50,317 nt of DNA, taken from Pontibacillus marinus BH030004 = DSM 16465 (lineage in GTDB: Bacteria; Bacillota; Bacilli; Bacillales; BH030062). Shown one piece after another: positions 1-50,317 of the stretch. A program made the position numbers and the translations under genes. Location: contig NZ_AULJ01000042.1 in the NCBI RefSeq assembly GCF_000425225.1, positions 1 through 50,317 on the forward strand, written 5' to 3'. Numbering within the stretch: the stretch's first letter is position 1; each line of letters starts with the position of its first letter. Under the pieces are notes generated by a model. It was not told where the DNA came from and ran no database searches. It saw nothing but the letters and a program-made list of their open reading frames with translations.

Positions 1-400
1 TAGTTCTAGGATGAGGTGTTCTAATTCCAAGGTAGTATAATCCTATCATGACAAGGGTCTAAGCAACTTCTGTGAATATGTTTTCCAATCAATATGTGGT
101 GGGAAAGTCCAAATAATGGTCCGTTAGTCTCCATAATCGCGTGGAGGGAAGGAAACGGCAAACTGTCGTGGTAACAAAGGGAAGACGAGACCCCGCAGGC
201 ACGAGGAGGCTCGGCTATACTATGGAGGTTCTACTAAAACCGCCACATCATGTGGCAACGTAGAACTACCCCACGTCGTGTGGGGCAACAACAGGCTTGC
301 CGTTTCACTGACCGCAACAAACTCCTCAACAGCAACGGACTCCTCTCATTATTATCTCGAAACCAAGTGTTCCACAAACGGGGGCTATTGTTGAACAAAG
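1..400 (+). repeat. Composite palindromic repeat, copy 1 (left part cut by window edge)
   Basis: This stretch holds no gene. It is the spacer (1-117) and type A hairpin (118-340) of the composite repeat, followed by its conserved tail (about 345-385, tatctcg...ccaagt...gggggct). The A hairpin has outer arms ggtccgtt (118-125) and aacggac (334-340). Its inner arms gaaacggcaa (152-161) and ttgccgtttc (297-306) pair perfectly. Inside is a cassette with gttctac/gtagaac arms (228-234, 260-266), the small palindrome gccacatcatgtggc (242-256) and the hairpin ccccac-N5-gtgggg (269-285). The spacer matches the reverse complement of the copy 4 spacer, so a type B hairpin probably lies just left of position 1. 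The shared core is shortened here. I do not recognise the family by name. Confidence 0.85.
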
Positions 401-405
401 AAATA

Positions 406-443
406 CAAAAAAACAAGCTCAGATTAGCTCTGAGCTTGTTTGT
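406..443 (-). terminator. Rho-independent terminator of the amidase gene
   Basis: A perfect inverted repeat (aacaagctcaga/tctgagcttgtt) is followed on the minus strand by a run of seven T. It lies just beyond the stop codon of the minus-strand amidase gene and separates it from repeat copy 1. Confidence 0.8.
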
Positions 444-449
444 GTGATT

Positions 450-2165
450 CTACTTATTCAAATATTCAATGACACCTTTAGCAATGCCCTTCGTAATTTT
501 CTCCTGAAAGCTCTTCGTTTGAACCGTTTTCCCCTCTTGAGGATTCGATAAAAAACCTAGTTCTAACAATAAAGCAGGCTGTCGATTTTCACGAATAACA
601 TGATAATCACCAAATCGTGCTTCGCGATTGTGGAGAGCCGTTGATTGAATCATTGCTCTCTGAACAGTTTGAGCAAAGTCGCGATCGCGCTTGTGATAAT
701 AATACGTTCCAATCCCAGACACACTAGGGGATTGAGGGAAACTATTATAGTGAAGGCTTAAAAATGCATCTGCACCCTTCACATTAGACATTGTAGCTCG
801 AGAGCTTAAGGATATATACGTATCATCCGTACGCGTTAAAATGACATTTGCACCGGCTAATCGAAGGCGTTCTGCTAATCGGTTAGCTGTTTTAATCGTT
901 AACTTCTTCTCATAAAAACCGTCATGACCAATAGTTCCAACATCTCTCCCGCCATGACCAGCATCAATAACGATTGTTTTATTTTTTAACGTTTGGTTTT
1001 TCTGAGACATTTGTTTGATATCTGTTTGACTGTTTGCTACGATCCAGTCCGCAACATAAGCCGTTTTATTATTGTATTCAATTTCATACCATTTGTTTTT
1101 ATGGCTTTTAACTACAAATTGATCGCCCATAGATGCTCGTCCAACAATAGCTGTATCTGTTCCTGGGCCTTTTCGGATGTTCGTAGCATTGTAGAGTAGG
1201 GTGATCCATTGTTTACTATTTGATTCAGTAACCGCCCCTCTTTCTACTAGCCAGTTAGCTACCCAACCTATTTGGCCGTTATCAAGTTTGATTTGATACC
1301 AAGCTTCTTTTTCTTGAAGGAAAGAAAGTTTATCTCCCTGTTTTACTTGAGCAATGACCTGACTCCCCAAGTTACCTTCACTACGTACATTGAGAATAGG
1401 TGTTTCCACCGTAACGGTACCTTTGGCTTGGGCTGTAGATGGGTTGTCATTGTTATTGTCTTCTTGTGTTGAAGCTGGTGCGGATTTCTTAATAAATTGT
1501 GAAGCTACCCATCCTTGATTGTTTTGATATGTAATGTTTGACCAATTTTCTTTTTCAGAGGTCACTGTAACTTTAGTACCTTTGTCTAGTTGGTCAATGA
1601 CTTCAGCTGTTAAAGATGGTTCTCCACGCACATTTAAGTTGTTTACCTGGACCGTTTTTTCCTCAGCTTTTTGCTCATCGGATGAAGCTGAGGCTGTTGT
1701 CGTAACACTTACATAGTCTTGATGTACCCAACCTTGTTCATCTTCATAATTAATTCGGATCCACTTTCCTTGTTCACCTGATTTCGTATAGGATGTTCCT
1801 TTGTTCATATGACCTAAAATGTCATGAGATGTACCTGGTCCTGAGCGAATTCGAAGGCGGTCAACATCAGAAGTTACTTTATCAACTGAACTCGTGCCCT
1901 TTAGGTCAACTAGCCATTTTGCTACCCAGCCTTTTGTAGAATCCATTTGAATTTGTACCCAGTTCCCTTTTTGTTGTATGACAGGATAAGATTCTCCTTC
2001 ATGAACTTGAGTAACCTGTTCATGTGATAAGCCAGGTCCTCCTCGAACATTTAAAGGCTCCACCTTAATGACCGCTGTACTCTCTGCTGAAATATCACTG
2101 CTCATTATGAAAAAAGAACCTATGATAAGAAAAAAGAGGAGCGTGGTGCGTTTTTTAAGTGTCAA
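450..2165 (-). CDS. Exported N-acetylmuramoyl-L-alanine amidase with five SH3b domains (YrvJ-like)
   Basis: A secreted cell-wall hydrolase, 571 aa, predicted to cut the amide bond between N-acetylmuramic acid and L-alanine in peptidoglycan. A signal peptide covers about residues 1-28 (KKR, hydrophobic core, then DISA). Five bacterial SH3 domains follow, at about 30-90, 95-155, 167-226, 246-310 and 318-380, each with an LNVR/LRIR-GPG start and a GWVA end. They should bind the wall. A C-terminal Amidase_3 domain (about 395-570) carries the zinc ligands in DAGHGG, YEKK and LHYN and the catalytic Glu in LLELGF. The start is TTG at 2165, preceded by aggagg at 9 nt. In B. subtilis, yrvJ also sits next to hisS. 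Here it is divergent from the next gene. Family assignment is firm; the physiological role (autolysis or cell separation) is inferred. Confidence 0.9.
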   Translation of the reverse strand: MTLKKRTTLLFFLIIGSFFIMSSDISAESTAVIKVEPLNVRGGPGLSHEQVTQVHEGESYPVIQQKGNWVQIQMDSTKGWVAKWLVDLKGTSSVDKVTSDVDRLRIRSGPGTSHDILGHMNKGTSYTKSGEQGKWIRINYEDEQGWVHQDYVSVTTTASASSDEQKAEEKTVQVNNLNVRGEPSLTAEVIDQLDKGTKVTVTSEKENWSNITYQNNQGWVASQFIKKSAPASTQEDNNNDNPSTAQAKGTVTVETPILNVRSEGNLGSQVIAQVKQGDKLSFLQEKEAWYQIKLDNGQIGWVANWLVERGAVTESNSKQWITLLYNATNIRKGPGTDTAIVGRASMGDQFVVKSHKNKWYEIEYNNKTAYVADWIVANSQTDIKQMSQKNQTLKNKTIVIDAGHGGRDVGTIGHDGFYEKKLTIKTANRLAERLRLAGANVILTRTDDTYISLSSRATMSNVKGADAFLSLHYNSFPQSPSVSGIGTYYYHKRDRDFAQTVQRAMIQSTALHNREARFGDYHVIRENRQPALLLELGFLSNPQEGKTVQTKSFQEKITKGIAKGVIEYLNK

Positions 2166-2355
2166 TGTCGTATTCCTCCTATTTTTTTAATCTAATTTAA
2201 GTAATCTGTCGCTACAAAAAACCGCCCTTACATTTCTAACATACTCATTGAGTAATTTTCCACTTTCGACAAAAAGTCCAATTATCCTCTTTTTTTACGT
2301 AAAAAAATCAAAGTTTAGGGAAAAATGAGTAGAAAGACTGAAGGGAGTTTTGATA

Positions 2356-2532
2356 GTGAGAGAAGGTCATAAGCAACAATCCTTTAATCGAACGAATAAA
2401 GATATATTCGGTGTGAACTTTCATGACTTTATCGAAAAAGATCCACACTTATCACGTATGGAAATGGCACAAGAATTTGGGGTATCTTTGAATGACGTTA
2501 AAAAATTAAAAGAAAGTCTGAATCGTGCTTGA
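2356..2532 (+). CDS. Small helix-turn-helix-like protein (YrzK-like)
   Basis: A short protein of about 58 aa. The C-terminal half (SRMEMAQEFGVSLNDVKKLK) looks like a helix-turn-helix of the sigma-region-4 type, so DNA binding is plausible but not shown. GTG at 2356 is chosen as the start because gggag at 2343-2347 lies 8 nt upstream. A TTG at 2350 is in frame but too close to it. The stop codon lies inside the -35 box of the hisS promoter. B. subtilis has a small gene, yrzK, in the same place before hisS. I believe this is its counterpart, from memory of gene order only. No function is known to me. Confidence 0.7.
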   Translation: MREGHKQQSFNRTNKDIFGVNFHDFIEKDPHLSRMEMAQEFGVSLNDVKKLKESLNRA

Positions 2533-2557
2533 CATTCCATATATACGGGATTATGAT
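2529..2557 (+). promoter_or_regulatory. SigA promoter of the hisS-aspS T-box transcript
   Basis: TTGACA (2529-2534), 17 nt, TATGAT (2552-2557). Transcription should start near 2564 and run into the T-box leader. The -35 box contains the TGA stop codon of the upstream small gene. Confidence 0.8.
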
Positions 2558-2563
2558 AGTAAT

Positions 2564-2864
2564 CAACTCATAAAGTATCTTGAATGAACGAAAATCCATA
2601 TACGAACCAAAGAGGGAAAGAGTAATAAAGAATCACTTGGCCAGAGAGGGAATGCCACAGGCTGGAAGCATTCCTGCAGCGTATCTTTATGAAAGACATT
2701 CCTTAGGTTCCTCATCGAACAGTTAAGCTTAGCTTAGTAGGTGTAGGACGTAGCAGGCGTTAACTGTTTAAGCGGAAGCCTTTGCTTCAATTAGGGTGGC
2801 AACGCGGGAACTCAACTCCCGTCCCTATTCGGTCAATGATCGAATATGGGACGGGAGTTTTTAT
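2564..2864 (+). promoter_or_regulatory. T-box riboswitch leader of hisS-aspS, aspartate-type specifier GAC
   Basis: T-box leaders bind uncharged tRNA and then permit antitermination. Stem I closes with gaacc/ggttc and ataaag/ctttat. The AGTA and GAA loop-E pieces frame a specifier read as GAA-A-GAC-A (GAC at 2695-2697). The conserved T-box agggtggcaacgcgg is at 2793-2807. The terminator (actcccgtccc/gggacgggagt plus T run) is at 2815-2864. The antiterminator bulge reads TGGC, which would pair with a tRNA whose discriminator base is G, as in tRNA-Asp. The Ala leader near 20850 has the same layout (GAA-C-GCT-A), which supports the specifier choice. Confidence 0.9.
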
Positions 2865-2913
2865 ATTATTCAAACAATTTTTAGATAAAATTAGCTCTTT
2901 TAGGAGGATGAAC

Positions 2914-4191
2914 ATGAGTTTTAAATTACCTCGTGGTACCCAGGATATTTTGCCTGGTGAAGTAGAGAAGTGGCAATATGTTGAATCAGTCTTATCCGAT
3001 TTATGTCGTCGTTATCATTATAAAGAGATCCGTACACCGATTTTTGAACATACAGAATTGTTTCAAAGAGGTGTAGGGGATTCGACAGATATTGTTCAAA
3101 AGGAAATGTACACATTTGAAGATCGCGGAGGTCGTAGTCTGACCCTTCGTCCTGAAGGGACAGCTTCCGTAGTACGTTCTTATGTGCAAAATAAACTTTA
3201 CGGACTTCCAAATCAGCCAACAAAGTTATTCTATTTTGGACCGATGTTCCGTTATGAGCGTCCACAACAAGGTCGTACAAGACAGTTTGTTCAATTTGGA
3301 ATTGAAGCTTTAGGAAGTGAAGATCCTGGTATTGATGCTGAAGTTATTGCGCTTGCTATGAACTCCTATCAAGAACTAGGCTTACGTTCATTAAAGCTCG
3401 TCTTAAACAGTCTGGGTGATAAGGAAAGTAGAGAAAATCACCGTCAAGCATTAATTGAGCACTTTAAACCTCATAAAGATGAGCTTTGTAACGATTGTCA
3501 ATCTCGTTTAGAGCAAAACCCAATGCGTGTGCTTGATTGTAAAAAGGATCGTGATCATCCTGCAATGAAGGACGCACCATCTATTTTAGAATATCTAAAT
3601 GATTACTCTCGTGAGTATTTCGAACAAGTTAAAGCTTATTTAGATCAACTAGGTATTCCATATGAAATTGATTCCAATCTTGTCCGTGGCTTAGATTATT
3701 ACAATCACACTGCTTTCGAAATCATGAGTGAAGCAGAAGGATTTGGCGCTATCACAACATTAAGTGGTGGAGGGCGCTACAACGGGCTTGTAGAGGAAAT
3801 TGGTGGCCCTGAATCACCTGGAATTGGTTTTGCTTTAAGTATTGAACGTTTACTTATGGCTTTAGAAGCTGAAGGAGTAGTGCTTCCAATTGAAGAGCAA
3901 TTAGATTGTTATATAGTCGCACTTGGTGATGAAGCGAAAAAAGAAGCTGCTGGTATTGTGTATCAGCTGCGTAAAGCTGGTATTCAGGTAGATAAGGATT
4001 ACGGACAGAAGAAGATTAAATCTCAATTTAAAGCAGCAGATCGCCTGCAATCCAAGTACGTTCTTGTGTTAGGTGAAGATGAACTTGCGAATAAGCAAAT
4101 CAATGTGAAGCGAATGGCAACAGGAGAACAAGAAACGATTGACATAGCTGACGTCGTTGAATATATGAAGAAGGAATTTAAGGGGGAGTAA
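2914..4191 (+). CDS. hisS: Histidyl-tRNA synthetase
   Basis: Class II aminoacyl-tRNA synthetase, 425 aa, that charges tRNA-His in the cytoplasm. The N terminus [14 protein letters not shown] is typical of the family. Motif 2 is in [11 protein letters not shown], the histidine-specific signature is [13 protein letters not shown], and motif 3 includes [11 protein letters not shown]. The C-terminal anticodon-binding domain starts near residue 330. ATG at 2914 is chosen because aggagg at 2902-2907 is 6 nt away and this fits the usual length (about 424 aa). The frame is open further upstream, but that stretch lies within the T-box leader. aspS starts 3 nt after the stop, so the two form one operon under the T-box. 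Confidence 0.97.
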
Positions 4192-4194
4192 ATC

Positions 4195-5985
4195 ATGAGC
4201 GGGCATCGTCAATTAAGCGGTCAAATCCGTGAAACACATGTAGGAGAGAAAGTACACTTAAAAGGTTGGGTACAAAAGCGTCGTGACTTAGGTGGCTTAA
4301 TCTTTATTGATTTAAGAGACCGTTCTGGAGTGGTTCAAGTTGTATTTAATCCAGAAAGATCATCTGAAGCGTTAGCGACAGCTGATAAAGTACGTAGCGA
4401 ATATGTGATCGAAGTTGCAGGGGATGTTGTAGCACGTGACGAAGGTGCTGTAAACGAAAACCTCGCAACAGGTCGAGTAGAGGTAATGGCAGACTCCATT
4501 TCGATCTTAAATAAATCGAAAAACCCTCCATTCCAACCTCAAGATGACTTAGATGTCGCTGAAGAATTACGTCTTAAGTATCGTTACTTAGACTTGCGAC
4601 GTAACCCAATGCAAGAAACATTTAAATTACGTCATAAGGCAACACAGTCTATTCGTAACTTCCTTAATGACGATGATTTCCTTGAGATGGAAACCCCGAT
4701 GCTAACAAAGAGTACCCCAGAGGGTGCGCGTGACTATCTTGTACCAAGCCGTGTACATGAAGGAGATTTTTATGCACTACCACAATCTCCACAGATCTTT
4801 AAACAGCTGATCATGATGTCTGGTTTTGAGAAGTACTACCAGATTGCACGTTGCTTCCGTGACGAAGACCTTCGTGCAGACCGTCAGCCTGAATTTACAC
4901 AGGTCGATATCGAGACGTCCTTCATGTCTAAAGACGAAATCATGGATATGACTGAACGTATGATGAAGAGAGTTATGAAAGATGTAAAAGATATTGAATT
5001 ACCAACACCATTTCCTCGTATGAAATATGATGAGGCGATGGAACGTTACGGTTCTGACAAGCCTGATACACGCTTCGGCTTAGAACTTGTTAATGTATCT
5101 GATGTTGTAAAAGCTTCTGAATTTAAAGTATTTAAAGGTGCTGTAGAATCAGGGGGAAGCGTCAGTGCGATTAACGTAAAAGGGAAAGCAAGCGAATTTT
5201 CTCGTAAAGATATTGATAAGCTTACTGAATTTGTGAAAATCTATGATGCTAAAGGTTTAGCTTGGGTGAAAGAAAATGAAGGTGAACTTCAAGGGCCAAT
5301 TGCTAAATTCCTTGAAGATGAAGTAGCAGCAGGCTTACGTGAGGCTCTTGAAATTGAAGAAGGAGACCTAATCCTTTTCGTTGCTGATAAGACATCTGTT
5401 GTTCATGAGAGTCTTGGTTCACTTCGTCAAAAGCTTGGTAGAGAGCTTGGTCTTATTGATGAAAGTCAGTTCAATTTCTTATGGGTAACGGACTGGCCAT
5501 TATTTGAATACGATGAGGATTTAGATCGCTATTTTGCTGCTCACCATCCATTTACAATGCCAGAGCGTGAAGACATTGATAAAATGTCAGATCAACCTGG
5601 AGAGACGAAAGCTCAAGCATACGACCTTGTATTAAATGGATATGAATTAGGCGGCGGAAGCCTTCGTATTTACGAAAAGGAACTTCAAGACAAAATGTTT
5701 GAAGTACTTGGTTTCTCTGAAGAGGAAGCAAAGGATCAATTCGGTTTCCTACTAGAGGCTTTAGAATATGGTGCTCCTCCACATGGCGGAATTGCGTTAG
5801 GTCTAGACCGTTTCACAATGATCTTAGCAGGTCGTACAAACTTACGCGACACCATTTTGTTCCCGAAAACAGCGTCAGCTTCAGACTTGTTAACACAAGC
5901 ACCGGATTCTGTAAGTGAGGAACAATTGAAGGAACTTCACCTTGAATTGAATGAAAAAGCTAAGGAAAATCAGAAAAATAAGTAG
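4195..5985 (+). CDS. aspS: Aspartyl-tRNA synthetase
   Basis: Class IIb synthetase, 596 aa, of the bacterial type, with an N-terminal OB-fold anticodon domain (about 1-110), a catalytic core and the bacterial GAD insertion domain (about 280-420). Visible motifs include RYLDLRR, the motif 2 region [16 protein letters not shown] and the motif 3 region [12 protein letters not shown]. It is co-transcribed with hisS, with ATG 3 nt after the hisS stop and aagggggag as ribosome binding site. The upstream leader carries an Asp-type specifier, so this second gene may be the one whose product the leader senses. Whether it charges only tRNA-Asp or also tRNA-Asn cannot be read from the sequence. Confidence 0.97.
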
Positions 5986-6008
5986 AAAAATTTACTGATT
6001 ATTAATCC

Positions 6009-6037
6009 TTGATAAGAAAAAGTAGGTATGCTACTAT
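6009..6037 (+). promoter_or_regulatory. SigA promoter of 6S RNA
   Basis: TTGATA (6009-6014), 17 nt, TACTAT (6032-6037). It lies in the aspS-tcdA gap just ahead of the structured RNA. Confidence 0.7.
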
Positions 6038-6043
6038 ACAAGT

Positions 6044-6258
6044 ACAACATTAAAGAAATCAATCCTGATGTGTTCGTCAGCCAACAAATCGTTTTGACCG
6101 AACATTTTTGAATACGGGAGCTTGAGTTTCTATATGGCGCACAAGCCTCATTTGCTTCAGAGGACTTGCAAAATATAGAGCAGGGCACCCACCTGCCGAG
6201 AGCGGGTTCAAAACATTGGGTTAATGACGGCACGATTGGGATTGATTCATGTACATAA
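6044..6258 (+). ncRNA. ssrS: 6S RNA (BsrA/SsrSA type)
   Basis: 6S RNA binds the SigA RNA polymerase holoenzyme and represses transcription in stationary phase. In B. subtilis one 6S RNA (BS190/6S-1) is encoded between aspS and yrvM, the same position as here. The sequence starts like that RNA (cctgatgtgttcgtcag) and folds end to end. gtaca (6042-6046) pairs with tgtac, and aatcaatcc (about 6057-6065) pairs with ggattgatt (about 6239-6247). Inner pairs lead to an apical hairpin, caagcctc...gaggacttg. The RNA is about 200 nt, bracketed by a promoter and a strong terminator. The exact ends are estimates. Confidence 0.85.
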
Positions 6259-6264
6259 CTGAGC

Positions 6265-6297
6265 AGACCTTAAGGAGAGCCTTAAGGTCTTTTTTAT
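6265..6297 (+). terminator. Terminator of 6S RNA
   Basis: A perfect 11-bp stem, agaccttaagg/ccttaaggtct, with an agag loop, followed by six T. Confidence 0.9.
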
Positions 6298-6388
6298 ACT
6301 TTAAATACATAAATCTAATTGTTTATCTTTAAAAAAGCAAAGGAATACTAAAATAGACAACTAAACACGTTACAAGGGGTGTACATAA

Positions 6389-7144
6389 ATGCTTCATCAG
6401 TTTTCTAGAAATGAATTAGCTATTGGGAAACAAGGGTTAGATTTAATGAAAGGCGCTACTGTTGCTGTTTTAGGTATTGGTGGTGTTGGTTCATTTAGTG
6501 TCGAGGCTCTTGCTCGTAGTGGAGTTGGAAAAATCATCTTAATCGATAAAGATGATGTGGATATTACCAATATCAATCGACAAATTCACTCTCTTCTTTC
6601 TACAGTAGGACAATCTAAGGTTGATCTAATGGCAGACCGTGTACTTGATATTAATCCAGAATGTGAAGTCGTTCGATTAAAAATGTTCTATACTGAGGAA
6701 ACGTATGAAGAGCTTTTCCAATATCAACCTGATTATGTACTTGATGCAAGTGACACAATCTCTTACAAGATTCATTTAATAAAAGAATGTTTACATCGTG
6801 ATATTCCGATTATTTCTAGCATGGGTGCTGCCAATAAGATGGATCCAACCCAATTCGAAATCGCTGATATTTTTGATACAAGTTATGACCCAATCGCACG
6901 TGTTATTCGCACGCGTCTTCGTAAAGAAGGATACAAAAAAGGTATTCCAGTGGTATATTCCAAAGAAAAACCTATTCGTATTCGTGAGGACGTAAGACAA
7001 GAAGTAGCTCCTGATAACGCTGAGATTCGTAAAGCAGAAATGCCGCCATCTTCGAATGCATTTGTACCATCTGTGGCAGGCTTAATAATGGCGAGTCATG
7101 TTGTTCAAGAAATTTTAAAACCGATTTCTATTGAACGCTACTAA
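6389..7144 (+). CDS. tcdA: tRNA threonylcarbamoyladenosine dehydratase (YrvM/TcdA)
   Basis: An E1-like ThiF/MoeB-fold enzyme, 251 aa, that uses ATP to cyclise t6A to ct6A at position 37 of tRNAs reading ANN codons. The nucleotide-binding loop GIGGVGS is at residues 29-35, followed by LIDKDDVDITNINRQ, the conserved ATP/Arg-finger region of this family. The PPSSNAFVPSVAGL stretch near the C terminus is also family-typical. Its place after aspS and the 6S RNA matches B. subtilis yrvM. It has its own terminator at 7149-7178, so it is probably monocistronic. The window also holds mtaB, which modifies the same t6A37 position. Confidence 0.93.
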   Translation: MLHQFSRNELAIGKQGLDLMKGATVAVLGIGGVGSFSVEALARSGVGKIILIDKDDVDITNINRQIHSLLSTVGQSKVDLMADRVLDINPECEVVRLKMFYTEETYEELFQYQPDYVLDASDTISYKIHLIKECLHRDIPIISSMGAANKMDPTQFEIADIFDTSYDPIARVIRTRLRKEGYKKGIPVVYSKEKPIRIREDVRQEVAPDNAEIRKAEMPPSSNAFVPSVAGLIMASHVVQEILKPISIERY

Positions 7145-7148
7145 CGGG

Positions 7149-7178
7149 ATCGCAAAGCATTTTTGCTTTGCGATTTTA
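7149..7178 (+). terminator. Terminator after tcdA
   Basis: Stem atcgcaaagc/gctttgcgat with a loop of T, followed by TTTTATC. Confidence 0.75.
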
Positions 7179-7205
7179 TCATTCAATAAGAGAGGAGGAT
7201 AAGAA

Positions 7206-9404
7206 GTGGGGAACATTTATCATGTAAAACAACATTGGTTAGGAAGAGTAAGAGCATCAGATCCGGGGCGGAAAAGGTTACAAAAGGCTGGGAAAGCAAC
7301 ACTAAGTCTAATATTTTCGGTTTTTACTATGCTCTTTATTTTACACATTGCTGGTTTCGAGCAAATCACACCGGCGATTGTTGCTGGGATGGTCGGATTA
7401 GTCAGCATTATGGTTGTAATGGACGAGACAACTCAAGAGAAAAAAGTAACCACACTTCTTATGTCACTCTCTGCAATATTGGGGATCACACTTGGGTCAT
7501 TAGCTTCTGTGAATCCATATTATGTAGGTGTGCTGATGATCAGCGTGATCTTTAGTGCATTTTTCTTTTCTCAATTTAGGGTAAGATATTTTTCGTTTGG
7601 CATGATTGGCTTCTTTACAGTCTATATATCTTCATTTTTGAAACTGAATATTGTTGAATTGCCTTGGTTTTACTTAGGTATAGCTTTAGGGATTATGTAT
7701 GCTTATCTTTTTAACTTTCTTGTTTTTAAAGACTCAGCCACAATCTTAAAGCGTGGTATGCGTTCCTTTCATATACAGGCGAACTTAACGTTTAATATGA
7801 TGATTACCATTATCCAACAACCTAATATAAGCGAAAAAAGAAAGAATCGATTGGAGAAGAATATTAAAATTCTCCGTGCTTATGCTCGAAATGTTTCAGA
7901 AGACTTAGACCAACAGGATGTCAAAGAAATTTGGCCAGGTCTTAAAGCTTCTCAGTTACGTTTGTATGTGTTTGATACTGCGATGTTAGTTGAGACATTA
8001 GGAGATTCAATTAATAAGCTGAAAAATCAAGATGCACTAGAAACCCAGGAATTAAGAAGATTGCTTTTGTGGATTGTTCGCTCTCTTAGAGAGGCAGAGG
8101 TTTTAGCAACGGATTATGACCCACAAAACTTAGAGGAAGCTGAAAAAGCTGTACAGGCTCTTCGTTTAGCACTTAATGAATTTCTTGATAATAGAGAAGA
8201 ACCACAGAAGTGGCTTTATTTAATTCGTAGAATCGAATCTATTGTAAACCATGTAATCGAAGGGGCTACGCGAATTCAACATTCACTTCATAAATGGGAT
8301 GGAGAAATAGAAGAGCCTGACTCTACAGAAGAGAACGAAGATGAAGAAGTATCTGAAGAAGAAGGGATGAACGCTGCGACGAAAAAGGCTATTCAAGCAC
8401 TTGTCGCCTGTTCGTTGTCTATTGTATTAGGGTACATCATTTCACCTATTCAACCTTATTGGATCGTACTTACTTCTTTTATTGTTTTACTGGGAACAGA
8501 GTCTGTTGGACGAACCTATATAAAAGGAATGGAACGTTCTATAGGAACTGTAATTGGGGCAGTTTTCGGGTTTATGTTAGCTAATCTTGTATCTGGTAGG
8601 GCCGCATTAGAGATTACGTTATTGTTCATTGTTGTATTTTTTGCCTTTTACCTTTTAACTGTTTCATACACGTCAACTAGTCTATTTATTACAATGTTGA
8701 TTGCTTTCTTGTATGATATCCTACTTGGTGGTATTTCTATCGAATTATTAGGTGCTCGTGTGATTGATACCATTGTTGGATCAGCGTTAGCACTTGGAGC
8801 AGCAGCATTCATTTTACCGACCAAAACCAAAGATAAAGTGTCCGAAGGCTTTTCATTATACTTAGAAGAGTTACAAAGTTATTTGTTGAAATACGTGAAG
8901 CGGTTCCGTGAAGATACAGATGTTAAGGGCCTTTCTTCTCTAGCATTTTCGATGGATCAACAGCTTCAAACGATTAGAGTGGATGCACAATCTTTAGTGG
9001 AAAGACCTTCGTTTCTTCGGTATGCAAACTTATCCCGCTATATAACGGTTTTTACTGCTATTCATTACTATGCTCAGCATTTAGTGGCCTCATCTTATCA
9101 GAAAAATTTTGAATCTGTTGATGAATTGGAAGACGTCTTTATAAGTATGGAAGAAAAGTTACAGAACAATACGGATACACTAAGTAAACTTATGCAAGGT
9201 GAAGAACGTAGTGGTATTGTTTATACGTTATTTGATGAACGAGAAAAGGTCGAGCGTGTTGCTCCGAGCAGATGGACAGCGAAACGAGACCTCATTCATC
9301 ACTTATATTACATCTGGAAAATTAATCAATCGATCGTTGTGTTAGCTGAAGGATTAGGTGCTGACGTACAAGATCATAAAGAAAAATCCTATCACGACTC
9401 GTGA
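7206..9404 (+). CDS. FUSC-like two-block membrane protein, putative aromatic-acid exporter
   Basis: A 732-aa integral membrane protein with the duplicated layout of the FUSC/ArAE (fusaric acid resistance, AaeB-like) families. The first hydrophobic block is at about residues 30-175 (several helices). It is followed by a soluble helical domain to about 395, with a strongly acidic linker around 370-395. A second hydrophobic block is at about 400-545, starting TKKAIQALVACSLSIVLGY, and a soluble C-terminal domain completes the protein. Family members export aromatic or amphipathic acids using ion gradients. The substrate here is unknown. The start is GTG at 7206, behind agaggagg. The stop codon lies in the loop of a terminator shared with the convergent rsfA gene. 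Confidence 0.75.
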   Translation: MGNIYHVKQHWLGRVRASDPGRKRLQKAGKATLSLIFSVFTMLFILHIAGFEQITPAIVAGMVGLVSIMVVMDETTQEKKVTTLLMSLSAILGITLGSLASVNPYYVGVLMISVIFSAFFFSQFRVRYFSFGMIGFFTVYISSFLKLNIVELPWFYLGIALGIMYAYLFNFLVFKDSATILKRGMRSFHIQANLTFNMMITIIQQPNISEKRKNRLEKNIKILRAYARNVSEDLDQQDVKEIWPGLKASQLRLYVFDTAMLVETLGDSINKLKNQDALETQELRRLLLWIVRSLREAEVLATDYDPQNLEEAEKAVQALRLALNEFLDNREEPQKWLYLIRRIESIVNHVIEGATRIQHSLHKWDGEIEEPDSTEENEDEEVSEEEGMNAATKKAIQALVACSLSIVLGYIISPIQPYWIVLTSFIVLLGTESVGRTYIKGMERSIGTVIGAVFGFMLANLVSGRAALEITLLFIVVFFAFYLLTVSYTSTSLFITMLIAFLYDILLGGISIELLGARVIDTIVGSALALGAAAFILPTKTKDKVSEGFSLYLEELQSYLLKYVKRFREDTDVKGLSSLAFSMDQQLQTIRVDAQSLVERPSFLRYANLSRYITVFTAIHYYAQHLVASSYQKNFESVDELEDVFISMEEKLQNNTDTLSKLMQGEERSGIVYTLFDEREKVERVAPSRWTAKRDLIHHLYYIWKINQSIVVLAEGLGADVQDHKEKSYHDS

Positions 9405-9418
9405 TAGGATTTTTCTTA
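9381..9418. terminator. Bidirectional terminator between the FUSC-like gene and rsfA
   Basis: A perfect 15-bp stem, gaaaaatcctatcac/gtgataggatttttc, with T runs in both directions. The left arm is still coding for the FUSC-like protein, and its TGA stop sits at the loop. Confidence 0.85.
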
Positions 9419-9424
9419 TTGGAT

Positions 9425-10174
9425 TTATGCCTGACGTGCTACTTGTTCCAAGTTTCCGTTTTTCTCCATGCGGAACGCTTTAGCTGCATTTGATTGATCT
9501 TCATCATCAAATACAATCATTTTACGAGCTCGGTCCATGATTTGCATCAGAACTTGGTAATCTTCTTGTACCATGTTGTATTTTTGGTCCATTTGTTGAA
9601 CTTGCTTCTGTAACTTTTCATTTTCTTGTCGTAGAACATGATTTTCTTGTTCTAGTTGACTAAGTTTTGATTTTGATTGATTTGAAGCATTATATTGTTG
9701 CTTTAGTTGACGCATATATTTGATAACTTGCTCAAAAGAGACAGGCTCTTCTTCTTGATAAGTGACTTGCTCTTGTTTCTCTTCCATAGGTTGTTCCTGG
9801 AGAACCTCTTGTTCTTCTTGAGGCTCCCACTGTAATTGAGGTTGTTGTTGGAAAACAGGAAGTTCAGTAGATTCTTGTTCAGTTGAAGCATTAGCAGTCA
9901 AAGCTGCAGGTACTTCTTTTGTTTTTTGTTGACCAGCCATAGCTCGTTTCTTTTCTTTTCTCTGACGCTTAGCGATATCAATTGCTTGAATGTAACGATT
10001 ACGCACTTCTGCATTCCATCGGAACCCACAAGCTGCTGAAGTTCTATTTAACTGATCCCCAACCTCATCAAATGCTTTTAATTGAGTGCTTCCCTCCCGA
10101 ATATGACGAAGCACTGTTTCCGCTAATAATAGATCATCCTCGTGTGACCATGCATCTTGTCTTACTTTTACCAT
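9425..10174 (-). CDS. rsfA: RsfA-family prespore transcription factor
   Basis: A Myb/SANT-like DNA-binding regulator of 249 aa from ATG 10174. The N terminus VKVRQDAWSHEDDLLLAETV and the following TSAACGFRWNAEVRNRY form the conserved SANT-type domain of RsfA/YlbO proteins (about residues 1-65). A Gln/Glu-rich linker follows. A coiled coil of about 60 residues (about 155-220, KLSQLEQENHVLRQENEKLQ) should drive dimerisation. In B. subtilis, RsfA tunes the SigF regulon in the forespore. The start at 10174 is preferred over one 13 codons upstream because ggagtggag lies at the right distance and the family begins here. It lies downstream of rarA on the same strand. Confidence 0.85.
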   Translation of the reverse strand: MVKVRQDAWSHEDDLLLAETVLRHIREGSTQLKAFDEVGDQLNRTSAACGFRWNAEVRNRYIQAIDIAKRQRKEKKRAMAGQQKTKEVPAALTANASTEQESTELPVFQQQPQLQWEPQEEQEVLQEQPMEEKQEQVTYQEEEPVSFEQVIKYMRQLKQQYNASNQSKSKLSQLEQENHVLRQENEKLQKQVQQMDQKYNMVQEDYQVLMQIMDRARKMIVFDDEDQSNAAKAFRMEKNGNLEQVARQA

Positions 10175-10346
10175 AAATAACTCCACTCCTTTTTTCGTCA
10201 ACCAAATGTTCATTTAATAGAAAGTGTTCAACAAAAAACATCGTACCTTAGCTGTTTTACTTAGGATTGAACACCATCTACTAGAACTAGTTTGGTAATT
10301 TTATTTGTATTGTTGACGAATTGGAGGGTTTTATACCTAAAACATA

Positions 10347-11621
10347 TTATTTTTTTCTGCTTTGTATGGATTCAAAGACTTGACTTAAGCCTTTTTCAAA
10401 TTTTCCAGTCTTTTTAGGTGAATAGTAGATCGCATCTTTGATAGAATCTGGAAGGTATTGCTGATCGACCCAAGCACTTTCATAATTGTGGGGATATTTA
10501 TAGTCAATTCCACGCCCTAGTTTTTCTGCCCCTTTATAATGAGAGTCTTTAAGGTGAGCAGGAACATCTCCACTTCTTCCCTGACGAATGTCATGAAGTG
10601 CCTCATCTAATGCTTTATATGCTGAATTTGATTTAGGGGAAAGGCAAAGTTCAACGATCGCATTGGCAAGTGGAATTCTTGCTTCAGGAAAACCTAAACG
10701 TTCAGCAGCTTCTACAGCATGAAGAGCTCTTGGACCAGCCTGCGGATTTGCAAGACCAATATCTTCATAGGCAGTGACAATCATTCTTCTAGCGATGCTA
10801 TCTAAATCTCCTGCTTCAATAAGTCTTCCCAAATAATGAAGAGCGGCATTTACATCGCTACCGCGAATGGATTTTTGAAAAGCAGAAAGAACATCATAAT
10901 GGGCATCTCCGTCTTTATCATGTGAGAAACTTTTCTTTTGCATACATTGTTCTGCTACATTTAAATCAATAAGAATTACACCTTCATTGTTTTCAGGTGT
11001 AGAGAAAGCTGCTAGCTCTAATCCATTTAGAGCAGCGCGTAAATCACCGTTTGAAGATAGTGCAAAATGTTCCATCGCATCATCTGTTAATTCAATATTG
11101 TATTCACCAAGCCCGTTTTCCTGATCATCAATTGCTCGATGGATCGCATTTTTTACATCTTTTTGTTCTAGGCGCTCTACTTCAAACAAATGACAACGAC
11201 TTCGTATAGCAGGGTTAATAGAATGATATGGGTTGCTTGTAGTACAGCCAATTAGAGTGATTAGGTTAGATTCTACATGAGGGAGCAAAAAGTCTTGTTT
11301 TGCTTTATCAAGGCGGTGAACCTCGTCTAGAATGAGGACGAGCTGGCCTGACATTTTGGCTTCCTCAACTACAATCTCCATATCTTTCTTTTTATCTACA
11401 ACAGCGTTTAACATTTTAAAACGTAATTGTAAGCTTTTGGCTAATGCCATGGCCATAGATGTTTTTCCGGTTCCAGGTGGTCCGAAAAGAATCATAGAAG
11501 CTAATCGATTTGCTTCAACCATTCTTCGGATCATTTTTCCTTCACCTACAAGATGGTCTTGTCCAATGATGTCATCTATATGTTTTGGGCGCATACGAAA
11601 TGCTAATGGTTGTTGACTCAC
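10347..11621 (-). CDS. rarA: Replication-associated recombination protein A (RarA/MgsA, YrvN)
   Basis: A clamp-loader-like AAA+ ATPase, 424 aa, that acts at stalled replication forks. Walker A is GPPGTGKT (residues 47-54) and Walker B is LILDEVHR (about 96-103). The sensor 1 region is in GCTTSNPYHSINPAIRSR. The C-terminal tetramerisation domain includes DIGLANPQAG and the conserved PAHLKDSHYKGAEKLG. The start is GTG at 11621, behind aaggagcg. The locus equals B. subtilis yrvN between yrvM and cymR. Confidence 0.95.
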   Translation of the reverse strand: MSQQPLAFRMRPKHIDDIIGQDHLVGEGKMIRRMVEANRLASMILFGPPGTGKTSMAMALAKSLQLRFKMLNAVVDKKKDMEIVVEEAKMSGQLVLILDEVHRLDKAKQDFLLPHVESNLITLIGCTTSNPYHSINPAIRSRCHLFEVERLEQKDVKNAIHRAIDDQENGLGEYNIELTDDAMEHFALSSNGDLRAALNGLELAAFSTPENNEGVILIDLNVAEQCMQKKSFSHDKDGDAHYDVLSAFQKSIRGSDVNAALHYLGRLIEAGDLDSIARRMIVTAYEDIGLANPQAGPRALHAVEAAERLGFPEARIPLANAIVELCLSPKSNSAYKALDEALHDIRQGRSGDVPAHLKDSHYKGAEKLGRGIDYKYPHNYESAWVDQQYLPDSIKDAIYYSPKKTGKFEKGLSQVFESIQSRKK

Positions 11622-11757
11622 GTCGATCGCTCCTTCATGTGTAGCGGGATTTTGCTATAGATGTTTAGTTCCACGCCCCTCATTACTTAACGGGCGCTTC
11701 CACTTTTCTTTTTACAATAAAGATCAAGTTGTTAAAATGCAAGAGACTTGCCATTCG

Positions 11758-11766
11758 TGCTATAAT
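11758..11766 (+). promoter_or_regulatory. Extended -10 promoter for the yczE-like/cymR operon
   Basis: TGCTATAAT (11758-11766) is a perfect -10 box with the TGN extension. No good -35 is seen at 16-18 nt. No other promoter is evident before cymR, so cymR may depend on this one. Confidence 0.55.
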
Positions 11767-11833
11767 AGTAATGTTTGCTTAAGAACGAAATTGAAAGCAC
11801 AAATAACACCTAGAGTAGGAAAGGACAATGTTT

Positions 11834-12565
11834 ATGGTAAAACAATCAAAAATGATAGGACAGGATGCCAAACGTATGAAGGATAGAGAGTTATTCATGC
11901 GTTGGTCGTTTTTTGTTATTGGTCTTATTATTTTAGCTCTAGGCATTTCACTAACGATTAAAGCTGATATGTTAGGTATAGGCCCATGGGATGTATTTCA
12001 TGTGGGATTATACGAGCAGTTTGGATTAACAGTGGGTACTTGGTCCATTATAGCTGGTATTACGATTGTAACGATAACCTCCATTTATCAACGATCATTG
12101 CCTCAAATTGGCACGATTTTAAATATGCTATTAATTGGTATCTTTATAGATGTGTTTTTATATGTTCTCCCTGAACCTGAAGGGATCTTAATGAATATCA
12201 TTATATTTGTTGTAGGTGTTACAGTCCTAGCCTATGGGATTGGAATTTATGTAGCACCTAATCTAGGAGCTGGTCCAAGAGACAGCTTAATGCTTGTGAT
12301 TCGAGATGTTACAGGCTGGAAAGTAAGCTGGGTACGCAACGGGATAGAAGTGATTGTATTTCTATTAGGTTGGATGCTAGGTGGTCCAGTTGGTATTGGG
12401 ACAGTTTTCATTGCTTTCTTTTTAGGAACAGTTGTTGGCTATTCATTACCCCAAATGCAACAATTGCTACAATATATGATTAAACGAGGTGAATTGAATG
12501 AAAATATCAACCAAGGGACGGTACGGACTGACTATCATGATTGCTCTAGCGAAAAAGTACGGTGA
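11834..12565 (+). CDS. YczE/YitT-like membrane protein of unknown function
   Basis: A membrane protein of about 243 aa with roughly five to six hydrophobic segments after a basic N terminus (about 24-46, 56-75, 82-104, 112-135, 158-180, 182-205). The repeated signatures GIGPWDVFHVGL and GAGPRDSLMLVIRD are typical of the YczE/YyaS/YitT group, whose function is unknown (B. subtilis YczE affects surfactin production). ATG 11834 fits the ribosome site aaagga; ATG 11828 is also possible. Its last 68 nt overlap the start of cymR in another frame, so its final 22 residues are encoded together with the CymR N terminus. That tail is hydrophilic and probably a late addition. Confidence 0.75.
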   Translation: MVKQSKMIGQDAKRMKDRELFMRWSFFVIGLIILALGISLTIKADMLGIGPWDVFHVGLYEQFGLTVGTWSIIAGITIVTITSIYQRSLPQIGTILNMLLIGIFIDVFLYVLPEPEGILMNIIIFVVGVTVLAYGIGIYVAPNLGAGPRDSLMLVIRDVTGWKVSWVRNGIEVIVFLLGWMLGGPVGIGTVFIAFFLGTVVGYSLPQMQQLLQYMIKRGELNENINQGTVRTDYHDCSSEKVR

Positions 12566-12917
12566 TGGCCCAATCTCATTAAAATCTATTGCCAGAGAAA
12601 ATCAATTATCAGAGCACTATTTAGAGCAGCTCATTGCTCCACTTCGAAATGCTGGACTTGTAAAAAGTGTACGAGGAGCGTATGGTGGCTATATGTTAAC
12701 ACGGGACCCTGCTGAAATCACTTCAGGAGATGTTATTCGTGTGTTAGAGGGACCGATAAGCCCTGTTGAAGGAATAGAAGATGAAGAACCTGCTAAACAA
12801 GCTTTATGGATAAGAATTCGAGATGCAGTGAAAGATGTTTTAGATACAACAACGCTTTATGATTTAGCTCAACACCATGAAGATGATGAGCATGATGCTT
12901 ACATGTTCTATATTTAG
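12498..12917 (+). CDS. cymR: Cysteine metabolism repressor CymR (Rrf2 family)
   Basis: A 139-aa winged-helix regulator. The Rrf2 signature is clear: MKISTKGRYGLTIMIALA, then SEHYLEQLIAPLRNAGLVKSVRGAYGGYML. No Fe-S cysteines are present, as expected for CymR, which in B. subtilis pairs with CysK (O-acetylserine sulfhydrylase) to repress cysteine uptake and synthesis genes. It is followed by iscS at 41 nt and mnmA, the usual Bacillus order. The start at 12498 has gaggtg at 7 nt and matches the family start exactly, although it lies inside the upstream membrane-protein gene. Confidence 0.93.
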   Translation: MKISTKGRYGLTIMIALAKKYGDGPISLKSIARENQLSEHYLEQLIAPLRNAGLVKSVRGAYGGYMLTRDPAEITSGDVIRVLEGPISPVEGIEDEEPAKQALWIRIRDAVKDVLDTTTLYDLAQHHEDDEHDAYMFYI

Positions 12918-12958
12918 AAAGCAAAGTTAATTCATTATGAAAAAGTGAGGGAGATCTC

Positions 12959-15230
<2,272 letters not shown>

Positions 15231-15263
15231 GATCCCTGACTCCATTGAGTTGGGGATTCTTTC
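15231..15263 (+). terminator. Possible weak terminator after mnmA
   Basis: An imperfect stem (gatccc...ggggattc with an inner ctc/gag) followed by TTTC. It separates mnmA from the TPR gene, but the T run is short. Confidence 0.4.
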
Positions 15264-15305
15264 AATTTGTTTTAAATCACAGAGGATCGTTATGAGGAGG
15301 AACTT

Positions 15306-15983
15306 ATGATGGATGCATTAAATCAAGGAATTCAATACATGCAAGAACAAAAATATGAAGAAGCAGCACAATCATTTACACAAGCCATTGAAGAAAACCC
15401 AGAAGACCCGTTAGGTTATGTTAATTTTGGAAATCTCCTTCTTCACATGAACGACTTAGAACGTGCAGAACGCTTCTTTCAAAAGGCAATTGAGAAGGAC
15501 CCAGAAACAGCAACAGCTCATTACGGTCTAGGTAATGTGTATTACGAGCAGCAAAAATATGAACAAGCTCAAGAACCTTTCCAACAAGCAATTAAAAAAG
15601 GGTTAGAAGAAAGCGATGCTTACTACATGCTTGGATTGAGCTTTTTATACCAAGAGCAATTTAAATTAGCTATGCCTTACTTACAACGTGCAGCTGAATT
15701 ATCTCCAGAAGATGCAGATGTTCACTTCCAATATGGTCTTTGCTTAGCTCAAGTAGGTTTACTAGATGAGGCGACGCAAACCTTCCATAATGTGCTAGAA
15801 TTAAATGACCAGCATAGTGATGCTCATTACAACTTAGGAGTTTCTCACCTTTTTAAAGAAGAGCCTTATAACGCATTGGAGCATTTTGATAAAGCAATTG
15901 AAATTCAGTCTGATCACATGTTAGCCATGCATGCTAAAGGACAAGTAGAAGAAATGTTGAATTCTAATAAAGAGAAAGAGTAA
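15306..15983 (+). CDS. yrrB: TPR-repeat protein (YrrB)
   Basis: A soluble 225-aa protein made almost entirely of tetratricopeptide repeats. About six units of 34 residues are visible, with the usual pattern G-Y--G-------A---F--A-----P (for example AHYGLGNVYYEQQKYEQAQ and AHYNLGVSHLFKEEPYNALEHF). TPR arrays are protein-binding scaffolds. B. subtilis YrrB lies at the same place between mnmA and recD2, and its partners are unknown to me. Either of two adjacent ATG codons (15306 or 15309) could start it, behind gaggagg. Confidence 0.85.
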   Translation: MMDALNQGIQYMQEQKYEEAAQSFTQAIEENPEDPLGYVNFGNLLLHMNDLERAERFFQKAIEKDPETATAHYGLGNVYYEQQKYEQAQEPFQQAIKKGLEESDAYYMLGLSFLYQEQFKLAMPYLQRAAELSPEDADVHFQYGLCLAQVGLLDEATQTFHNVLELNDQHSDAHYNLGVSHLFKEEPYNALEHFDKAIEIQSDHMLAMHAKGQVEEMLNSNKEKE

Positions 15984-16035
15984 TTTGTTCTAGTATAGGT
16001 GTTTTTGAACAACGTTATAAAGGGAGTTACGAATC

Positions 16036-18366
16036 ATGGCAATGGAAGAGCAATTAGAAGGACAATTAGATACTGAACGTGGCTTTATCAAAGGTGAATC
16101 CCTTCGTATGATTTACCATAATGATGAAGAACACTTTTCCATTGCACTCATTCGTATCGAGGAAACGAATGAGTCGATTGAAGATAGTGAAGTCGTTGTA
16201 AAAGGCCATTTTTCTCCTTTAGATAAAGGAGAAATGTACATTTTTTATGGGGATGTAAAGGATCACCCGAAATTTGGTGAGCAATACCAGGTGAATCATT
16301 ACCAAAAAGATATCCCCACATCTAAAGAAGGTATTGTCTTATACCTATCTAGCGACTTATTTTACGGAATTGGAAAAACAACAGCTGAGCGTATTGTAGC
16401 AACGTTAGGTGACCGTGCTATCCAACGAATATTACAAGATCCTTCAGCTCTTGATGATGTTCCATACTTAAAGCGTGATAAAGCGGATCAACTTGTAGCG
16501 GATCTACGTAAACATCAAGGGTTTGAGCATGTTGTCATTGCGCTGTCGGAGTATGGGTTCGGCCTGCAAATGGCACAAAAGATATATGAGGCTTATCAAG
16601 ATAGAGCATTAGAGGTTCTTCAGGACAATCCTTATCAGTTTGTTTTTGATATTGATGGATTTGGCTTTAAAAGGGCAGATGAAATTGCCTCTAAACATCA
16701 AATAAGTATGGACCATCCCACTCGTATTCAGGCTGCTTGTCTCTATGCCTTGAATCAGTGGGTACAACAAGGTCATGTTTATGCTCCTTCTGATCGGTTT
16801 GCGGAAGAAGTATTAGCTGTTTTAAATGATGAAGAGGGGATGATATCCAATGATATTATTTCCCGAGAAATGAAACAGCTAGCTGATGAAGAGAAAATCA
16901 TATTGGAAGAGGGCAATCTTTACTTACCCTCTCTATACTATGCAGAATCAGGCTTTGTTCAGCAACTTCATCGAGTGATGTTGAATGAAGTAGAGGAAGA
17001 ATATACACAAGCGGAACTGATGAAAATTGTAGGTGAGATCGAGGATGAAGAAGATCTCAGTTATGGGAAAGAGCAATTTGAAGCGATAGAAAAAGCTCTT
17101 AACTCAAATATTATGATTTTGACAGGTGGTCCGGGTACTGGAAAAACCACCGTTATTAAAGGCATAATTACCGCCTACGCCAAAATGAATCGAAAGTCAT
17201 TAAAGCCTGCAGATTATGATCAAGATGAGCCCTATCCTTTCTTACTTACAGCTCCAACAGGCCGTGCTGCAAAACGCATGAATGAATCTACTGGTATTCC
17301 TGCGGTAACCATACACCGTCTTTTAGGTTGGACTGGAGGAGAAGCTTTTGAACGAGACCACAATAATCCTCTGGCGGGAAAAATACTTATTATAGATGAG
17401 TTTTCCATGGTGGATATATGGCTTGCTAATCAGTTGTTCAGAGCCATTCCAGAAGGCATGCAAGTGCTCTTAGTTGGGGATGATGATCAGCTTCCTTCTG
17501 TAGGACCAGGACAAGTTTTATCGGATTTAATTTCTTCTGAGAAGATCCCAGCCGTTCAGTTACAGGAAGTGTACCGCCAAAAAGAGGGCTCGAAGATTAT
17601 TCAACTAGCCCATGATATGAAACGAGGGACTTGTAATCGTCAGTCCTTGACGAAGGCGAATGACTTTAATTTCATTTCATGTCCAGAACCACAAGTGTTA
17701 CCCGTAATTGAAAAAGTGTACGCTAAAGCAATGGAGAAAGGGCATAATCTTAAAGATATTCAAATCTTAGCCCCCATGTATCGTTCCAAAATTGGGATCC
17801 ATTCGTTAAATCATGATATTCAGCAATTGGCGAATCCACCTTCGAGACAGAAAAGAGAAATTCAGTTAAAGGATTTAACATATCGAACTGGGGATAAAGT
17901 GATTCAGCTTATCAATCAGCCTGAATCTGGTGTTTATAACGGAGATATTGGTGAAATTGTAGCCATTTACAAAGAAGATGAAACACAGGAGCAGAAGGAA
18001 AAACTGACCGTTTCATTTGAAGGGAAAGAAGTTGAATATCTTCGAAAAGATTTAACCCAAATCACCCATGCTTACTGCACATCGATCCATAAATCTCAAG
18101 GAAGTGAATTCCCGATTGTTATTCTCCCAGTAGTACGCGGTTTTTCTCGTATGCTTCGTCGAAACTTATTGTACACTGCTGTTACAAGGAGTAAGCAGTC
18201 GTTAATTATTTGTGGAGATGAAGAAGCATTTATACGAGGGGTAAATACAGTGGACACCAATCAGCGCTACACAACTCTTCAAGAAAGATTGCAGGAACTA
18301 CTGGATCGGCCTGAAGAAGACGAGCAGGATGATGAGGAAGAACTTTCCCCTTATGACTTTATGTAA
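16036..18366 (+). CDS. recD2: ATP-dependent 5'-3' DNA helicase RecD2 (YrrC)
   Basis: A superfamily 1B helicase, 776 aa, of the RecD2 type, which works without RecBC in DNA repair and fork maintenance. The long N-terminal region carries OB-like and helix-hairpin-helix segments (for example FYGIGKTTAERIV and FDIDGFGFKRADEIA). The motor starts near residue 345 with Walker A GGPGTGKTT, then Walker B LIIDEFSMVD, GDDDQLPSVGPG, and the late motif TSIHKSQGSEFPIV. The C-terminal tail is acidic. The gene is complete and lies in the usual position after yrrB. Confidence 0.95.
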   Translation: MAMEEQLEGQLDTERGFIKGESLRMIYHNDEEHFSIALIRIEETNESIEDSEVVVKGHFSPLDKGEMYIFYGDVKDHPKFGEQYQVNHYQKDIPTSKEGIVLYLSSDLFYGIGKTTAERIVATLGDRAIQRILQDPSALDDVPYLKRDKADQLVADLRKHQGFEHVVIALSEYGFGLQMAQKIYEAYQDRALEVLQDNPYQFVFDIDGFGFKRADEIASKHQISMDHPTRIQAACLYALNQWVQQGHVYAPSDRFAEEVLAVLNDEEGMISNDIISREMKQLADEEKIILEEGNLYLPSLYYAESGFVQQLHRVMLNEVEEEYTQAELMKIVGEIEDEEDLSYGKEQFEAIEKALNSNIMILTGGPGTGKTTVIKGIITAYAKMNRKSLKPADYDQDEPYPFLLTAPTGRAAKRMNESTGIPAVTIHRLLGWTGGEAFERDHNNPLAGKILIIDEFSMVDIWLANQLFRAIPEGMQVLLVGDDDQLPSVGPGQVLSDLISSEKIPAVQLQEVYRQKEGSKIIQLAHDMKRGTCNRQSLTKANDFNFISCPEPQVLPVIEKVYAKAMEKGHNLKDIQILAPMYRSKIGIHSLNHDIQQLANPPSRQKREIQLKDLTYRTGDKVIQLINQPESGVYNGDIGEIVAIYKEDETQEQKEKLTVSFEGKEVEYLRKDLTQITHAYCTSIHKSQGSEFPIVILPVVRGFSRMLRRNLLYTAVTRSKQSLIICGDEEAFIRGVNTVDTNQRYTTLQERLQELLDRPEEDEQDDEEELSPYDFM

Positions 18367-18514
18367 TGGACACATACTAAAGGTGTTCACATCGTACATG
18401 TGAACCTACCATTGGGTGCCATCCCTTTTACTCAAGGTGTATGAACTAGCAAAAATTTGGCAATAATGACATTCAAAAGCGATCGGCAGTAAACCGATAA
18501 GGAGTGTCATATGT

Positions 18515-18703
18515 ATGCATTGCCCAAATTGTAAAAGAAAAGATATTGGAAAGATTGGAAATAACCAATATTATTGCTGGACATGTTTCATTGAACTCTC
18601 TGTAGCAGAGGGGAAGGTACATGTACACCAAGTAGAAGAGGATGGTTCCCTGAGCTCTCTGGATGATCTGTTTGGAGAACATGAGCAAACAGCCCAATGG
18701 TAA
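18515..18703 (+). CDS. Small zinc-ribbon-like protein (probable YrzR)
   Basis: A 62-aa protein with two CxxC-type pairs, CPNC at residues 3-6 and CWTC at about 21-24, forming a likely zinc ribbon near the N terminus. The C-terminal half is acidic. ATG 18515 follows aaggag at about 10 nt. An ATG at 18511 is out of frame and soon stops. Small genes yrzR and yrzQ occupy this spot after recD2 in B. subtilis, and this one fits yrzR by position. Function unknown. It is 24 nt upstream of the YrzQ gene and probably co-transcribed with it. Confidence 0.7.
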   Translation: MHCPNCKRKDIGKIGNNQYYCWTCFIELSVAEGKVHVHQVEEDGSLSSLDDLFGEHEQTAQW

Positions 18704-18727
18704 ATCCATTTATGGGTGGTGAAGCGG

Positions 18728-18883
18728 ATGAATCGTACACTAACATCTCTTGCAGCAATCGGAGCAAGTGCTGCATTCCTTTCAAGAGGAAGAAGAAAAA
18801 GAGGACGTAGAGGATTCTCCGATTTGTTTTCTCAAAAATCGATGAAACGAATCCGTAAGAGAGTAAACAAAGCTTTTCGTTAA
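18728..18883 (+). CDS. YrzQ-family small basic protein (DUF3918-like)
   Basis: A 51-aa protein starting MNRTLTSLAAIGASAAFLSRG and ending with the basic stretch SMKRIRKRVNKAFR. A short hydrophobic helix (about residues 5-18) is followed by Arg/Lys-rich sequence. The N-terminal pattern and the SMKRIRKRV ending match what I recall of the DUF3918/YrzQ family found after recD2 in Bacillus. ATG 18728 lies about 5 nt after ggtggtga. A strong terminator follows at 18900. Function unknown. The hydrophobic-then-basic layout suggests a membrane-surface peptide, but this is a guess. Confidence 0.7.
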   Translation: MNRTLTSLAAIGASAAFLSRGRRKRGRRGFSDLFSQKSMKRIRKRVNKAFR

Positions 18884-18899
18884 GTAATGGTTGAATTTT

Positions 18900-18938
18900 A
18901 CGCATGTGGTTCAGTTAGCTGAACTGCATGCGTTTTTT
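18900..18938 (+). terminator. Terminator after the recD2/small-gene cluster
   Basis: Stem acgcatg-tg-gttcag/ctgaac-tg-catgcgt with a ttag loop, followed by six T. Confidence 0.85.
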
Positions 18939-18990
18939 GTTTTCGGTTTATCAGTTTAATGGCAGTAATATTGAATAAGCTAGTGCGTGG

Positions 18991-19525
18991 TGGTTCCGTT
19001 GCTTTTATGCAGAGCGGCGGGCTGTGGAACGGGTTGCTTTCCTGCGGACGAAGCGCCGAGCCTCCTCATTCGCAAGCTCTCTGCGGGGTCTCGTCACTCC
19101 GTTCTTCCGCTGGAGTCAACCCGTTCCACAGCCCACCTTGGCCGAATGGTGTATAACGAAACCGCAGCTATCGTGCGGTTTTCTGATTAAAAATATGTAG
19201 TTAAATTCTATATGCACCAAAGTGATCTAAAGCCTTATATGTAGAGGGTTTTAGGATCTGAAATACAGTTTCCTTAAGAATGAAGTTAAAAGATCTCAGC
19301 TATGGGTCCGTTAATCTACATACCAGCAAAGGGGTGAGGGAAACGGCAAACTCCCGCGGTAGAAAGGGCGGACGAGATCCCGCAGAGAGCTTGCGAACGA
19401 GGAAGCTCGGCCGGTCTTCCGCAGGAGTATTGCCGTTTCACCGATCCCCTTACTCTCACAAAAGCAACGGACCTCCTTAGTACTTTATCTCGATTCCAAG
19501 TCTTCAAGATAAGGGGCTTTAATTG
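18991..19525 (+). repeat. Composite palindromic repeat, copy 2 (B then A, no cassette)
   Basis: The 747-nt gap 18884-19630 holds no gene. After the terminator comes the type B hairpin, 18992-19163. Its perfect 18-bp stem pairs gggctgtggaacgggttg (19019-19036) with 19117-19134. A conserved spacer follows (19164-19304, including ccaaagtgatctaaagcctt). The type A hairpin is 19305-19473, with inner arms gaaacggcaa (19340-19349) and ttgccgtttc (19430-19439) extended by cccgcgg/ccgcagg. The tail is tatctcgattccaagtcttc, then ggggct, to about 19522. The A element lacks the double-hairpin cassette of copies 1, 3 and 4. The rest (to 19620) shows nothing clear. Confidence 0.85.
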
Positions 19526-19630
19526 AGCAAGTAGCTTCCTCTCCATAATAAGAATTACGTCTCTCTCACATAATTAACGCGATTTTGTTCAAAATAAAAA
19601 CAAAATTCACCAGAAGAGGGCGGAGTAATT

Positions 19631-20698
19631 TTGAACAACCTAGAGACAACGAAGCGTTGGATATATCGGGGTGTCCTTGTTCTCCTGGTATTATTGATTA
19701 TATTTTTACTCATGAAGTTATTTCCGTTTTATCGCTCATTTCTTCAAGTCTTATTTCAATTAATGATTCCGTTTGTCATAGCATTATTTATAGCATATTT
19801 ATTGCACCCGGTTGTCGAAGGATTACATGAGAGACATGTTCCACGATGGGCAGCTATCTTAATTATTTATATTTTATTTTTTGGAGGAGTAGGCTATGGG
19901 TTGTATCGTGCTTACCCAGTCTTCTTAAGCCAGCTTAAAGATTTCAGTCAAAGCTTGCCAGGGTTTGTAGATACGTATCGGGAGTGGATATACAGTTTAT
20001 ATGAACGTACATCCTTCTTACCGGAGCGTGTACATGATCGCATGGATCACATTCTAGAAAACGTGGAAAAGTTTGGAGAAGACTTTATCACTTCTCTTGG
20101 CACAAGACTAACAGGATTATTTGATGTGTTTATTATTGTGGCTGTAATCCCTGTACTCGTTTTCTATATGCTAAAAGATTTCCCTGTTATGAAAAATATT
20201 CTCTGGAATCTTACGCCTTCTAAGTATCGAGAGGAAGGAAAAGAAGTCTTAACTGAAATAGATGAAAGTTTAGGTGGATACATACGCGGGCAGTTGCTTG
20301 TTTGCCTCTTCGTTGGTGTTATATCTATGTTACTCCTTTGGTTAATCGGCATGAAATATCCATTGCTTTTAGGTGGAATCATGGGAATTACGAATATTAT
20401 TCCTTACTTTGGTCCGATCATTGGGGCAGTGCCTGCAGTGATATTAGCTTTTACCATTTCGACTAAAATGGTGCTTTTTGTGATTATAACAGTGTTTGTG
20501 GTACAGCTGATCGAGAGTAATTTGTTATCACCTTTCATCGTAGGTAAGAGTCTGCATATCCATCCAATTTTGATTATTTTTGCGTTACTATTGGGAGGAG
20601 AAATTGCAGGAGTGATTGGTATGATTGTTGCAGTTCCGGTATTAACAATTGTTCGTGTATTGATTCATCACATCAAACCATTACAACGAGAGCGTTGA
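19631..20698 (+). CDS. yrrI: AI-2E family transporter / permease (YrrI)
   Basis: A 355-aa integral membrane protein of the AI-2E exporter (UPF0118/TqsA-like) family. Hydrophobic segments are clear at about residues 12-33, 36-65, 70-92 and 155-180, and in several more between 215 and 340. A soluble loop lies around 95-150. The C-terminal GGEIAGVIGMIVAVPV motif is a hallmark of the family. Members include an autoinducer-2 exporter and Na+/H+ antiporter-like proteins, so the substrate is open. The start is TTG at 19631, behind gggcggag. Its stop codon lies inside the -35 box of the alaS promoter. The position before alaS matches B. subtilis yrrI. Confidence 0.85.
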   Translation: MNNLETTKRWIYRGVLVLLVLLIIFLLMKLFPFYRSFLQVLFQLMIPFVIALFIAYLLHPVVEGLHERHVPRWAAILIIYILFFGGVGYGLYRAYPVFLSQLKDFSQSLPGFVDTYREWIYSLYERTSFLPERVHDRMDHILENVEKFGEDFITSLGTRLTGLFDVFIIVAVIPVLVFYMLKDFPVMKNILWNLTPSKYREEGKEVLTEIDESLGGYIRGQLLVCLFVGVISMLLLWLIGMKYPLLLGGIMGITNIIPYFGPIIGAVPAVILAFTISTKMVLFVIITVFVVQLIESNLLSPFIVGKSLHIHPILIIFALLLGGEIAGVIGMIVAVPVLTIVRVLIHHIKPLQRER

Positions 20699-20723
20699 CA
20701 TTTGGTGTAGAGTTGACTATAAT
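20695..20723 (+). promoter_or_regulatory. Perfect-consensus SigA promoter of alaS
   Basis: TTGACA (20695-20700), 17 nt, TATAAT (20718-20723). The -35 box contains the TGA stop of yrrI. Confidence 0.9.
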
Positions 20724-20729
20724 TTTGGC

Positions 20730-21022
20730 ATATCCTAACGCTTTTAAACGAATACAGTAATACAAAGAAGGATCGAGTATGTGACAGACCATCTTTACAG
20801 AGAGGAATTCTCAGAGGCTGGAAAGAATTCTAGGTGAAGGGTCACAGAACGCTAGTCCGGAGTGCGGTTTTTAAAACATCGCCGGGTTTCGCCCCGTTAT
20901 AGCGGAACGAAGAGAATGCTCTTCATGAAGTGATGAACCTTTCGTTTAAGGTTCATAATCAGGGTGGTACCGCGGATTCCAACTCTCGTCCCTGCAGATA
21001 ATGCAGGACGGGAGTTTTTTTA
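20730..21022 (+). promoter_or_regulatory. T-box riboswitch leader of alaS, alanine specifier GCT
   Basis: A typical stem I apex (acagagagg...aggctggaaag). The specifier is read as GAA-C-GCT-A with GCT (Ala) at 20851-20853. The T-box agggtggtaccgcgg is at 20961-20975, and the terminator is actctcgtcc...ggacgggagt plus seven T (to about 21022). The bulge TGGT fits a tRNA with discriminator A, as in tRNA-Ala. This leader fills most of the 373-nt gap before alaS. Confidence 0.93.
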
Positions 21023-21071
21023 ATGGTTAATTTTAATTACTTACATTTTTAAAAATATAGGAGGATCAATC

Positions 21072-23717
21072 ATGAAATCACTTAACTCAGCGCAAGTACG
21101 ACAAATGTTTCTCGATTTCTTTAAAGAAAAAGGGCACAGTGTAGAGCCTAGTGCCTCACTCGTTCCTCATGAGGACCCAACACTTCTTTGGATTAACAGT
21201 GGTGTTGCAACACTGAAAAAGTATTTTGACGGTCGTGTCATTCCAGATAACCCACGAATCGTGAATGCTCAAAAATCGATCCGTACCAATGACATTGAAA
21301 ACGTTGGAAAGACAGCACGTCACCATACGTTTTTCGAAATGCTAGGAAACTTCTCCATTGGTGATTACTTCAAGGAAGAATCCATCAAATGGGGGTGGGA
21401 GTTCTTAACAAGCTCAGATTGGTTAGATCTAGATGAAGAGCGTTTAAGTGTCACCGTACACCCAGAAGATGATGAAGCACTAAAGATTTGGCGTGACCAA
21501 GTGGGTGTTCCAGAAGAGCGTATTATTCGTTTAGAGGAAAATTTCTGGGACATTGGTGAAGGGCCAAGTGGACCAAATACCGAGATCTTCTATGATCGTG
21601 GTGAGTCTTATGGGAATGACTTGAATGATCCGGAACTCTACCCTGGTGGTGAGAATGAGCGTTATTTAGAAATCTGGAACCTAGTATTTTCACAGTTCAA
21701 CCACAACCCAGATGATACTTACACACCATTACCTAAGAAAAACATTGATACAGGGATGGGGTTAGAGCGTATTCTTTCCGTTATGCAAGATACCCCAACG
21801 AACTTTGAAACAGATCTATTTATGCCAATAATCAAGCACACTGAACAGCTTGCTGATACCGAATATAATGTATCTGAAGAAAAAGATGTTGCATTTAAAG
21901 TAATTGCTGACCATATGCGTACTGTTTCTTTCGCAATTGGTGATGGAGCATTGCCATCCAACGAAGGCCGTGGATATGTTCTGCGTCGTTTATTAAGAAG
22001 AGCTGTCCGCTTTGCGAAACAGATTGGCATTCATGAGCCATTTATGTACAAACTCGTACCAGATGTTGCAGAAATTATGTTGGATTTCTACCCAGAAGTT
22101 CAAAATAAACAAGATTTCATTCAAAATGTTATTAAAACAGAAGAAGAACGTTTCCACGAAACATTAAACGATGGGTTAGATATTTTAACGAAAATCATTA
22201 AGGAAGAATCAGCGAAAGGGAAAAACGTATTCCCAGGCACTGAAGTATTCCGTTTGTATGACACATATGGGTTCCCGAAAGAGCTTACAGAAGAGTATGT
22301 TCATGAAGCAGGCTTCACACTAGATGAGGAAGGGTTCCAACAAGAAATGGAACGTCAACGTGAGCGTGCACGTAATGCTCGTCAAAAAGTTGATTCCATG
22401 CAGATTCAATCAGGCGTCTTAGGTGAAGTGACAGCTCATAGTGAGTTTGTCGGTTATGAAGACCTTGAAACATATACAAACATCGTTGAACTTATTAAAG
22501 ACAAGGATTTTGCAAGTGAAGCAAATGAGGGCGACGAAGTGTACTTGTTCTTAGAGAAAACACCTTTCTATGCTGAAAGCGGTGGACAAGTTGGCGACAA
22601 AGGTTGGATTCAAACGGAAGAAGCAACACTTGAAGTCCTTGATGTTCAGAGCGCTCCGAATGGTCAAAACTTACACCATGCAATGGTACAAGAGGGAACG
22701 ATTCGTAAAGGGGAGCAAGTTAAAGCACGAGTTGAACGTGGATCACGCTCACACATTGTGAAAAACCACACGGCAACCCACCTTTTACATCAAGCCTTAA
22801 AGGATGTATTAGGCGATCATGTTAACCAGGCTGGTTCTTTAGTTACTCCAGATCGCTTACGTTTTGACTTCTCTCATTTTGGTTCTGTATCAAATGAAGA
22901 GCTTCAGCAAATTGAACAAGTCGTGAACGAAAAGGTATGGAATTCAATCCCTGTTGCTATTGACTACCATTCTTTAGAGGAAGCGAAGAACATGGGTGCT
23001 ATGGCTCTGTTTGGTGAAAAGTATGGAGATGAAGTACGTGTTGTAAAAATGGGTGACTATTCCATTGAGCTATGTGGAGGTTGTCACGTAACCAACACAG
23101 CTGAAGTTGGTCTATTTAAGATTATTTCAGAATCAGGCATTGGAGCTGGAACACGACGCATTGAAGCTGTAACAGCAAAAGGCGCTTACGAGTATATGAG
23201 CGGGAAGCAAGCTTTACTCAATGAAGCAGCAAGCCTGCTGAAAACAAAGCCTGAAGGTGTACCTGAGCGAATTGAAGGATTGTTCCAAGAGATGAGAGAC
23301 CTACAACGTGAAAAGGAATCTCTATCAACGAAGTTATCCAATTTAGAAGCATCTTCTATCCTAGACCAAATCGAAGAAGTCGATGGTGTACCATTATTAG
23401 CTAAAAAAGTAGATGTATCCGACATGAACGCATTACGCAACATGGTTGATGAATTAAAACAAAAAGTTTCTTCGGGGATTATCCTCTTGGCTTCTGTTAA
23501 CAATGGTAAAGTACAATTAGCTGCAGGAGTTTCCAAAGACTTAATGGACCAAGGCTATCATGCTGGAAACTTAATTAAAGAAGTGGCTACTCGTTGTGGT
23601 GGCGGTGGTGGAGGCCGTCCAGACATGGCTCAAGCTGGCGGTAAAAACCCTGAACAAGTAGACGAAGCACTAGAATATGCAAAAACTTACGTGCAATCCG
23701 TTTCTTCTCAAGGCTAA
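21072..23717 (+). CDS. alaS: Alanyl-tRNA synthetase
   Basis: A class II synthetase of 881 aa with editing activity. It comprises the N-terminal catalytic domain (about 1-440, starting [18 protein letters not shown]), the editing domain with the zinc/active-site motifs NHTATHLLH (about 560) and ELCGGCHV (about 665), a DHHA1-type coiled region, and the C-Ala domain with [16 protein letters not shown] near the end. Full family length. It is regulated by the alanine T-box just upstream, so uncharged tRNA-Ala should raise expression. The start ATG 21072 lies 7 nt after aggaggatc. Confidence 0.97.
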
Positions 23718-23724
23718 AAAGGTA

Positions 23725-23787
23725 TATAATGAAGACAGCTTGTCCGCATATTCCATATTATGCTTTTAAGAAATGGAATATGCGGGT
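23725..23787 (+). promoter_or_regulatory. Possible -10 box and stable hairpin in the ireB leader
   Basis: A perfect TATAAT at 23725-23730 (no good -35 seen) is followed by a perfect 13-bp inverted repeat, ccgcatattccat (23744-23756) and atggaatatgcgg (23773-23785), with a 16-nt loop. No T run follows, so it is not a normal terminator. It could be a 5'-UTR hairpin of the ireB operon or an alaS 3' end. Confidence 0.45.
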
Positions 23788-23809
23788 ACATCTATAAAGA
23801 GGTGATTCA

Positions 23810-24082
23810 ATGAGTTCCATGGATAAGACCATGAAGTTCAATTTTTCTGAGGAACCATTTGAGAAAAATGTGAAGGAAGTATTATTGTCCGTTCATGAAA
23901 CATTGCAAGAAAAAGGATATAACCCGATTAACCAGATTGTCGGCTACTTATTATCTGGTGATCCTGCCTATATCCCAAGACACAAGGATGCTCGAAATTT
24001 AATTCGTAAAATGGAAAGAGACGAATTAATTGAAGAGTTAGTGAAATTCTATATAGAGGAACAACAAAAACAAGAAGGCTAG
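23810..24082 (+). CDS. IreB-family regulatory protein (YrzL)
   Basis: A 90-aa soluble protein of the DUF965/IreB family, recognised by [39 protein letters not shown] and [20 protein letters not shown]. In Enterococcus faecalis, IreB is phosphorylated by the PASTA kinase IreK and lowers cephalosporin resistance. Whether that role holds in this organism is unknown. It starts the conserved ireB-ruvX-yrzB cluster after alaS, and the next gene begins 7 nt downstream. The ribosome site is agaggtga. Confidence 0.9.
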
Positions 24083-24089
24083 GGCGAGC

Positions 24090-24509
24090 ATGAAAATAAT
24101 TGGATTAGATGTTGGAGAAAAAACCATAGGGGTAGCAATCAGTGATGCATTTGGTTGGACAGCACAAGGGATTACCACGCTTCGTTGGGAAGAAGGGAAC
24201 TACGATGATGCTGTACAGAAGTTAACCCCTTATATTAAGGAACACGAAGTCAGCAAAATTGTTGTTGGACTTCCAAAGAATATGAATGGTACGATTGGTG
24301 AACGCGGTGAAGCTAGTCAAACGTTTGCGAAGCATGTAGGTGAACAATTTCAGTTAGAAGTTGAGCTTTGGGACGAACGTTTAACAACAATGGCCGCGGA
24401 ACGTGTTCTTTTGGATGCAGATATGAGTAAAAAAAAACGTAAACAAGTCATTGATAAAATGGCTGCTGTTATGATTTTGCAAAGTTATTTAGATGCAAAA
24501 AGTAGATGA
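24090..24509 (+). CDS. ruvX: RuvX/YqgF-type nuclease (YrrK)
   Basis: A 139-aa RNase H-fold protein, annotated as a putative Holliday junction resolvase and linked in other bacteria to 16S rRNA 5'-end maturation. Visible motifs are [15 protein letters not shown] (first catalytic Asp), [11 protein letters not shown], and [13 protein letters not shown] (second acidic site). It sits between ireB and yrzB with 7 and 11 nt gaps, a co-transcribed trio. Family assignment is firm. Which substrate matters in vivo is open. Confidence 0.93.
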
Positions 24510-24520
24510 GGTGAATAAAA

Positions 24521-24802
24521 ATGGCATTAGAAGAAAAAGAGCGAATTATTATTCCAGACGAGAACGGTGAAGAGCACTTATTTGAAGTACTTTTCAAGTT
24601 CGATGTTGATCAAACAGGTCATTCTTACATCGCTGTAGTACCTGTAGAACAACAAGAATCTGAAGAAGTTGAAGTATTTGCTTTCCGTTACGAGGAAAAA
24701 GATGACGAGCAAGACGATCTAGCTCTTTATCAGATCGAGACTGATGAAGAATGGGAAATGGTTGAAGAAGTCCTCAATACACTTACAGATGAGGAAGAAT
24801 AA
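24521..24802 (+). CDS. yrzB: DUF1292 protein (YrzB)
   Basis: A very acidic 93-aa protein of the DUF1292 family. Typical pieces are IIIPDENGEEHLFEVLFKFDVD, SYIAVVPVE, EVFAFRYEE and LYQIETDEEWEMVEEVLNTL. Function unknown. It is always found near ruvX in Firmicutes as far as I recall. A terminator at 24810 closes the trio. Confidence 0.88.
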   Translation: MALEEKERIIIPDENGEEHLFEVLFKFDVDQTGHSYIAVVPVEQQESEEVEVFAFRYEEKDDEQDDLALYQIETDEEWEMVEEVLNTLTDEEE

Positions 24803-24809
24803 AGAACAG

Positions 24810-24837
24810 GAGCCTGCTTAGTCAGGCTCTTTTCTTT
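24810..24837 (+). terminator. Terminator after yrzB
   Basis: Stem gagcctg/caggctc with a short loop, followed by TTTTCTTT. Confidence 0.8.
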
Positions 24838-24939
24838 AGGGATAAATGTAAAAAAGTGTTAGGGGTATGGTTATTCGGACGATCTCAGCTTTTCGAATCA
24901 ATTTTCACGTTTCAATAGAAAAATATTAGAGAATTGTAG

Positions 24940-24945
24940 TATAAT
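24940..24945 (+). promoter_or_regulatory. -10 box ahead of mltG
   Basis: TATAAT lies about 26 nt before the chosen start codon. No convincing -35 box is seen at 16-18 nt. Confidence 0.4.
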
Positions 24946-24970
24946 ATATCGGATGAAAGGGGGAATTGTC

Positions 24971-26089
24971 ATGTCGACCTCGAACCATGATGATCATTCA
25001 AATGAAAAAAAGAAAAAACATAGCGATGAGGCGAGAACGGTACGTAAAATAGTAGCTATCGTATTAAGTGTTATCGTCATTGCCATCATTGCTGTTGGTA
25101 TATCAGGATACTTATATGTCAAATCAGGCTTAGAACCTGTAGACCCAGATGATACGACAAAGAAAACGGTTGAGATCCCGATCGGTTCTTCCGTTTCAAA
25201 GATAGGCTCTATCTTAGAAAACAAAGGTATTATTGAAGATAGTCGAATTTTTCGATTTTATATTAAATTCCGAAATAAATCAGGCTTCCAAGCTGGTGAG
25301 TATCAATTTTCACCATCTATGACGCTTGATGAAATTACGGAGACATTGAAAACAGGGAAAGTTGTTGAAGAAGCTGTAGCTACAGTTACGATTCCTGAAG
25401 GGAAAACAATCCAACAAATTGCTGATATCTACTCGAATAAGATGAGTTTTGATAAAGAGGAATTTGTCGAAAAAACCAAAGATGTTCAATATGTTGAATC
25501 GTTAATAGAAAAACATCCTAGTATTTTATCTGATGTTATTCTAGAGCCAGAGATTCGCAATCCACTAGAAGGTTACTTATTTGCAGCCACCTATCAATTT
25601 TATGAAGAAGATCCATCAATAGAAAAAATTATTGAAAAAATGCTGCAAAAAACAGAAAGTGTTGTTACCCCTTACCTAGATGGAATTAATCAAAAAGGAT
25701 TAACGGTTCATGAAGCTGTAACATTTGCATCCCTACTTGAAAAAGAAGCACGCACTGTAGAGGATCGTAAAAAAATCGCAGGTGTCTTTTATAACCGTTT
25801 AGAAATTGACATGGCTCTTCAAACGGACCCTACGGTATTATACGCGTTAGGTAAACATAAGGATAGAGTCCTGCACAAGGATTTAGAAGTAGATTCTCCT
25901 TATAACACCTATAAGTACCCAGGTATTCCAGTAGGACCGATTTCGAACTTTGCTGAGAATTCTTTAAATGCTGTTGTAAACCCTGTGAACTCAGAAAACT
26001 TCTATTTCGTAGCTGCACCAAGTGGTGAAGTTTACTACGCAGAGGATTATGATGAACATCTAAGATTAAAAAACAAATATTTACCATAA
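24971..26089 (+). CDS. mltG: Endolytic murein transglycosylase MltG (YrrL)
   Basis: A membrane-anchored lytic transglycosylase, 372 aa, that cuts nascent glycan strands and sets their length. A basic cytoplasmic head (HDDHSNEKKKKHSDEAR) is followed by one transmembrane helix (about 25-48). An outside LysM-like subdomain (EIPIGSSVSKIGSIL) and the YceG/MltG catalytic domain follow, with the essential Glu in FASLLEKEART and the conserved PGIPVGPISN and SGEVYYAEDYDEH. ATG 24971 is preferred because aaaggggga is 6 nt upstream. An ATG at 24953 lies before that site. Confidence 0.93.
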   Translation: MSTSNHDDHSNEKKKKHSDEARTVRKIVAIVLSVIVIAIIAVGISGYLYVKSGLEPVDPDDTTKKTVEIPIGSSVSKIGSILENKGIIEDSRIFRFYIKFRNKSGFQAGEYQFSPSMTLDEITETLKTGKVVEEAVATVTIPEGKTIQQIADIYSNKMSFDKEEFVEKTKDVQYVESLIEKHPSILSDVILEPEIRNPLEGYLFAATYQFYEEDPSIEKIIEKMLQKTESVVTPYLDGINQKGLTVHEAVTFASLLEKEARTVEDRKKIAGVFYNRLEIDMALQTDPTVLYALGKHKDRVLHKDLEVDSPYNTYKYPGIPVGPISNFAENSLNAVVNPVNSENFYFVAAPSGEVYYAEDYDEHLRLKNKYLP

Positions 26090-26110
26090 TTCTATAAAAA
26101 CCAACACATC

Positions 26111-26146
26111 AATGCATTTGCCTGAATAGGTGAATGCATTTTCTTT
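26111..26146 (+). terminator. Terminator after mltG
   Basis: Self-complementary arms aatgcatt...aatgcatt enclose cct/agg and are followed by TTCTTTTG. Confidence 0.6.
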
Positions 26147-26213
26147 TGTACTATGTTAAAATACAAAGGTTGTGTTAAAATGATGCACGAAAAAACTTGC
26201 GGGAGGGCAAGGA

Positions 26214-26852
26214 ATGATTGATCCTAAGCAAGAAACTTATTTAATGAAAACGTTGGATGAACCAGATGAACACATTCAACAGTTGCAAACATATGCTCAA
26301 GATCATCGTGTGCCAATCATGGAACCGTTAGGCATAGAGTTTCTAGAACAGCTGATCCGTATGAAACAGCCAAAAAGAATTTTGGAAATAGGCGCAGCTA
26401 TCGGTTATTCAGCTATACGTATGGCTCAGTGCTACCCTCATAGTGAAATCGTAACGGTTGAACGTGAGGAACAACGCTACCATGAAGCGGTGCAAAATAT
26501 TCAAGATGCTCAACTAGAAAATCGTATTAACGTCGTTTTCGGTGATGCTCTTGAAGTTTCAGACGACCTTCTATCTCAGGGCCCTTATGATGTCCTTTTC
26601 ATCGATGCAGCGAAGGGACAGTATCAACGATTTTTTGAATTGTTTACCCCTTCACTGGCTAAAGATGGCGTAATAATCTCGGATAATGTCCTATTTAAAG
26701 GTTATGTTGCTGATAATCCAAATGATGGTTCTAACAAAGCTAAAATAGCTCGTAAAATAGAAGCCTATAATGAATGGCTTATCCAACATCCTGATTTTAA
26801 AACCAACATTGTACCTATTGGTGACGGAGTGGCTATAAGTACAAAACGATAA
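26214..26852 (+). CDS. trmR: tRNA 5-hydroxyuridine methyltransferase TrmR (YrrM)
   Basis: An SAM-dependent O-methyltransferase, 212 aa, with a Rossmann fold. Motif I is ILEIGAAIGYSAIRMA, the acidic SAM-ribose residue is in VTVERE, and the metal/substrate region is DVLFIDAAKGQYQ and ISDNVLFKG. B. subtilis TrmR (YrrM) methylates 5-hydroxyuridine at tRNA position 34 to give mo5U. In B. subtilis the next genes are yrrN and yrrO, which help make the hydroxyuridine. Here they are absent and udk follows after 91 nt. The start ATG lies behind gggagggcaagg. Confidence 0.9.
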   Translation: MIDPKQETYLMKTLDEPDEHIQQLQTYAQDHRVPIMEPLGIEFLEQLIRMKQPKRILEIGAAIGYSAIRMAQCYPHSEIVTVEREEQRYHEAVQNIQDAQLENRINVVFGDALEVSDDLLSQGPYDVLFIDAAKGQYQRFFELFTPSLAKDGVIISDNVLFKGYVADNPNDGSNKAKIARKIEAYNEWLIQHPDFKTNIVPIGDGVAISTKR

Positions 26853-26943
26853 AAGTGTAAAAAGTAATCCACACCCATAAGACGATACGTCATAGAATTA
26901 ATCAGCAAAGGGTGTCTTACCACCGAAAGGAGAAGCATGTACC

Positions 26944-27576
26944 ATGAGTGAGAAACCAGTAGTCATTGGTGTCGCAGGAGGAACTGGTTCTGGTAAAACC
27001 ACTGTTACACGTTCTATTTTTCAACAATTTACAGATAAAACGATTTTAATGATGGAACAAGATTATTATTATAAAGATCAAAGCCACCTTCCATTTGAAG
27101 AACGCCTAAAAACAAATTATGATCATCCATTAGCCTTTGACAATGATTTATTAATGGAACATATTCAAAGTCTTTTAAATCGTGAATCCATTGAAAAACC
27201 AGTATATGATTATAAACTTCATACTAGATCGGATGAGGTTATCCTTACAGAATCAAAGGATGTAATCATTCTAGAAGGTATTATGGTTCTTGAGGACGAG
27301 CGTTTACGTGACCTGATGGATATTAAGGTTTTCGTAGATACAGATGCAGATGTACGTATTATTCGTCGTCTATTGCGAGATATTAATGAGAGAGGTAGAA
27401 CCATTGACTCTGTCATTGATCAATATATTAACGTCGTTCGGCCGATGCATTTACAATTCGTAGAGCCAACGAAACGTTATGCAGATATCATAATTCCTGA
27501 AGGCGGACAAAACCATGTAGCGATTGATCTTATGACCACGAAGATCAAGACTATACTAGACGAGCGTGCAAATTAG
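26944..27576 (+). CDS. udk: Uridine kinase
   Basis: A P-loop kinase of 210 aa that phosphorylates uridine and cytidine in pyrimidine salvage. Walker A GGTGSGKT is at residues 12-19. Further motifs are [37 protein letters not shown] and [13 protein letters not shown]. Length matches the family (about 211 aa). The ribosome site is aaaggag. A terminator downstream separates it from greA. Confidence 0.96.
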
Positions 27577-27682
27577 TAACATTTAGAAAAAAATGTTGAA
27601 AACAACATGAAAATCTGCCATTATATGTGGTAGTAGTTCTAGAACACCAATTTCCTTTATAGAATAGAACAAGCTTATCACC

Positions 27683-27714
27683 TGAGCGCACATCCATGTG
27701 CCGCTCATTTTTAT
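27683..27714 (+). terminator. Terminator between udk and greA
   Basis: Stem tgagcg-cacat/atgtg-c-cgctca followed by TTTTTAT. This means greA likely has its own promoter as well. Confidence 0.75.
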
Positions 27715-27762
27715 ATAGGAATTGGAGATTTCTTTTGATGCAATTAAGGAGTGAATTTTGGT

Positions 27763-28239
27763 ATGGCTGAAGACAAAAGCTATTATATGACTCAAGAAGG
27801 AAAAGAGAAGTTAGAGGAAGAACTGCATTATTTGAAAACAGAAAAGCGCCAGGAAGTTGTAGAGCGCATCAAAATTGCACGTGGATTTGGAGATTTATCT
27901 GAGAACTCTGAATATGATGCTGCAAAGGATGAACAAGCCTTTGTAGAGTCTCGTATCTCTCATGTGGAAAATATGATACGTAACGCTGTAATTATTGAAA
28001 ATGATACTGGTAATAAAAACGAAGTTCAACTTGGTAAATCTGTTACGTTCCAGGAGATTCCTGACGGGGACGAAGAAACTTACACAATCGTAGGAAGCGC
28101 TGAGGCTGATCCATTTGAAGGCAAAATCTCAAATGAATCCCCAATGGCGAAAAGCCTGATTGGTCGTGAGATCGGTGAAGAAGTAACCGTAGCCACTCCA
28201 GGTGGAGACATCGACGTTAAGATTATGAAAGTAGAGTAG
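27763..28239 (+). CDS. greA: Transcription elongation factor GreA
   Basis: A 158-aa factor that enters the RNA polymerase secondary channel and stimulates cleavage of backtracked transcripts. The N-terminal coiled coil (about 1-75) carries [20 protein letters not shown], with the catalytic acidic tip. The C-terminal FKBP-like domain ends with [25 protein letters not shown] 27763 is chosen because taaggagtg lies upstream at a usable distance. A GTG at 27751 is inside that site. Order udk-greA is as in B. subtilis. Confidence 0.96.
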
Positions 28240-28267
28240 TCTTACAATTTCAATCACGGTTTAGTAA

Positions 28268-28324
28268 ATAGTTCAGTTTTGGAGTATAAAGTAATTTGTA
28301 CTCTTTAACTGGGCTATTTTTTTA
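28268..28324 (+). terminator. Terminator after greA
   Basis: A long imperfect stem (aatag-ttcagtt...aact-g-ggctatt, with an inner agta/tact) followed by seven T. Confidence 0.75.
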
Positions 28325-28386
28325 TGGGGAAAATTAGTTGGTTAGTTGTTAAACAATCTGACAGTAATCTGGAATAAAGCGTAGAG

Positions 28387-28985
28387 AGGTTCCGTTGCCA
28401 AATAGAGAGCGGGCGGGCTGGGAAATGGGTTGCTTTCCTGCGGACGAACTATCGAGCCTCCTCATCCGCTATTCGCTCCTTGCGGGGTCTCGCTAGCCCG
28501 TTTTTCCGCTGGAGTCAACCCATTTCCCAGCCCACCTTAGCCGAATGGTGAATAACGGAACCGCAGCTATCGTAAGGTTTTCTGATGTAGATTATGGGGT
28601 TGAGTCATATATGCACCAAAGTGATCTAAAGGCTTATATGTAGAGCTAAAATACAGTTTCCTTAAGCAAGAGATAAAATGATCTCAGCCATGGGTCCGTT
28701 AACTTTCATAACAGCAAAGGGGTGAGGAAAACGGCAAACTCCCGCGGTAGAAAGGGCGGACGAGATCCCGCAGAGAGCTTGCGAACGAGGAAGCTGAAAG
28801 TAAACATGGAAGATCGACTAAGACCGCCACATTGTGTGGCAACGTCGACCTACCCCACGTCGTGTGGGGCAGCAGGAGTATTGCCGTTTCACCGATCCCC
28901 TTACTCTCACAAAAGCAACGGACCTCAACCACATTTTATCTCGAATCCAAGTCTTCAAGATAAGGGGGGCTATGGTAGAATAAAT
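28387..28985 (+). repeat. Composite palindromic repeat, copy 3 (B then A, with cassette)
   Basis: This fills most of the 823-nt gap between greA and pbpI, which has no gene. The type B hairpin is 28388-28562, with the perfect 18-bp stem gggctgggaaatgggttg (28415-28432)/28516-28533. The spacer is 28563-28692, similar to copy 2. The type A hairpin is 28693-28924. Where copy 2 has a short loop, this copy has the cassette (about 28796-28870). Its parts are atcgac/gtcgac arms, gccacattgtgtggc, and ccccacgtcgtgtgggg. The tail (ttatctcgaatccaagtctt...ggggggct) ends near 28975. The last 75 nt before pbpI show only its ribosome site. Confidence 0.85.
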
Positions 28986-29062
28986 CCTATTTACACAAAT
29001 AAATACTCGTCAAAGTTTAACCACCTCACTCCATGGCGATAATGAGAATGAGGTGAGGGCAT

Positions 29063-30757
29063 ATGAAAACAAGACGAGCTAAGTTTATTGGACTACTACT
29101 AGTTCTCTCATTCGGATTACTTATTTATCGGCTAGCACATATCCAGCTAATAACAACAGAACAATTCGGTCCTGAAAACGTTAATTTGCTAGAGGAAAGT
29201 GTAGAACAACGAGCACAAAAAATGCTTTTGAATAATGGAAGAGGTCAATTCATCGATCGTAACCATGTCCCTCTTACACACCAGAAAGTTCAGGATATTG
29301 TCTTTTTTCCTTTTATTAAATCAATCTCTTACCCAGCTACAGAACTTGCCTCAATACTCGATGAAAGTACATACAAAATACGAACATGGATTGAAGAGGC
29401 TGAAGAACCGTTTTACTTAACAGAGAAAAGAGAAAAGCCCTTAACCGAAACCGAATATCAAGAACTAAAAGATTTAAGTATGCCTGGCATCATTCCTGTA
29501 AAACGTTCGATTGAAGGGGATCCATCGTTCGCGCAGCATTTTTTAGGCGTCGTAAGAGAAGATCCTGAAGCTTTTAAAGAACAAATAGGTGTCTTAGGCT
29601 TAGAGAACAGTTTTGACCCTTTTTTAGAGTCTACTGAAGAGGAAAAACTACTATATCACGTAGATGCAGTAGGATCGCCTATATTTGGCTTAAATGTCCG
29701 TTATGTTGGACAACAGGAACCTTATTATCCAGTAAAATTAAAAACAACACTAGATGTGAACATGCAGAAAAAGGCAGAAGAGATCGTGGAGAGGTTTGGA
29801 ATCAAAAAAGGTGGTCTTATCTTACTGGATATAAAAACAAGAGATGTTTTAGCAATGGTTAGTAAGCCAGACATGGACCCGAAAGATCCGATTAGTGTGA
29901 ATCATATGCTTACGGCCTATGCTCCAGGATCAATTTTTAAAACCGTTATTGCAGCAGCTGCTATTGAACATCCGAATGTCAACACGCATCGCCTCTTTGA
30001 TTGTAATAAGAGCATTAATGAGGGAAAAAAGCCTGAAAGAGAACTCGGAATGCTCTCTTTTGAAGATAGCTTTGCCCAAAGCTGTAATCGTACCTTTGCA
30101 GAACTAGCGAATGAAATGATGGCTGAAGATCCTGATGTGATCGAAAACTATGCGAAGAAACTAGGGCTCACAGAAAAGGTAGGGTGGAATGGGGATGTAT
30201 TTCATTTTAGTGATTTTGAACAGTTCCCGAATGAAAACTCTTCGACAATTTGGGGGAATGATACAGATAAACGTGTTCCATTAGCCATCTCACAAACAGC
30301 TATAGGGCAGTTAAATGTACAGGTTACTCCATTATCAATAGCTAATATGATGGCTACTATAGCTCAAAAAGGGGTGAAGAAGGAAGTTAGAGGTGTTACA
30401 CGCATTCTGTATCAAAACGACGCTACAATGACCACATTTGCAGAGCATAGGGACGATGAGAACATTTTATCTTCTTACAATACACTTCGATTACAAGAGC
30501 TGCTCGCAAAGGTCGTGGAAGATCCAAATGGTACAGGAGGCAAGTTAAAAGGGCTAGATGTGGCTGGGAAATCAGGTACTGCTGAAATCAATGATGAAGT
30601 AGATCCACATCGTTGGTTTGCAGGATATTTTCCGCACGAAACCCCACGATATGCTATGGTTGTCGTTAATTTAAATGCACCATCATCGCAACCGACCTAT
30701 GATGTATATAAGCATATGGTGAACGAAATATATGACTATGAAAAGGCTTCTTCTTAA
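29063..30757 (+). CDS. pbpI: Class B penicillin-binding protein (PbpI/YrrR, PBP4b)
   Basis: A membrane-anchored D,D-transpeptidase of 564 aa that crosslinks peptidoglycan. A short cytoplasmic head and one transmembrane helix (about 7-25) are followed by a dimerisation-like N domain. The transpeptidase has the serine motif SIFK (about residue 290), SCN (about 340) and KSGTAE (about 503, the KTG-box variant KSG). In B. subtilis the gene at this place (yrrR) is pbpI. It stands alone here. Repeat copy 3 separates it from greA, and a convergent gene overlaps its stop by 4 nt. The ribosome site is gaggtgagg. Confidence 0.9.
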   Translation: MKTRRAKFIGLLLVLSFGLLIYRLAHIQLITTEQFGPENVNLLEESVEQRAQKMLLNNGRGQFIDRNHVPLTHQKVQDIVFFPFIKSISYPATELASILDESTYKIRTWIEEAEEPFYLTEKREKPLTETEYQELKDLSMPGIIPVKRSIEGDPSFAQHFLGVVREDPEAFKEQIGVLGLENSFDPFLESTEEEKLLYHVDAVGSPIFGLNVRYVGQQEPYYPVKLKTTLDVNMQKKAEEIVERFGIKKGGLILLDIKTRDVLAMVSKPDMDPKDPISVNHMLTAYAPGSIFKTVIAAAAIEHPNVNTHRLFDCNKSINEGKKPERELGMLSFEDSFAQSCNRTFAELANEMMAEDPDVIENYAKKLGLTEKVGWNGDVFHFSDFEQFPNENSSTIWGNDTDKRVPLAISQTAIGQLNVQVTPLSIANMMATIAQKGVKKEVRGVTRILYQNDATMTTFAEHRDDENILSSYNTLRLQELLAKVVEDPNGTGGKLKGLDVAGKSGTAEINDEVDPHRWFAGYFPHETPRYAMVVVNLNAPSSQPTYDVYKHMVNEIYDYEKASS

Positions 30758-31038
30758 CAGGAAAGAGAAGCCTCTTTATAGATAACCCGATTAAGAAAAT
30801 ATCGATAGAATGTATCTTTTACAAAACTCTCTTTATTAATAGAAACAATGAATTGAAATACCATTCCTTCTTCAATGTTTGAAAACTCCACGATAGACCC
30901 GTTTAAGTAAAAAATGTATAAACGTTTCTCGTCATGGTCGTAGCCAATTTTATCAAACGTTTTTAAATTCCACTTTCTTTGGTCAAATTGAGTAGTTTGC
31001 ACCAAAGTCCACCGCCTTCTCACATTTGTATTTTTCAT
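30754..31038 (-). CDS. Small KTSC-like domain protein
   Basis: About 94 aa from ATG 31038 (100 aa if TTG 31056 is used; the ribosome sites are ambiguous, aaggat upstream). The segment KIGYDHDEKRLYIFYLNGSI, followed by VEFSNIEEG, resembles the KTSC domain pattern (I-YD---L---F-NG---F--I), a small beta-rich domain of unclear function. No catalytic residues are evident. It is convergent with pbpI, and the two stop codons share TTAA. A possible promoter (TTGTCG-18-TAATAG, minus strand) lies just upstream. Domain call by pattern only. Confidence 0.55.
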   Translation of the reverse strand: MKNTNVRRRWTLVQTTQFDQRKWNLKTFDKIGYDHDEKRLYIFYLNGSIVEFSNIEEGMVFQFIVSINKESFVKDTFYRYFLNRVIYKEASLSC

Positions 31039-31178
31039 ATGGACTATTTTTGACAAAATCCTTCTAAATCCTTTCTATTAGCAAAACTAGTTCTTTTTCG
31101 ACAAAATTAGAGCGGTTGGATGAAAAAACCTTCTGAATTGTCGTAGGGGTTGTTCTTTATTCTCTTTTTTGCCCATAG

Positions 31179-31184
31179 TATAAT
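31179..31184 (+). promoter_or_regulatory. -10 box of the yrrS-mtnN operon
   Basis: TATAAT lies 22 nt before the yrrS start codon. The -35 at 17 nt is weak (TTTATT). Confidence 0.5.
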
Positions 31185-31205
31185 AGAGCAAAGGAGGAAG
31201 GAATC

Positions 31206-31931
31206 ATGTACGATCGCAATTCAAGATATGACCGTTATGAAAAACGACGTAAAAACACTAAATTAATGACTGTATTAGGTATAGCAGGAGGTCTTTTGGC
31301 GATTATATTGCTTGCTGTTATAATTTTGCCTTTTGGTGATAATAATGCCCAAGAACCAGCAGAAGGTGAACAACCTCCTGTCTCTGAAAACGGGGATGAT
31401 TCAACTGAAGATCAAGGCGAAAAAGATTCAACATCGAATGACGATCGTGCTTCAGAGAATTCTGATGAAGAGTCCTCAGAGGCAACCAATGAAAAGGATA
31501 AAGAAGCATCCGACAAGTCTGAAGATGCTGATTCAGATGAAACGACGACTCAAGAATCCAATGATGAAAATGTAATTGAAATTATACAAAAAGATTGGAA
31601 ACCTGTAGGCACAAAACAGGAAGGAAATCATGTGGCAACCTATGAGATGGACTCTCAAGACTGGGCAGAGATGGAGAAAGCTGTTCGTCTCGGCGCCGAT
31701 TTACAAGAGGGAAACTCTATCATTTGGCATATTGGAAATGGAGGAAGTCCTCAAAAAGCAATTGGAACTATAACGAATAAAGCACAAACGGAAACCTACC
31801 GCGTTTACATTCAGTGGGTAGATGAAAAAGGATGGAAACCAACTAAGGTTGAAGTTTTAAAAGAAAATGATAAAAAGGAACTCTATCAAGACAATAATGA
31901 AAATGAACAACAAGATGATGAAGAGCAGTAA
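31206..31931 (+). CDS. yrrS: YrrS-like membrane-anchored DUF1510 protein
   Basis: A 241-aa bitopic protein. It has a basic, Tyr/Arg-rich head (1-20), one transmembrane helix (about 21-43), and a low-complexity linker of about 80 residues rich in E, D, S, N and T (about 48-125). A C-terminal DUF1510 domain follows (about 125-225, VIEIIQKDWKPVGTKQEG, HIGNGGSPQKAIGTIT). B. subtilis yrrS lies next to pbpI and in front of mtnN, as here. Function unknown. The link to pbpI suggests a wall-related role, which is only an inference. mtnN starts 12 nt after its stop. Confidence 0.85.
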   Translation: MYDRNSRYDRYEKRRKNTKLMTVLGIAGGLLAIILLAVIILPFGDNNAQEPAEGEQPPVSENGDDSTEDQGEKDSTSNDDRASENSDEESSEATNEKDKEASDKSEDADSDETTTQESNDENVIEIIQKDWKPVGTKQEGNHVATYEMDSQDWAEMEKAVRLGADLQEGNSIIWHIGNGGSPQKAIGTITNKAQTETYRVYIQWVDEKGWKPTKVEVLKENDKKELYQDNNENEQQDDEEQ

Positions 31932-31943
31932 GGAGCGTTAATT

Positions 31944-32636
31944 ATGGTAATTGGAATTATCGGAGCAATGGATGAAGAAGTAGAATTATTAAAGACATGG
32001 ATGGCAGTAGAGCATTCAGAAACCGTAGCAAGTGTTACGTTTTATAAAGGTCAACTAGAAGGACATGATGTCGTTCTGTTGAAATCGGGGATTGGAAAGG
32101 TGAATGCAGCCTTAGCAACAAGTATTTTACATGAACGTTATCAACCTACTCATGTTATCAATACAGGTTCAGCTGGTGGCTTCGCTGTTGATCTTAACGT
32201 GGGAGACCTTGTTATATCCTCGGAAGTACGTCACCATGATGTAGACGTTACAGCTTTCCAATATGAGTATGGCCAGGTTCCTAATATGCCAGCTTCCTAT
32301 ATTCCTGATGAGAAGCTTGTAGAGGTTGCTGAAAAAGCAGCTGAAGAGATTACAGATATTCAAACTGTAAGAGGCCTTATAGCAACTGGGGATGCCTTTA
32401 TGCAGGATGCAAACCGAGTTGATTTTGTTCGCGGTCATTTTCCTGCAATGAAAGCAGCAGAAATGGAAGCTGCAGCAATAGCCCAAGTTTGCCACCATTA
32501 TGAAACGCCATTTGTTATTATTCGCTCACTATCTGATATTGCCGGTCAGGAATCAAATGTATCCTTCGAACAATATCTAGAAACAGCAGGTAAAAATGCA
32601 GCGACTCTGATCCAGAAAATGATTCGTGTTTTATAA
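31944..32636 (+). CDS. mtnN: 5'-methylthioadenosine/S-adenosylhomocysteine nucleosidase
   Basis: Cleaves adenine from MTA and SAH, 230 aa, in methionine salvage and the SAM cycle. Signatures are [57 protein letters not shown] and the catalytic Asp in RSLSDIAG. It is in an operon with yrrS. In B. subtilis, yrrT comes before it and mccA, mccB follow. Those three are missing here, so the SRH/homocysteine step and reverse transsulfuration are not encoded beside it. Confidence 0.96.
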
Positions 32637-32706
32637 TCTCCCATTATTTACTAGAATCGCTCCCCTTAAAACCATGTTAATATGCTTATAGGGAGAGGTG
32701 ATAGTG

Positions 32707-32946
32707 ATGGATAACGTAACAAAACAGCTTCAAGCAAAAGTAGAAGACTATAGCCGTTTTGTCATCACCTTACTAATCGTTAGTTTCTATTTTTATATGG
32801 GATCCTTGATTACGGTCTATTTAAAACCTTCATCAGAAGGATCTATTACTCTAATGATCCTAACGACTGTAAGTATTGTAACTTCATTCTACTTTGTACT
32901 AAAGTGGAAAAAATATAAACAAACATTAGCTGAAAATGAACAATAA
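32707..32946 (+). CDS. yrhC: YrhC-family small membrane protein
   Basis: A 79-aa protein with two hydrophobic helices (about 20-40 and 48-67) and charged ends (NVTKQLQAKVEDYSRF; KWKKYKQTLAENEQ). The family is small and uncharacterised. In B. subtilis, yrhC closes the yrrT-mtnN-mccAB operon. ATG 32707 is preferred over GTG 32698 since gggagaggtga lies right before it. A hairpin follows. Confidence 0.8.
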   Translation: MDNVTKQLQAKVEDYSRFVITLLIVSFYFYMGSLITVYLKPSSEGSITLMILTTVSIVTSFYFVLKWKKYKQTLAENEQ

Positions 32947-32950
32947 ATAA

Positions 32951-32990
32951 AAAGCAATCCCTGCATATGATGCATAAGGGATTGCTTTAA
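32951..32990. terminator. Hairpin between convergent yrhC and sigK
   Basis: A perfect 12-bp stem, aaagcaatccct/agggattgcttt, with an AT-rich flank. T runs are weak on both sides. Confidence 0.55.
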
Positions 32991-33042
32991 TTGTACTTTA
33001 AGAAATTTCAACTATTGTAAAGGTATAAAGTATAAGAAAAGA

Positions 33043-33080
33043 CATCGGTTTCGCCATTTGTGGCGATAACCGTGTTTTTC
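33043..33080. terminator. Second hairpin between yrhC and sigK
   Basis: Stem cggtt-tcgcca/tggcga-taaccg followed on the plus strand by GTGTTTTTC. On the minus strand it follows the sigK stop. Confidence 0.6.
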
Positions 33081-33088
33081 TAATGTAT

Positions 33089-33817
33089 TTAATTGTCTTT
33101 TTTCTTCTTAGTACTCTTTTCTTTTCGATAAAACTCATGAAAGATTTTCATCAACGCTCGTTTTTCAATACGTGATACATAACTTCTAGATATGTTCAAG
33201 GTCTTAGCTATTTCTCTTTGAGTCATTTCTTCCTTCATTCCTAAGCCATATCTTCCAATAATAACTTCTTTCTCTCTTTTGTCGAGTATTCCTAAGTATT
33301 CTCGAATTTTTTCTACTTCCATATTCAGCTGAATGAGTTCCACAACATCCGCATTATCTGCTTTTAAAATATCAATTAAACTAATCTCATTACCTTCCTT
33401 ATCCTGACCGATTGGATCTTGTAAAGAAACATCTTTCTTGGTCTTTTTCAGAGCTCTTAAATGCATAAGTATTTCGTTTTCTATACATCTAGCTGCATAA
33501 GTTGCAAGTTTTGTCCCCTTACCTGGAGAAAAGCTTTCAATCCCCTTAATTAAACCAATAGTCCCGATAGAGATTAAGTCTTCATTATCTTCGCCTGTAT
33601 TTTCGAACTTTTTGACAATGTGTGCAACTAAACGAAGATTGTGCTCGATAAGCCGATTACGCGCTTCCTCATCCCCCTCGCGCATTTTTTCAAGACATTT
33701 TGCTTCTTCTTGAGGCGATAATGGTTGTGGGAAGGCATGGTTCTTCACATACGATACAAAGAAGATCGTTTCTTTAACAAAATACACGAGTGCTGACAGT
33801 AAACTGGACAATGACAT
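33089..33817 (-). CDS. sigK: Pro-sigma-K, late mother-cell sigma factor
   Basis: A 242-aa sigma-70 family factor that directs late mother-cell transcription in sporulation. A hydrophobic pro-sequence of about 20 residues ([16 protein letters not shown]) precedes the mature start [12 protein letters not shown], where the membrane protease SpoIVFB should cut. Region 2 includes [20 protein letters not shown] and [14 protein letters not shown]. Region 4 has the helix-turn-helix [24 protein letters not shown]. The gene is continuous, unlike B. subtilis, where the skin prophage splits it. ATG 33817 follows ggaggtg. Repeat copy 4 lies upstream. Confidence 0.96.
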
Positions 33818-33947
33818 GCACCTCCACGAGAGCTTTAGGCTTTTGCCTATATAGTCACTTTATGCTCGAAAAAGGCGGATTGTGTCTGTCCAAGTGAGAA
33901 AACTATAACAATATAATCATTAGAGGGGGAAGTAATGCACTTAACAA

Positions 33948-34590
33948 TTTATTCAGTATTATGGCAGGATTGTTGAAGACTTGAATCTGAGATATTGGTT
34001 AGGAGGAGTCCGTTGCTGTTGAGTAGTTTGTTGCGGTCAGTGAAACGGCAAGCCTGTTGTTGCCCCACACGACGTGGGGTAGTTCTACGTTGCCACATGA
34101 TGTGGCGGTTTTAGTAGAACCTCCATTGTATAGCCGAGCCTCCTCATACGCTACGCTCCTTGCGGGGTCTCGTCTTGCCTTTGTTACCACGACAGTTTGG
34201 CGTTTCCTTCCCTCCACGCGATTATGGAAACTAACGGACCATAATTTGGCTTTCCCCACCTCATATTGATTGGAAATCATAGTAAGAGAAGTTGCTCAGA
34301 CCCTTGTCATGATAGGATTAACCTGGAATTAGAACACTCTCTCCCAGAACTACGGCGGTTCCGTTAGTCACTATTCGGCTAAGGTGGGCTGTGGTACGGG
34401 TTGACTCCTCCGGAAAAACGGGCTAGCGAGACCCCGCAAGGAGCTTTAGCGAATGAGGAGACTCGATAGTTCGTCCGGGGAAAGCAACCCGTTCCACAGC
34501 CCACCGCACTCCACTAAAGAAACGGAACCATACGCACTTTATCTCGATTCCAAGTCTTCAACAATAGGGGGCTTTCATGGAAGAAGGGCT
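33948..34590 (-). repeat. Composite palindromic repeat, copy 4 (with cassette, terminal inverted repeats)
   Basis: The 830-nt gap 33818-34647 holds no gene. On the plus strand it reads end repeat 33969-33994 (attgttgaagacttgaa...), A hairpin 34008-34240, spacer 34241-34356, B hairpin 34357-34529, end repeat 34540-34565 (inverted copy of the first). In the minus orientation the order is B, spacer, A as in copies 2 and 3. The A cassette (ccccac-N5-gtgggg 34063-34079; gttctac/gtagaac; gccacatgatgtggc 34092-34106) is nearly identical to copy 1. The B stem 34386-34403/34485-34502 has one mismatch in 18. The spacer matches copy 1. Confidence 0.87.
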
Positions 34591-34606
34591 AAACAAAACC
34601 TAACAT

Positions 34607-34634
34607 AAAAAACCGCCAAAAAAGGCGGTTTTTC
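34607..34634. terminator. Bidirectional terminator after deoC
   Basis: Stem aaaaaaccgcc/ggcggttttt. It serves deoC on the minus strand. Confidence 0.8.
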
Positions 34635-34647
34635 TCATTCTTCACTA

Positions 34648-35319
34648 TTAATAATCAGATGTACCTTGTCCACCTGATACGATAGCCATACCTGCGCTTG
34701 CGCCAATGCGAGTTGCGCCTGCTTCGATTACTGCATCTGCTCCTTCACGGTCACGAACACCGCCGGAAGCTTTAACGCCCATGTCAGGGCCTACTGTTTT
34801 TCTCATAAGGGCAACGTCTTCAACAGTAGCACCGCCGCCAGAGAAACCAGTTGATGTTTTAACAAAATCAGCTTCTGCTTCTTTTGCAAGTTCACATGCT
34901 TTAACTTTTTCATCATCTGTTAGAAGAGATGTTTCAATGATTACTTTTGTAAGAGCTTTACCTTCTGTTGCACGAACAACAGCTTCAATATCAGATTTTA
35001 CAGTTTCGTAATCTCCGCTCTTAAGAGCTCCAATGTTAATAACCATGTCTACTTCTGTTGCGCCTTGTTCAATTGCTTGTTTTGTTTCGTAAGCTTTTGT
35101 TTCCTTTGTAGTAGCTCCAAGTGGGAAACCGATTACAGTACAAACCTTAACATCTGTATCTTTTAGAAGGTCGTAACAGAATGATACCCAGTAAGGGTTT
35201 ACACAAACTGAAGCAAAGCCATATTCTTTTGCTTCTTTACAAATTTGCTCAATCTTTTCTTGTGCTGTATCAGGCTTTAATTGTGTATGGTCGATCATTT
35301 TAGCCATTTTAGTGTCCAT
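34648..35319 (-). CDS. deoC: Deoxyribose-phosphate aldolase
   Basis: A class I TIM-barrel aldolase of 223 aa that splits deoxyribose 5-phosphate into glyceraldehyde 3-phosphate and acetaldehyde in nucleoside catabolism. Visible are the N terminus [28 protein letters not shown], the Schiff-base lysine region [19 protein letters not shown] and VKASGGVRD. It stands alone between repeat copy 4 and the heat-shock operon, with its own terminator. The start ATG follows aggaagat. No regulator or other deo gene is adjacent. Confidence 0.96.
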
Positions 35320-35435
35320 TTAAATCTTCCTTTCAAAACGTAGTTGTACGGACCTCTTTTATAATAGCATTCTCTTAAGAAAAATGCTACACCTTCACAA
35401 GGTTAGCCGTTTTTAACCGTATATCAAAATATGAA

Positions 35436-35472
35436 AGATCCCCTTACAAGCTATAGCAAGAAAGGGGATCTC
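35436..35472 (-). terminator. Terminator of the hrcA heat-shock operon after mtaB
   Basis: Stem gatcccctt/aaggggatc with a loop of about 15 nt, followed on the minus strand by TTTCAT. Confidence 0.65.
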
Positions 35473-35478
35473 CATCTA

Positions 35479-36840
35479 TTAAGAAGATAATTCTACTTCT
35501 TCATTTAACTTTGGCTCGTCCATTACACGAACGAATTGTCCAGCATTATAAGGATATCCTGCTTGTGTAATTTTTACACGCACAATTTCGCCTACCATAT
35601 CTTCACTTGCTTCGAAGATCACTTTCAAATAGTTATCTGTATAACCAACATAACGGTTATCCTGATCGTCATCTTTCTTGAATTTTTCTTCTGGAATCAC
35701 TTCAAGAACTTCATTCTCATACTGAGATGCATATTCTTTAGCTTGTTGGTTAGATAATTCAATTAGCTGATGAACACGATCATTTTTAACTTCGTCATCT
35801 ACTTGGTCATCCATACGAGCTGCAGGAGTACCTGTACGCTTAGAGTAAGGGAAAACGTGAAGTTCAGAAAAACCAATTTCCTGAATAGCTCGATAGGTTT
35901 CCATAAATTCCTCATCCGTTTCACCAGGGAAACCAACAATTACGTCTGAAGTAATCGCAAGACCTGGAAGTGCCTTTTTGATACGTTCAACACGCTCTTT
36001 ATAAAACTCCATCGTGTATTTACGACGCATGCGTTTCAACACAGAATCAGAACCAGACTGTAATGGTACGTGAAGGTGACGTACAATCTTATCGGATTCA
36101 TTTAAAACATCAATGACATCGTCTGTAATTTGACTTGCTTCAATTGATGAGATACGAATACGCTTTAATCCCCTTACGCGCCTATCAAGCTCACGTAAAA
36201 GCATAGCTAAATTGTAGTCCTTCATGTCTTCACCATATCCACCAGTGTGAATACCTGTAAGAACGATTTCCTTATAACCTGCATCAACAAGTTGTTGAGC
36301 TTGATTAATAACCTCTTCTGGATCACGAGAACGCATTAAACCACGCGCCCATGGAATGATACAGAATGTGCAGAAGTTATTACACCCTTCTTGGATTTTC
36401 AGAGAAGCACGCGTACGGTCTGTGAATGCTGGTACATCCAACTCTTCGTACACACGCGTTTTCATGATATTTGTGACACCATTAATCGGTTGACGTTCTT
36501 TCTTATACTGCTCGATGTACTCAAGCATTTTAACACGGTCTTGTGTACCGACAACGATGTCAACACCTGGAATGTCCATAATTTCTCCTGGTGATGTTTG
36601 AGCATAACATCCAGTTACACAAATTACAGCATTATCATTTTTACGAATCGCGCGACGAATAACCTGTCGACTCTTTTTATCTCCCGTGTTTGTAACAGTA
36701 CACGTATTAATGACATATACATCCGCTTGACGTTCAAAATCAACGCGTTCATAACCTTGATCCTTGAACAATTGCCAAACTGCTTCTGTTTCATAATGGT
36801 TTACTTTACAACCTAGCGTATGAAAAGCTACTGTTGCCAT
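35479..36840 (-). CDS. mtaB: tRNA t6A37 methylthiotransferase MtaB (YqeV)
   Basis: A radical-SAM methylthiotransferase, 453 aa, that makes ms2t6A at position 37 of tRNA. The N-terminal UPF0004 domain carries Cys residues (FHTLGCKVNHYE, VTGCYAQ) for the auxiliary Fe-S cluster. The radical-SAM CxxxCxxC is in EGCNNFCTFCIIPWARG. A C-terminal TRAM-like domain follows (about 385-440). It is the last gene of the hrcA-grpE-dnaK-dnaJ-prmA-rsmE-mtaB operon, as in B. subtilis, with only 4 nt to rsmE. Confidence 0.95.
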   Translation of the reverse strand: MATVAFHTLGCKVNHYETEAVWQLFKDQGYERVDFERQADVYVINTCTVTNTGDKKSRQVIRRAIRKNDNAVICVTGCYAQTSPGEIMDIPGVDIVVGTQDRVKMLEYIEQYKKERQPINGVTNIMKTRVYEELDVPAFTDRTRASLKIQEGCNNFCTFCIIPWARGLMRSRDPEEVINQAQQLVDAGYKEIVLTGIHTGGYGEDMKDYNLAMLLRELDRRVRGLKRIRISSIEASQITDDVIDVLNESDKIVRHLHVPLQSGSDSVLKRMRRKYTMEFYKERVERIKKALPGLAITSDVIVGFPGETDEEFMETYRAIQEIGFSELHVFPYSKRTGTPAARMDDQVDDEVKNDRVHQLIELSNQQAKEYASQYENEVLEVIPEEKFKKDDDQDNRYVGYTDNYLKVIFEASEDMVGEIVRVKITQAGYPYNAGQFVRVMDEPKLNEEVELSS

Positions 36841-36844
36841 TGGA

Positions 36845-37606
36845 TCACCCCAATTCTTCTAATTGAAAGGAAAGAGCTGATAGAAAATAGGCATGAGCAG
36901 TTTCTGTTCTTAAAATTCTAGGTCCTAGACGGACAGAGTTAAAGTTTGATTGCTTCAGCTTTTCCACTTCTTTTTCCGAAAAACCGCCTTCTGGTCCAAT
37001 AACGAGGAGAACCTTTTGTGATGGTTTAATATTCGGAATGACTTCTTGCAAAGAGCGATATGTATCGGTTTTTGCTTCTTCCTCATAAGCAAATAACGCC
37101 CAATCATACTCTTTGCCAATATCCATTATTTCATGCAATGAATGGATTTCTTTAACCTCAGGCACAAGGTTTCGATGAGATTGCTCACTAGCTTCCTTCG
37201 CAATCTTCTGGTATCGATCAACCTTTTTCTTAGCCTTTTTATGATCCCATTTTACAATAGAGCGTTCTGCTTCAAAAGGGATAAAGGAATGAGTTCCTAA
37301 TTCGGTTCCCTTTTGAATCACAAGCTCCATTTTATCACCTTTGGGCAGGCCTTGAACAATGGTTACCTGAGCAGGAAGTTCATGGTTTTCATCTTTCCAG
37401 GATACGATGCTGCATGTTACTTCTGAAGGAGATAGTTCTTGAATTTTACACAATGCTACATGTCCTTCAGGATCACAGCAAAGAACTTCATCATCTTCCT
37501 TCATTCTCATCACCTTAGTGATGTGATGAACATCTTCTCCTGTCAAAATCACTTCATTTTTATGCCACCCTGTAGAGGGAACAAAATATCGTTGCACAAG
37601 ATGCAC
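36845..37606 (-). CDS. rsmE: 16S rRNA (uracil-1498-N3)-methyltransferase RsmE (YqeU)
   Basis: A SPOUT-class methyltransferase, about 250 aa, acting on U1498 of 16S rRNA. A PUA-like N domain (ILTGEDVHHITKVMRMKEDD) precedes the knotted SAM site (VLLVIGPEGGFSEKEVEKL, LGPRILRTETAHAYFLSAL). Starts at GTG 37606 or GTG 37597 are both possible. The second gives MQRYF, as in homologs. It begins 8 nt after the prmA stop in the heat-shock operon. Confidence 0.94.
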   Translation of the reverse strand: MHLVQRYFVPSTGWHKNEVILTGEDVHHITKVMRMKEDDEVLCCDPEGHVALCKIQELSPSEVTCSIVSWKDENHELPAQVTIVQGLPKGDKMELVIQKGTELGTHSFIPFEAERSIVKWDHKKAKKKVDRYQKIAKEASEQSHRNLVPEVKEIHSLHEIMDIGKEYDWALFAYEEEAKTDTYRSLQEVIPNIKPSQKVLLVIGPEGGFSEKEVEKLKQSNFNSVRLGPRILRTETAHAYFLSALSFQLEELG

Positions 37607-37614
37607 CCGCTTCC

Positions 37615-38553
37615 CTATGGTTTACGAGCAATAATGGAAGTCCAATCTTCCATTTTGTTCGTCTCCACAATCTCAAAACCTGACTCTTCTAAACGAGCTT
37701 TCACTTCATTACGTTTATTTTGAATAATACCTGAAGTAATGAAATGGCCTCCCGATTTAAGAAGACGGAACGCATTATCTGTAAAACGAACAATAATTTC
37801 AGCAAGGATATTAGAAACAATAAGATCAGCTTCTACATCCACATTGTTCAGTAAGTTATTTTGCTTGGAATAAATTTTGTGCTCAGCCTGATTTAGCTTA
37901 GCGTTTATCGTAGTGCTTTTTACAGCTACATCATCCAAATCATAAGCATATACTTCTTTTGCACCGAGTAATACGGACGCAATACTTAACACACCAGAAC
38001 CTGCCCCAACATCAATGACAGTATCATTCTCTTGCAGGATTTGTTCAATAGCTTGGATACTTAACACAGTCGTTGGATGTGTACCTGTACCAAAAGCCAT
38101 ACCTGGGTCTAATTCAAGTATAATCTCATCACTAGAAACTGGCTCGTAATCTTCCCAGGTTGGTGTAATTGTAATACGTTCTGAAATCTTCACAGGCTTA
38201 TAATACTTTTTCCATGCTGTTGCCCAGTCTTCTTCATTAACTTCACTGATCGTGATGTTATTGTGACCAAGGTCAATATCATGAATTAACAAGTTGTTTA
38301 TAGCTTGCTTGATTTCATCAACGGTTTCCCCTAAAAAACTATTAACAGGAAGGTATGCTTTTACATACACACCTTCCGTTGGATAATCTTCGGGATTTAA
38401 ATCGTACATCTCACCCATGAAGGTATCTCGTTCTTTTACAAGGTCTTGTGGGTCTTCAATTACCACTCCACTTGCACCAGCTTCATGAAGGATATTTGAA
38501 ATGGGTTCAATCGCTTCATTCGTTGTATGAATACACATTTCAGACCATTTCAC
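37615..38553 (-). CDS. prmA: Ribosomal protein L11 methyltransferase PrmA (YqeT)
   Basis: An SAM-dependent enzyme, about 312 aa, that methylates ribosomal protein L11. The N-terminal substrate domain includes ISNILHEAGASGVVIEDP. The methyltransferase part carries LDPGMAFGTGTHPTT, VIDVGAGSGVLSIASVLLG and the NPF-like NILAEII. GTG 38553 is chosen because homologs start at the MKWSE position and aagtgag is suitably placed. TTG 38562 would add three residues. It is between dnaJ (19-28 nt) and rsmE in the operon. Confidence 0.95.
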   Translation of the reverse strand: MKWSEMCIHTTNEAIEPISNILHEAGASGVVIEDPQDLVKERDTFMGEMYDLNPEDYPTEGVYVKAYLPVNSFLGETVDEIKQAINNLLIHDIDLGHNNITISEVNEEDWATAWKKYYKPVKISERITITPTWEDYEPVSSDEIILELDPGMAFGTGTHPTTVLSIQAIEQILQENDTVIDVGAGSGVLSIASVLLGAKEVYAYDLDDVAVKSTTINAKLNQAEHKIYSKQNNLLNNVDVEADLIVSNILAEIIVRFTDNAFRLLKSGGHFITSGIIQNKRNEVKARLEESGFEIVETNKMEDWTSIIARKP

Positions 38554-38581
38554 TATGATCAACTCACTTTACTCTAATTTC

Positions 38582-39709
38582 TTATTCACCTTTGAAAGCA
38601 CGCTTCATGCGTGAGAAAATCCCGTCACTTTGCTCTTCTGTAGGTTCATTTCCTTCGATCTCATGAAACTCTCTTAAAAGCTCTTTCTGACGATCGTTTA
38701 GGTTTGTTGGAGTAACAACGCGCATTTTAACGTGTTGATCTCCATGTCCAGTACCTCGAATACTTGGAGCACCTTTTTCTTTCAGACGGAATGTTTTACC
38801 TGCTTGCGTACCCGCAGGAACTTTAAGCTTCACTTTTCCATGAACAGTTGGTACTTCTACTTCATCACCAAGTGCTGCTTGTGCAAATGTGATTGGCATT
38901 TCACAGAAAATATGGTTTCCTTCACGTTGGAAGAATTCGTGTGGACGAATTTGAACGACTACGTAAAGGTCGCCTGCAGGTCCGCCATTCTCACCAGGTT
39001 CACCTTGGCCAGATACACGGATTTGCTGTCCTTCGTCAATACCAGCAGGAATGGAAATGTGAATGGTTTTGCGTGTTTTCACCTTGCCATTTCCGCCACA
39101 AGTATTACACTTATCTTTGATAATCTTACCTGTACCTTGACAATAATGACATACGCGGCGGTTTACAACACGACCAAATGGTGTGTCTTGCTCTTGGTTA
39201 AGCTGGCCAGCACCCTTACAGTGTGAACATGTTTCTGGTTCAGTACCTGGTTTAGCACCTGATCCGTCACATGTATCACATGTTTCTTCTTTCGGAATTT
39301 GGATGTCGGTCTCTTTTCCGAAGATAGCTTCTTCAAAGCCTAAAGTCATCGTGTACTGAAGGTCTGCACCTTTACGTGGAGCGTTCGGATCGCGTCTACG
39401 ACCTCCTCCACCGAAGAACATATCAAAAATGTCACCAAAGCCACCGAAGTCTTCTGCACCACCGAAACCTCCGAAGCCTTGACCGGCATTTTGACCAGCG
39501 TGACCGAATTGGTCATACTGTGCTCTCTTTTGTTGGTCACCTAGCACATCCCAAGCTTCTTGGGCTTCCTTGAACTTCTCAGATGCGTTTTCTTCTTCAC
39601 TGACATCTGGGTGATATTTTTTCGCTAATTTACGATACGCTTTTTTGATTTCATCTTTAGATGCGTCTTTTGATACACCTAAGACTTCATAATAGTCGCG
39701 TTTACTCAC
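38582..39709 (-). CDS. dnaJ: Chaperone protein DnaJ
   Basis: An Hsp40 co-chaperone of 375 aa that stimulates DnaK ATPase and delivers unfolded clients. The J domain (about 1-70) has the HPD motif in [10 protein letters not shown], followed by a Gly/Phe-rich linker ([18 protein letters not shown]). The zinc domain has four CxxCxGxG-type repeats ([32 protein letters not shown]), and the C-terminal client-binding domains follow. It follows dnaK, with a hairpin terminator in the gap. Confidence 0.97.
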
Positions 39710-39826
39710 TGAAGATCACTCTCCCGAATCTCTACTCACATAAAGTTTATCTTAACATTGTTCATTATTGATCTCAATATGGAATGTCATCCATCAGAGA
39801 TTGCTGCACTCTAGTCGTGTGGGCCT

Positions 39827-39866
39827 AAAAAAGTCAAAGCCAAGAAAATCCTGACTTTGACTTTTT
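39827..39866 (-). terminator. Intra-operon terminator between dnaK and dnaJ
   Basis: On the minus strand, a perfect 12-bp stem aaaaagtcaaag/ctttgacttttt with a 15-nt loop ends in six T. It should lower dnaJ and downstream expression relative to dnaK. Confidence 0.8.
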
Positions 39867-39905
39867 GTTTAGCTTATTCCCACATCGGCATATACGTTCT
39901 GTGGT

Positions 39906-41759
<1,854 letters not shown>

Positions 41760-41770
41760 TCAATATGTAG

Positions 41771-42343
41771 TTATTGATTCACTTTCACCATAGCAGGTCG
41801 AATAACTCGATCTTTGAGTTTATACCCTTTCTGAAGCTCTTCAACCACTACATTTGAATCATAATTTTCATCTTCTACTTGCATAACAGCTTGGTGCATA
41901 TGAGGATCGAATGGCTCTCCCTGTGCAGGGATCTCTTCTACGCCCTCTTTTGTTAATGCATCCTTAAGCTGGCGATAAACCATGTTCATACCTTCTACGA
42001 AGTTCTGTGCAGAATCTTCTTTCACTTCAACCTGTAGAGCACGTTCAAAGTTATCTAAAACAGGTAATAATTCATTAATTAAATCTTGTGATCTATATTT
42101 CTTATCGTTTTCGCGCTCTTTTTGAGTGCGACGACGGAAATTATCATAGTCAGCCTGTAAGCGAAGTAAACGCTGCTGATATTCGTCTTTTTCCTGTTGA
42201 AGTTGTGCTTTTTCAGCATCTTCCTGATTATCTTGGTTTTCTTGCTCTTCCTCCAGGATTTCTACTTCAGGATTTTCAACGACTTCTTCTTGCTGATCTT
42301 CTGTTTGATTCATTTCTTCAGATTGCTGCTTGTTCTCGTCCAT
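41771..42343 (-). CDS. grpE: Nucleotide exchange factor GrpE
   Basis: A DnaK nucleotide exchange factor of about 190 aa. The N-terminal 60 residues are almost all E, Q, N and D. A long helix ([20 protein letters not shown]) and the family core [23 protein letters not shown] and [20 protein letters not shown] follow, ending [19 protein letters not shown] 42343 fits gaggaggtg at about 7 nt. A GTG three codons earlier is inside that site. It lies between hrcA and dnaK. Confidence 0.97.
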
Positions 42344-42472
42344 GTATGTCACCTCCTCGAATTTCCGGGTCTCTTAAACACCGATTACGAATATATCAGA
42401 AAACGCGATTCATATAAACCATTAAACATTATAAGAGGGGAGGAGATTTAGATGGCCTCCCAACTCTACCAT

Positions 42473-43516
42473 TTATTCCCCGTCTGAATCGTCCTGATAC
42501 CAAGAATGAAACGTTTTTGTCATTCGATTAGATAGCAGGTTCAGCAAGGAGATCACTTTGGAATACTCCATCCGCGTTGGCCCTAATAACGCAATCGTTC
42601 CCATTTGTTCATCGCCTAATGAGTAAGAAGCAGTAATAATACTTAAATCCTGCATCGCTTCAATTTCATTCTCTTGACCAATCGAAACTTTAATATCCTG
42701 TGAGTCGTGACGAAGTAGATGAGCTATTTCATTCTCTTCCTCAATCATCGAATATAAGGAACGAATTTTATCGATATCCTTAAATTCTGGCTGCATAAGG
42801 ATGTTTGTCTTTCCACCTACATACAGTTTAACGGGTTGCTCTTCAAAGAGAGCTGCTTGTAAATATTCATAAGCTTTATCCGATTCATCTGTATGCTTAC
42901 GAAGAAGAGAAGCAATTTCTGTTCTCAATTTTCGATTAAGATGGATAATTGGAACACCCTGCAAACGCTCATTTAGGATATTAACCATTTTCTCAAGATC
43001 GTGAGGTTCAATCCGAACAGGGATTGTGAAGGAACGATGCTCCACGTGACCTGTATTGGTAACAAGTATGGCAACAGCTGTGTGATCTGAAAGAGATATA
43101 ATCTGCAGTTGCTTTAACTTTGTCTCATAAACCTCAGGTCCAAGAATAATGGATGTATAGTTTGTTAGGTCTGAGAGCACTCGAGCAGATTGCTGAACTA
43201 CTTTTTCAAACTCTAACAATTGATTGGCAAAAGCCTGTTGAATAAACGATTTCTCATTCTTAGGCAGATCAAATGGTGACATGAGATGGTCTACGTAGAA
43301 ACGGTAGCCTTTCTCAGAAGGTACCCGCCCTGAGGAAGAGTGGGTTTTCTCCAAGAAACCAAGCTCTTCAAGATCAGCCATTTCATTGCGAATTGTTGCC
43401 GAACTAAAAGATACTTCATCCTTTTTGGAAATCGCCCTGGATCCTACAGGTTGCGCAGATTGGATGAAATCATCAATAATCACTTGTAATATGAGCAATT
43501 GTCTATCTGTTAACAT
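42473..43516 (-). CDS. hrcA: Heat-inducible transcription repressor HrcA
   Basis: A 347-aa repressor of class I heat-shock genes that binds the CIRCE element. The N-terminal winged helix (MLTDRQLLILQVIIDDFI, PVGSRAISKK, SSATIRNEMADLEELGFLEKTHSSSGRVPSEKGYRFYV) is diagnostic. The GAF-like C-terminal region senses chaperone availability through GroEL in other Bacilli. The start at 43516 follows gaggtga. A CIRCE lies 14 nt upstream of the start codon, so the operon is autoregulated. The frame is open 7 codons further up, but that part is the CIRCE itself. Confidence 0.97.
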   Translation of the reverse strand: MLTDRQLLILQVIIDDFIQSAQPVGSRAISKKDEVSFSSATIRNEMADLEELGFLEKTHSSSGRVPSEKGYRFYVDHLMSPFDLPKNEKSFIQQAFANQLLEFEKVVQQSARVLSDLTNYTSIILGPEVYETKLKQLQIISLSDHTAVAILVTNTGHVEHRSFTIPVRIEPHDLEKMVNILNERLQGVPIIHLNRKLRTEIASLLRKHTDESDKAYEYLQAALFEEQPVKLYVGGKTNILMQPEFKDIDKIRSLYSMIEEENEIAHLLRHDSQDIKVSIGQENEIEAMQDLSIITASYSLGDEQMGTIALLGPTRMEYSKVISLLNLLSNRMTKTFHSWYQDDSDGE

Positions 43517-43530
43517 GATGATCACCTCTG

Positions 43531-43557
43531 TTAGCACTCGAATAATGTGAGTGCTAA
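43531..43557 (-). promoter_or_regulatory. CIRCE operator of the hrcA operon
   Basis: A perfect inverted repeat TTAGCACTC-N9-GAGTGCTAA, the HrcA binding site, directly before the hrcA ribosome site. Confidence 0.97.
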
Positions 43558-43567
43558 ATCTAATAAT

Positions 43568-43596
43568 AAGTTATCAAATGCGATTCACCTTGTCAA
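43568..43596 (-). promoter_or_regulatory. SigA promoter of the hrcA operon
   Basis: On the minus strand, TTGACA (43596-43591), 17 nt, TAACTT (43573-43568). The start point falls next to the CIRCE, so HrcA binding would block initiation. Confidence 0.75.
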
Positions 43597-43606
43597 CGAT
43601 ATTTAA

Positions 43607-44752
43607 TTACAGTTTTTCATCCTCTAATAAAAATTCTTGAAAGACTATGTTTCCGAATAGCTGACCTTGCTTTGTAAGGCGAATCGTTTCCTCATTCTCC
43701 TCTATCCATTCTTTCCTTTTTAGGTAATCTAATTCCCTACGATATAAAGAATTTATAGATAATCCGAAACGATCTTCAAATCCTTTCTTAGATACGCCTG
43801 CTGTTTTACGTAAGCCTAGAAACATTTGTTCTTCAATAGCGTCTCGCTTCTCAACGGTTTCTTCATGCAGTCTTGGCAGTCCATCTTCTAAAGCTTTCTT
43901 ATTGTAATGATTCAATGGCTTCATATTAACCGTACGCTTACCTGGTAAATAACCGTGTGCACCAGCTCCGAACCCAAAATAGAAATCATTATTCCAATAT
44001 GTTAAGTTATGCTGACTTTCGAATCCTGGTTTTGCAAAATTACTAATTTCATATTGATAAATGCCATTTGACTCCATCTTATTAAGAAGTAACTCATACA
44101 TTGCTGCTTCTTCCTCTTCAACAGGCTTTGTAATCTTTCCTTTTTTATTTCGCATATAAAAGACGGTCTTAGGTTCAATCTGTAATGAGTAAGAAGAGTA
44201 ATGAGGTAACCCTAATCCGATTGCTTCATTTATTGATGATTCAAAATCTTTATAAGTCTGCCCTGGCAGCCCGTACATTAAATCAACAGATACATTTTGA
44301 AAATCTTGCTTTTCAAAATGACGTAAATTTTCATAAACATCTGCAACTGTATGATTCCGACCTAGTTTTTCAAGCATCTGATCATCAAACACCTGTACTC
44401 CGAATGAAATACGATTTACACCATATTGCTTCAAGAGAGCTAACTTCCGTTCATCAAACTCTCCTGGATTTGCCTCAAATGTGTATTCAGGACAAGCCAT
44501 TACATCAAACGAATCTGCTATCACTTTCAATAACACTTCAAGCTGTTCATAAGAGAGGGCTGTAGGAGTTCCTCCGCCTACATAGATCGTGTTTACTGCT
44601 TGCTGCTTCTTCCCTACTGCTGTAACCATCTCATTTTCTAAAGCTTTTAGATATTGGTCAGCTAGCTCTCTGTTATAAAAGAACTTGGTAAAATCACAGT
44701 AATGACATATATAGTTACAAAACGGTATATGAATATACGCTGAAGATATCAT
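43607..44752 (-). CDS. hemW: Heme chaperone HemW (HemN-like radical SAM protein)
   Basis: A radical-SAM protein of 381 aa. The [4Fe-4S] motif CxxxCxxC is in HIPFCNYICHYCDF, followed by TIYVGGGTPTAL, EANPGEFDERK and VDLMYGLPGQTY. The C-terminal HemN domain closes the protein. It was long annotated as oxygen-independent coproporphyrinogen III oxidase. This short form with the CNYICHYC motif belongs to the HemW group, which inserts heme into proteins. ATG 44752 follows aaaagga. Order lepA-hemW-hrcA is as in B. subtilis. Confidence 0.92.
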   Translation of the reverse strand: MISSAYIHIPFCNYICHYCDFTKFFYNRELADQYLKALENEMVTAVGKKQQAVNTIYVGGGTPTALSYEQLEVLLKVIADSFDVMACPEYTFEANPGEFDERKLALLKQYGVNRISFGVQVFDDQMLEKLGRNHTVADVYENLRHFEKQDFQNVSVDLMYGLPGQTYKDFESSINEAIGLGLPHYSSYSLQIEPKTVFYMRNKKGKITKPVEEEEAAMYELLLNKMESNGIYQYEISNFAKPGFESQHNLTYWNNDFYFGFGAGAHGYLPGKRTVNMKPLNHYNKKALEDGLPRLHEETVEKRDAIEEQMFLGLRKTAGVSKKGFEDRFGLSINSLYRRELDYLKRKEWIEENEETIRLTKQGQLFGNIVFQEFLLEDEKL

Positions 44753-44779
44753 GCTTGTCACGTTCCTTTTAAAAAGTTT

Positions 44780-44812
44780 AAAAACCGCAAGAATAGCATC
44801 CTGCGGTTTTTG
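44780..44812 (-). terminator. Terminator after lepA
   Basis: On the minus strand, stem aaaaccgca/tgcggtttt ending in TTTTT. Confidence 0.75.
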
Positions 44813-44874
44813 TCTAGAGATTAGTATTGTTCATTTATCATAATCCTCTAATTGCTGGTAATCTTGCTCGTGTA

Positions 44875-46704
44875 TTAATCGTTGTCGGTATCCATTTCAA
44901 GAACGGCCATGAACGCCTCTTGAGGCACTTCAACAGAACCAACCATTTTCATACGCTTTTTACCTTCTTTTTGCTTCTCAAGAAGTTTACGTTTACGGGA
45001 AATGTCACCGCCGTAACATTTTGAAAGAACGTTTTTACGCATCGCTTTAATGGTCGAACGAGCCACGATCTTATTCCCAATCGCTGCCTGAACTGGCACC
45101 TCGAATTGCTGTCTTGGAATGAGGTCCTTCAACTTATTCGCAATAGCTTTGCCTCGCTCATAAGCGAAGTCACGGTGAACAATAAAGGATAATGCATCAA
45201 TCGTATCATTGTTTAACAAGATATCCATTTTGACTAGGTTGGATGCACGGTAACCCACAAGGTCATAGTCAAAGGATGCGTACCCTTTCGTTTGAGATTT
45301 AAGTTGATCGAAGAAATCATACACGATCTCTGAAAGTGGAATCTCATACGTAATATTCACTCGATTATCATCAAGGTATTGCATATCCTGAAAGGCGCCA
45401 CGCTTTGCCTGACAAATTTCCATAACAGAACCAACATAATCGTTTGGAACCATAATGGTTGCTTTTACAAACGGTTCACGCACTTCTGATACAGATTGGG
45501 TATCTGGCATCATAGATGGATTATCCACGGTAATGGTTTCGCCATCTGTTAGTTCAACTTCGTAAATAACACTTGGCGCAGTTGTAATAAGGTCAATACC
45601 AAATTCACGCTCTATACGTTCTTGGATTATCTCCATGTGTAGTAAACCAAGGAATCCACAACGGAAACCAAAACCTAGTGCCTGAGAGGTTTCTGCTTCG
45701 TATTGTAGAGAAGAGTCATTTAACTCTAATCGCTCCAGTGCTTCTCTTAGGTCATTATAGTTTGACGCATCAACTGGGAAGATCCCACAGAACACCATTG
45801 GGTTCATTTTCTTATAACCCGGTAATGGTTCAGAAGCTGGTCGCTCAGCTGATGTAATGGTATCACCCACTCGAGAGTCACTCACATTTTTAATAGAAGC
45901 CGTTAAATAACCTACATCCCCTACAGTTAAGGAATCTTTAGGTGTTGGCTTAGGGTTAAACACACCAATCTCAGTGACCTCGAATTCTTTCTCAGTCTGC
46001 ATCATACGAATTCGTTGACCAACACGTACTGTGCCTTCCTTAATACTGATTGAAGCGATAACACCTCGATAAGGATCATATAATGAGTCAAAAATAAGTG
46101 CTTTCAATGGATCTTCTGGCTCACCTTCTGGAGCTGGAACACGTTCTACAATTGCTTCTAGAATATCGTCGATTCCTATTCCAGATTTCCCTGAAGCGTG
46201 AATAACTTCATCTTTCGTTACGCCTAGTAAATCTTCTAATTCTTTTGTTACACGTTCTGGATCTGCTGCTGGTAAATCAATTTTATTAATAACAGGTATG
46301 ATTTCAAGATCATTATCAAGCGCTAAGTATAAGTTCGCTAGCGTCTGAGCTTCAATTCCTTGAGCAGCATCAACCACTAAAAGTACTCCGTCACAAGCAG
46401 CTAAACTACGAGATACTTCATACGTAAAGTCTACGTGACCTGGTGTATCAATTAAGTGAAATAAATAATCTTCCCCGTTAGCTGCTCCGTAACGCAACTG
46501 AACCGCATTTAGCTTAATTGTAATACCACGTTCACGTTCTAAGTCCATTGCATCAAGAAATTGCTCTTTCATTTCACGTTGAGTTAAAGCTTTCGTTCTT
46601 TCTAAAATTCTATCGGCTAAAGTTGATTTGCCGTGGTCTATATGAGCGATAATCGAAAAATTACGCACATTATCTTGTTTAATTTGGTTGTTACTCACAT
46701 TCAT
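44875..46704 (-). CDS. lepA: Elongation factor 4 (LepA)
   Basis: A ribosome-associated translational GTPase of about 609 aa related to EF-G. It has the GTP-binding motifs [17 protein letters not shown] and NKIDLP, domains II and III, an EF-G V-like domain ([14 protein letters not shown]) and the LepA-specific C-terminal domain ([27 protein letters not shown]). The likely start is ATG 46704 or GTG 46698 behind taggagtg. An upstream ATG at 46728 lacks a good ribosome site. It lies downstream of a terminator, so it is transcribed apart from spoIIP. Confidence 0.97.
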
Positions 46705-46861
46705 CACTCCTACTTTATACCGCAACAATCGCTAGCTTAGATTATAGCAATGGAATAGGGATACTTCAACGAAAAGTCCAATATCCTATTATAAATGGGC
46801 ACTTGTATAAGAAATTATTTTTAAATTAAAGATGATTAAAGGTAAGGGTAGCCGGCATAAA

Positions 46862-46900
46862 TGAGGCGCTTGTCTTAGGATGTAGACAAGCGCCTTATTT
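46862..46900 (-). terminator. Terminator after the spoIIP-yqxA pair
   Basis: On the minus strand, a perfect 12-bp stem aggcgcttgtct/agacaagcgcct with an 8-nt loop. Confidence 0.75.
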
Positions 46901-46914
46901 TACAATCCACCTTA

Positions 46915-47262
46915 TTAAAAGAATACTTGGACAAATTGATAAACGACCATAATCATTTGATTGTACATCCATTGCACTGACTTTTCGAGCGTAACCGCTA
47001 CCTTTTGAATTCCATGACTAGATTGTAACTCTTCATACTTTTTTTGCTTCGCATCTACTGACACTTGTTGAAAATCTTGACCTAATACTTTAACTTCTAC
47101 TTTTCCAGTATCGACATGACGAGTTTGAACTGCTTCTTGAAATGTCTCACTTTCGTATCCTCGCATCTTGATCATACCTTGGCTAGCTTGGTTCAAGCCA
47201 ACCAGCACACCACCTAAAAATAAGATCACCATCACAAGAAATGTCATTGTCATTCGTACCAT
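46915..47262 (-). CDS. yqxA: YqxA-like DUF3679 protein
   Basis: A 115-aa protein with one N-terminal transmembrane helix (MTFLVMVILFLGGVLVGLNQ), a short hydrophilic middle, and a second hydrophobic stretch at the C terminus (MIMVVYQFVQVFF). The position between spoIIP and lepA matches B. subtilis yqxA. No function is known. It starts 14 nt after spoIIP, behind aaggagctga, so it is probably made with SpoIIP in the sporangium. Confidence 0.8.
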   Translation of the reverse strand: MVRMTMTFLVMVILFLGGVLVGLNQASQGMIKMRGYESETFQEAVQTRHVDTGKVEVKVLGQDFQQVSVDAKQKKYEELQSSHGIQKVAVTLEKSVQWMYNQMIMVVYQFVQVFF

Positions 47263-47276
47263 TTAGGCTCAGCTCC

Positions 47277-48449
47277 TTAATTACCGTTCACTTTTTCAGC
47301 CTGCCAGTAGTAGTCGCTAAAGACTTCTGCAAATGCATCAGCTGTTCGATATAGCTCCTCTAAATTACTACTTACTCCACCGAACTCTATTACGATTGAA
47401 TTACTTGAAAGATCTTGATTAAATACACCATTTGTTCCTTGACCTTTTTTCTCTGTCACACCTCGACTGATCCCTGGATATTTCTTTTCGAGCTGTTTGT
47501 GTAAATCCCAAGCTAATTTGGCATTCTTTTCATAGTTCGGATTGTCCCCACCAACTACAAAAAACAAGCGAGCGTAAGATTTACCCTTTATTTCTTTAGT
47601 TGTGAAGGACTTGTCCGAATGCCAATCTCTATGAAGGTCAAAAAAGAATTGAAGGTTATCATTTTGCTTTATAGCTTGTGCAACGACTGGTCTAGACATT
47701 TCATAGGATTCGTAATATTTCATTCCATTATTTAATAACTTTCCGGTTATATCCGATTTATCAATATTTGCACCTATCCCATTATTCTCTAAACTTTTCT
47801 TAAGCCTATCACCAACCATGGTTATATTCGCCTTTGAATGATAGGCATCATCGGCGACTGTCCCTGGTGGAAGTAAAGGTAAAAATGATTCACGGTTATG
47901 AGAATGATAAATAAATACAACATCCCGTTCACCAGTTGTCTGAACTGGATCTTTTTCTTCAGCCTTAGGTGGATCAGGAGTTTCTTCATCATTTATGACA
48001 GCTTCTTTTTCCTCATCAAACACTTCCATTGGGGGTGAAGATTCTATCGGCATATTTGTATAATCCGTTCCTTCACCAGCCACAATGATCTTCCCATCGT
48101 AAGCTGCAAATCCAGGTAGCTCTCTCCCTAATAAAGACCTTGGATCATCAGGTCTAATCGATGTAGCACTCTGGAAAACGAGCTGAGTGATTTCAATATC
48201 CTCTTGATCTTCAGGATAAGCCTCTTTATAAAGGCGATTTTCCATCCCCATCAAATGAAGAAAAGACCCTCCTGAAATTTGACCTGTCCAATGATGAACA
48301 GAAGAAGAAGATAATCTATAAGCAGGTTGTATCGACGTTAACAACCCAATCAGCAAAAACAAGGCTATGACAGAAAAAAGAAATACACCACTTCGTTTGT
48401 ACCAACTCTTTAACTCTTTATGAATAAAAGAAAAATTCTTTTTAGACAC
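47277..48449 (-). CDS. spoIIP: Stage II sporulation protein P
   Basis: A membrane-anchored peptidoglycan amidase/endopeptidase of the SpoIIDMP complex, which thins septal wall and drives engulfment. About 390 aa: a basic head, one transmembrane helix (about 20-40), an Asp/Glu/Pro-rich linker (about 130-165), then the SpoIIP catalytic domain with VVFIYHSHNRESFLP, the zinc-site region and IVIEFGGVSSNLEE. GTG 48449 (MSKKNFSF) fits gagggag best; GTG 48458 is inside that site. It lies after gpr, as in B. subtilis. Confidence 0.95.
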   Translation of the reverse strand: MSKKNFSFIHKELKSWYKRSGVFLFSVIALFLLIGLLTSIQPAYRLSSSSVHHWTGQISGGSFLHLMGMENRLYKEAYPEDQEDIEITQLVFQSATSIRPDDPRSLLGRELPGFAAYDGKIIVAGEGTDYTNMPIESSPPMEVFDEEKEAVINDEETPDPPKAEEKDPVQTTGERDVVFIYHSHNRESFLPLLPPGTVADDAYHSKANITMVGDRLKKSLENNGIGANIDKSDITGKLLNNGMKYYESYEMSRPVVAQAIKQNDNLQFFFDLHRDWHSDKSFTTKEIKGKSYARLFFVVGGDNPNYEKNAKLAWDLHKQLEKKYPGISRGVTEKKGQGTNGVFNQDLSSNSIVIEFGGVSSNLEELYRTADAFAEVFSDYYWQAEKVNGN

Positions 48450-48539
48450 GAGTTCCACTCCCTCTGCTCATTTCTAGCAACTCTAGTAAATCTATATGAG
48501 CGTAAGAGAGAGAGTAGAACTCTTCTTCTAATTTTTATA

Positions 48540-49643
48540 TTATCTTGTAAACGCGTCCTCTGTATCCGTATCTACATCCTCATGTAAAGCAGCATTCATA
48601 CCAGAAGCTATAACATGAGCCATGTCTTTCATAAATCCATCTACTTCTTTTGGGGTAACCATTAAATTATGACCGATTGGTGTTAATACCTCTTGAATAA
48701 GTTTTCTTTTTTCTTGATCTGATAGACCGCCTATCATACCAAGAATCGCCTCGCGTTGCTTATCATTAGGCAAATCTTCTTCTGTTAATTTCTTTCTTTC
48801 TCCAAAATCCATTCCGGCTGGTGTGAGTGCTTTTGATGGGTCATCTTTTGTATTCCATTCGCGTCCGAAGTGTTTCAATACATAGTCAATCGTATCGCTT
48901 GTAATGGTGACAGCATCCACAACAGTTGGAACCCCTACTGCAATCACCGGAATACCAAGCGTCTCTACACTTAATTCTTTTCGTTTATTCCCAACACCTG
49001 ATCCAGGATGAATACCTGTATCGGAGATTTGAATCGTTGCATTTACCCGACTAATTGATCTTGCTGCTAAAGCATCTACAGCAATGACAAAGTCAGGTTT
49101 CACTTTTTCAATAACCCCAAAAATAATGTCACTCGTCTCAATACCTGTAACCCCCATAACTCCAGGCGTTACTGATGATACTGGACGAAAGCCCTTATCC
49201 ACTCTTTCTGGCTGGAGCTCAAATAAGTGGCTGGTTACTAAAAGTTTTTCAGCCACCATTGGCCCTAGCGCATCAGGAGTGACATTGTCATTTCCTAATC
49301 CTACGACTAAACAAGTAGCATCTTTCGGAAGGTCCGCTTTTCCAATAATCCCTTCTAGCTCTCTTGCAAAAATGGATGCAGTGTGGTGCTCTAGTTCCGT
49401 ATCATGGTTTCGAATCGCTTGTGACTCAATCGTGATATAGGTGCCTGGCTTTTTTCCCATTCGTTCAGCACCTGACTCATCAATTTCAACATATGTGACT
49501 TTAACTTCTCCTTCTTCTTGTTCCTTAACTGTGACACCTTGGTGACCTTTCTTATTTTTCTTTTCTTCCTTTTCAGCTATCATTTCGTTAGCTTCTAGAG
49601 CAAGGTCTGTTCGAATTTGGAAACGCTCCAGATCGAGTGACAT
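48540..49643 (-). CDS. gpr: Spore germination protease GPR
   Basis: An atypical aspartic endoprotease of 367 aa that degrades small acid-soluble spore proteins at the start of germination. It is made as a zymogen; the N terminus [17 protein letters not shown] carries the auto-processing region. Conserved pieces are [49 protein letters not shown] and [13 protein letters not shown] forespore-type promoter lies upstream. The start ATG follows agtggaggt. Confidence 0.95.
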
Positions 49644-49667
49644 ATGAAAACCTCCACTTTTTTTTAT

Positions 49668-49697
49668 TAGGATTGCCGCGAGCTGATTCTTTCATAC
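49668..49697 (-). promoter_or_regulatory. Likely SigF/SigG (forespore) promoter of gpr
   Basis: On the minus strand, GTATG (49697-49693), 18 nt, AATCCTA (49674-49668), close to the SigG pattern GHATR-N18-CATNNTA. Forespore control is known for gpr in B. subtilis. Confidence 0.6.
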
Positions 49698-49731
49698 AAG
49701 ATAATTTACTTGTCACACTTTGATAATTCTA

Positions 49732-49760
49732 TTGAAAACTTGCACAGCCTTTGGTAAAAT
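49732..49760 (+). promoter_or_regulatory. SigA promoter of rpsT
   Basis: TTGAAA (49732-49737), 17 nt, TAAAAT (49755-49760), with a TGG extension before the -10. Confidence 0.8.
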
Positions 49761-49813
49761 GTCTCTTGTTCCAAGTTAAAGTAGGCTTGAATCTCTTTAG
49801 GAGGTGAAAATAG

Positions 49814-50080
49814 ATGCCAAACATTAAATCTGCGAAAAAACGTGTTGTTACACAAAACGCTAGCCGTGCTCAAAACCAGTCTTTCAAAGCAGACATGCGT
49901 TCTGCTGTGAAGCGTGTTGAGAACCTAGTAAGTGAGAACAAAAAACAAGAAGCGGAAGAAGCGTTGAAATCAGCTGCTCAAAAAATTGACAAAGCTGTAG
50001 GTAAAGGCCTTATCCACAAAAACAACGGTAACCGCAAAAAAGCTCGTCTTTCTAAGAAAGTACAAGAGCTTACTGCTTAA
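49814..50080 (+). CDS. rpsT: 30S ribosomal protein S20
   Basis: An 88-aa basic protein that binds 16S rRNA early in 30S assembly. MPNIKSAKKRVVTQNASRAQNQ and the closing GLIHKNNGNRKKARLSKKVQ are family hallmarks. Single gene with its own promoter and terminator, divergent from gpr as in B. subtilis. The ribosome site is aggaggtga. Confidence 0.98.
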   Translation: MPNIKSAKKRVVTQNASRAQNQSFKADMRSAVKRVENLVSENKKQEAEEALKSAAQKIDKAVGKGLIHKNNGNRKKARLSKKVQELTA

Positions 50081-50130
50081 TAACGATCCCTTTATTATGA
50101 CCAACAACAACGGCCCTTGCCTTGGGTCGT

Positions 50131-50175
50131 AAAAACATCTGCTTTTGGCTTTATGTCGAAGGTAGATGTTTTTTT
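50131..50175 (+). terminator. Terminator after rpsT
   Basis: Stem aaaaacatct/agatgttttt with a 23-nt loop, followed by TTTATTTT. Confidence 0.75.
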
Positions 50176-50211
50176 ATTTTGATCTGTTTTATAAGAAAAT
50201 TGCTAATGGAT

Positions 50212-50317
50212 TTATTCAGTAATATGGCAGGATTGTTGAAGACTTGAAATTGAGAGGAGTCCGTTGCTGTTGAGTAGTTTGTTGCGGTCAGTGAAACGGC
50301 AAGCCTGTTGTGGAAGA
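50212..50317 (-). repeat. Composite palindromic repeat, copy 5 (cut by window edge)
   Basis: These last 106 nt match copy 4 from 33948 on, almost base for base. Shared parts are tttattcagta-tatggcagg, the end repeat attgttgaagacttgaa (from 50232), gtccgttgctgttgagtag (from 50259) and gaaacggcaagcctgttg. The match stops where copy 4 enters its cassette. Copy 5 instead reads tggaaga, which fits the cassette-free copy 2 (reverse strand cctgcggaaga). Confidence 0.8.

What the first reader, a model, noticed from the sequence alone, without database searches (positions are those of the whole stretch)
1..50317. Five copies of an unrecognised composite palindromic repeat at operon boundaries
Seen directly: copies at about 1-400, 18991-19525, 28387-28985, 33948-34590 and 50212-end share a fixed architecture of B hairpin, spacer, A hairpin and tail. 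Copies 1-3 are in plus orientation and 4-5 in minus. All lie between transcription units, after yrvJ, yrzQ, greA, upstream of sigK and deoC, and after rpsT. Copies 1, 4 and 5 form one subfamily and copies 2 and 3 another, by spacer sequence. About one copy per 10 kb suggests hundreds per genome. I know no named family that fits. Inference: a non-autonomous mobile element or a widespread structured RNA/DNA element.
Basis: partly seen in the sequence, partly recalled or inferred. Interest (0 to 1): 0.7.

Follow-up and report, generated by a model that had tools for sequence, protein, structure and literature searches.

The report
Hairpin mobile element linked to IS1595
The repeated hairpins between genes in this bacterium belong to a family of small mobile DNA elements found in many Bacillus relatives, whose likely mover is an IS1595-type transposase; in this species the copies have lost the mover's end signals and now resemble each other, probably through recombination.

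Summary
In detail: five copies (two cut by the contig ends) of a composite T–B–spacer–A–T element. It is not wholly uncatalogued: Rfam RF01690 (Bacillaceae-1) is a 67-nt module nested in copies 1, 3 and 4. B and A are inverted versions of one ~127-nt hairpin ("core"), for which no Rfam match was found; it occurs in 30 of 151 genomes sampled across the class (own genome included) and is kept by compensatory changes. In other genera the core sits inside small elements with inverted ends GGCTNTGTTAAA-N6-TGTTGATTT and 8-bp target duplications (23 of 28 end pairs within two mismatches; 6.6% in mismatched controls), with filled and empty sites among horikoshii-group genomes. In congener G006 two IS1595-family transposase genes lie between the same ends with perfect 8-bp duplications; congener G001 has a 480-bp element with these ends, T palindromes, core and RF01690 together. 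Best reading: a non-autonomous IS1595-type element. Against a simple label: in the window's genome and its sister the copies end at T, without those ends or a detectable duplication, and no IS1595 transposase was found there. Paralogues are more alike than orthologues (8 of 8), pointing to gene conversion. How the T-bounded form spread is unresolved.

The parts
1..106 (+). Copy 1: spacer, S4 type; its B hairpin lies beyond the contig start
112..345 (+). Copy 1: A hairpin (core model R1 at 141-246, 31 bits) with nested RF01690
218..284 (+). Rfam RF01690 Bacillaceae-1 module in copy 1
   Evidence: 63.9 bits
346..395 (+). Copy 1: T end
18947..18979 (+). Copy 2: left T palindrome (GGCAG type)
18991..19165 (+). 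Copy 2: B hairpin; core model R1 at 19017-19136 on the minus strand, 60 bits
19146..19305 (+). Copy 2: spacer, S2 type
19306..19478 (+). Copy 2: A hairpin; R1 at 19328-19452 plus, 35 bits
19484..19531 (+). Copy 2: right T palindrome (CCCC type)
28346..28378 (+). Copy 3: left T palindrome
28387..28564 (+). Copy 3: B hairpin; R1 at 28413-28535 minus, 54 bits
28545..28693 (+). Copy 3: spacer, S2 type
28694..28926 (+). Copy 3: A hairpin with nested RF01690 (R1 gave no hit here)
28802..28868 (+). Rfam RF01690 module in copy 3
   Evidence: 63.6 bits
28933..28984 (+). Copy 3: right T palindrome
33948..33997 (-). Copy 4: T end (GGCAG type)
33999..34246 (-). Copy 4: A hairpin; R1 at 34102-34217 minus, 24 bits
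34064..34130 (-). Rfam RF01690 module in copy 4
   Evidence: 64.5 bits
34247..34353 (-). Copy 4: spacer, S4 type
34354..34535 (-). Copy 4: B hairpin; R1 at 34384-34504 plus, 58 bits
34536..34585 (-). Copy 4: T end (CCCCC type)
50211..50250 (-). Copy 5: T end
50254..50317 (-). Copy 5: start of the A hairpin, cut by the contig end

Best explanation
The core hairpin is the cargo of a non-autonomous transposable element moved in trans by IS1595-family transposases. Shown here: outside the window's species the core lies between inverted ends GGCTNTGTTAAA-N6-TGTTGATTT flanked by 8-bp duplications; the same ends and duplications bound IS1595 transposase genes in the window's own genus; sites with and without the element exist. 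Inferred: the transposase recognises those ends and pastes the element into AT-rich 8-bp targets. In the window's lineage (G000 and its sister G002) the element is a longer composite: two core hairpins in inverted order, RF01690 nested in a hairpin of some copies, and a T palindrome at each end; it lacks the IS1595 ends, so it is probably no longer moved by IS1595. Its copies are mostly old where this could be tested (shared with the sister species) and are kept alike by gene conversion or ectopic recombination between hairpins (shown as paralogues more alike than orthologues and as different interior types at the same site; the enzymatic route is inferred).
For: 28 distinct pairs of GGCTNTGTTAAA ends (each end with at most 1 mismatch, 100-1000 bp apart; two pairs in L386 overlap): the 8-mers outside them agree within 2 mismatches in 23 of 28, perfectly in 12; mismatched partners 6.6%; flanks shifted by 1-3 bases 0-5 of 28. 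25 of the 28 enclose an R1 core hit, in L171 and L199 a partial one. Filled/empty: site D filled in G206 and G205, empty in G207, where I read one 8-bp target against two (2 mismatches) in G206; site B with a perfect 8-bp duplication in G207, filled also in G206 and G208, empty in G205; a core insertion in L187 present in CH28_1T and G207, absent in G206 and G208, collapsed in G205. IS1595 transposases between the same ends in congener G006: L433, 1459 bp, duplication TTTAATTA; L431, 2418 bp, duplication TTTTACTA, both perfect; NCBIfam NF033547 at 207-209 bits, cut-off 75. Congener G001, L351: 480-bp element with these ends, perfect duplication TTCATTTT, T palindromes, core (24.7 bits) and RF01690 inside; G007 similar, 923 bp, 3-mismatch duplication. 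Structure: 61 double-change cells against 14.5 in shuffles. Gene conversion: orthologue scores below the best own paralogue in 8 of 8.
Against: Around 79 composites of G000/G002 the IS1595 end is hardly commoner than in shuffles (6 of 158 ends within 2 mismatches, about 4.4 expected), and no duplication was found outside the T ends of 59 anchored rows (some anchors are imprecise and a few rows are both-strand repeats). PF12762 is missing from 16 of 19 genomes searched, G000 and G002 among them, and also the three horikoshii-group and three Neobacillus genomes searched where short elements were seen, so the proposed mover is not found in most carriers examined. The sharp common T boundary is not what slow decay of IS1595 ends would leave. 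5 of 28 end pairs fail the duplication test (L171, L175, L326, L353, one of two in L386). All support is comparative; no transposition was observed.
Confidence: 0.7

Rival explanations
1. REPIN/BIME-like element: the inverted hairpin pair is mobilised by a RAYT (Y1, REP-associated tyrosine transposase), without target duplication.
For: B and A form an inverted hairpin doublet; the genome has three Y1_Tnp matches; no duplication outside the T ends.
Against: The two RAYT genes whose flanks were read have other palindromes beside them, and module BLAST found no core module beside any of the three except an RF01690 stretch 1.3 kb from one; the three RAYT proteins have no tblastn match in 939 kb around 119 core places; congeners' elements have inverted ends plus 8-bp duplications.
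Confidence: 0.07
2. A functional structured RNA or 3'-end element: the hairpins are kept because their transcripts work (transcript ends, RNA stability or a small RNA), and RF01690 is a genuine sRNA.
For: Strong paired changes; intergenic places; Rfam and Weinberg et al. list RF01690 as an RNA (passages).
Against: Presence/absence at the same site between close relatives; target duplications; hairpin pairing can equally be kept by transposition or replication constraints; no expression data seen. Not exclusive with the best explanation.
Confidence: 0.1
3. In the window's lineage the T-to-T unit is itself a cassette moved or swapped by a site-specific recombinase acting on the palindromic T sites.
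For: Sharp, shared T ends, as a rule one of the CCCCC and one of the GGCAG kind per copy; no duplication; at the L041 site G000 has an S2-type interior and G002 an S4-type interior in the opposite orientation between the same ends, and the types also differ at L010 and L068.
Against: No recombinase was looked for or found next to copies; plain gene conversion between hairpins explains the swap; T palindromes also lie inside IS1595-ended elements of G001 and G007.
Confidence: 0.1

Closest known systems
IS1595 insertion-sequence family and its non-autonomous derivatives
   Same: Core elements of other species and congeners share ends and 8-bp duplications with IS1595 elements found here in the same genus; 8-bp duplications of the family, and terminal GG of its eukaryotic relatives, are described in PMC8101967 (passages).
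   Different: Window copies have neither the ends nor a detectable duplication; the cargo is a structured hairpin and no transposase.
Rfam RF01690 Bacillaceae-1 RNA
   Same: 67-nt module above the gathering score in window copies 1, 3 and 4, and inside the elements of G001 and G007.
   Different: Only a nested module; it also sits in another repeat family in this genome, and the core itself had no Rfam match.
REPIN / BIME with RAYT
   Same: Pair of inverted intergenic hairpins in many copies (REPIN abstract, PMC3116915).
   Different: Hairpins of ~127 nt, IS1595-type ends and 8-bp duplications in relatives, no RAYT link found.
bcr1 and other bacterial MITEs (RUP, NEMIS, ERIC)
   Same: Short, non-coding, hairpin-forming, often next to genes (listed together in PMC3733652, passage).
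   Different: Sequence relation to bcr1 not tested; their movers are not compared here.
Bhal-1/Bhal-2 stem-loop families of B. halodurans
   Same: Intergenic stem-loop repeats of 74-76 bp, 36 and 50 copies (PMC2267715, passages).
   Different: Their sequences were not seen, so identity with the core could not be tested.

Membership tests
IS1595-derived non-autonomous element (MITE) | Inverted ends shared with an IS1595 insertion sequence | tested here: met
   For core elements of other species and congeners: same GGCTNTGTTAAA-N6-TGTTGAT ends as L433/L431.
IS1595-derived non-autonomous element (MITE) | The same, for the window-type copies of G000/G002 | tested here: not met
   6 of 158 outer flanks within 2 mismatches, about 4.4 expected; in the own-genome loci and G002 stretches only one end pair turned up, 2.3 kb apart and without a duplication. 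Window copies are therefore called descendants, not members.
IS1595-derived non-autonomous element (MITE) | 8-bp target duplication | tested here: met
   23 of 28 pairs within 2 mismatches, null 6.6%, only in register.
IS1595-derived non-autonomous element (MITE) | 8-bp target duplication, for window-type copies | tested here: not met
   59 anchored rows, several lengths and offsets, no excess beyond 0.08 in match fraction.
IS1595-derived non-autonomous element (MITE) | Empty target site in a relative | tested here: met
   Sites B and D, L187 insertion. For window-type copies no clean empty site was found.
IS1595-derived non-autonomous element (MITE) | Moved by an IS1595 transposase | not testable with these tools
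   Needs a transposition assay.
Rfam RF01690 Bacillaceae-1 | Score above the gathering threshold | tested here: met
   3 of 5 window copies, 63.6-64.5 bits against 35; applies to the 67-nt module only.
REPIN (RAYT-associated) | Neighbouring RAYT with matching palindromes | tested here: not met
bcr1 of the B. cereus group | Sequence homology | not tested

The most novel reading that the evidence does not exclude
In the lineage of the window's species a transposon derivative gave up its transposase-recognised ends and became a T-bounded cassette that spreads and swaps its interior by recombination at palindromic T sites or at its hairpins, i.e. a high-copy repeat family that persists and homogenises without the mover that founded it; RF01690 'RNA' would then be a second-order passenger of such cassettes.
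Probability: 0.2. Interest if true: 0.8.

Novelty: new variant of a known kind. Interest (0 to 1): 0.57.

Why it matters
It gives a likely origin and mover for a hairpin repeat present in 30 of 151 genomes sampled across the class and without an Rfam match, explains why a catalogued 'RNA' (RF01690) is found scattered in many copies, and offers a natural case of a transposon-derived repeat that seems to have lost its ends yet is kept uniform across a genome. Such repeats also break assemblies: by my count, 30 of 77 contigs of this genome have a core hit starting within about 210 bases of their first base.

Tried and rejected
RAYT mobiliser: rejected for the core (the flanks of the third RAYT, L123, were not read by eye). 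Direct duplication or IS1595 ends around window-type copies: looked for, not found. Clean empty site for window-type copies in sister G002: of the composites with both flanks in the fetched G002 DNA, L010, L011, L022, L028, L041, L044, L048, L068, L095 and window copies 2 and 3 (11 of 11 that I list) all have element sequence in G002 too (at L010 only part of it). The copy-4/C63 site is element-free in G002 but its flanks are too diverged to read a junction, and the half copy L097 is absent from G002. A DNA search of 61 relatives with copy 4 matched 25, and congener G003 had no match. G085: 13 of 14 fetched cores share near-identical flanks of at least 60 bp on each side, so they ride in some longer repeat whose nature was not resolved. 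R1 found no core in L349 and L352 of congeners at E 0.01. Core motif as a literature search term: no bacterial repeat paper among the 20 of 27 listed. The recalled 190-bp B. subtilis repeat (genome paper of 1997) was searched once and could not be tested. Of eight plasmid hits of the IS1595 end viewed first, three show a second end with an 8-bp duplication (L422, L423 perfect, L425 one mismatch); the other five do not within about 2.5 kb. Coordinates used were off by one base and were corrected.

Papers: PMC2864571, PMC2267715, PMC3733652, PMC12306157 and PMC8101967 were seen as passages; PMC3116915 as abstract and outline; others only in search listings. The statement that the core is not described in print rests on the searches in one open-access library.
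Full report
OBSERVATION. The five places hold one repeat family. Repeat finding gives direct pairs of 153-171 nt at 85-91% between copies 2 and 3 and inverted pairs of 143-160 nt at 92-99% between copies 1 and 4, and the sequences read as described. Module comparison confirms plus orientation for copies 1-3 and minus for 4-5, spacer type S4 in copies 1 and 4, and S2 in copies 2 and 3; copies 1 and 5 are cut by the ends of the contig, which is the window itself, so the spacer of copy 5 is not seen.

COPY NUMBER. In its genome (G000, 4.28 Mb, 77 contigs) there are 65 RF01690 matches at E 0.001 or better. DNA searches with copies 4 and 2 listed 101 and 99 matching stretches with only 40 candidates scored each. 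A script found 81 rows of complete composites, 39 in 800 kb of sister genome G002 and 42 in the fetched own-genome loci; the 42 are 40 distinct copies, two being reported on both strands. This is a sample, not a census. A DNA search of 61 relatives matched 25; congener G003 had none.

THE CORE HAIRPIN. B and A both contain the motif GAGACCCCGCA...GAGGAGGCTC or close variants. Cores read from these are hairpins of about 127 nt beginning GTTGATT and ending AATCAAC. 29 of 33 non-redundant cores were aligned; four were left out, and the 33 had been chosen for the exact motif and for intact outer stems, so those columns are conserved by choice of rows. The consensus has 31 pairs, 11 with changes on both sides; 61 double-change cells against 14.5 in shuffles, and 4-17 when the partner is slid. 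The covariance model R1 finds both hairpins of copy 2, B of copies 3 and 4, and A of copies 1 and 4 (24-60 bits); A of copy 3 and the stub of copy 5 were not reported. R1 scores 135 hits among 150 scored of 549 candidates in G000; 30 of 151 genomes drawn across the class have a hit, G000 included (strict filters). Rfam gave no match at the core in 16 loci nor in the 7 of 10 later loci that carry it, apart from the RF01690 module itself in two.

WHAT BOUNDS THE CORE ELSEWHERE. Among genomes of the Sutcliffiella (Bacillus) horikoshii group, core insertions are polymorphic. In L187 the element is present in CH28_1T and G207, absent in G206 and G208, and reduced to its outer stems in G205. At site D (L357 9356-9548) G206 and G205 are filled and G207 is empty; reading G206 by eye, two 8-mers differing at 2 positions flank the element (its right end has 3 mismatches to the consensus) where G207 has one. 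At site B (L356 1343-1536) G207 shows a perfect 8-bp duplication, G206 and G208 are filled, G205 is empty, and G209 could not be read. At site A one genome is filled and four are empty, but the ends are degenerate. The better-preserved copies show ends GGCTCTGTTAAA...TTTAACAGAGCC. Searching loci for this end gave, after removing duplicates, 28 inverted pairs 100-1000 bp apart: the flanking 8-mers agree within two mismatches in 23 of 28 (12 perfect), against 6.6% for mismatched partners and 0-5 of 28 when shifted by 1-3 bases. The five failures are L171, L175, L326, L353 and one of two overlapping pairs in L386. 25 of 28 enclose a core hit, a partial one in L171 and L199; the other three are L169, L422 and L423.

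THE LIKELY MOVER. On plasmids the same ends enclose small passenger genes with 8-bp duplications in three of the eight regions viewed first: L422, L423 (GNAT gene) and L425. A search of 19 genomes for the IS1595 transposase domain PF12762 found matches in 3: G005, G006 and, partial, G213. In G006 two open transposase genes are bounded by these ends with perfect 8-bp duplications (L433, 1459 bp; L431, 2418 bp with further ORFs). NCBIfam names them IS1595 family (207-209 bits, cut-off 75). In G005 an IS1595 gene lies next to a stretch with core-like motifs and another such end (L430), where R1 scores only 12-17 bits. The family is described with 8-bp duplications (PMC8101967, passages).

THE WINDOW'S GENUS. 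Congener G001 has a 480-bp element with these ends, a perfect duplication, T palindromes at both sides, a core and RF01690 (L351). G007 has a 923-bp version with a 3-mismatch duplication (L353). These link the window's architecture to IS1595-type elements. G000 and G002 have no PF12762 match, and around 79 of their composites the IS1595 end is hardly commoner than in shuffles (6 of 158 ends against about 4.4); outside the T ends of 59 anchored rows no duplication is detectable. So window-type copies fail two defining tests of an IS1595 MITE and are described here as descendants.

AGE AND UPKEEP. Eleven composites with both flanks in the fetched G002 DNA have element sequence there as well (list in Tried and rejected). 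Yet for the 8 copies whose orthologue was paired, the best paralogue in G000 scores higher than the orthologue in all 8 (caution: same-strand BLAST scores of elements that may differ in type). At the L041 site G000 carries an S2-type interior and G002 an S4-type interior in the opposite orientation between matching ends; the types also differ at L010 and L068.

MECHANISM. Shown: ends, duplications, filled/empty sites, IS1595 genes with the same ends, and core, T and RF01690 together in one element with a duplicated target. Inferred: trans-mobilisation by IS1595 transposase; preference for AT-rich targets near terminators (seen by eye at several sites, not counted); loss of the ends in the G000/G002 lineage followed by homogenisation. 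Open: how the T-bounded form reached so many sites, and whether the hairpin has a use in DNA or RNA form.

NOVELTY. The kind (non-autonomous derivative of an insertion sequence) is known. The core family, its IS1595 link, the placing of RF01690 as a nested module, and the end-less high-copy state were not met in the papers found (searches listed in Tried and rejected), in a library that lacks most subscription journals.

Noticed in passing
window 33948-34607: Copy 4 sits at a synteny break: its two flanks lie about 67 kb apart on opposite strands in G002, and apart in other congeners; either a repeat-mediated inversion in G000 or a misjoin at the repeat.
   Followed up: partly
window 37616-37634: G002 has about 33 kb between sequences that are adjacent here.
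   Followed up: no
L076, L077, L083, L091, L124 1360-1580; fragment near window 11656-11710: A second repeat family (TCTAGCTCCAGCGCC ... CGCTTGCGCTTTTCTTA) hosts RF01690, sometimes in tandem; L076 and L091 lack it in G002, with short direct repeats at the ends here, and L077 and L083 also differ.
   Followed up: partly
L122, L124: RAYT genes of this genome have their own palindromes beside them: GTGCCTGACCCCC on both sides of one, GGGACGGT after another.
   Followed up: partly
G002:C1:2708920-2709520: At the site corresponding to copy 4's sigK side, G002 keeps T-like ends but the interior is a tandem array of about 18-bp units.
   Followed up: no
L420-L429: IS1595-type ends next to GrpB, CPBP protease, DUF1706 and other genes on plasmids of Peribacillus, Aneurinibacillus, Alkaliphilus, a record titled Arthrobacter citreus, and Enterococcus; three have both ends and duplications.
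   Followed up: partly
L182, L212, L270: Core-pattern matches in records titled Gemmatimonadales MAG, Pseudomonas sp. ISL-84 and Arthrobacter beigongshangensis; possible mislabelling, contamination or transfer.
   Followed up: no
L304-L317: In G085, 13 of 14 fetched cores share near-identical flanks of at least 60 bp, so the core rides in a longer repeat there.
   Followed up: partly
window 6059-6246; 2601-2829; 20756-20996: 6S RNA and two T-box leaders.
   Followed up: no
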